This document shows positions 1 to 64,000 of a DNA stretch of 64,000 nt, piece by piece. Numbering within the stretch: the first letter of the stretch is position 1; every line of letters starts with the position of its first letter. Source of the DNA: Streptomyces sp. NBC_01217 (lineage in GTDB: Bacteria > Actinomycetota > Actinomycetes > Streptomycetales > Streptomycetaceae); contig NZ_CP108538.1 of the NCBI RefSeq assembly GCF_035994185.1, forward strand, positions 5,247,501 through 5,311,500, written 5' to 3'. The notes beneath the pieces were generated by a model. That model had not been told where the DNA came from. It ran no database searches and saw nothing but the letters and a program-made list of their open reading frames with translations. The translations under genes were made by a program, and so were the position numbers.

Positions 1-1311
1 CCCTGGATACCCGGGGGGCACGCGGATCAGGCCGCCCCGGCGGGCGGCCAGCCGTGGGGGCAGCCCTGGGGGCCGCAGGCGGCGCACCAGGACGCCTCGT
101 CCCAGCAACAGGCACATGGCCAGGGGGCGTACGGCCAGGAGCAGTACGGGCACGAGCAGTACGGACAGCCGACGCAGATGTACGGGCAGCCGCGGCAGCC
201 GCTGCCTCCCGTACAGCCCCGGCAGCCCCAGCAGTCCTACGCGCAGCCGCTGCCGCCCGAGGCCGTGCCCGGCATGGGCATGGGCGGGGACGCGGATGCC
301 ACGCAGTACATCGCGCCGGTGCCCGCCGGGCCCGCGCCGAGAGGTCTGCCGCCGGAGAGCCCCGCGGAGGCCACCCAGTTCCTCGCCCACGGAGCACCGC
401 AGGGGTACCAGCAGGGCGGTGACGCCGAGGCGACCCAGTACATCCCGCCGGTTCCCGGCGGCGCCCCGTACGGCATCAGGCCGGGGATGCCCGGCGACCG
501 GCAGCCGCCCGCCGAGTTCGACAACCTGTTCCGCAACGACGGGCCCGCGGGCGCCACCCAGCAGATGCCCCAGGTGCCCCGGACGCCCCGGTTCGACTCG
601 CAACCGCAGCCGCAGCAGCAGGCCCCGTACCAGCCAGTGAACGAGGGGCCGTACGGGCAGCCGGAGCAGCCGGTGCAGCGCAAGAAGCGGGCGCACGTCA
701 CGCTCATCGCGGCGGTCGTCGTCGGCTGCGCCGTCGTCGGCCTCGGCGCGGGTGCGCTGATGAGCGGTGGCGACGACAAGGGCGCGGACAACAAGGAGCC
801 GGTGGCGGCCGCCAGTTCACCCGCGGGTCAGCCCTCCACACAGGGCGCCGATGCGGCGAAGCCGCAGGCCGAGGCGCTCGACAAGCTGCTGGCGGACAGC
901 AACAACAGCCGTTCCGCGGTCATCGGGGCCGTGGAGAAGACCAAGAACTGCACGGACCTGGACCAGGCCAGGACCGATCTGCAGGGCGCCGCCCAGCAGC
1001 GCCGCGATCTGGTGACCCGGCTCCAGGAGCTGAACGTCGACAAGCTGCCGAACCACGCGCAGCTGACCGCCTCCCTCACCAAGGCCTGGCAGGCGTCCGC
1101 CGCCGCCGACGAGCACTACGCCGCGTGGGCGGGCCAGGCCAAGGACGGCAAGAAGGTCTGCAGGCACGGCAAGGCCCGTCCGACCGCCGAGATGCAGAAG
1201 GCCAGCGCGCAGAGCGTCGAGGCGAGCAAGGCGAAGCAGGAGGCGTCGGGGCTGTGGAACTCGATCGCCTCGAAGTACGGCCTGACGAAGCGCACGGCAA
1301 CCGACCTCTGA
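1..1311 (+). CDS. Pro/Gln-rich single-pass membrane protein (5' end outside window)
   Basis: The reading frame is open from the first base, so the N-terminus lies upstream and at least 436 residues are present. The first 230 residues are rich in Pro, Gln, Gly and Tyr and carry several imperfect repeats built around Ala-Thr-Gln (for example ATQYIAPVP and ATQYIPPVP). A basic stop-transfer stretch (KKR) precedes one membrane helix at about residues 232-254. The remaining C-terminal part, about 180 residues, is Ala/Lys-rich and probably extracellular, with a likely helical region containing two Cys. This fits the common Streptomyces design of a disordered cytoplasmic region plus one helix plus an outer domain. 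I recognise no named family. It converges with the lipoprotein gene downstream. Confidence 0.8.
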   Translation, partial: PWIPGGHADQAAPAGGQPWGQPWGPQAAHQDASSQQQAHGQGAYGQEQYGHEQYGQPTQMYGQPRQPLPPVQPRQPQQSYAQPLPPEAVPGMGMGGDADATQYIAPVPAGPAPRGLPPESPAEATQFLAHGAPQGYQQGGDAEATQYIPPVPGGAPYGIRPGMPGDRQPPAEFDNLFRNDGPAGATQQMPQVPRTPRFDSQPQPQQQAPYQPVNEGPYGQPEQPVQRKKRAHVTLIAAVVVGCAVVGLGAGALMSGGDDKGADNKEPVAAASSPAGQPSTQGADAAKPQAEALDKLLADSNNSRSAVIGAVEKTKNCTDLDQARTDLQGAAQQRRDLVTRLQELNVDKLPNHAQLTASLTKAWQASAAADEHYAAWAGQAKDGKKVCRHGKARPTAEMQKASAQSVEASKAKQEASGLWNSIASKYGLTKRTATDL

Positions 1312-1322
1312 CGGGCGTGGGC

Positions 1323-1380
1323 CCGGGGCTCCGCCCCCGAACCCCCGTTCCTCATTCGCCGGAGAGGCTTGATTTCGCCG
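1323..1380. repeat. Dispersed GGGGCTCCGCCCC intergenic element, copy 1
   Basis: This gene-free stretch begins CCGGGGCTCCGCCCC and ends with CGCCGGAGAGGCTTGA. A very similar stretch lies at 15496-15550, between an SDR gene and an acyl-CoA dehydrogenase gene. Such short GC-rich palindromic elements are common between Streptomyces genes. It may contribute to transcription termination. Confidence 0.6.
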
Positions 1381-1410
1381 GGTCCCCGGGGGTTCCTTCC
1401 CCGGGGACCC
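1380..1410. terminator. Bidirectional hairpin between convergent genes
   Basis: A perfect 12-bp inverted repeat (GGGTCCCCGGGG at 1380-1391, CCCCGGGGACCC at 1399-1410) encloses a 7-nt loop. It lies between two genes that converge, where a terminator serving both strands is expected. There is no U-tract, which is usual in Streptomyces. Confidence 0.75.
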
Positions 1411-1434
1411 GGGGACTCGGGGACTTGACGAACC

Positions 1435-2727
1435 TCAGCCCTTCGCGCTCGCGTTCGACAGTGTCCTCGTGACGTCCACGAACCCCTTCTTGTCCGCGAC
1501 GAGCCGCCCGTTGCGCACCACCTGGAACGTCACCTTGCCGTTGACGATCCGCGGATAGGCGGACGACCCCAGCATGTCCTTCAGGCGCCAGCGCAGCACC
1601 GGCGTGAGGCCGCCGGTGTCGACCTCGGTGCCTTGGTTGAGGGCGGAGACGAGTTTCCCGGCGGTGATCTCCGGGGCGTTGACCGCCTTCACGAGTTCGT
1701 TCAGCACGGTGTACGCGATCCACGTGGTCTGGACGCCCGTGTCGTCCGGGTCGATCCGGTTGTCGCCGAAGGCGTGCTTGCGGATCATTTCGCGCATCCG
1801 GTCCCAGCGGGTATTGCTCGAGTCCGGGTACCAGCCGGTGACGTAGGCCCCCTCGAACGGGCTGTTGCGGCCGCCGGTGCTGTCGATCAGCTGCTGCCCG
1901 ACGCTGCCGAGGACGGACGAGATCCGCACGTCCCCGTACGACGGTTCGAGACGGCGGAAGGAGTCGAAGAAGGTCTCCGTACGGTCCCCGAGCACGGCCG
2001 TCACGCAGCCGCCGCTCGATCCCGCCGCCTTGAGCGCCTGCCCGGCCGCCTTGTCGTACGAAGTGGCCGACTCCGCAGCACGGATGTCGGCGGGCTCGGG
2101 TGCGTCGGCCTCGGTGAGGCCGGTCTTCAGGAGCCAGGCCTGGCCGTCGCCGCCCAGGGTGTCGGGCCGCACCACGGACACCTTCTCGCAACTGCGGGCG
2201 AGCTGCCGGGCGTTGCCCGCGAGCAGCGCCGACTGGCCGCCGTTGACGGGGTAGGAGTCGTAGCTGCTGAACTCCTCCTCGGAGGCGCCGTAGCCGCCGA
2301 TGTAGGGGATTCCGGCGGTCTCCAGCGGCGCCATGAACGACGATCCGTGCCGGCTGTACGAGCCGACGACCGCGACCGCGTTCTCCTTGACGGCCATCCG
2401 GGCGCAGTTCCCCGCGCCGATCGAGGTGTCCGCCTCGTCACAGGTGACGACCCGCAGCTCGTGTCCGTCGAGCCCGCCGTTGCTGTTGGACCAGCGGGCG
2501 TACGCGCTCGCCATGGCGGTCACGCCCGACATGTTCAGCGCGTCGGGTCCGTCCTTGCCGCCCGGCGCCCACGTCACGACGGTGATGGGCTCCCTGGAGC
2601 CCCCCGAAGCCCCGGGGAGCGCACCACAGCCGGTGACCAGCAATGCCCCGACCGCCGCCGTACTTGTGAGGAGCTTGTAGGGACGGGGGGAGGTGAGGCG
2701 TCGCCATCCGGTCATGGGAATGAACAT
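1435..2727 (-). CDS. Solute-binding lipoprotein, periplasmic-binding fold (branched-chain amino acid ABC type)
   Basis: The 430-residue product starts MFIPMTGWRR; an internal ATG at 2715 is an alternative start. A signal peptide ends in a lipobox (LLVTGC), so it should be a lipid-anchored extracellular protein. The rest follows the LivJ-like pattern: an N-terminal lobe with NGGLDGHELRVVTCDEA, then MAPLETAGIPYIGG, and a second lobe with a hinge region near YVTGWYPDS. No permease or ATPase gene lies next to it, so it may be an orphan receptor or serve a transporter encoded elsewhere. The fold assignment is good; the ligand is unknown. Confidence 0.82.
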   Translation of the reverse strand: MFIPMTGWRRLTSPRPYKLLTSTAAVGALLVTGCGALPGASGGSREPITVVTWAPGGKDGPDALNMSGVTAMASAYARWSNSNGGLDGHELRVVTCDEADTSIGAGNCARMAVKENAVAVVGSYSRHGSSFMAPLETAGIPYIGGYGASEEEFSSYDSYPVNGGQSALLAGNARQLARSCEKVSVVRPDTLGGDGQAWLLKTGLTEADAPEPADIRAAESATSYDKAAGQALKAAGSSGGCVTAVLGDRTETFFDSFRRLEPSYGDVRISSVLGSVGQQLIDSTGGRNSPFEGAYVTGWYPDSSNTRWDRMREMIRKHAFGDNRIDPDDTGVQTTWIAYTVLNELVKAVNAPEITAGKLVSALNQGTEVDTGGLTPVLRWRLKDMLGSSAYPRIVNGKVTFQVVRNGRLVADKKGFVDVTRTLSNASAKG

Positions 2728-2838
2728 TTTCGCGTCCGGGGTAACGCCACTGTGTGCTCCGCACAACGCTCGGTGACATCCAAGAGAATTGCGGGGGCCG
2801 GTGCGGGAAGCCGGAAAGGGAACGTACGATCGACAACC

Positions 2839-3336
2839 GTGCAGCAAGGTTCGGAGAACTCTTCCCGTCGCGGCCGTCGCTCCTCCACCATGGGCGGCAT
2901 GCCGCTGAATGACATGCCTTGGTGGCGCTGGCGCAGCAACGTGCGCTCGGCGCTGCACATGCTCTCCGACCCCGCCTTCCATCACGAGTGCTGGCTGGCC
3001 GGCCGGGAAGGGTACGGCGACGTCACCGACGCCGTGTACCGCCTGGTCGAGGACACCTGGCTGGACAACTGGTCCGCCGAGAAGTACGTCGGGACGATCT
3101 TCCGCGACTCCGGCGAGTCGGCCCTCGTCGACGTCGCCGTGCTCCGGGTGCTGCGCATCATGCACCAGGTCGGCGCGGACGCCCCCGTGTCGGCGTATCT
3201 GGAGCACCACGGCTGGCCGGAGGCCGTACGGGCCGCCCGCGAGGCCCATGTGCTCCTCGCCGCCAACGACGGCGAGGATCCCGACACGCCGCCGCGGTCC
3301 CTGGATGTGCTCCGCATCATGACCAGGTCGGCCTGA
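2839..3336 (+). CDS. Conserved Streptomyces protein of unknown function, 165 aa
   Basis: The chosen start is GTG 2839, nine bases after a TACGAT box, which would suit a leaderless message. An in-frame ATG at 2890 (MGGMPLNDMPWWRWR) is a real alternative, because the residues before it are low-complexity. The body is rich in Trp and acidic residues, with the segments PWWRWRSNVRSALHML and VYRLVEDTWLDNWSAE, and is probably an all-helical cytoplasmic protein. It lies 28 nt before purU on the same strand. I cannot assign a function. Confidence 0.72.
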   Translation: MQQGSENSSRRGRRSSTMGGMPLNDMPWWRWRSNVRSALHMLSDPAFHHECWLAGREGYGDVTDAVYRLVEDTWLDNWSAEKYVGTIFRDSGESALVDVAVLRVLRIMHQVGADAPVSAYLEHHGWPEAVRAAREAHVLLAANDGEDPDTPPRSLDVLRIMTRSA

Positions 3337-3364
3337 TCGGGGTCCGATATGGCACGCTACGGGG

Positions 3365-4243
3365 ATGACCGAGCCGCAGCCTGCTGAGACCATCCCGGAG
3401 CAGTACGTCCTCACGCTCTCCTGCCCGGACAAAAAAGGCATCGTGCATGCCGTGTCGAGCTATCTCTTCATGACCGGCTGCAACATCGAGGACAGCCAGC
3501 AGTTCGGTGACCACGACACGGGTCTGTTCTTCATGCGCGTCCACTTCTCGGCGGACTCCCCGGTGACCGTGGAGAAGCTGCGGGCCAGCTTCGCCGCGAT
3601 CGGCGACTCCTTCCGGATGGAGTGGCAGATCCATCTCTCCTCGGAGCGCATGAGGGTCGTGCTGATGGTCAGCAAGTTCGGCCACTGCCTCAACGATCTC
3701 CTCTTCCGCGCCAGCATCGGGGCGCTGCCGGTCGACATCGCGGCCGTCGTCTCCAACCACACGGACTTCGCCGAGCTCGTCGCCTCCTACGACGTGCCCT
3801 TCCGGCACATCCCGGTGACCAAGGACAACAAGGCCGCCGCGGAGGCGGAACTGCTGGAGCTGGTCCGCGAGGAGGACGTCGAACTGGTCGTCCTCGCCCG
3901 CTACATGCAGGTCCTCTCGGACGATCTGTGCAAGCAGCTGAGCGGCCGGATCATCAACATCCACCACTCCTTCCTGCCGAGCTTCAAGGGCGCGAAGCCG
4001 TACCACCAGGCGCACGCGCGGGGTGTGAAGCTGATCGGCGCGACGGCGCACTATGTGACGGCCGACCTCGACGAGGGGCCGATCATCGAGCAGGAGGTCG
4101 AGCGGGTGGGCCACGGCGTCACGCCGGACCAGCTGGTCGCCATCGGCCGCGACGTGGAGTGCCAGGCGCTGGCGCGGGCGGTGAAGTGGCACGCGGAACG
4201 CCGCATCCTGCTCAACGGCCGCCGCACGGTGGTCTTCTCGTAG
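3365..4243 (+). CDS. purU: Formyltetrahydrofolate deformylase
   Basis: PurU hydrolyses 10-formyl-tetrahydrofolate to formate and tetrahydrofolate, balancing one-carbon pools and supplying formate for purine synthesis. The 292-residue product has the family's normal length and order. An N-terminal ACT regulatory domain (about 10-90, with LSCPDKKGIVHAVS) is followed by a formyltransferase fold. The family signatures KFGHCLNDLL, ARYMQVLS, NIHHSFLPSFKGAKPYHQA and GATAHYVTADLDEGPI are present, including the catalytic His and Asp. The ATG follows a short G-rich stretch. It sits just downstream of a conserved protein of unknown function. Confidence 0.95.
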   Translation: MTEPQPAETIPEQYVLTLSCPDKKGIVHAVSSYLFMTGCNIEDSQQFGDHDTGLFFMRVHFSADSPVTVEKLRASFAAIGDSFRMEWQIHLSSERMRVVLMVSKFGHCLNDLLFRASIGALPVDIAAVVSNHTDFAELVASYDVPFRHIPVTKDNKAAAEAELLELVREEDVELVVLARYMQVLSDDLCKQLSGRIINIHHSFLPSFKGAKPYHQAHARGVKLIGATAHYVTADLDEGPIIEQEVERVGHGVTPDQLVAIGRDVECQALARAVKWHAERRILLNGRRTVVFS

Positions 4244-4275
4244 GGGAGCCGGAGCCCGGAAGCCGGACCCCGCCG

Positions 4276-5598
4276 CTACAGCCGGCTCAGCGACGCCGCC
4301 GCGGACAGCACGTCACGGATCGCCTCGCGGTCGCCCTCCTGACCGGCCGCGGCCTCCACCGGCGGCACGTGCCCGGCCACCAGCCGGCAGAACTCGACGC
4401 CGTCCAGCGCGACCTGCGCCACCGCGTGCGCGGGCGAGCCGACCGCGGCCGGGGAGTCCAGCGGGATGTACCAGTCGCCGCCGCCCGAGCCCTCGATCTC
4501 CAGATGCAGCGAACGGCCCGGTGAACCGGCCGTCACCAGATGGTGGGCGGGCCCGGCCAGCCCCGACCTGCGGCGCTCGGCGAGAGCTGCGGGCAGGAGC
4601 CGGGCCGCCAGGTCGATCATCCGGTTGAGATGGGCGGGCGACGGCGCCTCGTACGGATAGTCCACCGCGTCCGCGATGTCGCCGCCGTGCACCCAGGTCT
4701 CGAAGGCCCGGTCCAGCAGCGAGTCATGCATCGGCAGGGCGAAGTCCCCGTACGAGACGGAGAGTTCGGCGACCCTGCGGCCTGCGAAGGACACCGTGCG
4801 GATGAGGGTGTGGCTCTGCTCGCGCCATGGCTCGCGGATCGCACGGGTGGGCGGACGCCGGGCGGCCGACCAGTACCTCTCCGTGCGCGCGGCGGGCGAG
4901 AGCGGCCAGTCGGCGCCCCGGCCGGTGACGCCGTCGCCGAGCGGTACGTCGATGCCGAGGGCGGTGCCCACCAGGCCGTCGACGGCCATGAGATGACCGA
5001 TGACGCCCGCGACCGTCGTCTTGCGGTTGACCCCCTGCTCGCCCTCGAACCACTTCAGCCGCACCGGGGCGTGCCACTCCGAGCCGCCGATGTCACGCAG
5101 CAGCGCATCGAGCCGAGCGGTCTCCGCGTCGTACGGGGCGGCCCAGTCCGGTACCGGGATGTCGGCCGGGCGGCGGCTCAGACAGGCGTCGATCACCCGG
5201 GAGCGCAGCGACGGATCGAGATCCAGGCTGCGGTCGGTCTGCAGCAGGCCGACCGCGTCGCGCAGCCGCAGGGCCTCCTCCGCACACGCGGCGCACTCGG
5301 TCAGGTGCGCCTCGACAGCCTCGGTCTCCTCCGCCGAGCAGGCGGCCAGGGCCCAGGCACCGAGGAGGGCCTTGAGGACGCGATGGGGCAGCACCGGGGC
5401 CGGTGCGGTGGGCGGGTCCGGTGGTGCCACGGCGGATTCCGGTTCGGTCGTCGTCGGTCGCGGGGCCGCGGGCAGGGGCAGGGCACCGAGGTCGAAGTCG
5501 TCCGCGGCGGCCCGGGGTCCGGGTATGCGCGGCGCGCCCCGCACATCGTCCTCTCGGCCGTCGTCCTCTCGGCCGTTCGCGTCGTCGTCACCGCTCAC
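4276..5598 (-). CDS. zf-HC2 zinc finger fused to a maleylpyruvate-isomerase/DinB-like domain; probable anti-sigma factor
   Basis: Starts with GTG 5598, whose bases overlap the TGA of the upstream sigma gene (GTGA), indicating translational coupling. The 440-residue product has a Pro/Ala-rich N-terminus of about 75 residues. A zinc-binding anti-sigma finger follows (EAHLTECAACAEE, an H-x3-C-x2-C pattern), at about residues 97-115. A long C-terminal region matches the mycothiol-dependent maleylpyruvate isomerase type (VAGVIGHLMAVDGLV, then RAFETWVHGGDIADAV). By analogy with other ECF pairs, the zinc finger should bind the adjacent sigma factor and the fused domain may sense a thiol or small ligand. 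That role is inference; the domains are clear. Confidence 0.85.
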   Translation of the reverse strand: MSGDDDANGREDDGREDDVRGAPRIPGPRAAADDFDLGALPLPAAPRPTTTEPESAVAPPDPPTAPAPVLPHRVLKALLGAWALAACSAEETEAVEAHLTECAACAEEALRLRDAVGLLQTDRSLDLDPSLRSRVIDACLSRRPADIPVPDWAAPYDAETARLDALLRDIGGSEWHAPVRLKWFEGEQGVNRKTTVAGVIGHLMAVDGLVGTALGIDVPLGDGVTGRGADWPLSPAARTERYWSAARRPPTRAIREPWREQSHTLIRTVSFAGRRVAELSVSYGDFALPMHDSLLDRAFETWVHGGDIADAVDYPYEAPSPAHLNRMIDLAARLLPAALAERRRSGLAGPAHHLVTAGSPGRSLHLEIEGSGGGDWYIPLDSPAAVGSPAHAVAQVALDGVEFCRLVAGHVPPVEAAAGQEGDREAIRDVLSAAASLSRL

Positions 5599-6164
5599 TG
5601 CGGCCGTCCGTATCCGGGCGGCGAGGACCCCTCCAGCGGGCGGGTGTGCGCGGTGGACAGCAGTTGCAGCCCGAGCCGCAACCGGCGGCGGGCCTCGTCC
5701 TCCGTGACCCCGAGGTCGGCCGCCGTCTGGCGGTAGTCCCTGCGCTGGATGTACGCGAGCTCCAGCGCGTCCCGCAGCGGGGCGGGCATGGACGCCACGA
5801 TGTAGTCGGCGCGTGCCGCGGCCGTGGCCCGGCGCACCCGCTCCTCCAGCTCGGCGGCCCCGGTCCCCTCGCCCGTACCGTCGTCCTCGCGCAGCCGCCG
5901 CACGGACTGGCGGTGCGTGAGCCGGGCCACCCAGGACCGCATCGAGCCCTGCTTGGGGTCGTACGCGTCCGGGTTCTCCCACACGTGGGCGAAGACCTCG
6001 CGGGTCACCAGGTCGGCGGCAGTCTCGTCGTCGAGCATCCGGTGGGCCTGGCTGTGCACGAGCGAGGCGAACCGGTCGTAGAGCTCGCCGAGAGCGGCCG
6101 CCTCACCGCGCGCCAGCCGCTGCTGCATCTTGCGGTCCCAGCGGGGTGGTGCGTTCTTCGCCAT
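5595..6164 (-). CDS. ECF-type RNA polymerase sigma factor
   Basis: The 189-residue protein starts at ATG 6164 behind a GGGGGT ribosome site. Region 2 spans about residues 20-85 (LGELYDRFASLVHSQAHRML, then VFAHVWENPDAYDPKQGS). Region 4 is at about 130-180, with a helix-turn-helix around DYRQTAADLGVTEDEARRR. The size and two-region layout are those of an extracytoplasmic-function sigma factor. It is translationally coupled to the zinc-finger protein downstream, its likely anti-sigma partner, and is divergent from a STAS-domain gene. The target promoters are unknown. Confidence 0.9.
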   Translation of the reverse strand: MAKNAPPRWDRKMQQRLARGEAAALGELYDRFASLVHSQAHRMLDDETAADLVTREVFAHVWENPDAYDPKQGSMRSWVARLTHRQSVRRLREDDGTGEGTGAAELEERVRRATAAARADYIVASMPAPLRDALELAYIQRRDYRQTAADLGVTEDEARRRLRLGLQLLSTAHTRPLEGSSPPGYGRPQ

Positions 6165-6374
6165 GCGACCCCCAGCCCTGTTCACCTCGTCACATCGAAT
6201 GTAGTCGGCGCCACCGATGATGCACGACCTTTGCGGCAAGTACGCCCCTGATGAGGCCCGGGATGATAGGGAATGCGCCACCCGGGTGTTTCATGGGTCC
6301 GTGGCGGGGGCAGCCGCGAGAAGGAACGGAAACTTCCGGATCGTCGGAATCCCCGGAACGAAAGGCCCAGGCGC

Positions 6375-6749
6375 GTGACACTCAACGTGGCCGAGACCGT
6401 GCAGGGCGACTGGACCGTGCTGCGCATACGTGGCGAACTGGATCTGATGACGTCGCCGGCCGTGCGCCAGTCCGTCCATGACGCGGTCGCCGTCGGCCGC
6501 CACGACGTCGTGCTCGATCTCTCCGAGGTTCTTTTCTGCGACTCCAGCGGCGTCGGCGTACTGGTCGCGGCCCGCCGTCTGATGCGCTCCTGCGGGGGCC
6601 GGCTGCGGCTGATCCTGCCCGCCCGCGGCGCGGAGGAGGGCTCCCACGTCAACCGGGTGCTCGCCGCCCTGGGCGTACGCCGTCTCTTCGACGTCTACCC
6701 CGACCGGTACGCGGCCGTCGACGACGAGGCCCGCCCGCTCTCGGCTTGA
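6375..6749 (+). CDS. STAS-domain anti-sigma factor antagonist
   Basis: The 124-residue product is essentially one STAS domain. It begins VTLNVAETVQGDWTVLRIRG, and LFCDSSGVGVLVAAR carries the conserved DSS motif whose serine is phosphorylated by RsbW/SpoIIAB-type kinases. Such proteins release a sigma factor by binding its anti-sigma kinase when unphosphorylated. Start GTG 6375 is preceded by GAAAGG about nine bases away. It is divergent from the ECF sigma gene. A candidate kinase partner (ATP-binding domain protein) lies at 12986-13495, but nothing in the sequence proves that pairing. Confidence 0.88.
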   Translation: MTLNVAETVQGDWTVLRIRGELDLMTSPAVRQSVHDAVAVGRHDVVLDLSEVLFCDSSGVGVLVAARRLMRSCGGRLRLILPARGAEEGSHVNRVLAALGVRRLFDVYPDRYAAVDDEARPLSA

Positions 6750-6828
6750 AGCCGTCCATGACCAGGTTGTAACACCGGTGGCGCGCGTAAGTGACACGTG
6801 ACGCCTGTCGGCGTCGTACGCTCCCCGC

Positions 6829-7350
6829 ATGGACAGCGCAGAGTATGAGCGCAAGATCGCCTTCCGCTTCGCCGCCTTCGACCAGGACGGCAACGGATAC
6901 ATCGATCGCGCGGATTTCAGTGCCGCCGCGGCCCGTCTGCTCGCCGAATTCGGTACGACGGCCCGCTGCGACAAGGGCCAGGCGCTCTACACCGGGGCCG
7001 AGGCATTCTGGCAGGGCATGGCGGGCATCGCCGACGTCGACGGGGACCAGCGCGTCACCCGTGAGGAGTTCGTGGGCGGGGCCGTGAAACGGCTGCGCGA
7101 CAACCCGGAGCGCTTCGCGGAGATCGCCCGCCCGTTCCTGCGCGCCGCGATCGCCGTGGCCGACAAGGACAACGAGGGCGCCGCCTCCGTACCCGCTGTG
7201 GAACGGGCGCTGAAGGTGCTGGGCGCGAACCCGGAGACGGCAGCCCTGGCGGCGCAGAACCTGGACGCGAACGGGGACGGCAGGGTGGCCGAGGCCGAGG
7301 CGGTGACGGCGTTCGCCGCCTACTTCACGGTGATCGCACCGGACGCGTAG
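6829..7350 (+). CDS. EF-hand calcium-binding protein, calerythrin-like
   Basis: The 173-residue product shows four EF-hand loops: DQDGNGYIDRAD, DVDGDQRVTREE, DKDNEGAASVPA and DANGDGRVAEAE. The third is degenerate, with Asn-Glu-Gly replacing the usual Asp-Gly positions, so probably three sites bind Ca2+. Length and spacing match actinobacterial calerythrins. There is no signal peptide, so it is cytoplasmic and likely a calcium buffer or sensor. A TACGCT box lies six bases before the ATG, suggesting a leaderless transcript. Confidence 0.9.
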   Translation: MDSAEYERKIAFRFAAFDQDGNGYIDRADFSAAAARLLAEFGTTARCDKGQALYTGAEAFWQGMAGIADVDGDQRVTREEFVGGAVKRLRDNPERFAEIARPFLRAAIAVADKDNEGAASVPAVERALKVLGANPETAALAAQNLDANGDGRVAEAEAVTAFAAYFTVIAPDA

Positions 7351-7410
7351 CGCCGGGTCCGTCCGGCGGCCGTTTCGCCCTCGATCGCCGGTCGGGCTCA
7401 AAAGACACCC

Positions 7411-9000
7411 TCAGTCGCCGGACGGACCGGGTGGTGCCGGCCGGCCGGGGGTGGAGAACCGCTCCCGCAGCCGGTATTTCAGCACCTTGCGCAGCGCCTC
7501 GTTGCGCGGCAGCTCCGTCACCACCTCCAACTGCTCCGGCAGCTTGTGCACGGACAGCCCCTCGGCCCGCAGATACCCGGTGATCTCATCCAGCGTCGGA
7601 ACAGCCGCCCCCGCCGGCTGTTCCACGACCGCGCAGACGCGCTCGCCGCGCTCCGGGTCCGGAAGCCCGATCACCGCGACGTCCCCGACGTCCGGGTGCC
7701 GGTGCAGCAGATCCTCTATCTCCTTGGCGGAGATGTTCTCGCCCTTGCGGATGATGACGTCCTTCAGCCGCCCGGTGAGCACCAGATGCCCGCTCGCCCC
7801 GACATGGCCGACGTCGCCGGTGATCAGGAACCCCTCTGCGTCGAAGACCGCCGCCGACGCCGCCGGGTCCAGATAACCCTTGCAGACGGCCTCCCCGCGG
7901 AGCCGTACCTCGCCGTCCGTGCCGTACGGCAGTGGTTTGCCGTCCTCGTCGGTGATCCGTATCTCCATGCCATCGGGCGGGCGCCCCTCCGTCCCGGCGA
8001 GGTGTTCCGCGGTGTCGTCGGGGGCGCCCATCGTGATCATGGGGACCTCGGTCATGCCGTAGCCGTGGGTGAGCTGGACGCCCATCTCCCGTACCACCGC
8101 GTGGTAGAGCTCCGCGGGCTTGGGCGCCCCGCCCCCCGCCAGCAGCCGCAGCGTGGGAACCACCTTGGCCGCCGGGTCCTTGCGCTGCTCGGCCAGGAAC
8201 ATCGAGTAGAACGCCGTGGACCCGCCCGCGACCGTCACCCCGTGGCGCCGGTAGCCCTCCAGCGCGTCCGGCATCGCGAAGTGCTCGAACAGGACGGCCG
8301 GGAACCCGTACAGCAGCAGCATCACCGCGTAGTCCACCCCGCCGACATGGGCGAACGGGAACGCCACCGAACCGATGTCGTCCGCCGACAGACGCAGCGC
8401 GTGGGCCAGACAGGAGCCCCCCGCGATCAGGCTGCGGTCGGTGTGCAGGACCCCTTTCGGGTCGGAGGTGGTGCCCGAGGTCCAGTAGATCCAGCGCACC
8501 GCGGTCCCGTCGGCGGGCGGCGGCGGCAGCACGGACGGATCGCCGTCAGGCAGCGACGCGTACGCCTCGAAGACCACCAGCGCACGCCCCGCCCCCGCCT
8601 CAGTCGCCAGCCGGTGCGCCATCGCCGTGTGGTCGAAGCCGCGCCAGACGCCGGGTACGGCGAAGAACCCGGCCTTCGACTCGCGCAGCGCGAACCCCAC
8701 CTCACGGTCCCGGTAGAACGGGATGACGGGCGACTGAACGGCCCCGATCCGGGTCAGCGCGAACGACAGCAGCACCGTTTCCAGCCGGGTCGGCAGCTGC
8801 CAGGCGACCACGCTGCCGGGGCGCACGCCCATCTCCCACAGCCCGGCCGCGACCCGCTCGCAGCGGCCGCGCAGCTCGCCGAACGTGAGCGTGCGGTCGT
8901 CCTGGATCAGGACGGGGCGGTCCGGTGTCAGGGCGGCCCGGCGGCCGATGAGCTCCCAGAAGGTGCCCGATGCGCCCAGCGCGTGTGCGGTCTCGTTCAC
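7411..9000 (-). CDS. AMP-forming acyl-CoA synthetase (FadD-like)
   Basis: A 529-residue member of the adenylate-forming ligases, which activate a carboxylic acid to its CoA thioester through an acyl-AMP. The P-loop-like motif YWTSGTTSDPKGVLHT, the GYGMTEVP motif, the hinge GDVGHVGASGHLVLTGRLKD and the C-terminal lysine region (PRNEALRKVLKYRLRERF) are intact. Best resemblance is to medium-chain or cyclohexanecarboxylate-CoA ligases; the substrate is not determined. It starts with GTG 9000. It is divergent from the amidohydrolase/acyl-CoA dehydrogenase operon, and the shared gap carries two copies of the CTGAC-N5-GTCAG palindrome. Confidence 0.88.
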   Translation of the reverse strand: MNETAHALGASGTFWELIGRRAALTPDRPVLIQDDRTLTFGELRGRCERVAAGLWEMGVRPGSVVAWQLPTRLETVLLSFALTRIGAVQSPVIPFYRDREVGFALRESKAGFFAVPGVWRGFDHTAMAHRLATEAGAGRALVVFEAYASLPDGDPSVLPPPPADGTAVRWIYWTSGTTSDPKGVLHTDRSLIAGGSCLAHALRLSADDIGSVAFPFAHVGGVDYAVMLLLYGFPAVLFEHFAMPDALEGYRRHGVTVAGGSTAFYSMFLAEQRKDPAAKVVPTLRLLAGGGAPKPAELYHAVVREMGVQLTHGYGMTEVPMITMGAPDDTAEHLAGTEGRPPDGMEIRITDEDGKPLPYGTDGEVRLRGEAVCKGYLDPAASAAVFDAEGFLITGDVGHVGASGHLVLTGRLKDVIIRKGENISAKEIEDLLHRHPDVGDVAVIGLPDPERGERVCAVVEQPAGAAVPTLDEITGYLRAEGLSVHKLPEQLEVVTELPRNEALRKVLKYRLRERFSTPGRPAPPGPSGD

Positions 9001-9016
9001 GGCGAACCCCTCACAG

Positions 9017-9031
9017 CTGACGGGTAGTCAG
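9017..9031. promoter_or_regulatory. Shared catabolic operator, site 1 (before the acyl-CoA synthetase)
   Basis: A perfect CTGAC-GGGTA-GTCAG palindrome lies 17 bases upstream of the ligase GTG. A TACGCT box on the minus strand (9048 to 9043) would put the transcript start just before or within the palindrome, the place where a repressor would block initiation. Confidence 0.72.
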
Positions 9032-9060
9032 ATCGTGCGGAGAGCGTAGAGCGCCGCGCC

Positions 9061-9089
9061 TTGTCGGTCCAGGGGCGCGGGGCTAGCCT
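9061..9089 (+). promoter_or_regulatory. Promoter of the amidohydrolase operon
   Basis: TTGTCG (9061-9066) and TAGCCT (9084-9089) are separated by exactly 17 bases, a good fit to the vegetative Streptomyces promoter. Operator site 2 begins 17 bases downstream of the -10 box. Confidence 0.6.
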
Positions 9090-9106
9090 GAATGCCGGAA
9101 CTGAAT

Positions 9107-9121
9107 CTGACGAACCATCAG
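9107..9121. promoter_or_regulatory. Shared catabolic operator, site 2 (before the amidohydrolase operon)
   Basis: CTGAC-GAACC-ATCAG has one mismatch in the right arm, but the extended form TCTGA/TCAGA (9106-9122) is a perfect inverted repeat. It sits between the promoter and the ribosome site of the gene at 9152. Confidence 0.7.
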
Positions 9122-9151
9122 ATGCGTGCTGTGTGCGCCGAAGGGGACACC

Positions 9152-10345
9152 ATGACGGAACTGCCTCGGATCGTCAGCGTCGACGACCATGTGATCGAGC
9201 CGCCGCACCTCTTCTCGGCCTGGCTGCCCGCCAAGTACCGCGAGCGCGGCCCGCAGTCGCTCACCGCCGGCATCGGCGAGCTGGCGTACACGGGCGGCAG
9301 GTACGTCATCACGATGGACCCGGACGGGCCGCCCACCGACTGGTGGATCTACGAGGACCTGAAGTTCCCGTACAAGCGGAACATCGCCGCCGTCGGCTTC
9401 GACCGCGACGACATGACGCTGGAGGGGATCACCCGGGCCGAGATGCGCCGGGGCTGCTGGGATCCGGTCGAGCGCCTCAAGGACATGGACCTCAACCACG
9501 TCGAGGCGAGCCTCTGCTTCCCCACCTTCCCGCGCTTTTGCGGCCAGACCTTCGCCGAGGCCAGGGACAAGGAGGTCGCGCTCGCCTGTGTGCGCGCCTA
9601 CAACGACTGGATGGTGGAGGAGTGGTGCGGCGACAGCGGCGGCCGGCTCATCCCGCTCTGCCTCATCCCGCTCTGGGACATCGACCTGGCGGTCGCCGAG
9701 ATCGAGCGGAACGCCGCGCGCGGGGTGCGGGCGGTCACCTTCTCCGAGATCCCCACCCACCTCGGCCTGCCCTCGATCCACACCGGCTACTGGGACCCGT
9801 TCTTCGCGGCCTGCCAGGAGACCGGCACGGTCGTCAACATGCACATCGGCTCGTCCTCGCAGATGCCCGCCGCGTCCCCGGACGCCCCGCCCGCCGTACA
9901 GGCCTCGCTCTCCTTCAACAACGCCATGGCCTCGATGATGGACTTCCTCTTCAGCGGCGTCCTGGTGAGGTTCCCCCGGCTGAAGCTCGCCTACAGCGAG
10001 GGCCAGATGGGCTGGATCCCGTACGCCCTGGAGCGCGCCGACGACGTCTGGGAGGAGCACCGGGCATGGGGCGGGGTGCGCGATCTGATCCCCGAGCCGC
10101 CGTCCTCGTACTACTACCGGCAGATGTTCTGCTGCTTCTTCCGCGACAAGCACGGGGTCGCATCGCTCGACGTCGTCGGGCGGGACAACGCCACCTTCGA
10201 GACCGACTACCCGCACGTCGACTCGACCTTCCCGCACACGAAGGAAGTCGCCCTCGACCACGTCAAGGGGCTGGACGAGGAGACCGTCTACAAACTGATG
10301 CGCGGAAACGCGATCCGGATGCTCGGCCTGGACCTCGACAGGTAG
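9152..10345 (+). CDS. Amidohydrolase-2 family metal-dependent hydrolase/decarboxylase
   Basis: The 397-residue protein starts at ATG 9152 behind AAGGGGA. It is a TIM-barrel amidohydrolase of the ACMSD/6-methylsalicylate decarboxylase type. The metal-binding signature is at the N-terminus (IVSVDDHVIEPP), with MHIGSSS and ETDYPHVDSTFP further on. FPTFPRFCGQTF and NDWMVEEWCG are shared word for word with the paralogue at 60821-62047. It is the first gene of an operon with two acyl-CoA dehydrogenases (gaps of 7 nt each) and has the shared operator in its leader. It probably hydrolyses or decarboxylates an intermediate of an acyl-CoA pathway; the substrate is unknown. Confidence 0.85.
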   Translation: MTELPRIVSVDDHVIEPPHLFSAWLPAKYRERGPQSLTAGIGELAYTGGRYVITMDPDGPPTDWWIYEDLKFPYKRNIAAVGFDRDDMTLEGITRAEMRRGCWDPVERLKDMDLNHVEASLCFPTFPRFCGQTFAEARDKEVALACVRAYNDWMVEEWCGDSGGRLIPLCLIPLWDIDLAVAEIERNAARGVRAVTFSEIPTHLGLPSIHTGYWDPFFAACQETGTVVNMHIGSSSQMPAASPDAPPAVQASLSFNNAMASMMDFLFSGVLVRFPRLKLAYSEGQMGWIPYALERADDVWEEHRAWGGVRDLIPEPPSSYYYRQMFCCFFRDKHGVASLDVVGRDNATFETDYPHVDSTFPHTKEVALDHVKGLDEETVYKLMRGNAIRMLGLDLDR

Positions 10346-10352
10346 GCGCGCG

Positions 10353-11507
10353 ATGGACCTCGCGTACACGGAGGCCGAGGAGGAGTTCCGGGCAGGGCTG
10401 CGCGAGTGGCTGGCCGCCGTGCTGCCCTCGCTGCCCGCGAAACCGGGCCCCGACGACTGGCCGGGGCGCCGCGCGTACGACACCACCTGGCAGCGGATGC
10501 TGTACGACGCGGGCTACGCGGGCCTGCACTGGCCCGTCGACGCGGGCGGGCGGGGTGCCACCCCGAGCCAGCATCTGATCTTCCTGGAGGAGACGGAGAA
10601 GGCCGGAGCCCCGTACGTCGGCGCGAACTTCGTCGGGCTGCTGCATGCCGGGCCGACGATCGCGGCCGAGGGCAGCGCCGGGCAGCGGGCGCGCTGGCTG
10701 CCGCCGGTGCTGCGCGGCGACGAGATCTGGTGCCAGGGCTTCAGCGAGCCGGAAGCGGGCTCCGACCTCGCCTCGCTGCGGACCCGGGCGGTGCGCGACG
10801 GCGACCACTACGTGGTGAGCGGGCAGAAGATCTGGACCTCGCACGCGGAGGTCGCCGACTGGTGCGAACTGCTGGTGCGTACGGACCCGGGCGCTCCCAG
10901 GCACCGCGGAATCAGCTGGCTGGCGATGGAGATGGACGCCCCGGGCGTCACCGTCCGACCGCTGCGCACCCTCGCGGGGTCCACCGAGTTCGCCGAGATG
11001 TTCCTCGACGAGGTGCGGGTGCCGGTCTCCCACCGCGTCGGCGCGGAGAACGACGGCTGGCGCGTCACCATGGTCACCCTCTCCTTCGAGCGCGGCACGG
11101 CGTTCGTCGGCGAGGTCGTCGCCTGCCGCCGCACCCTGGCCGCCCTGGCCGCCGGGGCGCGGGCGAACGGCCGCTGGGACGACCCGGTCCTGCGCCGCAG
11201 GCTCGGCAGGCTGAACGCCGAATTCCGGGCGCTGTGGCGGCTCACCCAGTGGAACGTCAGCGAGGCGCAGCGCAGCGGCGGCGTCCCCGGCGCCGGAGGC
11301 TCGGTCTTCAAGCTGCGCTACTCGCACGCACGCCAGGAGCTGTACGAGGCGGCCGCCGAGGTGCTCGGCGCGGACAGCGGGGACCTGGACCGGGAGTGGG
11401 TCCTGGACCGGCTCTCCTCGCTCTCCTACACCATCGCCGCGGGCACCTCGCAGATCCAGCGGAACATCGTCGCCGAGCGGATCCTCGGCCTGCCGAAGGG
11501 GCGCTGA
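10353..11507 (+). CDS. Acyl-CoA dehydrogenase, FadE type, large (alpha-like) form
   Basis: The 384-residue flavoprotein dehydrogenates acyl-CoA at C2-C3. WCQGFSEPEAGSDLASL is the FAD/substrate signature, and AGTSQIQRNIVAERILGLP is the C-terminal motif of canonical FadE enzymes. The family length is normal. The next gene encodes a shorter dehydrogenase-like protein with different motifs, a pairing known from the alpha2beta2 steroid enzymes (ChsE series of Mycobacterium). I infer that the two form one heteromer. The operon is under shared operator site 2. Confidence 0.9.
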   Translation: MDLAYTEAEEEFRAGLREWLAAVLPSLPAKPGPDDWPGRRAYDTTWQRMLYDAGYAGLHWPVDAGGRGATPSQHLIFLEETEKAGAPYVGANFVGLLHAGPTIAAEGSAGQRARWLPPVLRGDEIWCQGFSEPEAGSDLASLRTRAVRDGDHYVVSGQKIWTSHAEVADWCELLVRTDPGAPRHRGISWLAMEMDAPGVTVRPLRTLAGSTEFAEMFLDEVRVPVSHRVGAENDGWRVTMVTLSFERGTAFVGEVVACRRTLAALAAGARANGRWDDPVLRRRLGRLNAEFRALWRLTQWNVSEAQRSGGVPGAGGSVFKLRYSHARQELYEAAAEVLGADSGDLDREWVLDRLSSLSYTIAAGTSQIQRNIVAERILGLPKGR

Positions 11508-11514
11508 CACGGCC

Positions 11515-12468
11515 ATGGACTTCCAGCTCTCGGACGACCAGCGGGCCCTGCGGGCAGGGGCGCGGGAACTCCTCGCCGGGCGCTTCGGCAGGGACCGGAT
11601 GCGGGCGGCCCTCGACAGCGGGACGGGTCTCGACCGGGCCCTGTGGCGGGAACTCGGCGAGGCCGGGTTCTTCGCGCTGCGGCTGCCGGAGGCGCAGGGC
11701 GGTGTCGGACTCGGGCTGCCCGAGGCCGTCCTCCTCTTCGAGGAGGCGGGGCGCTCGCTGCTGCCCGGACCGCTGATCGCCACCCACCTCGCCGCCGGTG
11801 CGGTGAAGGGGGCGGCCGAGGGCGGGGCGGTGGTCGCCGCGCTGGACGCGGGACAGCCGGTGGGGCACCTGGGCGACGCGGACGGCCTGCTGCTGCTCGG
11901 ACCGGGGCAGGCGCGGGCGGTGACCGCCGGGCAGATGCTGCGCGATGCCGTACGGGATTGCGCGGAGCCCGTACGGTCGCTCGACCCGCTCACGCCCCTG
12001 TGGCGGGTCACGGGCCCCTTCGGGCCCGGGGAGCCCCTGCCCGGCGGCGGGGCGAGGCTGCGTGACGAGGGCGCCCTGCTCGCCGCCGCCGAACAGCTCG
12101 GCAGCGCCGCCCGTACGACCGAGATGGCCGTCCAACACGCCGGTGAACGTGAACAGTTCGGTTCGCCGATCGGCTCCTTCCAGGCGGTCAAACACCTGTG
12201 CGCCGGAATGCTGGTCCGGGCCGAGCTGGCCCGCAGCGCCGTCTACGCGGCGGCCGTGACCGCGGACCGGGCCGAGATCGCGGGAGCCAAGCTGCTCGCC
12301 GACGACGCGGCGGTCCGCAATGCGCGCGACTGCCTCCAGGTGCACGGCGGTATGGGCTTCACCTGGGAGGCAGACGTTCATCTGCACCTCAAGCGGGCGT
12401 GGCTGCGGTCCGGGCAGTGGCTGACCGCGGCGGCGGCCGAGGAGGCGCTCGCGGCCGACCTGTGCTGA
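11515..12468 (+). CDS. Acyl-CoA dehydrogenase, short (beta-like) partner
   Basis: At 317 residues it is shorter than a stand-alone acyl-CoA dehydrogenase (about 380). It keeps the N-terminal helical domain (MDFQLSDDQRALRAGARELL), the central REQFGSPIGSFQAVKHL segment and LQVHGGMGFTWEADVHLHLKRA. The Gly-rich mid-domain that normally contacts substrate and flavin is reduced. This is the pattern of the beta subunits in heteromeric steroid acyl-CoA dehydrogenases. It follows its presumed partner by 7 nt and ends the operon. Confidence 0.87.
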   Translation: MDFQLSDDQRALRAGARELLAGRFGRDRMRAALDSGTGLDRALWRELGEAGFFALRLPEAQGGVGLGLPEAVLLFEEAGRSLLPGPLIATHLAAGAVKGAAEGGAVVAALDAGQPVGHLGDADGLLLLGPGQARAVTAGQMLRDAVRDCAEPVRSLDPLTPLWRVTGPFGPGEPLPGGGARLRDEGALLAAAEQLGSAARTTEMAVQHAGEREQFGSPIGSFQAVKHLCAGMLVRAELARSAVYAAAVTADRAEIAGAKLLADDAAVRNARDCLQVHGGMGFTWEADVHLHLKRAWLRSGQWLTAAAAEEALAADLC

Positions 12469-12955
12469 TTGCGCGCGGATCCGGTGGAGACTCCGGACGC
12501 CCGCCCGCAGGCGGATGCCGGGTGCACGCATGTGACAGGCGGCCCGCTGGGCCTCACGCTGCGGAGTTACGCAGTGCAGTCGGAGGGGTCCGATGCCGTC
12601 TTGTGTCCTTTGCGTGATTCGTCACGGGGTGGAGTCGGCGCCGGGCTCGGGTACGCTCCGTTGGATGCGAGAGGTTCTGGAATCGGACGATCCGGATGTG
12701 GCCCGTGCGGCGACTCCGGTCCGGACGAGGTGCCCTGCTCGTGATCCACGCAGAAGCGCCGGGCCTGCCCGGGAGATGATTCCCGCGGCCTCGATGCGCC
12801 TCTGTTCGACTCCCCGCAGCGTGCGTCGCACAGTATGCACCACGCGTACTCCTTCGCGCTGGAATATGCCCGAAGCGCTTGTTGCGGTGACTGTACGTCA
12901 ACCATGCTGTCTCGTAAGGGAATCACGTTCCGTGACCCTGAGGAGGCGCGAGGCG
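12469..12955. other. Intergenic region, no convincing gene
   Basis: Open frames here on both strands lack coding character: they are Arg/Ser/Cys-rich and have no family resemblance. The right end holds the probable promoter region of the ATP-binding protein gene. It includes a perfect 5-bp inverted repeat TCACG-TTC-CGTGA at 12923-12935, a candidate regulator site. Confidence 0.5.
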
Positions 12956-12982
12956 ATGTGTCCGCCGGTTCGGATGGTGTGA
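12956..12982 (+). CDS. Eight-codon leader ORF before the ATP-binding protein
   Basis: ATG 12956 follows a strong GAGGAGG ribosome site and encodes MCPPVRMV before TGA at 12980-12982. One codon later, in the same frame, GTG 12986 opens the ATP-binding protein gene, which has no ribosome site of its own. The downstream gene is therefore probably translated by coupling, or TGA is a mutated sense codon in what was once a longer N-terminus. Too short for normal gene calling; the arrangement is visible but its meaning is inferred. Confidence 0.45.
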   Translation: MCPPVRMV

Positions 12983-12985
12983 GCG

Positions 12986-13495
12986 GTGCAGGTGCTTCAG
13001 GTTCAGCTGGAGGTCGGGCCGGATCCCGCAGAGGTCGGGAGGGCCCGCAGGTGGGCGCGATCGAGACTGGTCGGGTCCGGGATAAGAGACGACGAGCCGC
13101 TGGCCGAGACGCTCATCCTGCTGATCTCGGAGCTGGTCACCAACGCGGTGGTCCACACCGGGTGCCCGGCCGTGCTGCGCATGCTGTTCGGCGCGACGGG
13201 AGCGGCCGGTGCGGCCGGGACCGTGCGGGTCGAGGTGGCCGACGCCAGCGGTCGCCCGCCGCAGCAGCGCCACGCGCAGGGTGAGGACACCGGCGGCCGG
13301 GGCCTGGAGCTGGTGGACGGCCTCGCGGACCGCTGGGGCTGGCAGCCGGAGGGGGCGGGGAAGCGCATCTGGTGCGAGGTCGACCGCGGTGTCCCGCTGA
13401 TCCAGGTGGTGCCGGTGCACCCGGGCGTACCGGGTGCGGCCGATCCGTCCCGCGAGGCGTACGGCTCGTCGCACACCCTTGCGAATCCCGCCTAA
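12986..13495 (+). CDS. RsbW/SpoIIAB-like ATP-binding regulatory protein
   Basis: A 169-residue protein with a GHKL-type ATPase domain. The N-box helix is AETLILLISELVTNAVVHTG. A Gly-rich region follows (EDTGGRGLELVDGLADRWGW). Such proteins are Ser/Thr kinases of STAS antagonists and bind sigma factors; Streptomyces carries dozens. The chosen start is GTG 12986, directly after an in-frame TGA, because the first residues MQVLQVQLEV fit the family N-terminus. The C-terminal 35 residues are an unstructured tail. A functional link to the STAS protein at 6375-6749 is possible but not shown. Confidence 0.83.
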   Translation: MQVLQVQLEVGPDPAEVGRARRWARSRLVGSGIRDDEPLAETLILLISELVTNAVVHTGCPAVLRMLFGATGAAGAAGTVRVEVADASGRPPQQRHAQGEDTGGRGLELVDGLADRWGWQPEGAGKRIWCEVDRGVPLIQVVPVHPGVPGAADPSREAYGSSHTLANPA

Positions 13496-13563
13496 AGGTT
13501 AAAGCAGTCGGTCCGGGGCGCGGTCCGGCGCCGGTCTGAGTCCCTTCACCGCCCCGAGCCCTT

Positions 13564-14490
13564 TCAGAGGACGGCGACCGGTGCGACCGGAGTGCCGGTC
13601 GCACCGGTGAACGGTTCGGGCATCGCGGAGAGCAGGAAGCCGTACCGCTTCTCTTGCGCACAGGCTGTGGACAACTTCTCCAGGTTCCAGTTCTGGCCCT
13701 GCAGCATGCCCATCTCCACCAGGTCGAGCGCATGCACCCCCAGCCACAGGTCCTCGATCTCGGGCGGGAAGATCTCGAAGGTCAGGGTGTCGTTGGCGAC
13801 CGCCGCCACATCGCGCGCGCGGAACCACTCGGGCGTCCGGATCGAGAGACCGGGCGACGGATAGGCGTACGCGTGCTTGTCGCCCGCCAGAAGGACCTGC
13901 ACCTGCCCCGTCCGTACGAGCGCGATGTCCCCGGCCCGGACCCGGACCCCCGCCAGCTCCTCGGCCGCGTCCAGGTCCTCGGGGGTGACGGCGTGATCGC
14001 CCGGCAGCCGGTCCACGCCGTGTGCGCGGGCCACATCGAGCAGCACCCCGCGCGAGACGATGTGCGGCGCCTTGTCGATCCCGCTGTACTGCGCGCCGCC
14101 GTGCGCAGTGATGGTGCCGGCCGGGCGGCCGTTGTAGATCTTCCCCGAGTGCGAGGCGTGGGTGAGGGCGTCCCAGTGGGTGGCCGTCTGCAGGCTCAGC
14201 ATGGCCGTGTCGTCGCTGGTGGCGACGGTGCCGGGGCCGAAGAGCTCCTGGTTGATCTGGACCATGGTGTGCAGCGGATTGATTCGCCCGGGGATCAGCC
14301 CGCTCTGGACGCCGTCCTGCTGGAGGGGGAGTGCGAGCGGTATGCGCAGCCCGGTGCGGACGGTGGCGGCCGCGTCCCGTACGACCGCGTCGGTGATCAG
14401 GTTGAGCGTGCCGATCTCGTCGTCGGCGCCCCAGCGTCCCCAGTTGTTGACCCGCTTGGCGATGTCGTGGAACTCGGACGGCAGTGACAT
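13564..14490 (-). CDS. Cyclase family protein (kynurenine formamidase-like metal hydrolase)
   Basis: The 308-residue product belongs to the cyclase/kynurenine formamidase-like fold. The metal-binding region appears as THWDALTHASHSGKIYNG, a variant of the family HxGTHxDxPxH motif, with the last His also replaced in context. The start ATG 14490 follows GGGAGG. Family members hydrolyse amides, lactones or esters of small acids. It is divergent from the SDR gene and shares the gap with operator site 3, so it probably belongs to the same catabolic set. Substrate unknown. Confidence 0.85.
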   Translation of the reverse strand: MSLPSEFHDIAKRVNNWGRWGADDEIGTLNLITDAVVRDAAATVRTGLRIPLALPLQQDGVQSGLIPGRINPLHTMVQINQELFGPGTVATSDDTAMLSLQTATHWDALTHASHSGKIYNGRPAGTITAHGGAQYSGIDKAPHIVSRGVLLDVARAHGVDRLPGDHAVTPEDLDAAEELAGVRVRAGDIALVRTGQVQVLLAGDKHAYAYPSPGLSIRTPEWFRARDVAAVANDTLTFEIFPPEIEDLWLGVHALDLVEMGMLQGQNWNLEKLSTACAQEKRYGFLLSAMPEPFTGATGTPVAPVAVL

Positions 14491-14536
14491 GGGACCTCCC
14501 GGGGCTTGTGCTCGCGGAGCTGATGGCCCATAAAAT

Positions 14537-14551
14537 CTAACGGTCCGTCAG
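14537..14551. promoter_or_regulatory. Shared catabolic operator, site 3 (SDR operon/cyclase)
   Basis: CTAAC-GGTCC-GTCAG has one arm mismatch; with flanks it reads TCTAACGGTCCGTCAGA. It directly follows a TAAAAT box (14531-14536), so it would cover the transcript start of the SDR operon, and it lies 46 bases from the cyclase start. Confidence 0.68.
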
Positions 14552-14573
14552 AAACCGCGGGAAGGGGCCGGGC

Positions 14574-15488
14574 ATGGGGAACTTCTTGGCAGGCAAGGTG
14601 GTGGCCGTGACGGGTGCCGGGCGCGGCATCGGCAGGGCGGTCGCGCTCGCCGCGGCGGCGGAGGGCGCGAGAGTCGTCGTCAACGACTACGGCGTCTCCA
14701 TCGAGGGCGGCGAGCCGAGCAGTGAGATAGCCGAGGCCGTCGTCAAGGAGATCGGGGCGGCGGGCGGCGAGGCGGTGGCCGTCGCCGACGACATATCCAC
14801 GATGGCGGGCGGACAGCGGATCGTGGACACGGCGCTCGCGCGGTACGGGCGGATCGACGGAGTCGTGTGCGTGGCCGGGATCCTGCGCGAGCGGATGCTG
14901 TTCAACATGTCCGAGCAGGAGTGGGATCCGGTGGTCGCCACCCACCTCAAGGGCACGTTCACGGTGTTCCGGGCCGCGTCGGCGGTGATGCGGAAGCAGG
15001 AGGGCGGCGGCACGCTGATCGGCTTCACCAGCGGCAACCACCAGGGCAGCGTCGCCCAGGCCAACTACAGCGCCGCGAAGGGCGGAATCATCTCCCTGGT
15101 ACGGAGCGCGGCGCTCGGCCTGCACAAGTACGGCGTCACGGCGAACGCCGTCGCCCCGGTCGCCCGCACCCGGATGTCCGCCAAGGTGCCCATGGAACTC
15201 AAGGAGATCGGCGAGCCGGAGGACGTGGCGTCGCTCGTCGTCTACCTGCTCAGCGAACGGGCCCGCAAGGAAAGGATCACCGGCCAGGTGTACACGATCG
15301 CGGGCCCGAAGATCGCGGTCTGGGCCCAGCCGAGGGAGTTGCGGGCGGGGTACGCGGAGGGGGCCTGGACGCCGGAGCGGATCGCGGACTTCCTGCCGGG
15401 GACGGTGGGCACGGACCCGATGCCGATGCTGGCGCGGCTGGAGGAGATGGCGGCGGCGGCCGCGGCGAGGGCGCGGCCCAACGCGTGA
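14574..15488 (+). CDS. Short-chain dehydrogenase/reductase (FabG/HSD type)
   Basis: The 304-residue NAD(P)-dependent oxidoreductase has the cofactor motif VTGAGRGIG at about residues 12-20. NDYG is next, and the catalytic YSAAK lies near 166-170, with the SDR Ser just before it (FTSGN). It resembles the 3-hydroxyacyl-CoA or hydroxysteroid dehydrogenases that act in beta-oxidation of branched side chains (HSD17B4-like). A long C-terminal extension of about 55 residues follows the fold. It is the first gene of an operon with an acyl-CoA dehydrogenase and an alcohol dehydrogenase, with operator site 3 in its promoter. Confidence 0.88.
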   Translation: MGNFLAGKVVAVTGAGRGIGRAVALAAAAEGARVVVNDYGVSIEGGEPSSEIAEAVVKEIGAAGGEAVAVADDISTMAGGQRIVDTALARYGRIDGVVCVAGILRERMLFNMSEQEWDPVVATHLKGTFTVFRAASAVMRKQEGGGTLIGFTSGNHQGSVAQANYSAAKGGIISLVRSAALGLHKYGVTANAVAPVARTRMSAKVPMELKEIGEPEDVASLVVYLLSERARKERITGQVYTIAGPKIAVWAQPRELRAGYAEGAWTPERIADFLPGTVGTDPMPMLARLEEMAAAAAARARPNA

Positions 15489-15495
15489 CGTCCCA

Positions 15496-15550
15496 CCGGG
15501 GCTCCGCCCCGCACCCCGCTCCTCGAACGCCGGAGGGGCTGGAATTTCCA
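15496..15550. repeat. Dispersed GGGGCTCCGCCCC intergenic element, copy 2
   Basis: Begins CCGGGGCTCCGCCCC and continues to CGCCGGAGGGGCTGGA. It aligns with copy 1 at 1323-1380. Here it separates two genes of one operon, so if it forms a hairpin it may reduce read-through or set mRNA stability. Confidence 0.6.
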
Positions 15551-15570
15551 CCCGACCCCAAGGAGGGGAC

Positions 15571-16725
15571 GTGGACTTCGCGTTCGACGCAGCGGACGAC
15601 GCCTTCCGCCAGGAGGCCCGGTCCTGGCTGGAGGCCCGCCTCACGCAGCCCTGCGCCACCGAGGGCGGCCGCGCGTGGGAGCGCGAACTCGGCCGTGGTG
15701 GCTGGATCGGTCTCGGCTGGCAGAACCACGGCGCCGGCCACGGCAACCGGCACGCGAGCCTCACCCAACAGGTCGTCTGGGCCGAGGAGTACGCCCGCGC
15801 CGAAGCCCCCGCCCGCGTCGGCCACATCGGCGAGAACCTCCTCGCCCCGACCCTGATCGCCTACGGCACACCGGCGCAGCAGCAGCGCTTCCTGCCCCCC
15901 GTCGCACGCGGCGAAGAGCTGTGGTGCCAGGGATACAGCGAGCCGGGCGCCGGATCGGACCTCGCCGCGGTGCGGACGGCCGCCGTACCCGACAGGGACA
16001 GCGGCGGTCACCGCGTCACCGGCCAGAAGATCTGGACATCGCTCGCGAGGGACGCCGACTGGTGCTTCGTGCTCGCGCGCACGGAGCCCGGCTCCAGCCG
16101 CCACCACGGCCTGTCGTTCCTGCTGGTGGCGATGGACCAGCCGGGCAGGATCGAGGTGCGCCCGATCCGGCAGATGTCGGGGACCAGCGAGTTCAACGAG
16201 GTCTTCTTCGACGGGGCGCACGCGGCGCAGTGCGTCGGCGGCGAGGGCAACGGCTGGGCGGTCGCCATGGGCCTGCTCGCCCTGGAGCGCGGCGTCTCCA
16301 CGCTCGTCCAGCAGATCGGGTTCGCCGCCGAACTCGACCGGGTGGTCCGGGCGGCCGTCGACGGCGGAGCCGTCACCGACCCGGTGCTGCGCGCACGCCT
16401 CGTACGGCAGTGGGCGGAGCTGCAGACCATGCGCTGGAACGCCCTGCGCACCCTGGGCTCCACGGGCGATCCGGGCGCACCCAGCGTGGCGAAGCTGCTC
16501 TGGGGCGGCTGGCACAAGCGCCTCGGCGAGCTGGCGGTGGAGATCAGGGGCGCGGCGGGCGCCGTCGGCCCGGACGAGTGGTCGGCGCGGACACCGTACG
16601 GACTCGACGAGGCACAGCGCCTGTTCCTGTTCAGCCGGTCCGACACCATCTACGGCGGCTCGGACGAGATCCAGCGGAACATCATCGCCGAGCGGGTGCT
16701 CGGCCTACCGAGGGAGCCGAGATGA
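15571..16725 (+). CDS. Acyl-CoA dehydrogenase, FadE type, alpha-like form
   Basis: A 384-residue enzyme with LWCQGYSEPGAGSDLAAV and the C-terminal motif YGGSDEIQRNIIAERVLGLP. These are the same signatures as the gene at 10353-11507, to which it is clearly related. Start GTG 15571 follows AAGGAGG. No short partner follows in this operon; the beta-like enzyme at 43513-44781 is a candidate partner in trans. Its stop overlaps the ATG of the alcohol dehydrogenase (ATGA), so the two are translationally coupled. Confidence 0.9.
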   Translation: MDFAFDAADDAFRQEARSWLEARLTQPCATEGGRAWERELGRGGWIGLGWQNHGAGHGNRHASLTQQVVWAEEYARAEAPARVGHIGENLLAPTLIAYGTPAQQQRFLPPVARGEELWCQGYSEPGAGSDLAAVRTAAVPDRDSGGHRVTGQKIWTSLARDADWCFVLARTEPGSSRHHGLSFLLVAMDQPGRIEVRPIRQMSGTSEFNEVFFDGAHAAQCVGGEGNGWAVAMGLLALERGVSTLVQQIGFAAELDRVVRAAVDGGAVTDPVLRARLVRQWAELQTMRWNALRTLGSTGDPGAPSVAKLLWGGWHKRLGELAVEIRGAAGAVGPDEWSARTPYGLDEAQRLFLFSRSDTIYGGSDEIQRNIIAERVLGLPREPR

Positions 16726-17771
16726 GAGGCGTCGTCTTCGACGGCAAGCGGACCGAGGTCGTCGACGATCTGGAGATACGCGATCCGGGCCCCGGCGAGG
16801 TGCTGGTGGCGGTGGCCGCGGCCGGGCTGTGCCACAGCGATCTGTCGGTGATCGACGGGACGATTCCGTTTCCGTCGCCGGTGGTGCTCGGGCACGAGGG
16901 CGCGGGCGTGGTGGAGGCGGTCGGCGCAGGCGTCGGCCATGTGACGCCCGGCGACCACGTGTCGCTGTCGACGCTGGCGAACTGCGGGGCGTGCGCCCAG
17001 TGCGACCGGGGCAGGCCGACGATGTGCCGCAGGACGATCGGGATGCCGGGTCAGCCGTTCTCGCTGCGCGGCAGGCCGCTGTACCAGTTCGCCTCCAACT
17101 CGGCCTTCGCCGAGAGGACCCTGGTCAAGGCAGTGCAGGCGGTGAAGATCCCCGCAGACCTGCCGCTCACCTCGGCGGCCCTGATCGGCTGCGGGGTGCT
17201 GACGGGAGTCGGAGCCGTACTGAACCGGGCGAAGGTCGACCGGGGCGACACGGTCGTGGTGATCGGCACGGGCGGCATCGGACTCAATGTGATCCAGGGC
17301 GCGCGGATCGCGGGCGCGCTGACGATCGTCGCGGTCGACGCCAACCCGGCGAAGGAGGCGGTGGCACGGCAGTTCGGCGCGACGCACTTCCTGCCGTCGG
17401 CGGACGGCGTGCGTGAGATCCTGCCGCACGGCGCCGATCACGCCTTCGAGTGCGTGGGGCGTACGGAACTGATCCGTACCGCGGTCGACCTGCTGGACCG
17501 GCACGGCCAGGCGGTCCTGCTCGGCGTCCCGGCGGCGACGGCGGAGGCGTCGTTCCTCGTCTCGTCGATGTTCCTGGACAAGTCGATCCTGGGCTGCCGG
17601 TACGGCTCCTCGCGCCCGCAGCGGGACATCGCGCTCTACGCGGCCCTGTACCGCGAGGGCAGGCTGCTCCTGGACGAACTCGTGACCGAGACCTACCCGG
17701 TGGAGGACTTCGCCAAGGCGGCGGACGACGCACACCACGGACGGGTGGCGCGGGGCGTACTGGTCTTCTGA
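16722..17771 (+). CDS. Zinc-dependent alcohol dehydrogenase (MDR family)
   Basis: The 349-residue product has the catalytic zinc ligands in GLCHSDLSVIDG and GHEGAGVVEAVG. The structural zinc cysteines are in NCGACAQCDRGRPTMC. A Rossmann motif (VVVIGTGGIGLNVIQGA) lies near the middle. It probably oxidises a hydroxy or aldehyde group (NAD+-dependent, type III/S-(hydroxymethyl) class) released during side-chain degradation. It is the last gene of the SDR operon and is coupled to the dehydrogenase gene by a 4-base overlap. Confidence 0.9.
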   Translation: MRGVVFDGKRTEVVDDLEIRDPGPGEVLVAVAAAGLCHSDLSVIDGTIPFPSPVVLGHEGAGVVEAVGAGVGHVTPGDHVSLSTLANCGACAQCDRGRPTMCRRTIGMPGQPFSLRGRPLYQFASNSAFAERTLVKAVQAVKIPADLPLTSAALIGCGVLTGVGAVLNRAKVDRGDTVVVIGTGGIGLNVIQGARIAGALTIVAVDANPAKEAVARQFGATHFLPSADGVREILPHGADHAFECVGRTELIRTAVDLLDRHGQAVLLGVPAATAEASFLVSSMFLDKSILGCRYGSSRPQRDIALYAALYREGRLLLDELVTETYPVEDFAKAADDAHHGRVARGVLVF

Positions 17772-17789
17772 GCGCGGGTCCTTCCGGTT

Positions 17790-17849
17790 TCAGGCCTTTG
17801 CGGCCCGGTCCTCAGGCCTTTGCGGGGTCCTCAGGCCTTTCCGGCGCGG
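17790..17849. repeat. Three short direct repeats at the 3' end of the AraC-type gene
   Basis: TCAGGCCTTT followed by (G/C)CGG occurs at 17790, 17812 and 17831, in units of about 19-22 bases. The last copy encodes the final Lys-Ala-stop of the AraC-type gene on the minus strand; the other two are non-coding duplicates just beyond it. Local duplication is the likely origin. Confidence 0.6.
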
Positions 17850-18814
17850 AACGTACGCCGGTACACCGTGGGGGACACCCCCAGCGCCGCCTGCAGATGC
17901 TGCCGCAGGGACGTGGGCGTACCGAAGCCCGCGTCCCTCGCGACCTGGTCGATCGACAGGTCCGTCGACTCCAGCAGCTGCCGGGCCAGTTCGACCCGCT
18001 GCCGGGTCAGCCACTGGACGGGGCTGACGCCGACCTCCTCCCGGAAGCGGCGGGTGAACGTCCGTACGCTCATCGACTCCTGCTGCGCCATGTCGCGCAG
18101 CAGGATCGGGCGCTCCAGCCGGCCGAGCGCCCAGGCGCGCGCGGAGGTGGTGGTCGCGAACTGTGCCTCGGGCACGGGGCGCTGGATGTACTGCGCCTGC
18201 CCGCCGTCCCGGTGCGGGGGCACGACCGTGTGGCGGGCGACGTCATTGGCGACGGCGGCGCCGTGGTCGCGGCGCACGATGTGCAGGCAGAGGTCGATAC
18301 CGGCGGCGACCCCGGCGGAGGTCAGGACGTCCCCGTCGTCGATGAACAGGACGTCCGCGTCGACCCGGACCTCGGGGAAGAGCTGCTGGAAGTGGTCGGC
18401 GTGCGACCAGTGGGTGGTGGCGGGGCGCCCGTCGAGATACCCGGCGGCGGCCAGGACGTAACTGCCCGTGCAGATGGCGACCATCCGGGTGCCGGGCCTG
18501 ATGTGCGCGAACGCGGCGGCGAGCTCGTCGGTGAGCCTGCCCTCCGTGAAGACGGGGCCGAGTTCGTACGAAGCGGTGATCACGACCGTGTCGGCGGTGG
18601 CCAGTGTCTCGGGGCCGCGTTCGACGGCGATCGTGAAGTCCGCGTCGGTACGGACGGGGCCCGGCGGGCGTATGGAACAGGTCACGACTTCATAGAGTTT
18701 GCGGTCCTTGTCGTGCGGCCCGGAACCGAACGACCGGCCGAATATCCTTTGGGGGATGCCCAGTTCGAAGGGGAACAGCCCGTCGAGGGCCAGGACGACG
18801 ATCCGGTGCGGCAT
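17831..18814 (-). CDS. GlxA-type transcriptional regulator (DJ-1/PfpI domain plus AraC HTH)
   Basis: The 327-residue product has an N-terminal class-I glutamine amidotransferase-like domain (MPHRIVVLALDGLFPFELGI to about residue 170, with AICTGSYVLAAAG). Two AraC helix-turn-helix motifs follow at about 215-320 (MSVRTFTRRFREEVGVSP and IDQVARDAGFGTPTSLRQH). ATG 18814 is preceded by AAGGGA. It is divergent from an MFS transporter gene, which it may control; the gap has no copy of the shared catabolic operator. Ligand unknown. Confidence 0.9.
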   Translation of the reverse strand: MPHRIVVLALDGLFPFELGIPQRIFGRSFGSGPHDKDRKLYEVVTCSIRPPGPVRTDADFTIAVERGPETLATADTVVITASYELGPVFTEGRLTDELAAAFAHIRPGTRMVAICTGSYVLAAAGYLDGRPATTHWSHADHFQQLFPEVRVDADVLFIDDGDVLTSAGVAAGIDLCLHIVRRDHGAAVANDVARHTVVPPHRDGGQAQYIQRPVPEAQFATTTSARAWALGRLERPILLRDMAQQESMSVRTFTRRFREEVGVSPVQWLTRQRVELARQLLESTDLSIDQVARDAGFGTPTSLRQHLQAALGVSPTVYRRTFRAGKA

Positions 18815-18872
18815 TGGCGGACTCCCTTCACCTCTAGCTGGTATAGACCTCGAACTGATACATGTCACTTCC

Positions 18873-20141
18873 GTGAAGGAAAAGTCAGCAGAGCACGTGC
18901 GCATTCCCGCCGCGGACCGCGAGGGCGTCGCACCGCCCGGCGGCTGGCCGGCCGAACTCTGGAACCGTAACTTCCGGCTCTTCTTCGTCGCCCGTACCGC
19001 CGCGCTCTTCGGCGACGGCATGATCCCGGTTGCGCTCACCGCGGGCCTGCTGGGGGCGGGCCGGCCGCACTCGTCGGTGGGGTTCGCGCTGGCGGCCTGG
19101 ATGGGCCCGCTGGCGGTCTTCGTGCTCTTCGGCGGCGTGCTGGCGGACCGGTTCACCCCGCGCCGGATGATGATCATCGCGGATGCGCTGCGGCTGGTCG
19201 GGGCCTCGGTGCTGGCGGTCTCCTTCGCCACCGGGAACCCGCCGCTGTGGGCGGTGTACGCGCTCAGCGCGGTGGCCGGTGTGGGCGCCGCGCTCTTCCA
19301 GCCGGGCGTCGCGTCGACCGTGCCCCGGGTCTCCTCGGACGTGCAGCGGGCCAACGCTGTGCTCCGGGTCTCCGAGGCGCTGATGACCATGGCGGGCCCG
19401 GCCTTCGCCGGGATACTGGTCGGGCTGGCGAGCGCCGGAGCGGTGTACGCGGCGAACGCGGCCACGTTCGCCGTCTCCGGCGTCTGCCTCTTCCTGCTGC
19501 GGCTCGCCCCGGCCCCCTCGGACACCGCGCCGCGCGGCACCTTCGCCGCCGAACTGGTCGACGGGTGGCGGGAGTTCAGGGCCCGCAGCTGGCTGTGGGG
19601 GGTGATCGCGGTCTGGACGGTGTACGGCTTCGCGGTGCTCGGCCCGATGCTGCCGCTCACCGCGGTCCAGGTCACCGAGGCGCACGGCTCGGGGACGTAC
19701 GGCGTGATGATGGCGGTGAACGGCGCGGGCAGCGTCGTCGGCGGGCTGCTCGCCCTGCGCCTGAGACCGCGCCGCCCGCTCGCGGCGGGGGCCGTGGCGC
19801 TGACCGCGGTCTGTGTGAACCTGGTGGTGCTGGGCCTGGGGATGCCGGTGGCCGCGCTCGGGGCGGGGCAGTTCGTGGCGGGCGCGGCATTCGCGTTCTG
19901 GCTGGTGATGTGGTCGACGACGGTCCAGACACACGTCCCGCCGGAGGCGCTGAACCGTCTGCACGCCTACGACGTCGCGGGCTCCCTGCTGATGCTGGCG
20001 GCGGGCCGGGCCCTGGCGGGCCCGGCCGCGGACCGGCTGGGCGCGCCCGAGGTGCTGCTGGCCGGGGCGGTGATCAACATGGTGGTGGTGGCGGTACTGC
20101 TGGCGGCCCGTCCGATCCGGCGGCTGGAGAGGGCCGGGTGA
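18873..20141 (+). CDS. MFS transporter, DHA3-like exporter
   Basis: A 422-residue membrane protein with about 12 predicted helices. It begins in the cytoplasm (about 30 residues) and carries the loop motif GGVLADRFTPRRMM between helices 2 and 3, typical of the major facilitator superfamily. GTG 18873 was chosen because it is the first start in the frame after the divergent promoter region. The AraC-type regulator gene is 58 bases away on the other strand. Substrate unknown; related proteins export drugs or siderophores. Confidence 0.87.
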   Translation: MKEKSAEHVRIPAADREGVAPPGGWPAELWNRNFRLFFVARTAALFGDGMIPVALTAGLLGAGRPHSSVGFALAAWMGPLAVFVLFGGVLADRFTPRRMMIIADALRLVGASVLAVSFATGNPPLWAVYALSAVAGVGAALFQPGVASTVPRVSSDVQRANAVLRVSEALMTMAGPAFAGILVGLASAGAVYAANAATFAVSGVCLFLLRLAPAPSDTAPRGTFAAELVDGWREFRARSWLWGVIAVWTVYGFAVLGPMLPLTAVQVTEAHGSGTYGVMMAVNGAGSVVGGLLALRLRPRRPLAAGAVALTAVCVNLVVLGLGMPVAALGAGQFVAGAAFAFWLVMWSTTVQTHVPPEALNRLHAYDVAGSLLMLAAGRALAGPAADRLGAPEVLLAGAVINMVVVAVLLAARPIRRLERAG

Positions 20142-20301
20142 GGTGGGCTGCCCCGGCTGCTTGTTCCGGGAGCGCTCCTCGGACGTACGCGCATATGCAG
20201 CCTGCCGGGCCGGAAGCCGACGATCTTCGTGGCCCGATTCCTGCGAAGGGTGACCCTCCGGCCACTCGTGATCGGATACGCCCGGCCCCAAGCTGAGTGA
20301 C

Positions 20302-21639
20302 GTGACCGAGACAACCGAAAGCGCCGCCCGGGACGACGACCGGCAGGCCATCCCCGCGGCCCCCGGCCGACGCCCCCGACGGCGCATTCACCGCGCCTGG
20401 ATCGTCGCCGTAGTCACCTTCGTGACGATCGTCGGCGGCGCCGCGTTCAACTCGCTGCCCGGTCTCCTCATCGACCCGCTCCACACGGAGTTCGGCTGGT
20501 CGCGCGGGGAGATCGGACTCGCCGTCTCCATCGACATGGCGCTGTACGGGCTCACCGCGCCGTTCGCCGCTGCGCTGATGGACCGCTTCGGCATCCGCCG
20601 GGTGGTGGTCGTCGCCCTGTCGGTGGTCGCGGCCGGGGCGCTGGCCAGTGTGTGGATGACGGCGTCCTGGCAGCTGATGATCTACTGGGGGCTGCTCGTC
20701 GGCCTCGGCACCGGCTCCATGGCGCTGGCCTTCTCGGCGACGGTCACCAACCGCTGGTTCACCGCCCGGCGCGGCCTGGTCACCGGCATCCTCACCGCGG
20801 CGGGCGCCTCCGGCCAACTGGTCTTCCTGCCGCTGTGCGCCTGGATCGTCGAGGAACACGGCTGGCGCCCGGCCTCGGTGACCGTGGCCCTCGCCGCCCT
20901 GATCGTCGTCCCGTTCGTCTGGCTCCTGATGCGCGACCACCCGGCGGATGTGGGCCTCGCCCCGTACGGCGGCTCGTACGTGGAGAAGCCGGCGCCCGCC
21001 CGGGGCGCGGCGGCCCGTACCGTACGCGTCCTGTTCGACGCCGCCCGCACCGGACCGTTCTGGCTGCTCGCAGGCACGTTCGCGATCTGCGGCGCCTCGA
21101 CCAACGGCCTGATCCGTACGCACTTCGTGCCGTCGGCCCACGACCACGGCATGCCCATCACGGCGGCCGCCTCGCTGCTCGCCGTCATCGGGGTCTTCGA
21201 CATCATCGGCACGATCTTCTCCGGCTGGCTCACCGACCGCTTCGACGCCCGCCGGCTCCTCGCCGTCTACTACGCGCTGCGCGGCATCTCACTGCTCTTC
21301 CTGCCGATGCTGATGGCGCCGACCGTGCATCCGCCGATGGTGTTCTTCATCGTCTTCTACGGCCTCGACTGGGTCGCCACCGTCCCGCCGACGCTGGCCC
21401 TGTGCCGCGAGCAGTACGGCGAGGACAGCGCGATCGTCTTCGGCTGGGTCCTCGCCTCGCACCAGGTGGGCGCGGCGCTGGTGGCATTCCTGGGCGGCGT
21501 GGCGCGCGATGTGTTCGGCTCGTACGACATGGTCTGGTACGCGTCGGGCGCACTGTGCGCCACGGCTGCCCTCATGTCACTGGTGATCCGGCGCCGCCCC
21601 GAGACGGCGGTGGCGGCGGCCGTGGCGGCCGTCCGGTGA
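20302..21639 (+). CDS. MFS transporter, monocarboxylate/oxalate-type
   Basis: A 445-residue major facilitator protein with 12 predicted helices. An N-terminal tail of about 35 basic residues is followed by FNSLPGLLIDPLHTEFGWSR and the loop DRFGIRRVVV. FGWSRGEIGLAVSIDMALYG at helix 2 resembles oxalate/formate antiporters and eukaryotic-like monocarboxylate porters. Start GTG 20302. It lies among the catabolic genes and could import the acid substrate, but it lacks a shared operator, so this is only a suggestion. Confidence 0.85.
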   Translation: MTETTESAARDDDRQAIPAAPGRRPRRRIHRAWIVAVVTFVTIVGGAAFNSLPGLLIDPLHTEFGWSRGEIGLAVSIDMALYGLTAPFAAALMDRFGIRRVVVVALSVVAAGALASVWMTASWQLMIYWGLLVGLGTGSMALAFSATVTNRWFTARRGLVTGILTAAGASGQLVFLPLCAWIVEEHGWRPASVTVALAALIVVPFVWLLMRDHPADVGLAPYGGSYVEKPAPARGAAARTVRVLFDAARTGPFWLLAGTFAICGASTNGLIRTHFVPSAHDHGMPITAAASLLAVIGVFDIIGTIFSGWLTDRFDARRLLAVYYALRGISLLFLPMLMAPTVHPPMVFFIVFYGLDWVATVPPTLALCREQYGEDSAIVFGWVLASHQVGAALVAFLGGVARDVFGSYDMVWYASGALCATAALMSLVIRRRPETAVAAAVAAVR

Positions 21640-21657
21640 CGGACCCGGCCTTGCCGG

Positions 21658-22278
21658 TCACTCGGTGAACCGGCCGAACACCCCCCGGTGGAACAGCAGC
21701 GGCCCCGCCCCGTCCGCCGCTCCCAGCGCCTCCACCCGGCCGACCACGATCAGATGGTCGCCCCCGGTGTGGACGGCCTGGATGCGGCAGTCGATCCAGG
21801 CCGGTACGGAGTCCAGCAGCGGCGACCCGGTCGCGGGAGCCGCCCCGTACGTCACCCCGGCGAACTTGTCGGCCCCGCTCACCGCGAAACTCCGGCACAG
21901 CGCGCCCTGATCCGCGCCCAGGATGTTGACGCAGAACGCTCCGGCGCGGGCGATGCGCGGCCAGGTCGTCGACGTACGGGCGACCATGAAGGTGACCAGC
22001 GGCGGGTCCAGGGAGAGCGACGCGAACGACTGGCAGGCGAACCCCGCGGGGCCGTCGGGGTCGTCCGGGTCGTGGGCGGTGACGACGGTGACGCCGGTCG
22101 CGAAATGGCCGAGCACGCGCCGGAAGTCGGCCGGATCGACCGGCCGCCGCTCGTTGTCGGCGACGGCCCGCAGAGCCGGGCGCGGCAGCGGCTCGACCGG
22201 CGCCGGCCCTGCGGTGGTGGCGGCGCCGACGGACCTGAGGTACCGGACGGCGGTGGCGGCCATGCCTGCGTGTCCCAT
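21658..22278 (-). CDS. FMN-dependent flavin reductase (HpaC/HsaB type)
   Basis: The 206-residue product is a flavin reductase-like split-barrel protein, supplying reduced flavin to a two-component monooxygenase. RRVLGHFATGVTVVTA, CQSFASLSLDPPLVTFMVA and RAGAFCVNILGADQ are the family signatures. ATG 22278 is preceded by GGGAGG four bases away, which decides the start over ATG 22290. The shared operator (22296-22310) sits just upstream of that ribosome site. Its monooxygenase partner is not next to it. Confidence 0.87.
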   Translation of the reverse strand: MGHAGMAATAVRYLRSVGAATTAGPAPVEPLPRPALRAVADNERRPVDPADFRRVLGHFATGVTVVTAHDPDDPDGPAGFACQSFASLSLDPPLVTFMVARTSTTWPRIARAGAFCVNILGADQGALCRSFAVSGADKFAGVTYGAAPATGSPLLDSVPAWIDCRIQAVHTGGDHLIVVGRVEALGAADGAGPLLFHRGVFGRFTE

Positions 22279-22295
22279 CACGCCTCCCATTGAAA

Positions 22296-22310
22296 CTGAC
22301 GGAGCGTCAG
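22296..22310. promoter_or_regulatory. Shared catabolic operator, site 4 (before the flavin reductase)
   Basis: A perfect CTGAC-GGAGC-GTCAG palindrome begins 17 bases upstream of the flavin reductase ATG, immediately ahead of its ribosome-binding site, so it would lie at the very start of the transcript. Confidence 0.72.
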
Positions 22311-22394
22311 ACAGGAAGAGTGGGGGTGAGGGTTCCGCGCGAGGGACAGCGAGGGACAGCGTGCGGCGGTGAGCCGGGCCGCGGTCGGGTGCGC

Positions 22395-22433
22395 CTTGCC
22401 GGTGCGTCTTGCTGGTGCGTCTTGCCGGTGCGC
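22395..22433 (+). repeat. Three tandem 13-bp repeats
   Basis: CTTGCCGGTGCGT, CTTGCTGGTGCGT and CTTGCCGGTGCGC follow head to tail in the gap before the membrane protein gene at 22462. A local slippage product; no function seen. Confidence 0.7.
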
Positions 22434-22461
22434 GAGGATGCGTGCAGGGAAGGGGAAGCAC

Positions 22462-23415
22462 ATGCCGAGATCAGCAGGGGGAGACGCCGAGGCGACACCC
22501 GGAGGCGCGGAGGCGTCCCCGGGACTGCCGGACCTGTGGACAGGACGGTCGATCCTGGCGGGCGCGGGCGCGCTGTTCACGGGGACCGTGCTCGGCTTCG
22601 AGATCGCGGGGTTCGCGGAGCTGGCCGTTCAGGCGCCCGCCCCGCCGGACGGCCCCGCAAAGGCCTTGCTGGTCTCGCCGTTCCTCGTCTGCTTCGGCGG
22701 CCCGTTCGCCCTGCTGGCGAGCCTGCTCGTCGTGCTGCCCACGGCCTCCACGGCGCGCTGGGCGAGCGGCCGGTTCACCGGCCGGGACGTGTGGTGGTGG
22801 GTGCCGGTCGTCGCCGTGGTGCCGGTGACCGCAGGAGCGGCGGCCTTCGGCATCACCCGCCGTCCGGGCCCCGGCCTGCTGACCCTGAGCTGGCCGGCCG
22901 CCGCGGTACTGCTGACGGGTGCGGCCCTCCTGGCGCGCGACGCCGCGCTGCACGGAGGCCGGCTCCGGCGCACCCTCGGCCGCGGCGCGCTCGCCGCCGT
23001 GGTCGTGTTCGGGATCGGCGCGGCCGTGTTCGCCACCGGACTGGTCGCCGAGTACCGCCCGCCGAAGGTCGACGCCGCGCAGCTGGTCGGGAACTGGACC
23101 GACGGGCAGGGCGGCACGCTGCGGCTGGCCGCCGACGGCACGGCGCGCGCCGACACGCTGACGGACCACGACTCCGCCGTCGAACACGGTGCGGCGCTGG
23201 AAGCCGGGAAGCACCCCTGCTCGGGGCGGGGGACATGGTCCTACGAGCCCGGGGACACCACCACGTGGGGCCAGAGCGTGCGGCTCGACATCGAGGGCTG
23301 CTCCTTCAGCGGTGACTCCGACGGCTGGCGGATCAGCGGCACGCCGGACCGGCCCGAACTCAACCGGGAGTACGGCGATCCGGACTCACCGGACTGGTAC
23401 ACGCTCAGCCGCTGA
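22462..23415 (+). CDS. Membrane protein with extracytoplasmic C-terminal domain, unknown function
   Basis: The 317-residue protein starts at ATG 22462 behind GGGAAGGGGAAG. About five membrane helices occupy residues 30-205. The last ends before EYRPPKVDAAQLVGNWTDG, which opens a soluble domain of about 110 residues. Two cysteines in that domain (KHPCSGRGTW and DIEGCSFSG) could form a disulfide if it faces outside. VGNWTDGQGGTLRLAADGTA resembles lipocalin-like or META-like strands often seen in Streptomyces secreted domains. No clear family. Confidence 0.75.
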   Translation: MPRSAGGDAEATPGGAEASPGLPDLWTGRSILAGAGALFTGTVLGFEIAGFAELAVQAPAPPDGPAKALLVSPFLVCFGGPFALLASLLVVLPTASTARWASGRFTGRDVWWWVPVVAVVPVTAGAAAFGITRRPGPGLLTLSWPAAAVLLTGAALLARDAALHGGRLRRTLGRGALAAVVVFGIGAAVFATGLVAEYRPPKVDAAQLVGNWTDGQGGTLRLAADGTARADTLTDHDSAVEHGAALEAGKHPCSGRGTWSYEPGDTTTWGQSVRLDIEGCSFSGDSDGWRISGTPDRPELNREYGDPDSPDWYTLSR

Positions 23416-23787
23416 CCGGGATCGGGGCGTACGCCGACGGTCAGCTCCCGGCGGCGTACGTCACGAGTGTGGGGTGTCTGTCACGGGCTCTCCCCCTCCC
23501 TTCCGCAAGACTGTCTGGGTCGAGCTTGTCCTCGCACGTACTGCCGCCACTGAGCGGCGACATGGCGTTGCGTGCCGTCAAAAGCCCTTAAATAGCAGGG
23601 CAATTGCCCTGTTGGGGTCCACTCTGCCTCTCACCACCCGCAAGGATGAGATTTGCCAACTGGGTAGTAATTAAGGCGGGTTGTCCGGCATATGCTCACG
23701 GCGGTGATCAACTCCGGACCTGCGACGGCCCCTGGCCGCCGGAGCGGCCACTTCCCTCCGGCAGCTCGACAACTCTAGGAAACCCAC
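23416..23787. other. Intergenic region with a conserved upstream element (copy A)
   Basis: No gene seen. The part from about 23605 to 23745 aligns with 32800-32940 (copy B). Shared blocks in order are CTGCCTC, TTTGCCAACT, GGCATATGCTC and TGCGACGGCCCC. Both copies lie ahead of a plus-strand gene by 40-45 bases, although the genes are unrelated. The first 190 bases hold a probable terminator for the membrane protein gene but no clear structure. Confidence 0.6.
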
Positions 23788-24687
23788 ATGGTCAGCTCGT
23801 CCCACGAGGCGATGCATCGCATCTTCCAGGAGTACCCGGGACTGTTCTCCCGCGTCTCCGAGGTATTGGGGGTCGAGATCGGCCCACCCGCCTCGGCGAC
23901 CGTCATGCCCACGGATCTCACGGAGAACCGGCCTCTCGAACGCCGTGTCGACACCCTGTTACGCATCGACATGGAGGACGACCGGTCCTACCTGCTGGCG
24001 ATCGAGGCCCAGGGCAAGAAGGACCCGGAGAAGCCGGCGAGCTGGATGTACTACCTGTCGTACCTCCAGGCGAAGTACAAGCTGCCACCCATGCTGCTGG
24101 TCGTCTGCCAGGACCGGGCCACCGCCGAATGGGCGGCGCGCCCGTTCTCCGTCGGCCACCCGCAATCGCCCGTGCTCACGCTGCAAGCCCTCGTCGCAGG
24201 CCCGCACAACATGCCGGTGATCAAGGATGTGGCCGAAGCCCGCAAGGACCTGGCTCTGGCCACGCTGGCCGCGATTACACACGCGGGCGATCCGGACATC
24301 GATGCCATACTGAAGACGCTGTCGACTGCTCTGCGTGACGTACCGGAAACCATCGCCGACCCCATCGTCGAACTCACCGCACAGGGCCTGGGCAACCGCC
24401 CGGCCGCACAACAGTGGAGGAACCTGGTGGCCGTGGACCTTTCTTTCTACAAGTCGTCCCTCTCGGAAGAGATCCGGGACGAGGGCCGTGCGGAGGGCCG
24501 CACAGAGGGCCGCGCGGAGGGCCTTGCGCAGGCAATCCTGCTCTTCCTTGCTCAGGCCGGCATCGACGTACCCGATGAGGCTCGCGAGCGCATTACAGGA
24601 TGCACCGACCTCGACACCTTGAGCCGCTGGCTTCTGCGCGCCCCCACTGCCACGTCCATCGAGGACGTCTTCGCCGAAGGGCGATGA
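23788..24687 (+). CDS. Rpn/PD-(D/E)XK-like nuclease or transposase-derived protein
   Basis: The 299-residue product resembles the Rpn (recombination-promoting nuclease/transposase_31-like) proteins that occur in many copies in Streptomyces. The core suggests a PD-(D/E)XK fold: RRVDTLLRIDMEDDRSYLLA followed by IEAQGKKDPEK would supply the Asp and E-x-K residues. A hydrophilic linker of repeated EGR(A/T) units (about residues 232-248) leads to a small helical tail (DLDTLSRWLLRA). No terminal repeats surround it, so it is not an obvious transposon. Its promoter region is a copy of element A/B. Confidence 0.72.
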   Translation: MVSSSHEAMHRIFQEYPGLFSRVSEVLGVEIGPPASATVMPTDLTENRPLERRVDTLLRIDMEDDRSYLLAIEAQGKKDPEKPASWMYYLSYLQAKYKLPPMLLVVCQDRATAEWAARPFSVGHPQSPVLTLQALVAGPHNMPVIKDVAEARKDLALATLAAITHAGDPDIDAILKTLSTALRDVPETIADPIVELTAQGLGNRPAAQQWRNLVAVDLSFYKSSLSEEIRDEGRAEGRTEGRAEGLAQAILLFLAQAGIDVPDEARERITGCTDLDTLSRWLLRAPTATSIEDVFAEGR

Positions 24688-24721
24688 GGCGGGGGCGAGG
24701 ACGTGAGCGGCTCCGGAGCCC

Positions 24722-25567
24722 TCACAGCCCCCGGTACTTCGGCGTACGCCGCTCCATGAAACTCGCCACGCCCTCGCTCGCGTCCTGTGTCGTCATGTTG
24801 ATCTCCTGGGCCATCGCCTCGGCCGCAAAGGCCGTCGCCCGGTCGGAGTCCAGGGAGGCGTTGACCAGCTGTTTGGTGAGGGCGATCGCACGGGTCGGGC
24901 CGTCGGCCAGGCGCTGGGCCCAGGCGTGGGCCGTCTCGGTCAGTTCCTCGGCGGGGACCACCCGGTTGACCAGCCCCAGGCGTTCCGCCTCCGACGCCGG
25001 GAGCGAGTCGCCGAAGAACATCAGTTCCTTGGCGCGTTGCGGTCCGATCAGGCGCGGCAGCAGATACGTGCCGCCGCCATCCGGTACGAGGCCGCGGCGT
25101 ACGAACACCTCGATGAACTTCGCCGAGTCGGCGGCCAGCACCAGATCGCAGGCGAACGCGAGGTGGGCGCCGATGCCCGCCGCGGTTCCGTTGACGGCGG
25201 CGATCACCGGCTTCTCGCAGTCCAGGACCGCGGCGATCAGGCGCTGAGCGCCGAGCCGGATGGTGCGGGCGACATCGCCGGGCACCCGGTCGCCCGTCGT
25301 CCGGGCGCTGGTTGCCGCGGCGCCGCGCAGGTCGGCGCCCGCGCAGAAGCCGCGGCCGGTGGCGGTGAGGACGACGGCCCGGACCGCCGGGTCGGCGGAG
25401 GCTTCGGCAAGCAGGGCGATGACGCGTTCCCGCTGGTCCCAGGTGACGGCGTTCATCGCTTCGGGGCGGTTGAGCGTGATCCAGGAGACGCCGTTGTCAG
25501 TGGCGTGGAGTACCAATGAATCAAGCGGGTCGGCGGACCCGGTGGTGTCTTCGGGGGAGGACGGCAT
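24722..25567 (-). CDS. Enoyl-CoA hydratase/isomerase family protein
   Basis: A 281-residue crotonase-fold enzyme. The oxyanion-hole region appears as GRGFCAGADLRGA and NGTAAGIGAHLAFACDLVLA, followed by FIEVFVRRGLVPDGGGTYLLPRLIG. The residue corresponding to the usual catalytic Glu in the second motif is hard to place, so hydratase and isomerase activity cannot be told apart. It begins 31 bases after the ADP-forming ligase gene, and both are probably expressed from the promoter carrying operator sites 5 and 6. Confidence 0.9.
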   Translation of the reverse strand: MPSSPEDTTGSADPLDSLVLHATDNGVSWITLNRPEAMNAVTWDQRERVIALLAEASADPAVRAVVLTATGRGFCAGADLRGAAATSARTTGDRVPGDVARTIRLGAQRLIAAVLDCEKPVIAAVNGTAAGIGAHLAFACDLVLAADSAKFIEVFVRRGLVPDGGGTYLLPRLIGPQRAKELMFFGDSLPASEAERLGLVNRVVPAEELTETAHAWAQRLADGPTRAIALTKQLVNASLDSDRATAFAAEAMAQEINMTTQDASEGVASFMERRTPKYRGL

Positions 25568-25598
25568 GAGGTGGCTCCTTGGCAGGTGGCGTGGCCGG

Positions 25599-27827
25599 TC
25601 AGCGGCAGACGGCGAGCGCGTCCAGCGCGACCGCGCCCTGCCCCCGCCCCAGCACCATCAGCGGGTTGATGTCCAGCTCGGAGAGGTCGTCGCCGAGTTC
25701 CAGTGCCATCCGCTGCACCCGCAGTACGACCTCCACGAGCGCGTCCACATCCACCGGCGGACCGCCGCGTACGCCCTCCAGCAGGGCCCGGCCACGCAGT
25801 TCGGCCAGCATCGACCGCGCCTGGTCCTCGCCGAACGGCGGCACGCGCACCGCCGCGTCGTGCAGCACCTCGACGAGTACGCCGCCGAGGCCGACCGTCA
25901 CCGTCGGCCCGAAGAGGGCGTCGTGCGTGACACCGATCATCATCTCGACGCCCCGCTCGACCATCTGGCAGACCAGGACCCCGTCCAGCTCGACGTCCTC
26001 GTACCGCGCGATGTCGGTCAGCTCGCGGTACGCGTCCCGCACCTGGCTGGCGGAGGTGAGCCCGACCTTGACCAGGCCCAGCTCGGTCTTGTGCGCGAGC
26101 CGGGCGCCCGACGCCTTCATGACGACCGGGTAGCCGACCAGCCCCGCGGCCCGGACGGCCGCCGCGGCGCTGGTCACCAACTGCTCGCGCGGGACGCGGA
26201 TTCCGTACGCCCGCAGCAGCTGCTTCGCCGCGTGCTCGCTCAGCTGGTGGCCCGGGCGCATCAGGGCCTGCGCCTTGCGGAACGAGGGCGACGGCGTGCG
26301 CGGCGCCTCGTCGAAGGGGGAGCGGTAGGAGGCGGCGAACCGGTGGTGGTTCAGATAGGCCTTCACGGCACCGATGCAGTTGCCGAAGGTACGGAAGGTG
26401 GCGACGCGGGACGAGCCGAGCAGCGTCGTGCGGTACGCGTCCTCCGTACCGACGGGCGAGCCCCACACCACGCACACCAGCTTGTCCGTGGTCTCCGCAG
26501 CGTCGACCAGATCCTGCGCGAGCCGGTCGCTCATCGGGGGGAAGGGGCCGGTGATCGGACAGATCAGCACTCCGACGGCGGGGTCGGCGAGGATCGCGTC
26601 GATGATCTTCCGGCCGCGCCAGTCGCCGACCGGATGCCCGCCGTTGTCGACCGGGTTCGCCACGTTCAGATAGCCGGGAATCCACTCGTGCAGCTCACGC
26701 TGCTTCTCCTCCGACAGGGTGGGCAGCTTCAGCCCCGCCCCGGTCGCCAGGTCCGAGAAGTGCGCGCCCGTGCCGCCCGAGATCGAATACACGACGACGC
26801 CGTCGGCCTGCGGCTTGCGCGCCCGGGCCAGCAGGGCCGCGGTGTCCTGGAGTTCGTCGAGCCCGTCCACGCGGATCACGCCGAACTGCCGCATCGCCGC
26901 GTCCACCACCTGGTCGGCGCCGGTCAGCTTGCCGGTGTGTGACGCGGCGGTCCTGGCCCCCGTCTCCGTACGCCCCACCTTGACCGCCACCACCGGAACC
27001 CCGGCCCGCGCCGCCCGGTCCGCGGCCAGCAGAAAGGAGCGCCCGTCCTTGAGCCCTTCCACGTAGCAGGCGATGGCCCCGACCTCGGGGCGCTGCGAGA
27101 AGTACGAGATGAAGTCGGCGGTCTCCAGATCCGCCTCATTGCCCGTGGGTGCCCAGTGGGACAGCCGCACGCCCAGCTCCTGAAGGGCATAGACGGGGCG
27201 CCCCTGGTGGCCGGACTGGGTGATCAGCGCGATCGCCGGCCCGTCGAGATCGTCCCGGAACTGCTGGAAGGCGTTGAGGTTGGTGTTCGGCCCGAGCAGC
27301 CGCAGCCCGGACCGCTCCACCGCCGCTGCCAGCCGCGCCTGGGCGGCGGCGCCCTCCTCACCGGTCTCGGCGAACCCGGAGGCGAAGGCCACCGCGAACT
27401 TCACCTTGGCCTGCGCGAGCTCCCCGATCACCGGGAGCGGGTCGCCGACCAGCAGCACGGCCAGATCGACCTGCTCCGGCAGATCCGCGACGGAAGGAGT
27501 ACAGGCCCGCCCGAACACGGACTTCCGTCCGGGATGCACCGGATACAGCCGCGCCCCGACCCGCTCGGCCCAGCCGATCAGCTGCCGTGTGATCCCGGTA
27601 TTGGGCCGCCCCTCGGTATCGGACGCGCCGACGACGGCCACGGACTCGGGCCGGAAGAACCGGTCCAGATCCGGCACGGGTGCGTGCAGCGGGCGGCCGC
27701 TGACATCGAGATCGCCCTCCGCGGCGGCGGCCGCCATGCTGTGGACAATGGCATGCGGCTCCTCGCCGCAGGCCACCACCCTGGCGCGGAAGTGCGTGGT
27801 GAGGGTGCCGTGAGTCGATCCAAGCAT
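25599..27827 (-). CDS. Acyl-CoA synthetase (ADP-forming)
   Basis: The 742-residue protein has both halves of an NDP-forming ligase on one chain. A CoA-binding Rossmann domain (FFRPESVAVVGAS at about 40-150) comes first. A succinyl-CoA-ligase-like domain follows, with KVGRTETGARTAASHTGKLTG carrying the probable phospho-His region. A C-terminal ATP-grasp (LRAYGIRVPREQLVTSAA, PVVMKASGARLAHKTELG, about 520-742) completes it. ATG 27827 is the start. It activates an organic acid at the cost of one ATP to ADP. Its promoter region carries two perfect shared operators. The downstream hydratase gene is in the same operon. Confidence 0.92.
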   Translation of the reverse strand: MLGSTHGTLTTHFRARVVACGEEPHAIVHSMAAAAAEGDLDVSGRPLHAPVPDLDRFFRPESVAVVGASDTEGRPNTGITRQLIGWAERVGARLYPVHPGRKSVFGRACTPSVADLPEQVDLAVLLVGDPLPVIGELAQAKVKFAVAFASGFAETGEEGAAAQARLAAAVERSGLRLLGPNTNLNAFQQFRDDLDGPAIALITQSGHQGRPVYALQELGVRLSHWAPTGNEADLETADFISYFSQRPEVGAIACYVEGLKDGRSFLLAADRAARAGVPVVAVKVGRTETGARTAASHTGKLTGADQVVDAAMRQFGVIRVDGLDELQDTAALLARARKPQADGVVVYSISGGTGAHFSDLATGAGLKLPTLSEEKQRELHEWIPGYLNVANPVDNGGHPVGDWRGRKIIDAILADPAVGVLICPITGPFPPMSDRLAQDLVDAAETTDKLVCVVWGSPVGTEDAYRTTLLGSSRVATFRTFGNCIGAVKAYLNHHRFAASYRSPFDEAPRTPSPSFRKAQALMRPGHQLSEHAAKQLLRAYGIRVPREQLVTSAAAAVRAAGLVGYPVVMKASGARLAHKTELGLVKVGLTSASQVRDAYRELTDIARYEDVELDGVLVCQMVERGVEMMIGVTHDALFGPTVTVGLGGVLVEVLHDAAVRVPPFGEDQARSMLAELRGRALLEGVRGGPPVDVDALVEVVLRVQRMALELGDDLSELDINPLMVLGRGQGAVALDALAVCR

Positions 27828-27884
27828 CGTTCCGCCCACTCCTGCTCGAAGTCCGTCGGGTGCCCGTGCCCGGCCAGCCCGAAG

Positions 27885-27899
27885 CTGACGCCATGTCAG
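27885..27899. promoter_or_regulatory. Shared catabolic operator, site 5 (before the ADP-forming ligase operon)
   Basis: A perfect CTGAC-GCCAT-GTCAG palindrome, 58 bases upstream of the ligase ATG. It is one of a tandem pair with site 6; the centres are 24 bases apart. Confidence 0.72.
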
Positions 27900-27908
27900 A
27901 TTACTGAA

Positions 27909-27923
27909 CTGACGCCCCGTCAG
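27909..27923. promoter_or_regulatory. Shared catabolic operator, site 6 (before the ADP-forming ligase operon)
   Basis: A perfect CTGAC-GCCCC-GTCAG palindrome. Together with site 5 it could bind two repressor dimers on nearly the same face of the helix. The rest of this gap up to 28066 holds no gene. Confidence 0.72.
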
Positions 27924-28066
27924 GAATGGGCGTGCAGGCAAAGGCTGGTCGGAGCGCACGGAATCGCGTAGCGGGGCGGGGAACGGCCGACTTTCCCACC
28001 CCGTGCCCCGTGCAAGTGGTTCGAGGGAGGGCCCGTTTCGCCCGTCCCTTCAGCAGCCGAAGGAGG

Positions 28067-29146
28067 TCAGAGCAGAGCCCAGACCGGGCCGTCCGGCGCG
28101 CGATACCAGGCGTGCTGGCCGTCAGGGGTGATCGTGAGCCCGAAGTCCTCGCGGTCGGGGGCGCTTTCCGGGAAGACCGAGGCAAGTTCCTCGACCATGT
28201 CCCAGAGCCGACGAGCGCCGATCTGCCTCACCTTGCCCCCGACGTGGGCCGTGGCCGTGGAGCCGTCGTCCGTCCACAGCCCCACACCGGTCAGGTCGCC
28301 CTGGTCATCACGCCAGGAACACGAGCGGTATCCGGGGAGTGCGAGCGACAGCGGGAACTTCAGCCGGTCGAGCACGTCTCTGGCCGGAACCGCGGTTTTC
28401 TCGACCGGCCGAACTGCCAGCCCCGCGAAGTCGGGCTGCACTTCGGACGTACGGCGTGGCATGAAGAACGCGGGTGTCGAGAGGAACCGTCCGGCCGCCT
28501 CGCCGTTGTCCGAGACAACCACCCTCGCCACACCGAAACCGATGGGGGCGACGATCACCGCGTGCTCACGTACCTGGGAGAGGAGCGGGGGCGGGATGCA
28601 CCGAAGCCCGGCCGTAGCGATGATGCGGTCATACGGTGCGCGAGCCGGGTAGCCCTCGGTGCCGTCCCCGGCGAACACGAGCGGGTGGAGGCGGCTTTGG
28701 GCCAGCCGCTTGCGGGCGAGGACCACCAGGTCGGGATCGACGTCCACAGTCACCACGTTGTCATTGCCCAGGCGCGATGCGAGCAGAGCAGCGTTGTACC
28801 CGGTACCGGTGCCCAGCTCGTACACCGTGTCGTCGACCTGCGCGTCCAGTGCGTCCAGCATGGTCAGCATCAGCTGTGGCGCACTCGACGACGAGGTGGG
28901 GACGCCGTGCTCATCGAGTTGCGTCGTCAGGGCAGTGTCCGAATACACGGCCTCCAGATAGCCCGGATCGGCGGCAGACACTTCGTTCCACTGCCCTCGC
29001 TCGTCCTGTCTGTGGAAGACGGGGATGAAGCGTTCCCGTGGCACGTCGGCGAACGCGGTGAGCCATTCGTTTGAGCGCCCCTCGCAGAGGGCCGCAGCGA
29101 ACTCGGCGCGCAATTCGGCCGCTGCGATGGTGTTCCGTGCGCTCAT
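28067..29146 (-). CDS. tgmC: PCMT-type methyltransferase of the ATP-grasp RiPP system
   Basis: A 359-residue protein L-isoaspartate O-methyltransferase homologue. The SAM-binding motif is DTVYELGTGTGYNAALLA, and VVTVDVDPDLVVLARKRLAQ is the next conserved segment. The extra C-terminal domain (about 230-359) is typical of the RiPP-linked branch. ATG 29146 overlaps the stop of the ATP-grasp gene (ATGA). In known graspetide clusters of this type the enzyme methylates an Asp side chain of the cyclised peptide, which then closes to an aspartimide. Assignment to the RiPP branch rests on gene order. Confidence 0.88.
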   Translation of the reverse strand: MSARNTIAAAELRAEFAAALCEGRSNEWLTAFADVPRERFIPVFHRQDERGQWNEVSAADPGYLEAVYSDTALTTQLDEHGVPTSSSSAPQLMLTMLDALDAQVDDTVYELGTGTGYNAALLASRLGNDNVVTVDVDPDLVVLARKRLAQSRLHPLVFAGDGTEGYPARAPYDRIIATAGLRCIPPPLLSQVREHAVIVAPIGFGVARVVVSDNGEAAGRFLSTPAFFMPRRTSEVQPDFAGLAVRPVEKTAVPARDVLDRLKFPLSLALPGYRSCSWRDDQGDLTGVGLWTDDGSTATAHVGGKVRQIGARRLWDMVEELASVFPESAPDREDFGLTITPDGQHAWYRAPDGPVWALL

Positions 29147-30117
29147 GCAGTGGTCCCTTGCAGATAGTCGGCGTGTGCCGCCGCGATGGGTAACCCGGTG
29201 CGATTCTCGACCCATGACCAGGTGCCGGCCGGGTTGTTCTCGAAGAACACCCACTCGTCCTCGGGGGTTACGGCGAAGTCGAACGAGCCGAAGACGATTC
29301 CGTACGAGGTCATGAAACGGCGTACGGCTGTCGCCACCCCCTCGGGCACGGCAGTCGTGCCGTACTCGATCGACTCATAGTCCGTTCGCCAGTCCGTGCG
29401 CGCCTTCACGGACGTGCCGACGAGAGTGCCCGCGAACATGTTGCCGTCCACGACGACGAGACGTACTTCGTACTGCTTCGGGATGGCTTTCTGTATGTAG
29501 TGCGCGGTCAGGCGAATGCTGTCATCGAAGTCGGCGGCGTCGATCCGGTGGGTTGCGACCATCAGTTCTCGCCCTTCGCCCGTGTTCAGGCGACCGCCGA
29601 GGACGGGCTTGCAGATCAGCGGGGCGTTGAGCTGCTCGGCGAAGGCGCGGGCCGCCTCCGGGTCATTCGTAATGATGCTGTGCGGCACCCTGAGCCCCGC
29701 GCGCGTGGCTGCGACGAGTTGTTGCGGCTTGTGAACGGCGATGCGGTCGGAGTGCGGGTTGTTGATCCAGCGGACAGGGAGTGCCGAGAGCAGGTTCAGC
29801 ATCGCCGCGTCCGCTTGGTTCTGCGCCCAGGTCGCGTACGGCTCATTCACGGTGTCGGCGATGACGGGACGCCCGGGCCGCCTGTAGTAGACGGACCGGA
29901 CGTCCTCCAGCCGCACCGATCGGTGCCCGTCGTCCAGCGTTCCCTCCCACCCCGTGACTGCCGGATCGTGCCTGGCGGTCACGGATACCTTCTGCGGGAA
30001 GTCGGCGGAGTCGAAACGCATCACGGGGACGTCCCGCTGATTCAGTTGGTCCACAACCATGTCGGCGGAGGCATCCAGCTGTTCAGCGACGACGAGCACA
30101 GGTCGGGCGGCCGTCAT
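29143..30117 (-). CDS. tgmB: ATP-grasp ribosomal peptide maturase (SAV_5884-like)
   Basis: The 324-residue ATP-grasp ligase has an N-terminal pre-ATP-grasp fold (RPVLVVAEQLDASADMVVDQ). The central RWINNPHSDRIAVHKPQQL is followed by APLICKPVLGGRLNTGEGRE and the Mg2+-binding NNPAGTWSW near the C-terminus. Such enzymes join Asp/Glu side chains of a precursor to Thr/Ser or Lys, making lactone or lactam rings. ATG 30117 overlaps the precursor stop codon (TGATG), so the two are coupled. A TTG just before it is a possible but weaker start. Confidence 0.92.
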   Translation of the reverse strand: MTAARPVLVVAEQLDASADMVVDQLNQRDVPVMRFDSADFPQKVSVTARHDPAVTGWEGTLDDGHRSVRLEDVRSVYYRRPGRPVIADTVNEPYATWAQNQADAAMLNLLSALPVRWINNPHSDRIAVHKPQQLVAATRAGLRVPHSIITNDPEAARAFAEQLNAPLICKPVLGGRLNTGEGRELMVATHRIDAADFDDSIRLTAHYIQKAIPKQYEVRLVVVDGNMFAGTLVGTSVKARTDWRTDYESIEYGTTAVPEGVATAVRRFMTSYGIVFGSFDFAVTPEDEWVFFENNPAGTWSWVENRTGLPIAAAHADYLQGTTA

Positions 30118-30338
30118 CAAGAGGCCGGTGCGAAGTAGGGGTCGGACACGTCGTCGCCCTTGCCGTCCAGGTTCGTGTCCGTGGTCGAGGCGGCATGGTC
30201 GGCGGTGTGCCAGGGCGTTCCATCTGCCTGGACGTTGAGCTGGCGCCCTTCGTCCCAGACGACTCCTTCAATGGACGTGGTGACAAGGCACGGGCGATCC
30301 GCCGCGCGGGCGGCGAACGGGATCGTTGCTGTGGTCAT
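30117..30338 (-). CDS. tgmA: ATP-grasp-modified RiPP precursor peptide (graspetide)
   Basis: The 73-residue peptide starts at ATG 30338 behind a strong AAGGAGAGG site. The leader contains the conserved-looking TIPFAARAADRP. The C-terminal half (about residues 44-73) is rich in Thr and Asp: HAASTTDTNLDGKGDDVSDP. Thr-Thr-Asp-Thr supplies side-chain hydroxyls and the several Asp supply carboxyls for ester rings. The Asp-Gly step in LDGKG is the best candidate for methylation and aspartimide formation by the downstream methyltransferase. The precursor role is firm from context; the ring pattern is inferred. Confidence 0.85.
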   Translation of the reverse strand: MTTATIPFAARAADRPCLVTTSIEGVVWDEGRQLNVQADGTPWHTADHAASTTDTNLDGKGDDVSDPYFAPAS

Positions 30339-30498
30339 TGATCCTCTCCTTTTGTGTTTCCGACCTCACCGGCATTGGCTCGACGAGGAGTTGCGGAGCC
30401 TGCCCGATCGCGGGCTGCCACGCGATCCGCCGCTTTCGGGCAGGAGTCTTTGTCAGTCACACACTCGTGAGCGGTGCGCGGGGCATGCCTGAGCCTCG

Positions 30499-30582
30499 TC
30501 ACCGCAATACCGCCATGACCAGCGAGCCGCCGAGGACGGTGAGGCAGATGATGTACGCGATCTGCCGGGAGAGTTCGCTCAC
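30499..30582 (-). CDS. 27-residue membrane peptide in the RiPP cluster
   Basis: Too short for ordinary gene calling. GTG 30582 overlaps the TGA of the DUF6415 gene (GTGA), so it is translationally coupled. The product is 27 residues with a polar start (VSELSRQ) and one hydrophobic helix (IAYIICLTVLGGSLVMAVL) ending in Arg. The reading frame ends at TGA 30499-30501. The overlap and clean transmembrane pattern argue for a real gene, perhaps an accessory to export or immunity. Function unknown. Confidence 0.6.
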   Translation of the reverse strand: MSELSRQIAYIICLTVLGGSLVMAVLR

Positions 30583-31094
30583 GCCCCGTCCTTCGGAGGC
30601 ATGGCTTCGCGTTCCGGCGCGAGGCAGTGGCGGTTCAGGTCGGCCCTTCCGTCTTCGGTGCTGTGGGGGAGTACGTCCAGCGGCGCCCGAACGGAGAGGT
30701 GAGCGGGGCCGGCAGTCACCGCCTGTGCCTTGTACTCGGCGACCAGTCGTCGCAGCATTCGGGCAAGGTCGCGCAGGTACTGGTAGGCGCCGAAGACGAG
30801 GACGCTGTCCCGTGGAGCGGCTGCGAGGAGCTGGTCAACCTCCCATCGGCAAGCGCGTGTCGCGGTGGTCTGCTCGCGGCCGAGAGTCTTTTCGGCGAAG
30901 AGGCTGATTCGCCCGCGCAGCTTGGCCGTCCACTCGTCGATCTCTTGGCGAGTGGTGGTGCCGAGGCGGAGCTTGAGGGCGTCATCGGCTGCTTGGTCCG
31001 CGGTTTCGACGTCCAGGGGGAGGTCGGTTGTGCTGGGACCAGCGGCGGCGTTCGCGGCCGGTCCCAACGGCCGACTTGTCGTGGTATCCGTCAT
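30579..31094 (-). CDS. DUF6415-like helical protein
   Basis: The 171-residue product starts at ATG 31094 behind AGGAG. It has a Pro/Ala/Ser-rich N-terminus, then a helical body (ALKLRLGTTTRQEIDEWTAK and LLAAAPRDSVLVFGAYQYLR). It resembles the Streptomyces family DUF6415, often found near RiPP or regulatory modules. The ORF is coupled to the short membrane peptide and lies upstream of the RiPP genes on the same strand. It is divergent from the XRE regulator gene. Function unknown. Confidence 0.72.
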   Translation of the reverse strand: MTDTTTSRPLGPAANAAAGPSTTDLPLDVETADQAADDALKLRLGTTTRQEIDEWTAKLRGRISLFAEKTLGREQTTATRACRWEVDQLLAAAPRDSVLVFGAYQYLRDLARMLRRLVAEYKAQAVTAGPAHLSVRAPLDVLPHSTEDGRADLNRHCLAPEREAMPPKDGA

Positions 31095-31385
31095 GGGGGC
31101 GGGCTCCTGGCGCTGGGGTATCGGGGGGTGGGCACGCACGGGGGCGTTCCGCGCGCTGTCGGTTGCTCGGTGCGCTCTATGGGCAACTGCTAGTAATCGT
31201 GGCAGCGGAGCCGATACCGTGGAAGTGCTGCAGCGGTTTTCTGCGAGCGACTTTCTGCGTGAAGTCCTGTGCTGTAGCAGCCTGTTCGCGTTCCCGGGTG
31301 GAGTCTTCTGCTGCGACGCAGAACGCTCCTTGCGGCAGCGGGACATTCTCCGTCACACTGGGTAACACGCGCTGGGAGGCAGAAG

Positions 31386-32258
31386 ATGATCACGGATGCA
31401 GAGTCGGCGACGCCCGCCCTCTGCCGTCTGCAGTTAGGGCGCGAGCTCCGTCAACTCCGGCAGGAAGCGGAGCTGACATCTACTCAGGTAGTACGCAAGT
31501 TGCTGTGCAGCCCGTCGAAACTGACACGGTTGGAGATGGGCGAAAACGCGGTCGTGGAAACGGCTGATGTGATGGCGCTCTGCGAGATCTACCAGGCGGC
31601 CCCGGAGAAGCGTGCCCTGCTGCTCGGGTACGCCGCGGTGACCAAGACGAAGAAGGACTGGTGGCAGTCGCCTGAGTATCGGCCTGCCATCGCACCGAGT
31701 TTCAAGGCGTACCTGGGGCTGGAGGCAACGGCTCAGGCACTGCACAACTACGAGGGCGAGTTCGTGCCGGGCCTGCTCCAGACCGAGGACTACGTCCGCG
31801 CCATCCATCAGCGTGCGCACGAAGGGTTGTCGCACGACGAGATCGACCGGCTTGTCGCGGTGAGGATGACGAGGCAGGAGGCACTGCATCGGGAGTCAGC
31901 GCCGTTGAAATTTGCGGCGATCATCAACGAGGCGGTTCTGTACCGTCAGGTTGGCGGGGCAGCGGTCATGCGTGCTCAGGTAAGGCACATGGCGGAGCTG
32001 GCCACACATCCGGCGGTTCGGGTGCAGGTCGTCCCTTACAAGACCGGCGCCCACGCCGGGATGAACGGCGCCTTCACGTTGCTCCGATTCGACGACGCGC
32101 AATCGATCGTCTACCTGGAGAACCTTGGCGGTGCGTCGGTCACGCGCAGGCGTGCGGACGTGACCCTGTATGAGGAGGCGTTCACGGACCTCCAGATTCT
32201 TGCCGTGGGCCCACAAGAGTCACTCGGCATGATCAGAGAAGCGATCAAGGAGCATTGA
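31386..32258 (+). CDS. Scr1-family XRE transcriptional regulator (DUF5753)
   Basis: A 290-residue protein with an N-terminal Cro/C1-type helix-turn-helix (LGRELRQLRQEAELTSTQVV then CSPSKLTRLEMGE, about 18-65). A large C-terminal domain (DUF5753) shows NYEGEFVPGLLQTEDYVRA and LYRQVGG. This pattern is typical of Streptomyces regulators that work with a DUF397 partner, here the next gene (5 nt downstream). Start ATG 31386 follows GGGAGG. It lies 291 bases from the divergent RiPP-cluster gene and could regulate it. Confidence 0.92.
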   Translation: MITDAESATPALCRLQLGRELRQLRQEAELTSTQVVRKLLCSPSKLTRLEMGENAVVETADVMALCEIYQAAPEKRALLLGYAAVTKTKKDWWQSPEYRPAIAPSFKAYLGLEATAQALHNYEGEFVPGLLQTEDYVRAIHQRAHEGLSHDEIDRLVAVRMTRQEALHRESAPLKFAAIINEAVLYRQVGGAAVMRAQVRHMAELATHPAVRVQVVPYKTGAHAGMNGAFTLLRFDDAQSIVYLENLGGASVTRRRADVTLYEEAFTDLQILAVGPQESLGMIREAIKEH

Positions 32259-32263
32259 TTTAC

Positions 32264-32479
32264 ATGACCACTCATGCCGCGCTGACCGGTGCACGCTGGT
32301 TCACGTCGAGCTACAGCAACGACCAGGGCGGTCAATGCGTTGAGAGTGCCCGGCTGGGCGGGTCAAGGATGGCCGTCCGTGACTCCAAGGACCCGGAGCA
32401 GGGGGTTTGCGTCTTCCCGGCCGCCGCCTGGCTCGCGTTCATCGATGAGGTTAAGGACGGCGACACCGTTGCGTCGTGA
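32264..32479 (+). CDS. DUF397 protein
   Basis: A 71-residue DUF397 member with the typical opening WFTSSYSNDQGGQCVESA and core RMAVRDSKDPEQGVCVFPA. ATG 32264 has AAGGAG eleven bases upstream. These small proteins accompany XRE/DUF5753 regulators and act as antitoxin-like or anti-regulator partners in Streptomyces development. A hairpin terminator (32491-32533) ends the pair. Confidence 0.9.
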   Translation: MTTHAALTGARWFTSSYSNDQGGQCVESARLGGSRMAVRDSKDPEQGVCVFPAAAWLAFIDEVKDGDTVAS

Positions 32480-32981
32480 CTCCTGACAAGAAGGCCTCTG
32501 CCAGAAGCTTGAACTTGAGCTGGCGGGGGCCTTCGTTGCGTCAGCGGCCCGGGTTGGTGTGCCAAGGCGTGATCCTGCACGAAGAAGCGTTCAGAGACTG
32601 GGCGATGCTCGCCGGCCGCTGAGGCGCCGACTCCGCACTTGTCCCGCGCAAGCCGGTCCGGCCCGGCTCGATCCCGTACCGTGACCGGCTCCACCGGGTC
32701 GTGGCAGTCGCGACCCGGTGAGTCACGACGCGGTGGCCCGAGACGTGGTGGGCCGTGACGCGGTCGTGCACGACATCAAAGATCAAGAACCGGGGAAATC
32801 ACCCTTCCCAACCCCACCCTGCCTCCCTTCACTCACACGGGTGAGGTTTGCCAACTCGGCTGGAATCCCGGCCGGTTGGCTGGCATATGCTCGCCCCACA
32901 ACCCCAGACATGCGACGGCCCCCGGCCGGGACTGGCATCCCGATCGAGGGCCTGACCAACGAGGAAGAGAAGACCTTCCCG
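32480..32981. other. Intergenic region with a terminator and conserved element copy B
   Basis: No convincing gene. A terminator occupies 32491-32533. The part 32800-32940 aligns with 23605-23745 (copy A). Shared blocks are CTGCCTC, TTTGCCAACT, GGCATATGCTC and GCGACGGCCCC. The region between 32534 and 32800 shows nothing I can assign. Confidence 0.6.
32491..32533 (+). terminator. Terminator of the XRE/DUF397 pair
   Basis: AAGGCCtCTGCCAG (32491-32504) and CTGGCggGGGCCTT (32520-32533) form an imperfect stem of about 12 pairs around a 15-nt loop. It starts 12 bases after the DUF397 stop codon. Confidence 0.65.
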
Positions 32982-33860
32982 ATGGATACCCAGCAGATTA
33001 GCGCGCCCTCGCGCACCCCGTCATCCGGTGTCGTGCACAGCAACTCCCGGCACACCAGCCGCTTCACGGTCGTGGGCAATCACCTCACCCAGCACCGCGA
33101 GCTGTCCCTCACCGCGATCGGGCTCGCCGCCCACATCCAGTCGCTGCCCGCCGGGGCGAGGATCGGCATCAGGTTCCTCGCCGAGCGCTTCCCGGAGAGC
33201 GAGGCCCGCATCGCCGCCGCCCTGCGCGAACTGGAGGCCCACGGCTACCTGGAGCGGACCCGCGAGCGCCTGCCCAGCGGCCGGGTCGTGACCCGCACGG
33301 TCTCGTACAACCGGCCCACTCTCGCTGCGGCCCCTGTCGCAACACCGCAGCGGCGGCCGCAGACGAGGCCCATCCGCCGGGCCCCCGAGCCTCTTCCCCC
33401 GGCGCCTGCGCCCCAGCCGGATGCGGAGAAACCCGCCGTCACCCACGTACCGCCACGCCCGTCGCTTCCCCAGCCGCAGGTTCCCGACCTCGACCGTCAC
33501 CGCGCGGCCACCGACCTCCTCGCGGACCTGCGCCGCCACGAACCCCGGCTGCTGCTGGCCGAGGGCGACATCCGCCGGCTGGCTCCCGCCGTTGCCGCCT
33601 GGCTCGAACGGGGCGCCCACCCTGACGCCGTACGCCGCACCCTCGCCGCCGACCTGCCCGAGCCACTGACACGCCCGGCGGGCCTCCTCGCCCACCGCCT
33701 GACTGCTCTCCTGCCACCCCCGCTCCCCACCGCTCCGGTCAGGGAAGCCGTGCCGCGCCCGGAGCCGCTCCAGAACTGCGGCGACTGCGACCGAGCCTTC
33801 CGGGCACCGGAGCCGGGTCGCTGCCGCGACTGCCGAACCGATCTGATGGAGGCCGCTTAG
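32982..33860 (+). CDS. Winged-helix DNA-binding protein with C-terminal CxxC motifs
   Basis: The 292-residue product starts at ATG 32982. An N-terminal winged helix (HTSRFTVVGNHLTQHRELSL, then LAERFPESEARIAAALREL) fits the Streptomyces helix-turn-helix family that occurs in several genomic copies. A Pro-rich linker of about 70 residues leads to a helical domain (RHEPRLLLAEGDIRRLAP). Four cysteines follow near the end (NCGDCDRAF and GRCRDCRTD) as a likely zinc ribbon. Element B lies directly upstream. It precedes the Uma2-type gene by 1 base. Confidence 0.82.
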   Translation: MDTQQISAPSRTPSSGVVHSNSRHTSRFTVVGNHLTQHRELSLTAIGLAAHIQSLPAGARIGIRFLAERFPESEARIAAALRELEAHGYLERTRERLPSGRVVTRTVSYNRPTLAAAPVATPQRRPQTRPIRRAPEPLPPAPAPQPDAEKPAVTHVPPRPSLPQPQVPDLDRHRAATDLLADLRRHEPRLLLAEGDIRRLAPAVAAWLERGAHPDAVRRTLAADLPEPLTRPAGLLAHRLTALLPPPLPTAPVREAVPRPEPLQNCGDCDRAFRAPEPGRCRDCRTDLMEAA

Positions 33861-33861
33861 C

Positions 33862-34497
33862 ATGAACGTGACGACCCTTGCCCCCGGGCACAGACGAGGA
33901 GCGCACGCCATGGCCATCGCCCCGGACGACGCACAGCGGGACTCGGTCCACTACCTGGCCATGCGCGACATCGTCGAGCAGATGCAGGACAGCGTTCCCG
34001 GCAAATTCGAGATCACCGAAGAAGGAATCGTCCACGACATGATGGCGCCCGTCGGACCTCATGAGCTGACGGCGCTGCGCGTTCGGAAACGCCTGGAAAA
34101 GGTGATGCCGGAAGAGCTGGTGGCTCATACCGGCACTCCTGACGTGGAGGACACGCCTCGGGGCATTCTGCGTCACCCGGACATCATGGTGATCGCCGAG
34201 GCGGACATGGAGGTTGTGAGTTCAATCGATCCCCGTACGCTCATTGCCGCCATTGAAGTCGTCTCACGGTCCAACCCGGACAACGACTGGGTGAGCAAAA
34301 TGCGGGACTACCCCCTGCTCGGCATCCCCGTCTACGCGATCTTCGACCCCCGCACGGGCACGGGTGCCGTCCTCTCCGACATCCACCCGACGCCGGAGGG
34401 CCCGCGTTACGCGGTCCGCAAGGACTTCGTGTACGGCGAGGACGTCACCATCGGCGAGTGGACGATCTCGACGGATGCGCTCCCGCGGTTCGTGTGA
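33862..34497 (+). CDS. Uma2-family (DUF820) PD-(D/E)XK endonuclease-like protein
   Basis: The 211-residue product shows the DUF820 pattern: EITEEGIVHDMMAPVGPHE, then RHPDIMVIAEADME, LIAAIEVVSRSN and YPLLGIPVYAIFDP. The restriction-endonuclease-like core residues (Asp in PDIMV and Glu in AIEVVS) are present. The start could be ATG 33862, one base after the previous stop, or ATG 33910 with its own GAGGAG site; I use the first. Uma2 proteins are common and multi-copy in Streptomyces and often flank mobile or defence-like regions. Function not known. Confidence 0.85.
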   Translation: MNVTTLAPGHRRGAHAMAIAPDDAQRDSVHYLAMRDIVEQMQDSVPGKFEITEEGIVHDMMAPVGPHELTALRVRKRLEKVMPEELVAHTGTPDVEDTPRGILRHPDIMVIAEADMEVVSSIDPRTLIAAIEVVSRSNPDNDWVSKMRDYPLLGIPVYAIFDPRTGTGAVLSDIHPTPEGPRYAVRKDFVYGEDVTIGEWTISTDALPRFV

Positions 34498-34546
34498 CGT
34501 CCGCGCGGCTTCAGGTGGCGTCGAGGTGGTCGAGGGGACGCCGACG

Positions 34547-35953
34547 TCAGCGGTGGAAGGCGGAGCCGAAGTGGGCGCCGGGTGCGGGGGCGGCGAGTGT
34601 GCCCGGTCCGAAGCTCACCGACCCGGTCGCGGTGACTCCGGAGGCGGCGCCGGGGAAGACCCACATGGACCCGGTGCCGCTGTTCTCCTGCGGTGCCGAA
34701 ACGGCGACGTACCCGCCGACGACGGCGGTGCGGCTGCCGAACCGGTCGCCGTTCTCTGCCGTACCGGGCACTCCTGCCGTGTTCTGGCTGAGGACCTGGA
34801 CCCTGGTGCCGGCCAGACCCGTCGCGCTCCCCCTGAGGACGGCGAAGGTGCCGGCGTCGGTCCGGTCGGCGTGGTCCTCGCCAGGGATGCCGGTGACGAC
34901 GTCGGCGTAACCGTCGCCGGTGACGTCGCCGACGGAGACGTCGGTGCCGAAGCGGTCGCCGTTCTCCCCCGTCCCGGGGACGCCGGTGGTGTTCTGGCCG
35001 ATCAGCGCGGCCCGGGGCGCGAGCCCGGCCGCCGTGCCCCGGACCACGCCCACGAGACCGCCGCCCGCCGCCGTGCTGCGGCCGAAGACGACATCCTGAC
35101 GGCCATCGCCGTCGATGTCGCCGAGGGCGATGCTGTCCGCGGACACGGTGTCCGGGTAGGCGATGAACGGCCCTGCCACCAGGCCGTCCTCGGTGCCCTT
35201 CAGTAGTTGCAGATGGGGCGGCGGGATCGCTCCTCCATCGTCCGAGTCCCACGAACCGCTGCTGACCACCAGGTCGGTTGTGCCGTCGCCGTCCACATCG
35301 CCCGCTTCCATCGCGTGGATGCGGACGTCCAGGCCGACGAGGGGTCCGGTGCGGGCCGGGCCACCGGTACGGCTGAAGGGCCCGTACCGCATCTGATAGG
35401 CCGTCGCCAGGTCCAGGTGTCCGTCCCCGTCGAAGTCGCCGGCCCGGGTCCGCGCCCCGCCCTGGCCGATGTCGGTGGCGATGATGAGCCCGCCCACGCT
35501 TCCCCACAGGACGGTTTGCCGCCCGACGTCACGCGCGCTGCCGATGTCCTCGCCCGGGGTTGCGACAACCAGGTCGGTGAAACCGTCGCCGTCCAGGTCG
35601 GCCGCCGTGAGGTGGCTGCCGAAGTGGTCACCCGTCTCCGCCGTACCGGGGACTCCGTAGCGGTTCTGGCTGATCACCTGGTGCTTGACGCCGTTGGGGC
35701 CCTCGGCCATGCCGTAGACGACGGCGAAGTACCCGGCGCCGGACCTGCCGTTGACCGTGCCGCCCGGTGCGGCGACCGCCACGTCGGTGTATCCGTCACC
35801 GTCGAAGTCGGCCCGCACGGACGCCGCGGCGTCGGCGGCGAGGGCGCCCACCGGGGCGTTTTCGGCGTAGGACACCGCAGGGGCCGCCCCCGTCACGGCG
35901 ATGACGGCGGCGACGACAGCGGCGGCGGCCAGGTTGAATCTCCGTGAGGACAA
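34547..35953 (-). CDS. Secreted FG-GAP (integrin-like) beta-propeller protein
   Basis: A 468-residue protein with a Sec signal peptide (start MSSRRFNLAAAAVV, probable cleavage after APAVSYA). Several FG-GAP repeats follow, each with the Ca2+-binding pattern DxDGDGxxD: ADFDGDGYTDVAVA, DLDGDGFTDLVVA, DFDGDGHLDLAT and later copies. They should build a seven-bladed propeller. The role is probably extracellular binding. It is followed by the flavin monooxygenase gene on the same strand, which is upstream by a 110-bp gap. Confidence 0.9.
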   Translation of the reverse strand: MSSRRFNLAAAAVVAAVIAVTGAAPAVSYAENAPVGALAADAAASVRADFDGDGYTDVAVAAPGGTVNGRSGAGYFAVVYGMAEGPNGVKHQVISQNRYGVPGTAETGDHFGSHLTAADLDGDGFTDLVVATPGEDIGSARDVGRQTVLWGSVGGLIIATDIGQGGARTRAGDFDGDGHLDLATAYQMRYGPFSRTGGPARTGPLVGLDVRIHAMEAGDVDGDGTTDLVVSSGSWDSDDGGAIPPPHLQLLKGTEDGLVAGPFIAYPDTVSADSIALGDIDGDGRQDVVFGRSTAAGGGLVGVVRGTAAGLAPRAALIGQNTTGVPGTGENGDRFGTDVSVGDVTGDGYADVVTGIPGEDHADRTDAGTFAVLRGSATGLAGTRVQVLSQNTAGVPGTAENGDRFGSRTAVVGGYVAVSAPQENSGTGSMWVFPGAASGVTATGSVSFGPGTLAAPAPGAHFGSAFHR

Positions 35954-36063
35954 GGCGAACCCCTTGGGACGGCGAGTAGTCGGCCGCGCTTCTCATCTCA
36001 AGCACTCGGCAACCAACAAGACCCGCACAAGGCGCCAAGGGTTGTAGGCCGTCTTCACACAAA

Positions 36064-37251
36064 TCAGCCGGTGTGTGCCAGTCTCTTGGCGATCTTCCTT
36101 GCGTCCAGGGCCATTTCGCGGAACATGCCGCTGATCGGGTTGGTGAAGCCGGTGAAGTAGAGCCCGGGTGCCTGCTTGGGCGTACGGCCGCCGTGCACCA
36201 CCGGGCGGCCCCGGGCGTCCAGTACGCCGAGGTGGCCGACCAGCCCCTCCAGGGCCCGTCGGTAGCCGGTCGCAGCGATCACCGCGTCCGGGGTGATCCG
36301 GTCCCCGTCGGCCAGCACCACCGCGCCCTCGTCGAAGGACTCGACGGCCGCCACCGGGACCACCCGGCCGGACTTCACCGCGTCGATCAGCCCCACGTCC
36401 TGCACCGGGATGGCGCCGTCCTTGACCCGTGAGTACAGGCCGGTTTCCGGACGCGGGAGGCCCTGCGCGGAGAGGTCGGGGACGGCGATCCTGGCCATCA
36501 GGTGCCCGGCCCGGTCGACCAGCCGGACCGGCAGCCTGCGTACCAGGATGCCGGTCGCCTGCGCGGGCCAGCCCGCCGTCGAGCGGCGCACGATGTGGGG
36601 CGCGGTGCGCACGGCGATCCGTACCCGGGACGCCCCGCCCTCCACCAGGTCGGCGGCGATCTCCGCGCCCGTGTTGCCGATGCCGACGACGAGGACGTCC
36701 CTGCCGGCGTACGGGGCGGGGTTGCGGTAGTCGCAGGCGTGCACCAGGTCGCCGGTGAAGGTGTCGCGGCCGGACCAGTCGGGGATGCGCGGGGTGTGGT
36801 TGTGGCCGGTGGCCACGACGACGGCCCGGCCGGTCAGCACCCGGCCGCCGGTCGCGGTCAGCTGCCAGCCGGTTCCGTCGGGCGCCCGGTCGATCCGGGA
36901 CACCTCCACGCCTGTCACGACTTCGAGTTCGTGGTGCTCGGCGTACTTCTCCAGGTAGCGCACCACATCGTCCCTGCCCACCCAGCGTCCGAACCGGCGC
37001 GGCATCGCGAGCCCGGGCAGCGCGGACCAGCGCCGGGTCGTGTGGAGGTGCAGCCGGTCGTAGTGGCGGCGCCAGGAGGCCCCCACGTTCCCGGACTTCT
37101 CCAGCACGACCGCCCGTACTCCCTGCTCGCGCAGGGCCGCCGCGGCGGCGAGACCTCCCGGGCCGCCGCCGATGACGTACACGGGCCGGTCCTCCGTGCG
37201 GTCGATGGGGGCTGGGGTGGAGCTACCGGCGGTAGGTGTGCTGTCGGACAT
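36064..37251 (-). CDS. Flavin-dependent monooxygenase (FMO/Baeyer-Villiger-like)
   Basis: The 395-residue product has an N-terminal FAD motif (VYVIGGGPGGLAAAAAL) and an NADPH motif (VLVVGIGNTGAEIAADLVEG). VVVATGHNHTPRIPDW is the site between them. It fits flavin-containing monooxygenases that oxygenate a nucleophile or a ketone. ATG 37251 has no clear ribosome site. The gene is divergent from the DoxX/DUF35 pair; a shared operator (37385-37399) and another palindrome (37284-37299) lie in the gap. Substrate unknown. Confidence 0.88.
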   Translation of the reverse strand: MSDSTPTAGSSTPAPIDRTEDRPVYVIGGGPGGLAAAAALREQGVRAVVLEKSGNVGASWRRHYDRLHLHTTRRWSALPGLAMPRRFGRWVGRDDVVRYLEKYAEHHELEVVTGVEVSRIDRAPDGTGWQLTATGGRVLTGRAVVVATGHNHTPRIPDWSGRDTFTGDLVHACDYRNPAPYAGRDVLVVGIGNTGAEIAADLVEGGASRVRIAVRTAPHIVRRSTAGWPAQATGILVRRLPVRLVDRAGHLMARIAVPDLSAQGLPRPETGLYSRVKDGAIPVQDVGLIDAVKSGRVVPVAAVESFDEGAVVLADGDRITPDAVIAATGYRRALEGLVGHLGVLDARGRPVVHGGRTPKQAPGLYFTGFTNPISGMFREMALDARKIAKRLAHTG

Positions 37252-37283
37252 GGTTCGGAGCGTAATCGCGCCCTCACTCGATG

Positions 37284-37299
37284 GGTCTCGGCCGAGACC
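37284..37299. promoter_or_regulatory. Perfect 16-bp palindrome upstream of the monooxygenase
   Basis: GGTCTCGGCCGAGACC lies 33 bases before the monooxygenase start codon, which is a typical distance for a regulator site. It is unrelated to the CTGAC-N5-GTCAG operator. Confidence 0.5.
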
Positions 37300-37384
37300 G
37301 GAATCGGTTGCGAATTGATCACGGGTGTGTGGCTCGTGCACGGGTCCTGCGCACCCCTTGCGCAAGCCGTCACCATCAGGTGCA

Positions 37385-37399
37385 CTGACGTACCGTCAG
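37385..37399. promoter_or_regulatory. Shared catabolic operator, site 7 (before DoxX/DUF35)
   Basis: A perfect CTGAC-GTACC-GTCAG palindrome. It abuts a TATGGT box (37401-37406) that would serve the DoxX gene, placing the operator in the promoter spacer. The monooxygenase gene on the other strand is 134 bases away. Confidence 0.72.
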
Positions 37400-37420
37400 A
37401 TATGGTGAACGGGAGGCCTC

Positions 37421-37873
37421 ATGCAGACGATCTGGCTCGGCGGCGCCGAGTGGCTCGCCGTCCTCCGGATAGGCCTCGGCCTGTGGTGGCTGGAGAGTTG
37501 GCGGCACAAGGACAAGAAGGGCTGGTTCGAGCGCGGTACGGGCATCGCCTGGGCCGCGGACGTGGCGGGCAAGCACCGGTGGACGGCCGTACGCACCGGA
37601 TTCCAGCGGATCGTCGCCCCGCGCCCCAAGGCCATGGCCTACCTCGTCGTGTACGCCGAACTCGCCCTGGGCCTCGGCCTGATCGCCGGATTCCTCACCC
37701 CCGTCGCCCTCGTCGCCGGACTCCTCCTCAACCTCCTCTACCTCGTGCTGATGATCCACGACTGGGCCGAGCAGGGGCAGAACGCGATGATGGCGCTCAT
37801 CTCGCTCGTGGCGCTGTTCGCGATGTCCTGGCAGGCCTGGTCCCTCGACGGCGCGATCGGACTCTTCCCGTGA
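37421..37873 (+). CDS. DoxX-like membrane protein
   Basis: A 150-residue protein with four predicted membrane helices, starting at ATG 37421 behind GGGAGG. DoxX members associate with thiosulfate or quinone-linked oxidoreductases, though in actinobacteria the role is often unclear. It is translationally coupled to the DUF35 gene, a GTGA overlap. Together with site 7 this suggests that the pair takes part in the catabolic pathway. Its length is normal for the family. Confidence 0.82.
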   Translation: MQTIWLGGAEWLAVLRIGLGLWWLESWRHKDKKGWFERGTGIAWAADVAGKHRWTAVRTGFQRIVAPRPKAMAYLVVYAELALGLGLIAGFLTPVALVAGLLLNLLYLVLMIHDWAEQGQNAMMALISLVALFAMSWQAWSLDGAIGLFP

Positions 37874-38295
37874 CCGCGGACGCCGTACGCTTCGACCTCC
37901 CCGAGCCCGACGCCTTCACCCGCCCCTACTGGGACGCCGCCGCCCGGGGGCAGTTGCTGCTGCGCCGCTGCCGCGCCTGCGGGCGCGCCCACCACTACCC
38001 CCGCGAGTTCTGCCCGCACTGCTGGAGCGAGGACGTCGCCTGGGAACGGGCGAGCGGGCACGCCACGCTCTACACCTGGTCCGTCGTCCACCGCAACGAC
38101 CTGCCGCCGTTCGGCGCCCGCGTCCCGTACACCGCCGCCGTCGTCGATCTGGCCGAGGGGCCGCGGATGATGACGGAGATCGTGGACTGCGAGGAGCCGG
38201 ACCTGGCGATCGGCATGGCGCTGCGGGTGGCCTTCCGGCGGGAGGAGGGCGAGGAGGGCAAGGAGACGGTTCCGGTCTTCCGGCCTCTGTGCTGA
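37870..38295 (+). CDS. DUF35 OB-fold/zinc-ribbon protein (acyl-CoA-binding partner type)
   Basis: The 141-residue product has a rubredoxin-like zinc knuckle (CRACGRAHHYPREFCPHC, two CxxC pairs) and an OB-fold (ATLYTWSVVHRNDLPPFGA). DUF35 proteins work with thiolase-like (Ltp) or MaoC-type enzymes, as in ChsH2 and its partners. GTG 37870 overlaps the DoxX stop. Here there is no adjacent thiolase; the Ltp-type gene at 42132-43301 lacks a neighbouring DUF35 and is a possible partner. Confidence 0.87.
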   Translation: MTADAVRFDLPEPDAFTRPYWDAAARGQLLLRRCRACGRAHHYPREFCPHCWSEDVAWERASGHATLYTWSVVHRNDLPPFGARVPYTAAVVDLAEGPRMMTEIVDCEEPDLAIGMALRVAFRREEGEEGKETVPVFRPLC

Positions 38296-38319
38296 CCGTG
38301 TCGGCCGCCCGGCCTCCGG

Positions 38320-38904
38320 TCACAACCCCGGCGCCCCCCACACCGGGAACCACCGTGCCAGGTCCTTCTCCACGCGGAGATCGTCCCCGAGTACTGCCCG
38401 GACCTGCAGCTCCAGCTCGTTGTCGCGCTTCTCGGCGCCGCCCGGCACCGGAGCGAACGGATAGAACGTGCCGCGCTTGTAGAGGTAGACCAGCGCCAGC
38501 GGGCGGTCCCGTGCGTTCCTGAAGCCGATCAGGGAGCAGAGCAGTTGCGGGCCGAAGCCGCCGTCCTGGAGCAGGGTGTTGACCGCGTGCAGGTCGTTGA
38601 CCAGGGCGGCCGTGTCCTCGGTCGGCCGGTGGGTGAGCAGCCAGGTGTAGCCGTACGTGTCCTGGCTGAACTCCACCGGGATGCCGCCCCGGTCGCTGTC
38701 GGCGTCGAGCAGTTCGCGTACGTCTTCCTGGATACGGGCGAAGGTGCCGCCCTCGACGCCCGCGAAGCAGACGGAGCCGAGGCCGGTGGGCGCGAACCCG
38801 GCGCCCGCCTGGAGGGTGAGGGCTGCGGAGGGCACGGCGAAGAGCTGGTCGAGGTCGGGGCGGACCGGCTTGCTGCGGCCCAGGATGGTGTCGAGAAGAC
38901 CCAC
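38320..38904 (-). CDS. pspAB: PspA-associated protein PspAB
   Basis: The 194-residue product matches the actinobacterial PspAB family from its start (MGLLDTILGRSKPVRPDLDQ) and core (LGSVCFAGVEGGTFARIQED). PspAB is linked to envelope-stress proteins, which fits the neighbouring HtpX protease gene upstream on the same strand. No signal peptide or membrane helix is seen. Confidence 0.85.
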   Translation of the reverse strand: MGLLDTILGRSKPVRPDLDQLFAVPSAALTLQAGAGFAPTGLGSVCFAGVEGGTFARIQEDVRELLDADSDRGGIPVEFSQDTYGYTWLLTHRPTEDTAALVNDLHAVNTLLQDGGFGPQLLCSLIGFRNARDRPLALVYLYKRGTFYPFAPVPGGAEKRDNELELQVRAVLGDDLRVEKDLARWFPVWGAPGL

Positions 38905-38927
38905 TGCGGACTCCCTGATTCCTTACG

Positions 38928-38990
38928 ACGGGTTCCTGCGGGATATCTACCGGTTCCCTGCGGGAGATCTACGGGTTCCTTACGGGCGGG
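38928..38990. repeat. Three 21-22 bp tandem repeats at the htpX 3' end
   Basis: Units read ACGGGTTCCTGCGGGATATCT, ACCGGTTCCCTGCGGGAGATCT and ACGGGTTCCTTACGGGCGGG. The third contains the htpX stop codon (38980-38982). They occupy the short gap between pspAB and htpX. Confidence 0.65.
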
Positions 38991-39891
38991 CGAGGTCGGC
39001 GGAGATACGGGCCAGCTGGTCCAGGCGCTGTTCGAGGGTCGGGTGGGAGGAGAGCAGCCGGCTCAGGCTCTCCTTGGAGGAGAACGCGGGGACGAAGTAG
39101 AAGGCGTTGTACGGCTCCGCCTTGCGCAGATCCTCGGTCGGGATGCGGGCCATCTGGCCGCTCACCTTCGTGAGGGCGGAGGCGAGCGCCGAGGGGCGGC
39201 CGGTGAGCAGGGCGGCGGTGCGGTCGGCGGAGAGCTCGCGGTAGCGCGAGAGCAGCCGGGTGAGCAGGAAGCTCAGGGCGTACACGATCGCGCTGACCAG
39301 CGGGATCAGCATGATCGCGATGCCGACCGGGTCATTGCTCCGGCTGTTGCGGGAGAGCCCGCCCCACAGGGCGACGCGGGTGATGATGCCCGCGAGCACG
39401 CCGAGGAACGAGGCGATCGTCATGACGGCGACGTCCCGGTGCGCGACATGCGACATCTCGTGCGCGAGCACGCCCTCCAGCTCCTCCGGTTCCAGTCTGC
39501 GCAGCAGACCGGTCGTGGCGCAGACGAGGGCGGTCTTCTCACTCCGGCCGGTGGCGAAGGCGTTCGGCACATCGCTCTGGGCGATCGCCACCCGGGGCTT
39601 GGGCATGTCGGCCAGGGCGCAGATCCGGTCGACGGTGCCGTGCAGTTCGGGTGCCTGCTCGGGGGTGACTTCCCGGGCGCCCATGCTGAATGCGGCGATG
39701 CGGTCGCTGAACCAGAACTGGGCGATGAACAGTCCGCCGGTGAAGATCAGAATGATCGGCCAGGCGCCGCGCAGCACGGCGAGCAGCACGCCGACCAGGA
39801 CCACGTACAGCAGACCGATCAGGAACATGGTGGTCACCATGCGCGTGGTCAGCCCGCGGTCGGCGGCGTAACGGGAACGGGTTCGGCTCAT
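38980..39891 (-). CDS. htpX: Membrane zinc metalloprotease HtpX
   Basis: The 303-residue M48 protease has two N-terminal helices (about 15-60), the zinc motif HEMSH within LAHEMSHVAHRD (about residue 145) and two further helices. CALADMPKPRVAIAQSDVPN is the family segment before it. HtpX degrades misfolded membrane proteins. It lies upstream of pspAB on the same strand, consistent with an envelope-stress unit. Length is normal. Confidence 0.93.
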   Translation of the reverse strand: MSRTRSRYAADRGLTTRMVTTMFLIGLLYVVLVGVLLAVLRGAWPIILIFTGGLFIAQFWFSDRIAAFSMGAREVTPEQAPELHGTVDRICALADMPKPRVAIAQSDVPNAFATGRSEKTALVCATTGLLRRLEPEELEGVLAHEMSHVAHRDVAVMTIASFLGVLAGIITRVALWGGLSRNSRSNDPVGIAIMLIPLVSAIVYALSFLLTRLLSRYRELSADRTAALLTGRPSALASALTKVSGQMARIPTEDLRKAEPYNAFYFVPAFSSKESLSRLLSSHPTLEQRLDQLARISADLARP

Positions 39892-39967
39892 CGGTGCCTC
39901 CAGTCCTCACCTGCCTCCCATAGTGCTCCTTTGCGGTTGAATCCGAATAAACCCGAAGGGCAGGCCT

Positions 39968-40648
39968 CTACGGCCAGAGCAGTTTGCTCGTCCAGCCCGC
40001 TCCGTCCCGGCGGCGGTAGCGCAGCCGTACGTGTCGGCGCCTCGCGTCGCCCTGGAAGAACTCGACCTCCCGCGGCTCGACCACGTACCGCGTCCAGCTC
40101 GCGACCTCCGCGTCCGGATCCGCCTGTGCCCGCTTCCAGGCGGCGTCCGAAGCGCGGTTCAGTTCCTCGTACGAGCCGAGCACCTCGCTCTGCCGTCCCA
40201 CCAGCGCCGATGCCAGCGCCCCGGTCGAGCGGACGTGCAGATCGGCCCGGCTCTCGGCGGGGGTGCAGAGGGTGACCGGACCTCGTACCCGCACCTGCCG
40301 TCCCTGCGCCGGCCAGTAGAAGCCGAGCGCGGCGTGCGGGTGGGCGGCGAGCTGGCGGCCCTTCGCGCTGGTGGCGTGCGTGGCGAAGTGCCAGCCGCGC
40401 TCGTCCGCGTCGTGCAGCATCAGCGTCCGCAGGTCCGGGTTCCCCTCGGCGTCGACGGTGGCCAGCGTCATGGTGTGCGGCTCGGCCTGCCCGGCGGCCA
40501 CCGCCTCGGCGAACCAGGTGTGGAAGAGGGGGAGCGGGGTGCGCGGCGCGGCGGCCGGATCGAACGCGGGCAGATCGATGTCCCATACGCGCTGGGCGTG
40601 AAGGAGGTTCCTGAAGGTGCGCTGGGCAGAGGTCGGTGCATCCGTCAT
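39968..40648 (-). CDS. Pyridoxamine 5'-phosphate oxidase family protein
   Basis: The 226-residue product has the split-barrel flavin-binding core (MTLATVDAEGNPDLRTLMLH, then LGFYWPAQGRQVRVRGPVTL). A C-terminal PNPOx dimerisation segment (VEPREVEFFQGDARRRHVRL) follows. It looks like a PdxH relative but may not be the housekeeping enzyme. Start ATG 40648 is chosen because the frame upstream has no family resemblance. It is divergent from the toxin-antitoxin pair. Confidence 0.85.
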   Translation of the reverse strand: MTDAPTSAQRTFRNLLHAQRVWDIDLPAFDPAAAPRTPLPLFHTWFAEAVAAGQAEPHTMTLATVDAEGNPDLRTLMLHDADERGWHFATHATSAKGRQLAAHPHAALGFYWPAQGRQVRVRGPVTLCTPAESRADLHVRSTGALASALVGRQSEVLGSYEELNRASDAAWKRAQADPDAEVASWTRYVVEPREVEFFQGDARRRHVRLRYRRRDGAGWTSKLLWP

Positions 40649-40686
40649 GCGGCCATTGGATACCAGACACCTCCTGGGGGAAGGCT

Positions 40687-40716
40687 GTAGCACAGTGAGA
40701 CACGTCGAGCTACGCT
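40687..40716 (+). promoter_or_regulatory. Antitoxin promoter with inverted repeat
   Basis: TACGCT (40711-40716) lies six bases before the antitoxin ATG, suggesting a leaderless message. GTAGC (40687-40691) and GCTAC (40709-40713) form an inverted repeat, which could be an autoregulatory site as in YefM/Phd systems. Confidence 0.45.
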
Positions 40717-40722
40717 GGTTGC

Positions 40723-41001
40723 ATGAGGACCATCACGCAGCGGGAATTCCGTAATAAATCCGCTGAAGTCATGGACGCGGTGGAGGCGGGCGAGATCTTC
40801 CACATCACCCGCAACGGCATAGAGGTCGCAGAACTGCGGCCGCTCACCCGGAAGCGGCAGCTGAGCGCGGAGGAGTTGGTCGCCCGTCACCGGCGGCTGC
40901 CACGCGTGGATCACACGCTGATGCGTCAAGAGGCGGACGAGTTCTTCGGTACGCAGGACCGTCTCGGGGACGACGACCCCTGGGAGCGCAACCGTGACTG
41001 A
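40723..41001 (+). CDS. Phd/YefM-type antitoxin
   Basis: A 92-residue protein of the type II antitoxin class. The N-terminus ([20 protein letters not shown], then [15 protein letters not shown]) is a Phd/YefM DNA-binding fold. The C-terminal part wraps the toxin. Its stop codon lies inside the toxin gene (8-base overlap), giving coupled translation. Strong pair assignment; target promoter is its own. Confidence 0.9.
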
Positions 41002-41398
41002 GCGCTACCGCACGGGGGTGCTCGACACGTGCACCTATGTCGACCTCGATGTGCTGAGCCCCGGTGATCTGCCGGTGATCCCCGCACTCACGGCTGTGAC
41101 GTTGGCCGAACTCCAGCAGGGCGTCGCCTTGGCCAGGGATCCGGCGGTGCGGGCTGCACGGATGGAGAAGCTGGGAGCCGCTGTCGCCGACTTCGAACCC
41201 CTGCCCTTCGACGGGGACGCCGCCGCCAGGTACGGGACACTCGTGGCCCTGGTCATGGCCGCCGGGCGCGATCCGCGCCCACGGCGACTGGATCTGATGA
41301 TCGCGTCCGTCGCATCGGTCGGAGGGCTGCCGCTCTATACGCGCAACGCCGACGACTTCAAGGGGCTGGAGGGGGCGCTCACCGTCGTAGGGGTCTGA
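40994..41398 (+). CDS. PIN-domain toxin (VapC-like ribonuclease)
   Basis: The 134-residue product has the four acidic residues of PIN domains: Asp in [10 protein letters not shown], Glu in LAELQQG, Asp in [11 protein letters not shown] and Asp in [11 protein letters not shown]. VapC toxins cleave tRNA or rRNA. GTG 40994 overlaps the antitoxin 3' end. Confidence 0.9.
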
Positions 41399-41540
41399 GC
41401 TGCGGCAACTCCTGGTGAGCCGCGTCCGGATCAGGAGCCGCATCGGTCATGTGGCGTCCTCATGCGGCGTCCTCATGCGCTCCGGACAGCCCACAGGGCG
41501 TCGGCCGGCAGTGGGTTGCCGGGCGACGCCCTGTGTGGTG

Positions 41541-41563
41541 TGCGCTCAGAGCGGTTGAGCGCA
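41541..41563. terminator. Hairpin between convergent vapC and DUF805 genes
   Basis: TGCGCTCA (41541-41548) and TGAGCGCA (41556-41563) form a perfect 8-bp stem with a 7-nt loop, in the gap between two convergent genes. Confidence 0.5.
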
Positions 41564-41606
41564 CGGTCATGCGGTCATGCGGTCATACGGTCGGTCGTGC
41601 GGTCGG
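41564..41606. repeat. Tandem CGGTCAT-type octamer repeats
   Basis: Imperfect copies of GCGGTCAT follow one another (CACGGTCAT, GCGGTCAT, GCGGTCAT, then CGGTCGGT variants). A slippage-type repeat in non-coding DNA. Confidence 0.55.
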
Positions 41607-41636
41607 ACGGGCCGGATGGCGTGCCGACAGCGGGAC

Positions 41637-41993
41637 CTAGTGGGCCGGGGCGTACTTCGGGTCCGGGCCGTACGAGTTGTCGCCCTGGTTGCCCTCAAGG
41701 CACATGAAGACGAGCAGCGTGATCGGGCCCACCAGCGGGATGGCGCCGAACAGCACCCACCAGCCGGAGCGGCCGGTGTCGTGCAGGCGGCGAATGACGA
41801 CTCCGAGGCCGGGCAGCACGACGGCGAGGGCGTAGATCGCGGTGATGATCGGCAGCGTGCCGATCACCACGTCGAGCACCACCGCGACGATGAGGGCGAT
41901 GAAGTTGAAGAGCAAGTACATCCAGTACTCCTTGCGACGCGCACGGCCGCTGAACACCGCGTACTTCTTCAGAACATCGAGATACCAGTGCAC
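41637..41993 (-). CDS. DUF805 membrane protein
   Basis: The 118-residue product has three predicted helices and the family pattern WYLDVLKKYAVFSGRARR, YWMYLLFNF and LPGLGVVIRRLHDTGRSGWW. GTG 41993 follows GGGGGGAC. DUF805 proteins are inner-membrane proteins of unknown role. It precedes the thiolase gene by a gap of 138 bp in the opposite sense of transcription flow but on the same strand. Confidence 0.9.
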   Translation of the reverse strand: MHWYLDVLKKYAVFSGRARRKEYWMYLLFNFIALIVAVVLDVVIGTLPIITAIYALAVVLPGLGVVIRRLHDTGRSGWWVLFGAIPLVGPITLLVFMCLEGNQGDNSYGPDPKYAPAH

Positions 41994-42131
41994 TTTGTCC
42001 CCCCAAGGGCGATGGTGGCTTGTTCCCGCTGGAGCAAGCCTGGACGGCAGAACCTAGATGGTTGAGGTGCGCGGGTCAAAAAGTTATGAAGAGAGCGCTC
42101 TCAGCCAGTGTCTGCTCGGATTCGGGCTTTC

Positions 42132-43301
42132 TCAGCCCCGCCCCAGCACGACCGTGCCCGAGGAACAGAACCAGCCGCCCGTCCCCGAGGCCACGGCCAA
42201 CTCGGGAAGGCTGCCGTCCACCCTTCTGACCTGCCGTTTCCCCGCCTCGCCGCGGAGTTGACGGACGGATTCCACCAGCAGGAACAGCCCGCGCATCCCA
42301 GGATGGCAGGCCGAAAGTCCACCCCCGTCGGTGTTCACAGGAAGTTTGCCGGACCGACCGATCCGGCCCTTCTCGACGAACGCGCCGCCCTCGCCCTTCG
42401 CGCAGAACCCCAGATCCTCCAGCGTCACCAAGGTCATGTAGGTGAACGCGTCATAGATCTCGGCGAGTTCGATGTCCGCGGGCCGCACCCCGGCCCGTTC
42501 GAACGCCAGGCGGCCCGAGATCGCCGCCGGGGAGACCGTGAAGTCGTCCCACTCGGACATCGCGGAGTGCGAGACGTGCTCGCCCGTGCCGAGGATCCAC
42601 ACCGGGTCCTTCGCCGTGTCCGCTACGTACTCCTCGGCGGCCAGCAGCACCGCGCAGCCCCCGTCGCTGCGGATGCAGCAGTGCAGTTTGGTGAACGGGT
42701 CCGCGATCACCGGCCCCGACAGCACCTCGTCCACGGTGATCGGGTCACGGAACATCGCGTCCGGGTTGTCCGCCGCGTTCGCCCGTGCCTGGACGGCCAC
42801 CTCGGCGAGCTGCTCCAGGGTCGTCCCGTACTCGTGCATGTGGCGGCGGGCTGCCATCGCGTACTTGGCGACGAGCGAGTGCCCGTACGGCACCTCGAAC
42901 TGGAGCGGACCGCGCGCCCCGAAGGAGAGGTTGGAGGTCCGGCGGCCCGCTTTGATGTCCGCGCGAGCCGTCGATCCGTACACCAGCAGTACGGCGTTGG
43001 CGTGACCCGCCGCGATGGCGTCCGCCGCGTGGGCGGCCATCACCTCCCAGGTCGAGCCGCCGACCGCGGTGGAGTCCACCCAGGCGGGTTTCAGGCCCAG
43101 ATACTCGGCGACCTCGACCGGGGCGAGCGTGCCGAACCCGGCGGAGGCGAAACCGTCGACCACGGACCGGTCCAGGCCCGAATCGGCCAGCGCCCGGCGG
43201 GCTGCCTGGGCGTGCAGGGCGTACGGCGTGGCCTCGTCGACGCGCCCGCAGTCGGCGAGGGATATGCCGACGACAGCGACCTTGCGGTGGGAAGAGGGCA
43301 T
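42132..43301 (-). CDS. Ltp/SCP-x type thiolase-like protein
   Basis: A 389-residue member of the lipid-transfer/thiolase fold (VAVVGISLADCGRVDEATPY). The N-terminal nucleophile position reads DSTAVGGSTWEV with no Cys. The C-terminal segment LSACHPGMRG keeps a His like the thiolase GHP motif. The missing nucleophile suggests an aldolase-type (Ltp2-like) or degenerate function instead of classic thiolysis. Start ATG 43301 lies 5 bases from shared operator site 8. It is divergent from the acyl-CoA dehydrogenase gene. Confidence 0.86.
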   Translation of the reverse strand: MPSSHRKVAVVGISLADCGRVDEATPYALHAQAARRALADSGLDRSVVDGFASAGFGTLAPVEVAEYLGLKPAWVDSTAVGGSTWEVMAAHAADAIAAGHANAVLLVYGSTARADIKAGRRTSNLSFGARGPLQFEVPYGHSLVAKYAMAARRHMHEYGTTLEQLAEVAVQARANAADNPDAMFRDPITVDEVLSGPVIADPFTKLHCCIRSDGGCAVLLAAEEYVADTAKDPVWILGTGEHVSHSAMSEWDDFTVSPAAISGRLAFERAGVRPADIELAEIYDAFTYMTLVTLEDLGFCAKGEGGAFVEKGRIGRSGKLPVNTDGGGLSACHPGMRGLFLLVESVRQLRGEAGKRQVRRVDGSLPELAVASGTGGWFCSSGTVVLGRG

Positions 43302-43305
43302 AAAT

Positions 43306-43320
43306 CTGACGGTACATCAG
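43306..43320. promoter_or_regulatory. Shared catabolic operator, site 8 (before the thiolase-like gene)
   Basis: CTGAC-GGTAC-ATCAG has one arm mismatch but the extended TCTGA/TCAGA form (43305-43321) is perfect. It is five bases from the thiolase ATG, so the message would be leaderless or nearly so. Confidence 0.68.
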
Positions 43321-43458
43321 ATAGGTGGGGCTTGGACCGTTCGGCGGTACGGGAGCTTTCCGGCGCCCCGCCCTCGTCCGGTGCGGGACTCGGTGTGTCC
43401 GCTCTGTGCGCCCGCTTCGCGCGCCCGCCTCTGTGCATCTGCCGTAATCGCCCCTAGC

Positions 43459-43473
43459 ATGACGATCCGTCAG
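43459..43473. promoter_or_regulatory. Shared catabolic operator, site 9 (before the acyl-CoA dehydrogenase)
   Basis: ATGAC-GATCC-GTCAG, one arm mismatch. A TAGCAT box (43455-43460) overlaps its left end, so binding would occlude the transcript start of the dehydrogenase operon. Confidence 0.65.
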
Positions 43474-43512
43474 ATCGGAGGCCGGAGGTCTCCGAGGAGA
43501 AGGAGCCCGACG

Positions 43513-44781
43513 ATGGATGCCGCCTTCACCGCGGAACAGGACGAGATCCGCCGCACCCTGCGCGAACTGCTCGCCAAACGCAGCGGACCCGATGACGTCA
43601 GGAGCGCCGTACGGACCGCGAACGGGTACGACCACGCGCTGTGGCGCCGGCTCTCCCAGGACCTCGGACTGCCCGGACTCGCCCTCCCGGAGGAGTATGG
43701 AGGCGTCGGCTGCGGTCTCGCCGAACTCGCCGTCGCCTGCGAGGAGACCGGCCGCGCCCTGCTGCCGTCGCCCCTGATCGCCACCGCCGCACTCGCCGCG
43801 CCCCTGATCGCCGCACTCGGCACCGAGGCCCAGCGCGCCGCCCTGCTGCCACGCATCGCCGCCGGGGAGCTGACCGCGACCCTGGCCGTCCCCGGCGGCT
43901 CGCTCGCCACCGCGCTGGGCCTCACCGGCGACGCTGCCGGCGAGGCCATCGGTGACTCCACCGGCGGCACCTGGGCGGGTGGCGGCCGGGCCGGCGGCGT
44001 ACAGGCGAGGCCGGTCGGCGGCGCGGAGGGCTGGCGGCTGTACGGGGAGGCCGCGCAGGTCCTGGACGGGCACAGCGCGGGACTCCTCCTGGTCGCCGCC
44101 CACACCGGCGGCTTCCCGCGCAGCCGTACGCTCCTCTTCCTGGTCCTTCCGGACACAGCGGCCGGAATCGTCCGCACCCGCCGGACCTCGCTGGACGAGA
44201 CCCGCCCGTCGGCCCGCATCGAACTCCGCGACACCGAGGCCGAACTCCTCGGGGCGGACGACACCGTGGACGTCACCGCCGCACTTGCCGCCACCGGGTG
44301 CGGGGCCGCCGCCCTGCTCGCCGCGGAGGCGGTGGGGGCGGCGGCGAGCGCACTGGAACGGACGGTCTCCTACGTCAAGGCGCGCGAACAGTTCGGCCGG
44401 GCGATCGGCTCCTTCCAGGCCGTGAAACACCGCCTCGCGGACCTGTACGTACGGGTGCAGGCGGCCCGCTCCGCCGCGTACTACGCGGCCTGGGACCCGG
44501 CCACCGCCGGGGGACTCGCCCTCGCCCAGGCCCTGGAGGCGCTGCGGATCACCACCGCCGAGGCCGTCCAGCTGCACGGCGGGATCGGCTTCACCTGGGA
44601 ACACGAGGCGCATCTCTACTTCAAACGGGCCGCCGTCGACGAACTGCTCTTCGGCCCCGTCCACCGGCTCCGCGACCATGCGGCGCAGCGGGCCGGGCTG
44701 TTCGCACCGCCGGACGGCGCACCTGCGTCCGGGGTCGCGGCATTCGTCGCCCCGGGATCGGCCGAGCAGGTGGCGGTCTGA
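43513..44781 (+). CDS. Acyl-CoA dehydrogenase, beta-like form
   Basis: The 422-residue product starts at ATG 43513 behind AGGAG. The helical N-terminal domain (MDAAFTAEQDEIRRTLREL) and REQFGRAIGSFQAVKHRLAD are followed by LHGGIGFTWEHEAHLYFKRA. It carries the HGG(I/M)GFTWE motif like the short enzyme at 11515-12468 instead of the (D/S)QIQRN motif of the alpha-like enzymes. It may pair with the alpha-like enzyme at 15571-16725. Its stop overlaps the next start (TGATG). Confidence 0.87.
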   Translation: MDAAFTAEQDEIRRTLRELLAKRSGPDDVRSAVRTANGYDHALWRRLSQDLGLPGLALPEEYGGVGCGLAELAVACEETGRALLPSPLIATAALAAPLIAALGTEAQRAALLPRIAAGELTATLAVPGGSLATALGLTGDAAGEAIGDSTGGTWAGGGRAGGVQARPVGGAEGWRLYGEAAQVLDGHSAGLLLVAAHTGGFPRSRTLLFLVLPDTAAGIVRTRRTSLDETRPSARIELRDTEAELLGADDTVDVTAALAATGCGAAALLAAEAVGAAASALERTVSYVKAREQFGRAIGSFQAVKHRLADLYVRVQAARSAAYYAAWDPATAGGLALAQALEALRITTAEAVQLHGGIGFTWEHEAHLYFKRAAVDELLFGPVHRLRDHAAQRAGLFAPPDGAPASGVAAFVAPGSAEQVAV

Positions 44782-45308
44782 TGGCGCCCGGCGTCCGGCT
44801 GGTCCAGAAGGTCTCCTCGACCCGTGCGTTCGTGAGGGTCGCCCCGCATGTCATCCCCGCCATGGACCGTACGGTGCACCGGCTCACGCGCGGCAAGGTG
44901 CTGCTCAGCGCCCGGATGCTGCCGGGGCTGATCCTGACGGTGCCGGGGGCCAGGAGCGGGCGGCTCAGGACCACTCCGCTGGCCTGCATGCCGGAGAACG
45001 AGACGGACGGAACGGAGGGAACGGAGGGGGGCGGGGCGGGGCAGAGCTGGATTCTCGTCGGCAGCAACTTCGGCCGTACGGGGCACCCTGCCTGGACCGC
45101 GAATCTGCTGGCCGGTCCCGGAAAGGCCGTCGTCAACTGGCGGGGCCAGGACATTCCGGTGCGTGCCACGCTGCTGGAGGGCGCGGAACGGGATGCGGTG
45201 TGGCAGACGGCGCTGAAGTTCTGGCCGCCCTATGCGGCGTACCAGGCGCGGATCGAGAGGGAGATACGGCTCTTCAGGCTGGAACGGCGGGAGGAGCCCG
45301 CGGCCTGA
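44781..45308 (+). CDS. Deazaflavin (F420)-dependent nitroreductase-family protein
   Basis: The 175-residue product is a Ddn-like split-barrel protein: LILTVPGARSGRLRTTPLAC, then ILVGSNFGRTGHPAWTANLL. These are the F420-binding signatures of the nitroreductase/deazaflavin oxidoreductase family. ATG 44781 overlaps the stop of the dehydrogenase gene, so the two are coupled. It may reduce an unsaturated or quinoid intermediate of the pathway. An acidic low-complexity insertion (NETDGTEGTEGGGAGQ) lies near residue 75. Confidence 0.87.
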   Translation: MAPGVRLVQKVSSTRAFVRVAPHVIPAMDRTVHRLTRGKVLLSARMLPGLILTVPGARSGRLRTTPLACMPENETDGTEGTEGGGAGQSWILVGSNFGRTGHPAWTANLLAGPGKAVVNWRGQDIPVRATLLEGAERDAVWQTALKFWPPYAAYQARIEREIRLFRLERREEPAA

Positions 45309-45387
45309 GAAAAGTGCCGGTGTGAAGGGCCGTTGGAGCGATGGGCGGGGCGGCCGGTGGACCGTCTGGTGGAACGGTCCGGATACA

Positions 45388-45421
45388 CCGACGGCGGACC
45401 ACCTGCGTGGTCCGCCGTCGG
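45388..45421. terminator. Strong bidirectional terminator
   Basis: A perfect 15-bp stem (CCGACGGCGGACCAC and its complement) with a CTGC loop lies between the convergent nitroreductase and TetR genes. Confidence 0.85.
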
Positions 45422-45488
45422 CGAGACAGGACCTGGGGCGCCCGGAATGGCCGCGCGATGCCCAGTGGGGAAGCGACCCGGTGCGGCG

Positions 45489-46136
45489 CTACTTCGTCGG
45501 CTTCTTGCCGGTGATGCCCAGATGCACCAACAGTGCGAGATTCGGCTTCAGTTCGGCCTGCTTGACGCCCCAGGTCGTGAAGCCCTTCTGGTGCGAGGCG
45601 ACCGCGGCCAGCATCGCGACCAGCGAGCCCGCCATCGCGGCGGCGCTGACGTCCTTGTCGACCTTCCCCTTGGATTGGAGCTCCTTCACCGAATCCGTAA
45701 GGGAGTTGGTGACAGAGTTCAGGATCTTCATGCGGATCTTGTAGAAGCGCTTGTCGCCCTCGGCCGCTCCGAGGTCGACCACGCGCAGGATCGCGTCATG
45801 ATGTCGCCAGAAGTCGAGGAAGCCCTCGACGAGTTCTTCGGCTGTCTGCCAGCCGGCCTTGCCGACCCAGGAGCGGCCTGCGACCAGTTCTGTCAACCCG
45901 GCGCCCTCCTTGGCCATTTCTTCGGCGATTTCGAGGACGGCGCCCTCGACGTCGGGGAAGTATTGGTAGAAGGTCGCGGGTGAAGTCCCCGCCTTCCGGG
46001 CCACGTCGATGACTTTGACGTCCCGGTACGGCGAGGAACTGAGCATCTCGCTGAGGCAGTCGAGCAGCTTCTGCCGCGTCGCCTGTCCGCGTCGACCGGC
46101 CACGCGGCCGTCGACGGTGCGTACTTGTCCTGTCAT
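45489..46136 (-). CDS. TetR-family regulator, candidate repressor of the shared regulon
   Basis: The 215-residue protein has an N-terminal TetR helix-turn-helix: RGQATRQKLLDCLSEMLSSS, then VKVIDVARKAGTSPATFYQY. The C-terminal ligand domain (about 70-215) has no clear match. A degenerate copy of the shared palindrome (46130-46144, CTGAC-GGCAT-GACAG) covers its ATG, with a TAAGCT box just upstream, so autorepression is plausible. It lies at the edge of a catabolic block, three facts that together make it the best local candidate for binding all twelve sites. It is divergent from kbpA. Confidence 0.85.
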   Translation of the reverse strand: MTGQVRTVDGRVAGRRGQATRQKLLDCLSEMLSSSPYRDVKVIDVARKAGTSPATFYQYFPDVEGAVLEIAEEMAKEGAGLTELVAGRSWVGKAGWQTAEELVEGFLDFWRHHDAILRVVDLGAAEGDKRFYKIRMKILNSVTNSLTDSVKELQSKGKVDKDVSAAAMAGSLVAMLAAVASHQKGFTTWGVKQAELKPNLALLVHLGITGKKPTK

Positions 46137-46144
46137 GCCGTCAG
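46130..46144. promoter_or_regulatory. Shared catabolic operator, degenerate site 10 (over the tetR start codon)
   Basis: On the minus strand this reads CTGAC-GGCAT-GACAG, with one arm mismatch. The start codon of the TetR gene lies inside it. This suggests a leaderless, autoregulated gene. Confidence 0.5.
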
Positions 46145-46506
46145 CTTACCGAGGGGTGATCGGAGCGCGATTCGGCCGACTGCAAATGGGGAGCGCCGCA
46201 GGCGCGGTGGGGGGAGTGGCCGGATATCGACGGATGCGCCCCACGGGGCGATAAGTGTTATCAACAGCCTGTGGATAACTTCAGTGGATAACTTTCCGTG
46301 ATGCCGTGAGCAATGAACTCCTCTATCGAAAATGAGTTCGATGCGGACGGGTCGGGGCGCGGGGCGCGCCACCCGCGGTTACGTTTGCTGTGACGAGCGT
46401 CACCGCCGTGAACCGTGAACGGCCGCGAACGACACGGACAACTGCGAGCAAACCGCGAACGAGCGCGAGCGGGCGCGGAGGATCGCGAGGGAAGGGACCC
46501 GGGCCC
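46137..46506. other. Divergent control region between tetR and kbpA
   Basis: No gene seen. It is less GC-rich than its surroundings. It holds the palindrome GATAAGTGTTATC (46250-46262), the direct repeat GTGGATAAC (46271-46279 and 46284-46292), and the inverted repeat ATCGAA-N6-TTCGAT (46325-46342). The promoter of kbpA and part of the tetR promoter must lie here. Confidence 0.55.
46270..46292. promoter_or_regulatory. Pair of DnaA-box-like sequences
   Basis: TGTGGATAA (46270-46278) is an exact complement of the DnaA box TTATCCACA, and a second near-copy (AGTGGATAA, 46283-46291) is 13 bases on. Two boxes alone do not make an origin; they could be a DnaA titration or control site, or chance. 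Confidence 0.35.
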
Positions 46507-47397
46507 ATGGCCGCATTCGCGCATTCCGCGCCGTGCTGGGTGGATGTGCAGCTTCCCGACCTCGAAGCGGGCAAGCGCTTCTACGGCGAGCTGTTCGGCT
46601 GGACCTTCCGGGCCGGCGACGGTCCGTACGCGGACGCCCTCAGCGACGGGGAGCTCGTCGCCGCGCTCGCCGCGAAGCAGGACGGCCGGATGCCCACCGC
46701 CTGGGGCGTCTATTTCGCCACGGACGACATCGTCGCGTCCGTCGCCCGCATCCGGGAGGCGGGCGGTCAGGTGATCACCGATCCCGTACGGGTCGGCCGG
46801 GCCGGAGCACTCGCCCAGGCGGCCGATCCCGGGGGAGCGGTTTTCGGCCTCTGGCAGGCCGGTGACCGCGAAGGCTTCCAGAAGCAGAACGAGCCGGGCT
46901 CCTTCTGCTGGACCGAGGTCTACACCCGCCAGAAGGACCGCGTCGACGCCTTCTACGAGAAGGTCTTCGGCTTCCAGGGCACGGATCTCGACGAGCCCGG
47001 CGCGGACGAGTCCGTTGCGGACGAGCCCGTTGCGGGCGGCCCCCGCGAGGCCGACGACCGCGAGGCCGGGCCCCGTACCGCCGAGTCCGGGGCCGCCGAG
47101 TCCGGGGCCGCATTCCGTATGTGGTCCCCGGCCGGTACCGAACCAGGGCCGGATACCGCGGTCGGTGGGCGGAGTGTCATCACCGATGCGTTTCCGGCCG
47201 AGATGCCCAGTTACTTCCTCAGCTACTTCGCCGTCGAGGACTGCAATGCCACCGCCGGACACGCCGTACGCCTCGGCGGCCGCATCTCCGCGCCGCCTTT
47301 CGACATCCCGTACGGGAGAATGGCGGTGCTCCAGGACGACCAGGGTGCCGTGTTCGCCGTACTTCAGCCCCCTGTGTCCGAGAAGGGGGCAGAGTGA
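46507..47397 (+). CDS. kbpA: Two-domain glyoxalase/VOC protein; probable KbpA (AfsK-binding protein)
   Basis: A 296-residue protein with two vicinal-oxygen-chelate domains. The first opens MAAFAHSAPCWVDVQLPDLE. The second opens GSFCWTEVYTRQKDRVDAFY and carries an acidic insertion of about 45 residues. ATG 46507 follows a GGGAAGGGAC site. In S. coelicolor the gene immediately upstream of afsK is kbpA, whose product binds and restrains AfsK. Position and strand here match that arrangement, so I propose the symbol on synteny. Biochemical function is not proved by the sequence. Confidence 0.72.
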   Translation: MAAFAHSAPCWVDVQLPDLEAGKRFYGELFGWTFRAGDGPYADALSDGELVAALAAKQDGRMPTAWGVYFATDDIVASVARIREAGGQVITDPVRVGRAGALAQAADPGGAVFGLWQAGDREGFQKQNEPGSFCWTEVYTRQKDRVDAFYEKVFGFQGTDLDEPGADESVADEPVAGGPREADDREAGPRTAESGAAESGAAFRMWSPAGTEPGPDTAVGGRSVITDAFPAEMPSYFLSYFAVEDCNATAGHAVRLGGRISAPPFDIPYGRMAVLQDDQGAVFAVLQPPVSEKGAE

Positions 47398-47559
47398 GCC
47401 GGGACACCCCGGTCCGCCCCCGGGTTCGCAACCACGGCCCCAGCCAGGAACAATCGGGGTGCGCACCGCCGGGTGGTGCCCAGTGGTGAGACGCCGTGCA
47501 AGGGGCGGGTTTTCGCGGGCTTCTGTTCCTGAGGTCCGTACGGGGAGGTGGCAGGGCAA

Positions 47560-49950
47560 GTGGTGGAGCAGCTGACGCAGCACGACCCGAGGCGGATCGG
47601 CCCGTTCGAGGTGCTGGGACGGCTCGGGGCCGGTGGCATGGGGCTGGTCTATCTCGCCCGCTCGGCTTCGGGCCGGCGGGTGGCGATCAAGACGGTACGT
47701 ACGGAACTCGCCGAGGACCAGCTGTTCCGGGTCCGCTTCACACGCGAGGTGGAGGCCGCCCGCGCCGTGAGCGGCTTCTACACGGCCGCGGTGGTGGACG
47801 CCGACCCGCGGGCCGCCGTGCCGTGGCTGGCCACCGCCTATGTGCCGGCCCCGTCGCTCGAAGAGATAGTGAGTGAGTGCGGGCCCATGCCGGCGCAGGC
47901 GGTGCGCTGGCTGGCCGCCGGTATCGCCGAGGCGCTCCAGTCGATCCATGGCGCGGGGCTCGTCCATCGCGACATGAAGCCGTCGAACGTGCTCGTCGTC
48001 GAGGACGGCCCCCGGGTGATCGACTTCGGGATCGCGTCCGGGGTCTCCAACACCCGGCTGACCATGACGAACGTCGCCGTCGGCACTCCCGCGTACATGT
48101 CGCCCGAGCAGGCGCGGGACTCGCGCAGCGTCACGGGCGCAAGCGATGTCTTCTCGCTCGGCTCGACGCTCGTCTTCGCCGCCACCGGCCATGCGCCCTT
48201 CCACGGCGCCAACCCCGTCGAGACGGTCTTCATGCTGCTGCGTGAGGGCCCCGATCTGGAGGGCCTGCCCGACGAGCTGCGGCCGCTGATCGAGTCCTGC
48301 ATGCAGATGGACGCCGGGCTGCGGCCCACCCCCGCCGATCTGCAGGCCCAGCTCGCCCCGCACCTCTTCGCCTCCGGCAGCGACGACAGCGGTACGGCCT
48401 CGGCATGGCTGCCGACCTCCGCCACCGCGATGATCGAGCAGCGCCGCGGCGGAGGCCGCAGGACCTCGGCCCCCGCGCCCGCTCCGGCCCCGGTGCCGCC
48501 CCCACCCCAGCAGCCGCCCGGCGCCGACCGGGACACCGCCTGGCGCAGCGGCGCCGACCTGCGCTCCCCGGCCGCCGCTGCGGACCGGCTGCCCGACGGG
48601 GCCGGTCCGGTGCGGCTGGCCGGTGCGAAGGTGCCGATCGGTCCCGGCCCGCGCGCCCAGGACGTACGGGCAGCCGCCACGGCCGTCGCGGACGCCGGTC
48701 CCGCGACGGCCTGGGTGCGTCCGCCCGCCGGGGTGAACGGCACGATCCCCGCCGCCCCGCCCGCCCCCCTGCCCGCGCCCGCGCACGCCCCCGAGACCGC
48801 GCCCCCGGGCCCGGACCGCTGGCGGCCCTGGCGGTTCCGGATGTCCAACGATGTCTGGGGGACGCCCGTCGTCGCCGGTGATCTCCTCTACGTCACGTCC
48901 TTCGAGGTGCACGCGCTGGACGTCGGCAACGGGCGGCGCCAGTTCAAGACCCGGGACGTGGCCTGGGTGATGGCCGTCGAGGGCGGTCGTATCCACGCCT
49001 CCGACGGTCCCTCGCTGTACGCCCTGGACGCGGCGACCGGCGCCGAGCGGTGGCGGCTGCAGACCGATGCCTGGGTGTACTCCCTCAAGGCCGACCGCGG
49101 CACCGTCGTCACCGGCACCCGGGGCGGCGGCGTCCAGGCGTGGGAGGCCTCCACGGGCGAGAAGCTGTGGGAGTCCGGCGGCGTACAGACCGACTTCGAG
49201 ACGGCGGAGGCCGGGCCCGCGATCCATGACGGCACGGTCTACCTCTGGCAGGACGCCCGGCTGCGTGCCGTCGACGCCCGAACCGGCATCGAACGCTGGT
49301 CGTACCCCATCGGCGACGCGGCATCCTGCGGCGGCGTACCGGTCCGGGTGACCGCGGCGCCGGACGGCTTCGTGTACGTCAGCGCGGGGGCCCGGGTCCT
49401 GGCCGTCGACACCGCGTCCGGTCGTGTCCGCTGGCACTTCGAGTCGCCCGCGGTCTTCCTCTCGCCGCCCGCGTTCGCACCCGGGCCCGCCGTCGCCGGC
49501 GGCGGGGTGTACCTCGCCGACTATCTCGGCACGGTGTACGCACTCGACGCCTCGACCGGCAAGGACCGCTGGCGCATCGCCACGGAGGCCAGGCAGTCGA
49601 TCGAACCGGTTCTGGTGGCTGCGGGGAACGTCCATGTCGGCAGCGGCAGCGCGCTGTACACGCTCGACGCGGTCACCGGCACCCCGAAGTGGCGGTTCGC
49701 GGCGGGCGGTGAGGTGGTGGGGGCCCCGGTGGTCGCCGACGGCCGCGTCCACTTCGGCTCGGCCGACCATGTGCTGTACACCCTGGACGCGGCGGGCGGC
49801 CAGCTCCGCTGGAAGCTGGCGACGGGCGGCGAGATCACGGGTTCGCCGGTGGCGCGGGCCGGTGTCGTGTACGCGTGCAGCAAGGACCGCTGCGTATACG
49901 CGCTGGACGCCCTGAAGGGGACGGGTACGGGCAACCGCCCCCGGGCGTAG
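47560..49950 (+). CDS. afsK: Ser/Thr protein kinase AfsK with C-terminal PQQ-type beta-propeller
   Basis: The 796-residue product has a kinase domain at about residues 14-275: glycine loop LGAGGMG (22-28), Lys44 in [14 protein letters not shown] with catalytic Asp138, and DFG with Asp155. The activation segment ([20 protein letters not shown]) contains the Thr cluster where AfsK autophosphorylates. A Pro/Ala linker (about 300-430) leads to PQQ-like repeats ([38 protein letters not shown] and six more). AfsK phosphorylates AfsR to switch on secondary metabolism. The start is GTG 47560; GTG 47548 and 47563 are alternatives. Size and order match S. coelicolor AfsK. Confidence 0.93.
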
Positions 49951-49955
49951 GACCC

Positions 49956-50627
49956 TCAGGGTCGCGGGGGCCGGCCCTCCTGAGGGCCCTCGTCCGGCAC
50001 GACGGGGTGCGGCGCCGTGTCCTGGTCCTGCCGGTCGGGGCGGTGGCCGCCTCCCGGAGACGGCCCCGTATACAGATCCGGCTCGGGCTCCGGCAACGTA
50101 CTCGTCTGCACGGACGGCCCCGGCTCCTGTGTGGGCGGCCATGTGTCCGGATGCTCCGAACCGGGCGCCTCGTACGGCTGATCGTGGCCCCCGCGGGCAG
50201 GATGCCGCCCACCCTGCCGCCCCGACATCACCAGCGCACCCAACAGCAGCAGCGCCCCGCCGCCCGCCGCATACGCCACGCCCTCCTGAAGCCCCGAACC
50301 GTCGCCCGCGACGGTCAGAGCGCCCATCGCCTGTCCCTGGCGCACCATCCACAGCACGGTGAACCCGAGCACCACCACACCCGCGGCCGCCACCAGCAGC
50401 CGTGACCGCAGCACCACACCGACCACCGTCAGCAGGGCGGCGAAGAGGAAGGCGAGGAAGACCGAGCCCATCGGCCCCGACCGGCTGCCGATGATTCCGG
50501 TGAACAGCTCGTCGATTTGGTACTGACGCCCCAGACGGCCGTCGTACCAGTCACGGAAGGGGCTCAGCACGGCGGCCGCCGCTCCTGCGAGAGCGAGGAC
50601 CGACCCGAGGACGTTACGGATCATCAT
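49956..50627 (-). CDS. Four-helix membrane protein with a disordered Pro/Asp-rich tail
   Basis: A 223-residue protein starting at MMIRNVLGSVLALAG. Helices lie at about 8-25, 50-72, 78-95 and 115-135. The last 90 residues are rich in Pro, Asp, Gln and His, and probably disordered. It converges with afsK; a hairpin-like repeat (CCCTCAGG and CCTGAGGG, 49953-49986) spans the junction. I recognise no family. It resembles the small tetra-helical proteins seen near Streptomyces regulators. Confidence 0.78.
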   Translation of the reverse strand: MMIRNVLGSVLALAGAAAAVLSPFRDWYDGRLGRQYQIDELFTGIIGSRSGPMGSVFLAFLFAALLTVVGVVLRSRLLVAAAGVVVLGFTVLWMVRQGQAMGALTVAGDGSGLQEGVAYAAGGGALLLLGALVMSGRQGGRHPARGGHDQPYEAPGSEHPDTWPPTQEPGPSVQTSTLPEPEPDLYTGPSPGGGHRPDRQDQDTAPHPVVPDEGPQEGRPPRP

Positions 50628-50783
50628 CGGCCTCCTGCCTCGACGCTACGCCCGGCCCCTGACCCCCGCCACCTTGCGCTACGGTGTCGCGCGGTCGTTC
50701 GGCAACGAAGGCGACTACGAAGGCGACACGGACAGCGACACGAACGACAACACACGGACAACAACACAAGGGGGGCTGCATCG

Positions 50784-51332
50784 ATGATGCGGCAGCACAT
50801 AAAACTCTCCGCGGTACTGGTCGTGGTGGTGCTCGCGCTCACCGGTTTCTCGACGTCCAGCCACGGTGGCCGAAGCGGCAAGAGCAAGAGCAAGGGATCG
50901 AGCAGCAGCAGTGGCGGTGGCTGCTCCAACTCCAAGAAGAGCAACGGCAGCTACCACCACAGCGACTACGACGACACCGACTACGACTCGTCGAGCGGCT
51001 CGTCCGGCAGCACCGACTACGGGACGCCGCCCCCGAGCGTCACCGCCTCCGACGCGCCCCAGGCGTACGTCTTGCGCTGCGCCCAGCCCCGCAAGGGCAA
51101 GCGCAAGGCCGTCACTTCCTCCACTGTCCGGCTCACGGCGAACGCCGTCGGCTCGCACACGTACGAAGTCGACGTCACCTTCCTCGACGCGTTGGGCAAC
51201 ACCGTCGACACCGGTGAGGCGAGCGTGGAGGCCGAGGGCGGCGAGACCAGGACCGTCTCCGTGCGGATGGACAGCCCGAGCAAGGTCTCCCGGGTGAAGA
51301 AGTGCCGGGTGGAGGCCGAGCTGAGCTACTGA
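50784..51332 (+). CDS. Secreted Ser/Lys/Asp-rich protein with a beta-sandwich-like C-terminus
   Basis: The 182-residue product starts at ATG 50784 behind AAGGGGGGC. A signal peptide (IKLSAVLVVVVLALTGFSTS) precedes a low-complexity stretch rich in Ser, Lys, Gly, Asp and Tyr (about 28-85). The C-terminal 95 residues contain strands such as VRLTANAVGSHTYEVDVTFL and two Cys, resembling a FxLYD/immunoglobulin-like fold. Function unknown; probably a wall-associated or soluble secreted protein. Confidence 0.78.
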   Translation: MMRQHIKLSAVLVVVVLALTGFSTSSHGGRSGKSKSKGSSSSSGGGCSNSKKSNGSYHHSDYDDTDYDSSSGSSGSTDYGTPPPSVTASDAPQAYVLRCAQPRKGKRKAVTSSTVRLTANAVGSHTYEVDVTFLDALGNTVDTGEASVEAEGGETRTVSVRMDSPSKVSRVKKCRVEAELSY

Positions 51333-51378
51333 CCTCAGCCGCTCACCTCAGCCACTACACACCGCACTTCACCTCACC

Positions 51379-52152
51379 TCACCGCATCCGGAACCCATTG
51401 CCGCCCCGCCCCTGGAACAACTCGGCCTGCCGCTCCGGTGGCAGGTTCCCGAGCGCGATCAGGTGCGGGGCGTGGGCCATGGCCTGTGCCCTGGCCGCCT
51501 CCTTCGCGGACCACACCGCCCGTACCGTCCCCTGCACCGCCTGTGTCGGGTACGAGGCGATCACGCCCGCCGCCCGCAGCGCCGCCTCCACCGCGCCGCC
51601 GGGCGCCGTCACCTCGCTGACCAGCCCGGTCTCGTACGCGCGACGGGCCGTGACCCGTTCCGCCGTGCCCATCAGGGACATCCGGGCCACCTCCCCGAAC
51701 GGCATCCGCTGCGCCATGGAGATCGCCTCGTACGCACTGACCATGCCGTACGTGGTGTGCGGGTCGAAGAACGTCGCCTCCTCGCTCGCGATGACGAACT
51801 CCGCCTCGCCCAGCAGATAGAACGCCCCGCCGCAGGCCATCCCCTCCACGGCCGCGATCACCGGCTTCCACAGGTCGTTCGCCTTCGGCCCGATCGCGAT
51901 CAGCGGATCGTCGATCGTGTACGGGGACGAGGGCTGCGGCACCTCCACGCCCCGGTCGATCCCCGTACAGAAGGCCCGGCCGCCCGCGCCGGTGACGACG
52001 ACGGCCCGCACCCCGTCGTCGAAGCGGAACGCCCGCCAGGCGGCGGCCAGTTCGGCGGCCGTCGCCAGGTCGATCGCATTGAGCTTCCCGGGCCGGTCGA
52101 GGGTGACGAGCGCGACCCCGGTCCCCTTGTCCGTCTCCGTCCGCAGAGCCAT
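51379..52152 (-). CDS. Enoyl-CoA hydratase/isomerase family protein
   Basis: The 257-residue crotonase-fold protein has VVVTGAGGRAFCTGIDRGVE and AVEGMACGGAFYLLGEAEFV for the oxyanion hole, and FFDPHTTYGMVSAYEAISMA. A catalytic Glu/Asp at the expected second position is not evident, so the reaction may be other than hydration. It is the last gene of a thiolase-DUF35-hydratase operon; the gap from the DUF35 gene is 4 bases. Confidence 0.88.
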   Translation of the reverse strand: MALRTETDKGTGVALVTLDRPGKLNAIDLATAAELAAAWRAFRFDDGVRAVVVTGAGGRAFCTGIDRGVEVPQPSSPYTIDDPLIAIGPKANDLWKPVIAAVEGMACGGAFYLLGEAEFVIASEEATFFDPHTTYGMVSAYEAISMAQRMPFGEVARMSLMGTAERVTARRAYETGLVSEVTAPGGAVEAALRAAGVIASYPTQAVQGTVRAVWSAKEAARAQAMAHAPHLIALGNLPPERQAELFQGRGGNGFRMR

Positions 52153-52156
52153 CGGG

Positions 52157-52597
52157 TCACCGCTCCAGCTGCCAGCGGACCAGGGTCAGTTCCGGGCTCA
52201 CCGGCGCGAAGACGGCCTTCACCGGCGCCCCGATCCGCAGCCTCGCCGGATCGACCGAGTTCAACGGCGCATCCGGTCCGCTGACCACATTGCCGACCAG
52301 CCGGATGTGCGGGGCATCGGCCAGTTCGACGACGACTGCGTTGTACGGGGCCTGCGCGGCGTACGCGGGCAGCAGCGGCGGATGCGGCACGACGTACGAC
52401 CAGATGCGCCCGCGCCCGCTCATCGCCCGCCACTCGCTCTCGAACGACCGGCAGTGCGGGCAGCAGGGCCGGGGCGGGAAGCGGAGGCTGCCGCAGCCGG
52501 GGGCGGCGCAGGCCTGGACGCGGAGTTCACCCCGGGCGGCGTACTCCCAGAACGGCGCGCCGTCCTCGTCGACAACGGGCAGAAGCAGCGAGTCCAT
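52157..52597 (-). CDS. DUF35 OB-fold/zinc-ribbon partner of the thiolase-like protein
   Basis: The 146-residue product has a zinc knuckle (QACAAPGCGSLRFPPRPCCP, with CxxxxxC/CPHC) and an OB-fold (IWSYVVPHPPLLPAYAAQAP). It lies 2 bases after the thiolase-like gene, the arrangement of Ltp2-DUF35 retro-aldolase pairs. I infer that the two proteins form one complex. GTG or ATG usage: the start is ATG 52597. Confidence 0.9.
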   Translation of the reverse strand: MDSLLLPVVDEDGAPFWEYAARGELRVQACAAPGCGSLRFPPRPCCPHCRSFESEWRAMSGRGRIWSYVVPHPPLLPAYAAQAPYNAVVVELADAPHIRLVGNVVSGPDAPLNSVDPARLRIGAPVKAVFAPVSPELTLVRWQLER

Positions 52598-52599
52598 GG

Positions 52600-53748
52600 T
52601 CAGCTCCTCAGCAGTACGGCGGAGGTCGGCACGCCCTCACCTGCGGTGACCAGGCACGTCCCGGCGCCCGGGACCTGGGCGGTGGAGAGACCGCGCAGCT
52701 GCTTCACGCCCTCGGTGATGAGGTTGAAGCCATGCACATAGGCCTCGCTGAGCCCGCCGCCCCCGGTGTTGACGGGCAGCCGCCCGCCGCTCTCCAGCGC
52801 CCCGCCCTCGGTGAACGCGGCGCCCTCGCCGCGCCCGCAGAAGCCGTAGCCCTCCAGGGAAAGCGGAATGAGCGGGGTGAACGCGTCGTAGATCTGCGCG
52901 ACGTCCACGTCGTCCGGCCCGAAGTCGGCCTGTTTCCACAGCTGTCGGGCGGCCGTCCAGGCGGGTCCGGTGAGCGGGTCGTCGTTCCAGTAGTTGACCA
53001 TGCCATGGTGCTGGGCGGGCAGCCCCTGGGCGACGGAATGGATGTAGACGGGCTTCTGCCGGCAGTCGCGGGCCCGCTCGGCGGAGACGATGACGCAGGC
53101 CAACGCCCCGTCGGTCTCAAGGCAGTTGTCGAAGAGGCAGAGCGGTTCGCTGATCCATCGCGAGGTCATATACATGTCGCGGGTCAGTGGCCGCTCGTAC
53201 ATCACCGCGTCCGGGTTCTGGTTGGCGCGGTTGCGGCAGGCGAGGGCGACGTTGAAGAGATGGTCGCGGGTGGCTCCGTACTCGTGCATGTACCGCCGTG
53301 CGAGCATCCCGATCTCGTCGGCGGGCCGCAGCAGCCCGTACGGCCGGGTCCACTGGGCGGGGGTGGGCAGCTGCGCGGTGGTGTTCCGCCAGGGCCGGGG
53401 CCCCGAGCCCCGCTTCCGTGACCGCCAGGCGACCCCGACGCTCGCCTGCCCGGTCGCGACGGCGGCGGCGAGATGCGCGACCGTCGCACACGATCCGCCG
53501 CCGCCGTACCCCACCTTGCTGAAGAAGGTGACATCGCCCGCCCCGATGGCCTTGGCGATCTCGACCTCGTCGGTCTCCTCCATCGTGTACGAGGCGAAGG
53601 CATCCACTTGCGAAGCGGCGATGCCCGCGTCGTCGAGCGCCGCGACGATGGCCCGGCAGGCCAAGGCCTTCTCGGATTCGGGCAGTTGCTTCGCGAACGC
53701 CGTCTGCCCTATGCCGGCTATCGCTGTCACGTCCTTGAGCGCCGCCAC
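52600..53748 (-). CDS. Ltp-type thiolase/aldolase-like protein
   Basis: A 382-residue member of the SCP-x/Ltp branch (VTAIAGIGQTAFAKQLPESE). The nucleophile loop reads VGYGGGGSCATVAHLAAAV, with Cys displaced from the classic CSSG position. The C-terminal part has NTGGGGLSEAYVHGFNLI in place of the thiolase GHP motif. These changes are found in Ltp2-like retro-aldolases, which need a DUF35 partner, and that partner is encoded next. The promoter region carries shared operator site 11. It is divergent from the FadD3-like ligase gene. Confidence 0.87.
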   Translation of the reverse strand: MAALKDVTAIAGIGQTAFAKQLPESEKALACRAIVAALDDAGIAASQVDAFASYTMEETDEVEIAKAIGAGDVTFFSKVGYGGGGSCATVAHLAAAVATGQASVGVAWRSRKRGSGPRPWRNTTAQLPTPAQWTRPYGLLRPADEIGMLARRYMHEYGATRDHLFNVALACRNRANQNPDAVMYERPLTRDMYMTSRWISEPLCLFDNCLETDGALACVIVSAERARDCRQKPVYIHSVAQGLPAQHHGMVNYWNDDPLTGPAWTAARQLWKQADFGPDDVDVAQIYDAFTPLIPLSLEGYGFCGRGEGAAFTEGGALESGGRLPVNTGGGGLSEAYVHGFNLITEGVKQLRGLSTAQVPGAGTCLVTAGEGVPTSAVLLRS

Positions 53749-53802
53749 CCGCCACCTCCGCGATCGTCATGACTGCTGACAGCCGCAGAGGCTACAGCTA
53801 AT

Positions 53803-53817
53803 CTGACGGATAGTCAG
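53803..53817. promoter_or_regulatory. Shared catabolic operator, site 11 (thiolase operon/FadD3-like ligase)
   Basis: A perfect CTGAC-GGATA-GTCAG palindrome in the 97-bp gap between two divergent genes. A single repressor dimer here could control both directions. Confidence 0.72.
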
Positions 53818-53845
53818 CTACTGCGGTTCGGTGGGAGGGCATGCG

Positions 53846-55402
53846 ATGCGCGGCGACGAGGAGTGGGGCAGCATCCCGGAGCTGGTACGGGCGGCGGCGC
53901 GGCGGTACGGGGACCGGGAGGCGGTCGTCGAGGGCCGGACCCGGATCTCGTACGCCGAACTGGGCGACCGCGTCGAACGGGCCGCCGCCGCCTGCATGGC
54001 CGCGGGCGTCGAGCCGGGGGACCGGGTGGCGGTCTGGGCCCCGAACACCCTCGACTGGATCGTCTCCGCGCTGGGCGCGGTCACGGCCGGGGCGGTCCTC
54101 GTCCCCCTCAACACCCGCTTCAAGGGCACGGAGGCGGCGTACATCCTGCAACGCAGCCGGGCGAAGCTGCTCTTCGTCACCGGCACCTTCCTCGGTACGT
54201 CATACGTGGCGTCCCTGCGCAGGACGGTGGTACGACTACCGCATCTGGAGCAGGTGGTGGTGCTGGCGGACGCGGCCCCCGAGTCCTACGTCACCTGGAA
54301 GGACTTCCTGGCGGCGGGCGAGCGGATATCGCCCGCGGCGGTGCGGGAGCGGGCCGAGGCGATCACCCCGGCCGCCCCCTCCGACATCGTCTACACCTCA
54401 GGCACCACGGGCCGCCCCAAGGGCGCCGTCATCACCCACGCCCAGACCCTGCGCTGCTACGCGATCTGGAGCGAACTGGCCGGTCTGCGCGAGGGTGACC
54501 GCTATCTGATCGTGAACCCCTTCTTCCACACCTTCGGCTACAAGGCGGGCATCATCGCGTGCCTGATGCGGGGCGCGACGATGGTTCCGCAGCCGGTGTT
54601 CAACGTGGACACGGTCCTGGCGAACATCGCCGCCGAACGCATCTCGGTCCTGCCGGGCCCGCCCACCCTCCACCAGTCCCTCCTGGACCACCCGGCGCGC
54701 GGCGCCCACGACCTCTCGGCCCTGCGCCTGGTGGTGACGGGCGCGGCGGTGGTACCCCTGCAGCTGGTGGAACGCCTGCGCACGGAGCTGGGCATCGCGA
54801 CGGTCCTCACGGCCTACGGCCTCTCCGAGGCGAGCGGCATCGTCACGATGTGCCGCCGCGGCGACCGGCCCGAAGTGATCTCCTCCACCTCGGGCCGGGC
54901 GATCCCCGACACGGAGATCCGCGTCCTGGCGGCCCCCGGCACCCCCGGAGAGGTCCTGGTCCGCGGCTTCAACGTGATGCAGGGCTACTTCGAGGACCCC
55001 GACACCACGACCACCGCCATCACCGCGGACGGCTGGCTCCACACGGGAGACGTAGGCATCCTCGACGAGGCGGGCAATCTGCGCATCACGGACCGGATCA
55101 AGGACATGTTCATCGTCGGCGGCTTCAACGCCTACCCCGCGGAGATCGAACAGCTCCTGGGCCTGCACCCGGACGTGGCGGACGTGGCGGTGATCGGCGT
55201 CCCGGACCCCCGACTGGGCGAGGTGGGCAAGGCCTACGCGGTCCGCAGACCGGGCGCGACGGTGACGGCCGACGACCTGATCGCCTGGTCGAGGCGCGAG
55301 ATGGCGAACTACAAGGTCCCGAGAACGGTGGAGTTCGTGAACGAACTGCCGCGCAATGCGAGCGGCAAGGTGGTGAAGGGGGAGCTGCGGGGGCGGGAGT
55401 AG
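53846..55402 (+). CDS. FadD3-like acyl-CoA ligase (AMP-forming)
   Basis: A 518-residue AMP-forming ligase that starts at ATG 53846 behind GGGAGGG. IVYTSGTTGRPKGAVITH is the P-loop and TAYGLSEASGIVTMCRRGD the A5 motif. GWLHTGDVGILDEAGNLRIT and LPRNASGKVVKGEL supply the hinge and catalytic Lys. Overall resemblance is to FadD3, which activates the propionate side chain of the steroid indane intermediate HIP in Mycobacterium. Similarity does not prove that substrate. It is divergent from the thiolase-DUF35-hydratase operon and shares operator site 11. Confidence 0.9.
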   Translation: MRGDEEWGSIPELVRAAARRYGDREAVVEGRTRISYAELGDRVERAAAACMAAGVEPGDRVAVWAPNTLDWIVSALGAVTAGAVLVPLNTRFKGTEAAYILQRSRAKLLFVTGTFLGTSYVASLRRTVVRLPHLEQVVVLADAAPESYVTWKDFLAAGERISPAAVRERAEAITPAAPSDIVYTSGTTGRPKGAVITHAQTLRCYAIWSELAGLREGDRYLIVNPFFHTFGYKAGIIACLMRGATMVPQPVFNVDTVLANIAAERISVLPGPPTLHQSLLDHPARGAHDLSALRLVVTGAAVVPLQLVERLRTELGIATVLTAYGLSEASGIVTMCRRGDRPEVISSTSGRAIPDTEIRVLAAPGTPGEVLVRGFNVMQGYFEDPDTTTTAITADGWLHTGDVGILDEAGNLRITDRIKDMFIVGGFNAYPAEIEQLLGLHPDVADVAVIGVPDPRLGEVGKAYAVRRPGATVTADDLIAWSRREMANYKVPRTVEFVNELPRNASGKVVKGELRGRE

Positions 55403-55412
55403 AGGGAAGGGC

Positions 55413-55545
55413 TCAGAGCGACGGGAGGGCGGAGACGGCCCGGATGATTTCGTCGGCGCGATGCTCGACTTCGGCAACGAAGACCGGTGGGGGCGCCGGT
55501 GGCGTAGGCCTCGCTGGGGCCGTATTCCCAGCGCCAGTCACTCAT
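55413..55545 (-). pseudogene. Frameshifted partner of the DUF6247 gene
   Basis: ATG 55545 opens MSDWRWEYGPSEAYATGAP, which then loses the family reading. Removing one C from the run of five (plus-strand G-run 55489-55493) restores PPVFVAEVEHRADEIIRAV, ending ALPSL at TGA 55413-55415. The product would still be shorter than relatives I know, which continue for about 40 more residues. The start lies inside the DUF6247 3' end, so the pair was once coupled. Either a real disruption or a sequence error. Confidence 0.62.
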
Positions 55546-55895
55546 GACCGAGCGATTCCCTGGCGGAGGCGTAGAGGCCATGGGCCACGTCCATGGCTTT
55601 GCGCCATGAGGGGGCGTCCTTGTCGAGGGGCCGAATCGTGTACTCGGCCGAGTGGAGGCGTGCGGCGAGCGAGGGGAAGCGCGCGATTTCCACGGTGACG
55701 GCCCAGCTCTCCAGGAACTGGAGGATCGGCCCCAGGCTGCCGGTCCGCGCAGCCAGCGCGATCACTTCGTCCTTCTGCCGCTCCAGCTCGCCCAGCTGAT
55801 GTGGCGCCACCTGGGCGATGGCTACCCGCAGGGCGGCAGGAGCACGTTGTGGGCGAGGGGTGAGCGACTCAGGGGGGATTGTGCTGTGCGGTCAC
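55538..55895 (-). pseudogene. DUF6247 gene with a frameshift near the start
   Basis: The intact C-terminal 90 residues (from GTG 55810, APHQLGELERQKDEVIALAA) match DUF6247. The expected N-terminus is also present but in another frame: GTG 55895 reads VTAQHNPP and then stops. Deleting one base from the C6 run (plus-strand G6 at 55872-55877) joins it to ESLTPRPQRAPAALRVAIAQ. No start codon other than GTG 55810 exists in the downstream frame, and starting there would lose the first third of the domain. Likely inactive, unless frameshifting or an assembly error is involved. Confidence 0.68.
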
Positions 55896-56096
55896 TGCTC
55901 GTACGGGACAGCGCCTGGCGTCCCGGTCCAGCGCTCGCTCGGTGCGGGACGAGGAGGGCGGCCAGGGCCTACTGCTGATCGGTGCCTGTGCTGTGGACTG
56001 GGGTGTGTGCCGGCGTGGGGCGGGCCCCGGTAAGGCGGTCTGGTTCCAGCTGGGAGGCGCGGGCGGATGTTGACCGCGGCGGGTATGGTGATTGGT

Positions 56097-56372
56097 ATGG
56101 CAACTAAGAAGTACACGGTCACGCTGCCGGAGGAGCTCGCGGAGGAGATCCGCAGCGAGGTGGGCTCGGGGGCGTTCAGCGCGTACGTCACCCGCGCCAT
56201 AGAGCGTCAGCGTGAGCACGACCGGCTGGGGGAGCTGGTGGCGTGGATGCAGGAGAAGGGCGGACCGCCCACCGAGGAGGAGCAGGCGGCTGCGGCGTCG
56301 GAGATGCGCGACATCGAGCGGTGGTTCGAGGAGCGGGAGTCCGGTGCGCAGGGCGGGGCGACTACTGCGTGA
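56097..56372 (+). CDS. CopG/VapB-like antitoxin
   Basis: The 91-residue protein starts at ATG 56097 (an in-frame ATG 56085 is possible). The N-terminus MATKKYTVTLPEELAEEIRS is a ribbon-helix-helix DNA-binding domain. The acidic C-terminal half (EEEQAAAASEMRDIERWFEE) should wrap the toxin. Its stop codon overlaps the toxin start (TGATG). Confidence 0.87.
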   Translation: MATKKYTVTLPEELAEEIRSEVGSGAFSAYVTRAIERQREHDRLGELVAWMQEKGGPPTEEEQAAAASEMRDIERWFEERESGAQGGATTA

Positions 56373-56767
56373 TGACCGATCTCTGTTTCGTGCTGGACAG
56401 CGAGGCTCTGTCGAGGGCGGTGCGTCGTGAGCGGGCCATGACGGCCATGATCACGAAGGCCCATCAGGCAGGCGCCCGGGCCGTGACCAGCTCTATGACC
56501 CTCATCGAGGCGTATCACAGCAAGATCCGGCGTTCGGAGTGGAACTGGGTGACGTCCCGGATCGTCGTCGAACCGGTGACCAAGGAGGTCGCGGACGAGG
56601 CGATCGCGCTGCTCGCGGATACCGGCCTGCATGGTCACAAATATGCCATCGACGCGGCACTTGCGGTGATCGCGGGGCGGCAGCGGGGGCGGGTCGCGGT
56701 GTTCACCTCGGACGCGGATGACATGCGGAAGTTGTGCGGGGCAGGGGTGCAGATCAGGGGGCTGTAG
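56372..56767 (+). CDS. PIN-domain toxin (VapC-like ribonuclease)
   Basis: The 131-residue product shows the acidic PIN residues: Asp in CFVLDSEALSR, Glu in MTLIEAYHSK, Asp in YAIDAALAVIA and Asp-Ala-Asp-Asp in VFTSDADDMRKL. The start is ATG 56372, overlapping the antitoxin stop. A GTG three bases earlier is an alternative. Downstream lies a strong hairpin terminator (56779-56809). Confidence 0.88.
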   Translation: MTDLCFVLDSEALSRAVRRERAMTAMITKAHQAGARAVTSSMTLIEAYHSKIRRSEWNWVTSRIVVEPVTKEVADEAIALLADTGLHGHKYAIDAALAVIAGRQRGRVAVFTSDADDMRKLCGAGVQIRGL

Positions 56768-56778
56768 GGGGATATGCG

Positions 56779-56809
56779 AGAGGGCCCGAGCCGGCGGCTC
56801 GGGCCCTCT
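56779..56809 (+). terminator. Terminator of the antitoxin/toxin pair
   Basis: A perfect 14-bp stem (AGAGGGCCCGAGCC and its complement) with a 3-nt loop follows the toxin stop by 11 bases. It also faces the end of the exported peptide gene on the opposite strand (56827) and may serve both. Confidence 0.85.
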
Positions 56810-56826
56810 TCCGCAGCGGGTGTGGC

Positions 56827-56994
56827 TCAGGTGGCGTGGATGTCCTGCGGGGTCACCACGGTGGCGTGAACGTCATCTGTGGTGACGGGGGTGTCGCCAG
56901 TGGCGTGAATGTCGGCGAGAGCCGGGGTGGCCGAGCCGAGGCCGAGGGCCACGGCGAACGCGGCTGTGACGAGTGTCTTCTTCGTGCGGTTCAC
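56827..56994 (-). CDS. Exported small peptide with DxHAT repeats (AfsS-like)
   Basis: The 55-residue product starts at GTG 56994 behind AGGAG. A Sec signal peptide (VNRTKKTLVTAAFAVALGLG to SATPALA) is followed by a mature part of 28 residues. It contains DIHAT, DVHAT and DIHAT at regular spacing, the first directly after the predicted Ala-x-Ala cleavage site. AfsS, encoded just upstream on the same strand, has four DAHAT repeats but no signal peptide. The shared repeat suggests a duplicated, exported AfsS relative. I know no described family. Confidence 0.75.
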   Translation of the reverse strand: MNRTKKTLVTAAFAVALGLGSATPALADIHATGDTPVTTDDVHATVVTPQDIHAT

Positions 56995-57128
56995 TCCAAC
57001 TCCTGTGATGGGAGTGACCTTTCGGACGTCAAGTGACCGTAGTGACAAGGGGGCAATGCCGGTACCCCTCTGGCGGGAAGCAGCCGAAGGCCGACGCGAT
57101 TACGCTGACTGTACGTATGCAGACATGC

Positions 57129-57168
57129 AGCGGCCGCGGCGGCTCCCCTCCGCGCCGCCGCGGCCGCT
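57129..57168. terminator. Terminator between afsS and the exported peptide gene
   Basis: A perfect 15-bp stem (57129-57143 and 57154-57168; left arm AGCGGCCGCGGCGGC) with a 10-nt loop, 27 bases beyond the afsS stop. The exported peptide therefore probably has its own promoter. Confidence 0.82.
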
Positions 57169-57194
57169 CCCCCCGTACCCCGTCGAATTCAGCT

Positions 57195-57371
57195 CTAGTT
57201 GGCCGGCTCGCTCGTGGCGTGGGCGTCGGTCGGCTTGATGACCGGCTCGGACGTCGCGTGGGCGTCCAACGGCTTGATCGGCTCGCTGGTGGCGTGCGCG
57301 TCCAGGGTGGTGATCTCCTCGCCGGTGGCGTGTGCATCTGCCGGCTTGAGGTTGTCCTTGTCGGTGGCCAT
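57195..57371 (-). CDS. afsS: AfsS, small activator of secondary metabolism
   Basis: The 58-residue cytoplasmic protein is built of four repeats around the motif (T/L/A)DAHAT: ADAHATGEEITT, LDAHATSEPIKP, LDAHATSEPVIKP and TDAHATSEPAN. This is the repeat structure of S. coelicolor AfsS, a 63-residue sigma-like protein that stimulates actinorhodin and undecylprodigiosin production. It lies just downstream of afsR in the same orientation, as in S. coelicolor. ATG 57371 has CAGGAGT nine bases upstream. Its promoter contains a candidate AfsR box (57543-57560). Confidence 0.93.
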   Translation of the reverse strand: MATDKDNLKPADAHATGEEITTLDAHATSEPIKPLDAHATSEPVIKPTDAHATSEPAN

Positions 57372-57488
57372 GAAGGTCAACTCCTGAAGTGTGGACGTAG
57401 GGACTGGGCGGGCCCGCCCGGCTGTTCCCCCGTGGACTGCCGGACGGGCCTTCCGGGGCCGTTCACCTTAGTGGTGAGGCCGCACGCC

Positions 57489-57560
57489 GATCCGTCTGCC
57501 CCCCGACGCGACGGATCGATGAGTAGAGAGTGGCGTGCGGTGATAAACGATTGATGAACG
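57489..57560 (-). promoter_or_regulatory. afsS promoter with AfsR box
   Basis: On the minus strand CGTTCAT-CAAT-CGTTTAT (57560 to 57543) forms heptamer direct repeats with an 11-bp period, as expected for a SARP-type regulator. The second repeat overlaps a -35-like TTTATC (57547-57542), 16 bases before TACTCA (57525-57520). This agrees with known AfsR binding at the afsS -35 region. Downstream inverted repeats (GATCCGTC at 57489 and GACGGATC at 57510) could form a leader hairpin. Confidence 0.62.
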
Positions 57561-57572
57561 CCGGACGTGAGG

Positions 57573-60539
57573 TCAGGCCACTGCTGCCGGTTTCAGCAGT
57601 TCACGCACCACTTCGGCCTCGGGGGAACGTAGTTCGTCGAAGATTGTCAGTGCCTCACCCCAGCACACCTGCGCGCGGTCCGTCTGGCCGATGGCCGTCA
57701 GGGCCCGGCCGAGCACAGTCAGGACGTTGGCGCGGCGCCAGTCCCCGCCGATGCCGCGGAGCATGGCCAGTGCCTGCTCCGCGTGGGCCGCTGCCTGAGC
57801 CCCCTCCTTCTCGGCGAGGTGAAGCTCGGCCACGCGGAAGAGGGTCATGCCATGCCACAGCTGCTGACGGCTCTCCCGGAAGATGTGCAGAGCTTCCAGC
57901 AGGACGTTCCGGGCCCAGGACGTCTGCCCGCTGCCGCTGAGCGCGAGTCCGAGTGCGTATTTGCCATTGGCGAGACGGAGCGCCAGACCGGTGGTGTCGG
58001 CCTCATAGATGGCGACGCCCTGCTGGGCGAGTTGCACCGCGCTGGTGGTCCGACCGGTTGCGAGATGCACGCGCGAGAGATTGCACAGCGCGGCAGCCTC
58101 TCCGGGCTTGTTGCCGTCGGCGCGGAACGCCGCCATGGCCTGTGTCAGGTGGGATTCCGCGTCCTCGTGCCGGTTCTCGTAGAGCGCGATGATGCCGCGT
58201 TGGTTGGGTGCCTGCCCTTGTGAAACCGCGTCCTGTGCCAGGCGGCCCAGGCTCAGTGCCCGCATGGCCTCTGCTTCGGCCTCGGCGAAACGGCCCGAGA
58301 CGCTGTGCACATGGGACAGCATGGTGCGTGCCCGCGCCTCGGCCCGTGCTTCGCCTGCGGTCTCGGCTGCATCGCTGACGGCCTTGGCCGCAGTGGCGAA
58401 CTGGTGTGAGTTCGCTCCTGATTCACCCAGGTCGACCACGGCCATGAGGAGGTCGGAGGCGCGCCCCGGCATGCCGAGGGCGGCCGACTGGCGTGCGCAC
58501 GCGAGCAATCCACTGGACTCCGTGAACAGCCAGTCGAGCGCGGTCTCGCGGACGTCGAAGGTGAGACCGGGGTACTCGGTACGCGAGAAATGGTCGAGTA
58601 CGCGCTCCCCCGGCCGCTCCAGCGCATAGACCCCCGCCGCCGTCGCCAGATAGAAGTCCAGCAGCCGCGACAGCGCCGACTCGCGCTCCTGTGGCGGCTG
58701 CTCGTCCCGTTCCGCGCAGGAACGCGCGTAGAGGCGTACCAGGTCGTGGTAGCGGTATCGGCCCGGGGCGGCCGATTCCAGGAGGCTGGTGTCGACCAGG
58801 GCCTCCAGGAGGTCCTCCGCCGCATGCACCTCCAGGTTCAGGAGTGCGGCCGCCGCGGCCAGGGAGATGTCGGGGCCGTCGGCCAGGCCCAGGAGGCGGA
58901 AGGCGCGGGCCTGGGCGGGTTCCAGCTGGCCGTAGCCGAGTTCGAAGGTGGCCTTCACCGCGAGGTCGCCCGCCTGGAGTTCGTCCAGGCGGCGGCGTTC
59001 GTCGGCGAGTTTGGCGGCCAGGACGGAGACCGTCCAGGTGCGGCGTGCGGCCAGGCGGGAGGCGGCGATGCGGATGGCCAGGGGGAGGAAGCCGCAGGCG
59101 GCGACCACGTCGAGGGCGGCCTCGCGCTCGGAGTTGATGTGCTCCTCGCCCACGATGCGGGTGAAGAGCTGCAGCGCCTCCTCGGGGGACATCACGTCCA
59201 GATCGACCAGGTGCGCCCCCGCCAGGTCGACCATGCGGACGCGGCTGGTGATCAGGGCCGCGCAGCCCGCGGTGCCGGGCAGGAGGGGGCGGATCTGGGC
59301 GGCGTCATGGGCGTTGTCGAGGAGGACCAGGATGCGGCGCCCGTCGAGCGTGGAGCGGTAGAGCGCGGCGCGTTCGTCCAGGGAGTCGGGGATCGCGGAG
59401 TCCGCCGTGCCCAGGGCGCGCAGGAACGCGCCGAGGACCGTCTCCGGTTCGGCGGCGCGTGCGCCCGCGCCCTGGAGGTCCACGTACAGCTGGCCGTCCG
59501 GGAAGTGCTGACGGGCCTGGTGGGCGACGTGTACGGCGAGGGTCGTCTTGCCGACGCCGCCGATCCCGGCCAGCGCCGAGACGGCCATGACCGAACCCTC
59601 GGCGGTCGCCAGCCGGTCGCCCAGTTCGCGGACGAAGGAGGCGCGGCCCGTGAAGTCGGGAACGGTGGCCGGCAGCTGGGCGGGGCGCACCGGCGCGGGG
59701 GCCGGGGCCGGTTCGGCGGCCGGGCGGGCCAGTTCCTCGTCGGCCTGCAGGATGCGCTGCTGGAGCTGGGAGAGTTCGGGGCGCGGGTCGACGCCCAGTT
59801 CGTCGGCGAGCAGCCGGCGGGTGTCGGCGTACACCGCGAGCGCCTCGGCCTGGCGGCCGCTGCGGTAGAGCGCGATCATCAGGAGTTCGCGCAGGCGCTC
59901 CCGCAGCGGGTGCGCGGCGGTGAGCGCGGTCAGTTCGGAGATCGCCTCGGCGTGGGCGCCGACCTCCAGGTCCAGGTCCAGGCGGGTCTCGGTGAGCTGG
60001 AGCCGCCATTCCTCCAGACGGGTGCGCTGGTACTCGGCGTACGGGCCGGGCACGGAGGCCAGGGCTTCGCCGTCCCACAGGCCGAGCGCCTTGTTGTAGA
60101 GGGCGCGGGCCTGACCGCGGTCACCACCGGACCGTGCCTTCTCCGCCTCCGCCGCCAGTTCCTGGGCCACCGTCAGGTCGAGGGCGTCGTGCCTGGTCCG
60201 GATCGCATATCCACCGGCGTCGCTGACCAGCGTCCGCGGGTCGAGGACCTTGCGAAGCCGCGAGGCGTACGTGCGTACGGCGGCGAGTGCCTGCGAGGGC
60301 GGGTCCTCGCCCCAGATGGCGTCGATGAGTTCGGCGGCGGTGGCCGTGCGGCCGTCGCGCAGGAGCAGTGCGGTCAGCAGGGCGCGCTGCTGCGGTGAAC
60401 CGGACGGCAGCGCTTCGCCGCCGCGCCATGCCCGTACCGGGCCGAGCACGGAAAAGCGCAGGCCGACGCCGTCGGCCGACCGCTGCCCAGGAGCGCGCTG
60501 CTCCGGAACATGCATGCGTGGCCCGTTGTCACGGTCCAT
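57573..60539 (-). CDS. afsR: AfsR, SARP-type pleiotropic transcriptional regulator with ATPase and TPR domains
   Basis: The 988-residue product starts at ATG 60539 behind AGGGGG. An OmpR-like winged helix (about 27-105, LRFSVLGPVRAWRGGE to YASRLRKVLD) and a bacterial transcriptional activation domain (about 110-265) form the SARP unit. A Pro/Ala linker leads to an NB-ARC ATPase with Walker A GIGGVGKTT (325-333), then TPR repeats to the C-terminus. AfsK phosphorylates AfsR, which then activates afsS. The length (S. coelicolor AfsR is 993 residues) and neighbouring afsS confirm the assignment. Confidence 0.95.
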   Translation of the reverse strand: MDRDNGPRMHVPEQRAPGQRSADGVGLRFSVLGPVRAWRGGEALPSGSPQQRALLTALLLRDGRTATAAELIDAIWGEDPPSQALAAVRTYASRLRKVLDPRTLVSDAGGYAIRTRHDALDLTVAQELAAEAEKARSGGDRGQARALYNKALGLWDGEALASVPGPYAEYQRTRLEEWRLQLTETRLDLDLEVGAHAEAISELTALTAAHPLRERLRELLMIALYRSGRQAEALAVYADTRRLLADELGVDPRPELSQLQQRILQADEELARPAAEPAPAPAPVRPAQLPATVPDFTGRASFVRELGDRLATAEGSVMAVSALAGIGGVGKTTLAVHVAHQARQHFPDGQLYVDLQGAGARAAEPETVLGAFLRALGTADSAIPDSLDERAALYRSTLDGRRILVLLDNAHDAAQIRPLLPGTAGCAALITSRVRMVDLAGAHLVDLDVMSPEEALQLFTRIVGEEHINSEREAALDVVAACGFLPLAIRIAASRLAARRTWTVSVLAAKLADERRRLDELQAGDLAVKATFELGYGQLEPAQARAFRLLGLADGPDISLAAAAALLNLEVHAAEDLLEALVDTSLLESAAPGRYRYHDLVRLYARSCAERDEQPPQERESALSRLLDFYLATAAGVYALERPGERVLDHFSRTEYPGLTFDVRETALDWLFTESSGLLACARQSAALGMPGRASDLLMAVVDLGESGANSHQFATAAKAVSDAAETAGEARAEARARTMLSHVHSVSGRFAEAEAEAMRALSLGRLAQDAVSQGQAPNQRGIIALYENRHEDAESHLTQAMAAFRADGNKPGEAAALCNLSRVHLATGRTTSAVQLAQQGVAIYEADTTGLALRLANGKYALGLALSGSGQTSWARNVLLEALHIFRESRQQLWHGMTLFRVAELHLAEKEGAQAAAHAEQALAMLRGIGGDWRRANVLTVLGRALTAIGQTDRAQVCWGEALTIFDELRSPEAEVVRELLKPAAVA

Positions 60540-60784
60540 TGCTGCCCCCTGCCCTGCTCGCCCCGCCGGTCCTGCCGATCGTGCTGGTGCTGTCCGTTCC
60601 GGACTGCCCGCCCTGTGCCGGTGTGCCGGTCCGGGACGGATACATCCGGATTGCTCGCTACCGTTGGTATCGCGGTCAACAGTCTGCCTTGTTATGGGCG
60701 GACACGTCAGCAGTGGGTGACTCTCTGCACAAGCCCTCGACAACGATTGTGGAACGGGGGCGGGTACGGATGACCGACGGATAG

Positions 60785-60799
60785 CTGACGGTTCGTCAG
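60785..60799. promoter_or_regulatory. Shared catabolic operator, site 12 (before the second amidohydrolase)
   Basis: A perfect CTGAC-GGTTC-GTCAG palindrome. A TACCGT box (60808-60813) lies downstream, so the operator would overlap the -35 position, and the message would start at or near ATG 60821. Confidence 0.72.
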
Positions 60800-60820
60800 A
60801 TCGGCGCTACCGTGGTGGCC

Positions 60821-62047
60821 ATGGAGACCTTCCCGAAGATCATCTCGGTGGACGACCACACGGTGGAGCCCGCTCATGTCTGGCGGGACCGGCTCCCGTC
60901 CAAGTACCTCGACCGCGGCCCGCGGATAGTTCGCGCGCCGCTCAGGGAAATGACCTTCATGGGCGGCAGGTTCGCACCCGTGATGGGTGCGAAGGGCGAC
61001 GAAGGACCGGTCGGCGACTGGTGGGTGTACGAGGACCTGCACCGCCCGCTCACCCGGCTGGACACCGCGGTCGGCTACGACCGCGACGAGATCAGACTTG
61101 AGGTCATCACGTACGAGCAGATGCGCCCCGGTTCGTTCTCGGTCCCCGACCGGCTCGCCGACATGGACGTCAACCATGTCCAGTCCGCCCTCTGCTTCCC
61201 CACCTTCCCCCGCTTCTGCGGCCAGACCTTCACCGAAGCGAAGGACCGCGAACTGGGGCTGCTCGGGGTGCGGGCGTACAACGACTGGATGGTGGAGGAG
61301 TGGTGCGGGCCCGAGGCGCACGGCCGGCTCATCCCGCTCACCCTGATCCCGCTCTGGGACGCCCGGCTGGCCGCCGACGAGGTCCGGCGCAACGCGGCGC
61401 GTGGTGTGCGCGCGGTGGCGTTCTCCGAGATACCCCCGCATCTCGGGCTGCCGTCCATTCATACGGACGAGTGGGATCCGTTCCTGCGGGCCTGTGACGA
61501 GACGGGGACGGTGATCGCCATGCACATCGGCTCGTCCTCGAAGATGCCGTCCACCTCGGCCGACGCCCCGCCCGCCGTCGGCTCCACCATCACCTTCGCC
61601 AACTGCTGCTTCTCGATGGTCGACTGGCTGATGAGCGGCAAGCTCGAACAGTTCCCGAACCTCCGGATCATGTACGCGGAGGGCCAGATCGGCTGGATTC
61701 CGTACATCCTGGAACGCGCCGACGTGGTCTGGGAGGAGAACCGGGCCTGGGGCGGCGTCGCCGACAAGGTCCACCGCCCGCCGTCGGAGCTGTTCGCCGA
61801 GCACGTCTACGGCTGCTTCTTCGACGACGCCTTCGGGCTGAAGAACCTGGACGCGATCGGCGTCGGGAACGTCCTGTACGAGACGGACTACCCGCACTCC
61901 GACTCCACCTGGCCCAGGTCGCGCGAGGTCGGCGAGGCGCAGATGGGGCATCTGGCCGCCGATGTCGTGGACCGGATCGTGCGCCGCAACGCGATCGACC
62001 TGCTGGGGCTGACGGGCGACGGGCTGTGGGCGGGGCCCGGGGCGTGA
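60821..62047 (+). CDS. Amidohydrolase-2 family metal-dependent hydrolase/decarboxylase, paralogue 2
   Basis: A 408-residue protein closely related to the one at 9152-10345: both share FPTFPRFCGQTF, NDWMVEEWCG, HLGLPSIHT and ETDYPH. The metal-binding signature is IISVDDHTVEPA. ATG 60821 is chosen because it lies seven bases after a TACCGT box (leaderless); GTG 60812 and 60815 are alternatives. It stands alone, with no dehydrogenases behind it, and has its own copy of the shared operator. Substrate unknown. Confidence 0.85.
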   Translation: METFPKIISVDDHTVEPAHVWRDRLPSKYLDRGPRIVRAPLREMTFMGGRFAPVMGAKGDEGPVGDWWVYEDLHRPLTRLDTAVGYDRDEIRLEVITYEQMRPGSFSVPDRLADMDVNHVQSALCFPTFPRFCGQTFTEAKDRELGLLGVRAYNDWMVEEWCGPEAHGRLIPLTLIPLWDARLAADEVRRNAARGVRAVAFSEIPPHLGLPSIHTDEWDPFLRACDETGTVIAMHIGSSSKMPSTSADAPPAVGSTITFANCCFSMVDWLMSGKLEQFPNLRIMYAEGQIGWIPYILERADVVWEENRAWGGVADKVHRPPSELFAEHVYGCFFDDAFGLKNLDAIGVGNVLYETDYPHSDSTWPRSREVGEAQMGHLAADVVDRIVRRNAIDLLGLTGDGLWAGPGA

Positions 62048-62097
62048 GCTGACAAGCGGGTAGCGGGTGGTCCCGCTGATGGGTGGTGGGGCACCAA

Positions 62098-62126
62098 CGG
62101 GGCCCACCGTTTCCGGGTGGGCCCCG
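62098..62126. terminator. Bidirectional terminator between amidohydrolase and MerR genes
   Basis: An 11-bp perfect stem (CGGGGCCCACC at 62098-62108, GGTGGGCCCCG at 62116-62126) with a GTTTCCG loop lies between the convergent genes. Confidence 0.8.
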
Positions 62127-62136
62127 CGGGCCCAGG

Positions 62137-62964
62137 TCAGGCCTTCGCGACCGGTTCCTGGAGTTCCGTCACCCACTTGTCCTTGTCCTCGGGGCATTCC
62201 AGATTGATCTCCCGGGTGTAGCCGAGCGACCGGTATCCATGGGTGTCGAGCCAGCGGGCCAGCGTCTGCTCGGTGGCCAGGACCCCGTCCATCGAGCCGC
62301 GGTGGACGATGGTCGCCGCCTCGAACGCGGGCAGCTCCACCACCGTGACACCGGTGTCGCCGACCGGACCCACCGGGGCGCTGACCGTCACCCCCGCGTG
62401 CACGGTGATCGCGCCCCCGCCCGCCGGGGCGTCCTCGTACCGGGCGACGCCGGGGCCCAAGGGCCTGATCCCGGCCGCTTCCAGCAGCGGGAACAACCGG
62501 TCGTACAGCGGCACGATCACCGGAGTGATGTCCCGCGGCTGATAGCTCGCCGCCGTGCCGGTCAGCTCCGCCACCCGTACGGCCGGAACACTCTTGATCA
62601 CAACCTCGTCCGCAGACATGCGTCCCTCGCTCTCGATCGACCGGAGCCTCGCCTCGACCTGCGCCAGCCGTGCCGCCGCGGCCGCCATGGCCTCCTCCAG
62701 CTCCGCCCGGCGCAGCCGCAGCATTCCGCGCAACTCCTCGGGGCCGACCTGTTCGTCGAGGACGGCCTGCACCTGCTGGAGCGTGAAGCCGAGATCCTTG
62801 AGCGCGATGATGCGGTTGAGACGGGCGAGCTGAGCGGCGCCGTAGAAGCGGTAGCCGGTGGCGGGGTCGGTGCGGTCGGGGTGCAGGAGCCCGATGGCGT
62901 CGTAGTGACGCAGCATCCGGGCCGACACCCGTCCGTACCGGGCGAAGTCTCCGATGGTGAACAT
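62137..62964 (-). CDS. MerR-family regulator with GyrI-like effector domain
   Basis: The 275-residue protein has a MerR DNA-binding domain (MFTIGDFARYGRVSARMLRH YDAIGLL), a dimerising coiled coil at about 78-118, and a C-terminal GyrI/effector-binding domain (about 120-270). This is the BmrR/TipA-like multidrug sensor arrangement. ATG 62964 is used; GTG 62976 is possible. A palindrome overlapping its probable promoter (62984-63000) suggests autoregulation. No efflux gene is adjacent. Confidence 0.9.
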   Translation of the reverse strand: MFTIGDFARYGRVSARMLRHYDAIGLLHPDRTDPATGYRFYGAAQLARLNRIIALKDLGFTLQQVQAVLDEQVGPEELRGMLRLRRAELEEAMAAAAARLAQVEARLRSIESEGRMSADEVVIKSVPAVRVAELTGTAASYQPRDITPVIVPLYDRLFPLLEAAGIRPLGPGVARYEDAPAGGGAITVHAGVTVSAPVGPVGDTGVTVVELPAFEAATIVHRGSMDGVLATEQTLARWLDTHGYRSLGYTREINLECPEDKDKWVTELQEPVAKA

Positions 62965-62983
62965 GATGTCTCCCACTGCACTG

Positions 62984-63000
62984 CTTCACACGGTGTCAAG
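62984..63000. promoter_or_regulatory. MerR-type operator
   Basis: On the minus strand CTTGACAC-C-GTGTGAAG is a 17-bp palindrome with one mismatch, 20 bases upstream of the MerR start codon and overlapping a TTGAC promoter element, as expected for a MerR-family regulator acting on its own gene. Confidence 0.6.
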
Positions 63001-63057
63001 GTCAAGCGCGTCAGCCCGGCCCGGCGAAGGGTGTTCGGGCCGGGCGGGGAAAAGGCA

Positions 63058-63097
63058 GGAGCCCCGTTCCTCCGCCGAAGCGGAGGAACGGGGCTCC
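63058..63097. terminator. Terminator of the cold-shock gene
   Basis: A perfect stem of 18 pairs (core GCCCCGTTCCTCCGC at 63061-63075 and its complement at 63080-63094) with a CGAA tetraloop lies 42 bases beyond the csp stop codon. One of the strongest hairpins in the window. Confidence 0.9.
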
Positions 63098-63138
63098 TTG
63101 GGTACTGCTAACCGGCCGCGATCGGCCGACCCGGGCAA

Positions 63139-63342
63139 CTAGGCCGGGGTGACGTTCTCAGCCTGCGGACCCTTGGGTCCCTGAGTGACGTCGAAATTCA
63201 CGACCTGGTTCTCCTCGAGGGAGCGGAACCCGGACGCGTTGATCGCGGAGTAGTGAACGAAGACATCCGGGCCGCCGCCGTCCTGGGCGATGAAGCCGAA
63301 GCCCTTTTCAGCGTTGAACCACTTGACGGTTCCGGTAGCCAT
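63139..63342 (-). CDS. Cold-shock protein (CspA family)
   Basis: The 67-residue product is a single cold-shock domain with both RNA-binding motifs: [15 protein letters not shown] (RNP1) and DVFVHYSAI (RNP2). ATG 63342 has a strong AAGGAGG. The leader is about 120 nt long, with a terminator-like hairpin (63408-63435) between promoter and gene. Such proteins are RNA chaperones and transcription antiterminators. The gene is divergent from mqnA. Confidence 0.95.
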
Positions 63343-63404
63343 AAGCCCTCCTTGGGCCAAAGGGTTGCCCTGCTCCAGAACCTGCAATGAAGTCTGAAAA
63401 CTAC

Positions 63405-63480
63405 AAAAGCCTGCGGGTTACATGCTCCGCAGGCTCTGTACTGCAAGGGAAACCAAACTGCAACTTGCGTCGAGCCTAGC
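63405..63480 (-). promoter_or_regulatory. csp promoter and leader with terminator-like hairpin
   Basis: On the minus strand a TAGGCT box (63480-63475) begins a leader of about 120 nt. It forms a 9-bp stem (AGCCTGCGG and its complement, 63435-63427 and 63416-63408) followed by a U-rich run that reads TTTTGTAGTTTT. This looks like an intrinsic terminator inside the leader, so an attenuation or cold-sensing switch is possible. Confidence 0.5.
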
Positions 63481-63588
63481 ACGCAGCCTCTGCGGAAGGG
63501 TAGAGGGAAAGATCACTTCACCCGGATGTTTGATTGCCGTGCCGATGAGCTGATGAACAGGGTGCGCCGGGGGTGTCGGAGAGGGCCC

Positions 63589-64000
<412 letters not shown>

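Follow-up and report, generated by a model that had tools for sequence, protein, structure and literature searches.

The question raised by this locus is whether a palindrome that recurs along 64,000 nucleotides of Streptomyces sp. NBC_01217 (this whole stretch is called the window below) marks a single regulon and, if so, which protein binds it.

A near-perfect palindrome recurs at gene starts

The palindrome has the consensus wTCTGACGnnnCGTCAGAw, a 15-bp core with A/T flanks. The twelve copies reported in a first-pass annotation were all located again, seven perfect and five with one arm mismatch, and independent gene calls placed each of them before or touching a gene start, as that annotation had stated. 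These calls were made with a custom codon-usage script, whose coding fraction of 81% suggests missed genes, and the copy at 9107 counts as a promoter site only with the ATG at 9152 as the start, the gene caller having picked 9092. Perfect copies of CTGAC-N5-GTCAG numbered 7 against 0.04 expected under a fourth-order Markov model of the window, in line with the earlier estimate of about 0.05 per 64 kb, and one-mismatch copies numbered 7 against 1.9 expected under the same model. When copies with zero to two mismatches were pooled, no excess was found in the window (30 seen, 40.7 expected), and thus the signal is confined to the near-perfect class. The palindrome is a real motif. Two details required correction: the spacer opens with G in 11 of the 12 copies rather than in all of them, 46130 having A there, and the G+C content of the window is 70.6% rather than roughly 72%.

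Two further one-mismatch copies, at 31473 and 57562, had been absent from the annotation. Neither was retained, as both are at chance level: the position weight matrix (PWM) score of the former, 14.5, lies inside the shuffle range (maximum, 15.0), and the latter falls outside the top 22 PWM hits.

Sites and target genes in the window

The sites and the genes that they adjoin, apart from the regulator gene discussed below, are as follows.

9017..9031, perfect site, 24 bp before an acyl-CoA ligase gene
7411..9000, minus strand, AMP-forming acyl-CoA ligase (PF00501)
9107..9121, one-mismatch site, 38 bp before the amidohydrolase ATG at 9152
9152..12468, plus strand, amidohydrolase (PF04909) and two acyl-CoA dehydrogenases, probably one operon
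14537..14551, one-mismatch site between a divergent cyclase-family gene and an SDR gene, found in 5/5 relatives
13564..14490, minus strand, cyclase-family hydrolase (PF04199)
14574..17771, plus strand, SDR, acyl-CoA dehydrogenase and zinc alcohol dehydrogenase
22296..22310, perfect site, 25 bp before a flavin reductase gene, found in 5/6 relatives
21658..22278, minus strand, flavin reductase, nearest to HsaB (under the cut-off of that model)
27885..27899 and 27909..27923, two perfect sites with centres 24 bp apart
24722..27827, minus strand, ADP-forming acyl-CoA synthetase (25599..27827) and enoyl-CoA hydratase (24722..25567)
37385..37399, perfect site between an FMO-like gene and a DoxX/ChsH2-like operon
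36064..37182, minus strand, FAD-dependent, FMO-like monooxygenase, its site kept in 4/6 relatives
37421..38295, plus strand, DoxX-like protein (slightly under the Pfam cut-off) and ChsH2-type zinc-ribbon/OB protein
43306..43320, one-mismatch site, 12 bp before a thiolase-like gene
43459..43473, one-mismatch site, 47 bp before an acyl-CoA dehydrogenase gene
42132..43301, minus strand, thiolase-like protein (lipid-transfer/acetyltransferase type)
43513..45308, plus strand, acyl-CoA dehydrogenase (nearest to IpdE2, under the cut-off) and F420H2-dependent reductase-like protein
53803..53817, perfect site between a thiolase-like operon and a FadD3-family ligase gene
51379..53748, minus strand, thiolase-like protein, ChsH2-like protein and enoyl-CoA hydratase
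53846..55402, plus strand, FadD3-family acyl-CoA ligase (NF005801, 832 bits; cut-off, 657)
60785..60799, perfect site, 20 bp before an amidohydrolase gene, with a divergent afsR-like gene on the far side
60812..62047, plus strand, amidohydrolase (PF04909)

The earlier reading as a single regulon is supported. Grouping genes into operons by their order gives 14 transcription units with 23 genes in the window, slightly above the at least nine units and about 20 genes that had been proposed. The gene at 22462 was omitted as a target because it has no orthologue in the corresponding stretches of any of the seven relatives.

Genome-wide placement and conservation

Across the 9.03-Mb genome, 47 perfect sites were found, compared with 3 for a reversed control motif. 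The sites are not evenly spread, an outcome that would have spoken against a regulon: 26 of the 47 lie in promoters, where about 5 were expected from a promoter space of 10.7% of the fetched DNA (p = 7e-14), with 14 inside genes and 7 elsewhere. Excluding the window, 19 of 40 perfect sites were in promoters (p = 5e-9).

Nor are the sites absent before orthologous operons, as 81 of 84 orthologues of 14 target genes in seven relatives are preceded by one. The gene for afsR was left out of this count; a site was found within 300 bp upstream of it in only 3/7 relatives. Two sites are present in 6/6 relatives at the position of the 27885/27909 pair, with a spacing that is not always 24. A wider scan covered the best 80 of 584 relatives, which all matched the query at 92% identity or more; 78 of them carried the label Streptomyces. 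The thiolase/ACAD intergenic region carried at least one site in all 66 readable loci (of 80) and two sites in 61, while the site in the FadD3 region was perfect in 30/30 loci. Identity was 0.91 inside sites versus 0.33 outside, and 0.97 versus 0.62 in a second comparison; across relatives the arms are conserved as the spacer and surroundings drift. A nucleotide search of a plasmid collection with window positions 27000 to 30000 returned no match.

A TetR-family protein is the best candidate binder

The site at 46130 had been singled out as the one copy not facing catabolic genes; the gene whose start it marks is that of a transcriptional regulator.

46130..46144, CTGTCATGCCGTCAG, one-mismatch site over the TetR start codon, candidate autoregulatory site
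45489..46136, minus strand, TetR-family regulator of 215 aa (P0001), proposed binder of the palindrome (PF19352, E = 6e-74)

Taken alone, the PWM score of this site (12.1) is within noise, and it was kept because of its position and conservation. It is present in 30/30 loci (own genome included) and in 7/7 relatives, a conservation owed in part to constraint on the start codon itself. The protein combines an N-terminal TetR helix-turn-helix (HTH) domain (PF00440, E = 5e-6) with a C-terminal TetR-type helical domain, the PF19352 match being the only one in the genome. Its structural model is all-helical, matches TetR structures and has an EthR-type fold. The recognition-helix stretch TSxATFYQYF is unchanged except at x in 21/21 aligned rows. 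Among the TetR proteins, which the first-pass annotation had proposed to test, the one inside the window, a little-studied one, is the most likely binder.

The gene lies close to afsK, in the same place as SCO4421 of Streptomyces coelicolor, and is most likely its orthologue by synteny near afsK (SCO4423). In the one paper found on it, SCO4421 is described as a developmentally regulated gene whose expression falls in a whiA mutant and which is active in spore chains; its deletion gave no phenotype, and the passages on it name neither an operator nor a target (PMC3878966). In three streptomycetes, 250 of 372 TetR genes are divergent to their neighbour, and those tested at less than 200 bp repress that neighbour (PMC3511530). 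For the present gene, the distance to the divergent neighbour, a glyoxalase-like gene, is 371 bp, so that gene context gives no hint. No literature match was found for SCO4415, SCO4419, SCO4420, SCO4427, SCO4428 or TetR_C_38. Palindrome strings likewise gave none in a search of freely available papers, and among the papers listed by broader searches, judged by titles and abstract openings, there was none on the palindrome.

Regulator and sites co-occur across actinomycetes

Outside its own family, an orthologue of the TetR protein (best E below 1e-30, with at most 12 candidates scored per genome in the class-wide search) was found in 13 of 14 sampled genomes with at least five sites, compared with 6 of 208 with fewer (Fisher, 1e-15; 2.5e-10 leaving out family f13). 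Within one order, five genomes with the orthologue held 14, 7, 14, 13 and 14 sites, and four without it held 0, 0, 1 and 0. A site was present at the promoter or start of the orthologue itself in 5/5 loci of family f14, 6/6 of f16 and 1/1 of f12, one of the f14 sites having two mismatches over 12 positions; TetR promoters in f13 carried a single one-mismatch site (in G217) and otherwise two-mismatch sites. In those genomes that were checked, 41 of 42 sites in f14 and 12 of 13 in f16 were in promoters. Sites in f14 adjoin the same kinds of enzymes as in the window, together with homologues of the window enzymes; genes for related enzymes in other actinomycete families likewise have the site in front of them.

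Some observations speak against this link. Two TetR relatives at 43% identity (G167 and G175) are accompanied by no perfect site in the genome and none near the gene, although the recognition-helix core is shared; the G175 gene has an in-frame TGA. One relative at 50% identity (G196) is accompanied by one perfect site in its genome. Within the own family, the TetR match reached E = 1e-88 or lower in 149/150 genomes, the exception being G074 (76% complete; 2.5e-38). Site counts there range from 0 to 127, and TetR presence and count do not track. The number of perfect motifs per genome was rejected as a measure of regulon size, since 12 of 16 copies sampled in G081 (127 copies) and G217 (218 copies) were at gene ends or within genes, and such totals do not represent this regulon. 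Counting the palindrome alone thus misleads in some genomes, and because of these inflated counts the statistics are also given without f13, with weight placed on f14, f16 and f12.

Proposed regulation and alternatives

The sequence itself shows the sites and their position in promoters, how well they are conserved, which targets are shared with other families, and the co-occurrence with TetR. On this basis, the palindrome is very probably the operator of the TetR protein encoded at 45489 to 46136 (minus strand), which would repress the whole set as well as its own gene until a ligand of the acyl-CoA type releases it. That the protein physically binds the sites, that it represses rather than activates, and what its ligand and the substrate are is what we infer beyond this. 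A TetR dimer would sit on each site (predicted operator DNA, CTGACGnnnCGTCAG), overlapping or crowding the promoter -10 and blocking transcription. An intermediate of the pathway would then enter the C-terminal pocket, an acyl-CoA thioester being the likeliest one, and would free the protein and switch on the set of acyl-CoA ligases, acyl-CoA dehydrogenases, hydratases, thiolase/ChsH2-type proteins, amidohydrolases, dehydrogenases and flavin enzymes.

The copies in G081 and G217, where 7 of the 16 sampled hold the stop codon of a neighbouring gene and 5 are inside genes, would suit palindromes that no shared protein binds, such as RNA hairpins, terminators or general repeats. This is already contradicted for the window sites, and we consider it very unlikely: in the own genome, as in f14 and f16, sites lie upstream of starts in the proportions given above, they have A/T flanks, and their arms are conserved while spacers drift. 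It is improbable that the regulon is real and bound by another regulator of matching distribution, with TetR merely one target. The TetR gene does bear a site like any target, and its binding of the palindrome is a prediction from sequence; yet a palindrome of 15 to 17 bp is a fitting operator size for a TetR dimer, the own-promoter sites in three families and the presence and absence within one order favour TetR, and among the matches listed no other regulator family appears in the 25 commonest Pfam families adjoining f14 sites.

Whether the TetR protein represses or activates is addressed by site position. The distance from site to start is 18 to 50 bp in 38 of 66 site-gene pairs in f14 and 38 of 78 in relatives, and this placement of many sites makes repression likely. 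In 13 of the 38 pairs in relatives (a raw count, made without a shuffled control) TAnnnT starts 11 bp before the site centre, so the operator would overlap the likely -10. Activation would better accommodate the 28/66 and 40/78 pairs outside that range, which include divergent partners, but it is quite improbable in view of the pairs within it, the likely -10 overlap in relatives and the site covering the start codon of the Streptomyces TetR gene.

Repression by the TetR protein would give a likely function, an operator and a target list to a regulator with a strong match in nearly every sampled genome of the family. Acyl-CoA, amidohydrolase, luciferase-like and ChsH2-type genes that are scattered and poorly annotated would also come together in one catabolic programme, helping the search for a substrate. 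More tentatively, and unlikely when taken as a whole, an EthR-like TetR repressor encoded near afsK and afsR may govern how bulky acids (ring- or terpenoid-like) are broken down in a CoA-dependent way in several actinomycete families; WhiA control of the repressor may tie this regulon to spore development, and the site next to afsR may link it to secondary metabolism.

Comparison with known systems

EthR of Mycobacterium tuberculosis shares its fold with the modelled TetR protein but only 19% identity, and the best sequence match is confined to a stretch of 65 residues in the HTH region (E = 6e-6). Where the window protein would have dozens of short sites, EthR is known for a single long operator, that at ethA. 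The operators of the TetR-type fatty-acyl-CoA sensors FadR, DesT and FasR also differ from the palindrome, and no typical straight-chain fad operon was noticed among the genes at the sites. KstR and KstR2 were not among 11 PDB sequence matches of the protein, and KstR was not among the 50 structure-search matches listed, from which no exclusion follows. As the first-pass annotation had noted, the consensus matches neither of their operators, which are given here as in that annotation: it lacks the AACnnGTT core of the KstR operator (TnnAACnnGTTnnA) and the CAAGnnCTTG of the KstR2 operator (AnCAAGnnCTTGnT).

KstR and KstR2 are TetR proteins of cholesterol and steroid-ring catabolism in mycobacteria, autoregulating and with many palindromic operators at ligase, acyl-CoA dehydrogenase, hydratase, thiolase and ChsH2-type genes. 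For some enzymes of the window, the closest families are those of steroid pathways, with FadD3 scoring above its cut-off and IpdE2 and HsaB below theirs. The regulon proposed for the window would resemble those of KstR and KstR2 in having one autoregulating TetR, scattered operators and the same kinds of genes.

Overrepresentation and promoter placement of the palindrome

All 12 copies of CTGAC-N5-GTCAG listed for the window by the first-pass annotation were found at the coordinates it gave (seven with perfect arms and five, at 9107, 14537, 43306, 43459 and 46130, with one mismatch), and its claim that the first spacer base is always G was contradicted by the copy at 46130. Under a fourth-order Markov model, 0.04 perfect copies would be expected in 64 kb versus the seven observed. 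Across the 9,034,013 bases of the genome there were 47 perfect-arm copies and three of a backwards-read control pattern; allowing up to one mismatch, CTGACGnnnCGTCAG occurred 115 times versus 37 for the control. When scored with a matrix derived from 65 sites, all but one of the 12 window sites reached values from 19 to 30; the exception, 46130, scored 12.1, with the top of 30 shuffles at 15.0. These scores are partly circular because 11 of the 65 training sites come from the window. Two one-mismatch copies absent from the original list (31473 and 57562) were rejected as members, being at chance level by this matrix.

Site placement in this genome was based on genes called by codon usage, with promoter sites defined as those no more than 250 bp before a start or no more than 20 bp into a gene. 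Rather than being evenly spread, the motif showed a preference for promoters: 26 of the 47 perfect sites were promoter located, 14 were within genes and 7 were elsewhere, versus a promoter space of 10.7% of the 467 kb analyzed (the window with 80 kb of surrounding DNA, plus stretches at sites; binomial p = 7e-14). The excess was also seen outside the window (19/40; binomial p = 5e-9). A/T bases among the four flanking the arms numbered 2.8 at promoter sites and 1.5 at in-gene sites.

Genes adjacent to the sites

Domain scans of the window targets identified acyl-CoA ligases, acyl-CoA dehydrogenases, enoyl-CoA hydratases, thiolase-like and ChsH2-type proteins, amidohydrolases, an SDR, an alcohol dehydrogenase, a flavin reductase, an FMO-like enzyme and a cyclase-family hydrolase. 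From a total of 69 adjacent proteins, window included, 20 selected site-proximal proteins outside the window were scanned, of which 13 are catabolic or redox enzymes (a hydratase, a ligase, an isochorismatase-like protein, a ChsH2-like protein, a ferredoxin reductase, an FAD oxidoreductase, a MaoC protein, three luciferase-like proteins, an aldehyde dehydrogenase, an amidohydrolase and an acyl-CoA dehydrogenase). The other seven were a glycosyltransferase, a DBI_PRT phosphoribosyltransferase, an ABC protein, a GDSL lipase, a TerF-like protein, an NlpC/P60 protein and one without a family. A further scan of site-proximal proteins contributed a PNPOx-type flavoprotein and a 2-oxoacid:ferredoxin oxidoreductase subunit; another two proteins matched no family, one being a 150-aa protein already among the 20. 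The acyl-CoA dehydrogenase N-domain had 30 matches in the genome, of which at least five lie under sites, four within the window and another at 4710384.

The 2-oxoacid:ferredoxin oxidoreductase subunit (L110:1677-3632 and L257:4184-6040 in the stretches examined) is a surprising target for a regulon of CoA catabolism. Its gene lies 324 bp from a site in this genome, and a homologue with 68% identity in another family, f14, lies directly behind one.

Conservation of the sites in relatives

Five features of the window recur in the comparisons:
43306 and 43459, one-mismatch sites in the thiolase/ACAD intergenic region
53803, perfect site in the FadD3 region
37385, perfect site in the DoxX promoter
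45489-46136, minus strand, TetR-family gene, the predicted binder
46130, one-mismatch site at the start of the TetR gene

Intergenic regions were compared across 80 loci, 78 of them labelled Streptomyces. The thiolase/ACAD region was readable in 66; each of these held at least one site with no more than one mismatch, and two were present in 61. A perfect site was present in 30/30 loci for FadD3 and in 13/14 for DoxX. Compared with the window, 60 distinct thiolase/ACAD regions (320 bp or less) showed an identity of 0.91 in sites versus 0.33 outside; at 43459 the arms were 0.93 to 1.00 identical, with values of 0.07 and 0.10 for two spacer bases. The corresponding figures for 28 distinct FadD3 regions (260 bp or less) were 0.97 versus 0.62.

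Sites were also found upstream of orthologues in stretches from seven relatives, in 81 of 84 cases (up to one mismatch; divergent genes share sites). These comprised the thiolase, second thiolase, ACAD, FadD3 and TetR (7/7 each), DoxX and the synthetase (6/6 each, the latter with two sites each), the ligase, cyclase, SDR and each of two amidohydrolases (5/5 each), the flavin reductase (5/6) and the FMO (4/6). The tally leaves out afsR, with a site before only 3/7 orthologues. Two extra amidohydrolase matches per gene were set aside as paralogues at 57% identity.

Co-occurrence of the TetR gene and the sites

The TetR gene, located amid the sites, is the single match to PF19352 in the genome. 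A class-wide sample comprised 246 genomes, and among the 222 outside the window's own family, 19 had a relative of the TetR (best E below 1e-30). At least five perfect sites were found in 13 of these 19 versus 1 of the other 203, the exception being G272, with five sites in an assembly of 850 contigs. The association (Fisher p = 1e-15, or 2.5e-10 minus five f13 genomes whose counts are distrusted) is stated generously, because genomes of the same lineage are not independent. The cleanest case was the order of G162, whose nine genomes also belong to the class-wide sample: those with the orthologue had 14, 7, 14, 13 and 14 sites and those without had 0, 0, 0 and 1. One of the latter, G218, does contain a distant TetR match, scoring 69 bits where orthologues score about 340. 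Counter-cases were G167 and G175, with TetR relatives at 43% identity and zero sites, and G196, with one perfect site only. Within the own family, a TetR match of 1e-88 or better was found in 149/150 genomes (the remaining one, G074, is 76% complete and has a match of 2.5e-38) and at least one site in 149/150 (counts of 0 to 127), so the family offers no presence/absence contrast.

Very high copy numbers call for caution, as CTGACGnnnCGTCAG occurred 127 times in G081 and 218 times in G217. Of 16 copies sampled from these genomes (L209 to L224), seven contained a neighboring stop codon and five were within genes. The TGA stops inside the palindrome come from neighboring, sometimes convergent, genes. 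These palindromes possibly represent a shared gene-end hairpin, and their high counts are a separate matter from the regulon.

Sites in other families and at the TetR gene

With promoters taken to run from 300 bp upstream of a start to 70 bp downstream of it, promoter locations were found for 41 of all 42 perfect sites in f14 (G162, G180 and G236; the other was within a gene), 12/13 in f16 (G229, G238 and G256) and 3/3 in f12 (G160). The f14 consensus was wTCTGACGnSnCGTCAGAw. Of 66 f14 site-adjacent genes, 64 were scanned, two ORFs below 75 aa being omitted; they include homologues of the window amidohydrolases, acyl-CoA dehydrogenases and SDR, and the raw tally, given without a genome-wide f14 base rate, included 13 acyl-CoA dehydrogenases, 6 luciferase-like proteins, 5 ChsH2-type proteins, 4 SDRs and 3 amidohydrolases.

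Candidate autoregulatory sites were present at the TetR gene in 5/5 f14 loci (31 to 44 bp before the match start), 6/6 f16 loci (29 to 66 bp before the called start, itself upstream of the match) and the single f12 locus (17 bp inside the called start). All have at most one mismatch over the 12 fixed positions except that of G245 (f14), with two. In f13, one site had one mismatch (G217) and the others two; the scan at the TetR gene found none at f4 and f19 loci. In the own family, a site overlaps the TetR start codon in 30/30 loci, this genome included, as CTGACGgcATGACAG or CTGACGacATGACAG, a conservation given less weight because a -10 element and the start codon also constrain the stretch. 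The f16 proteins (L069, L070, L072, L074, L075 and L077) seemingly carry about 60 to 80 extra N-terminal residues, the site lying before the extended start.

Locus, identity and comparison with known systems

The neighbors of the window TetR gene are presumably afsK, afsR and afsS, the domain scan covering the BTAD/NB-ARC regulator only; we take 46507-49950 and 57195-60449 to resemble the area of kbpA/afsK and afsS/afsR. A perfect site separates afsR from a divergent amidohydrolase gene. Elsewhere in the window, two larger proteins and a short one (28067-30338) look by eye like an ATP-grasp-type modified-peptide (graspetide) cluster, and two small gene pairs (40723-41398 and 56067-56767) like antitoxin/PIN-toxin modules.

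The window TetR was equated with SCO4421 on grounds of synteny, given the nearby genes for a Ser/Thr kinase, a BTAD/NB-ARC regulator and a small protein. In the portions of PMC3878966 that deal with it, SCO4421 is a TetR gene near afsK with a reduced array signal in a whiA mutant, activity in spore chains as an mCherry fusion, no phenotype upon deletion and a function described as unclear. A text search of one article library for the palindrome, in several spellings, found no occurrence. From its sequence features, the system is most likely a regulon for CoA-dependent catabolism under a TetR protein that also regulates its own gene. It would belong to a regulon type already known and have an operator of its own.
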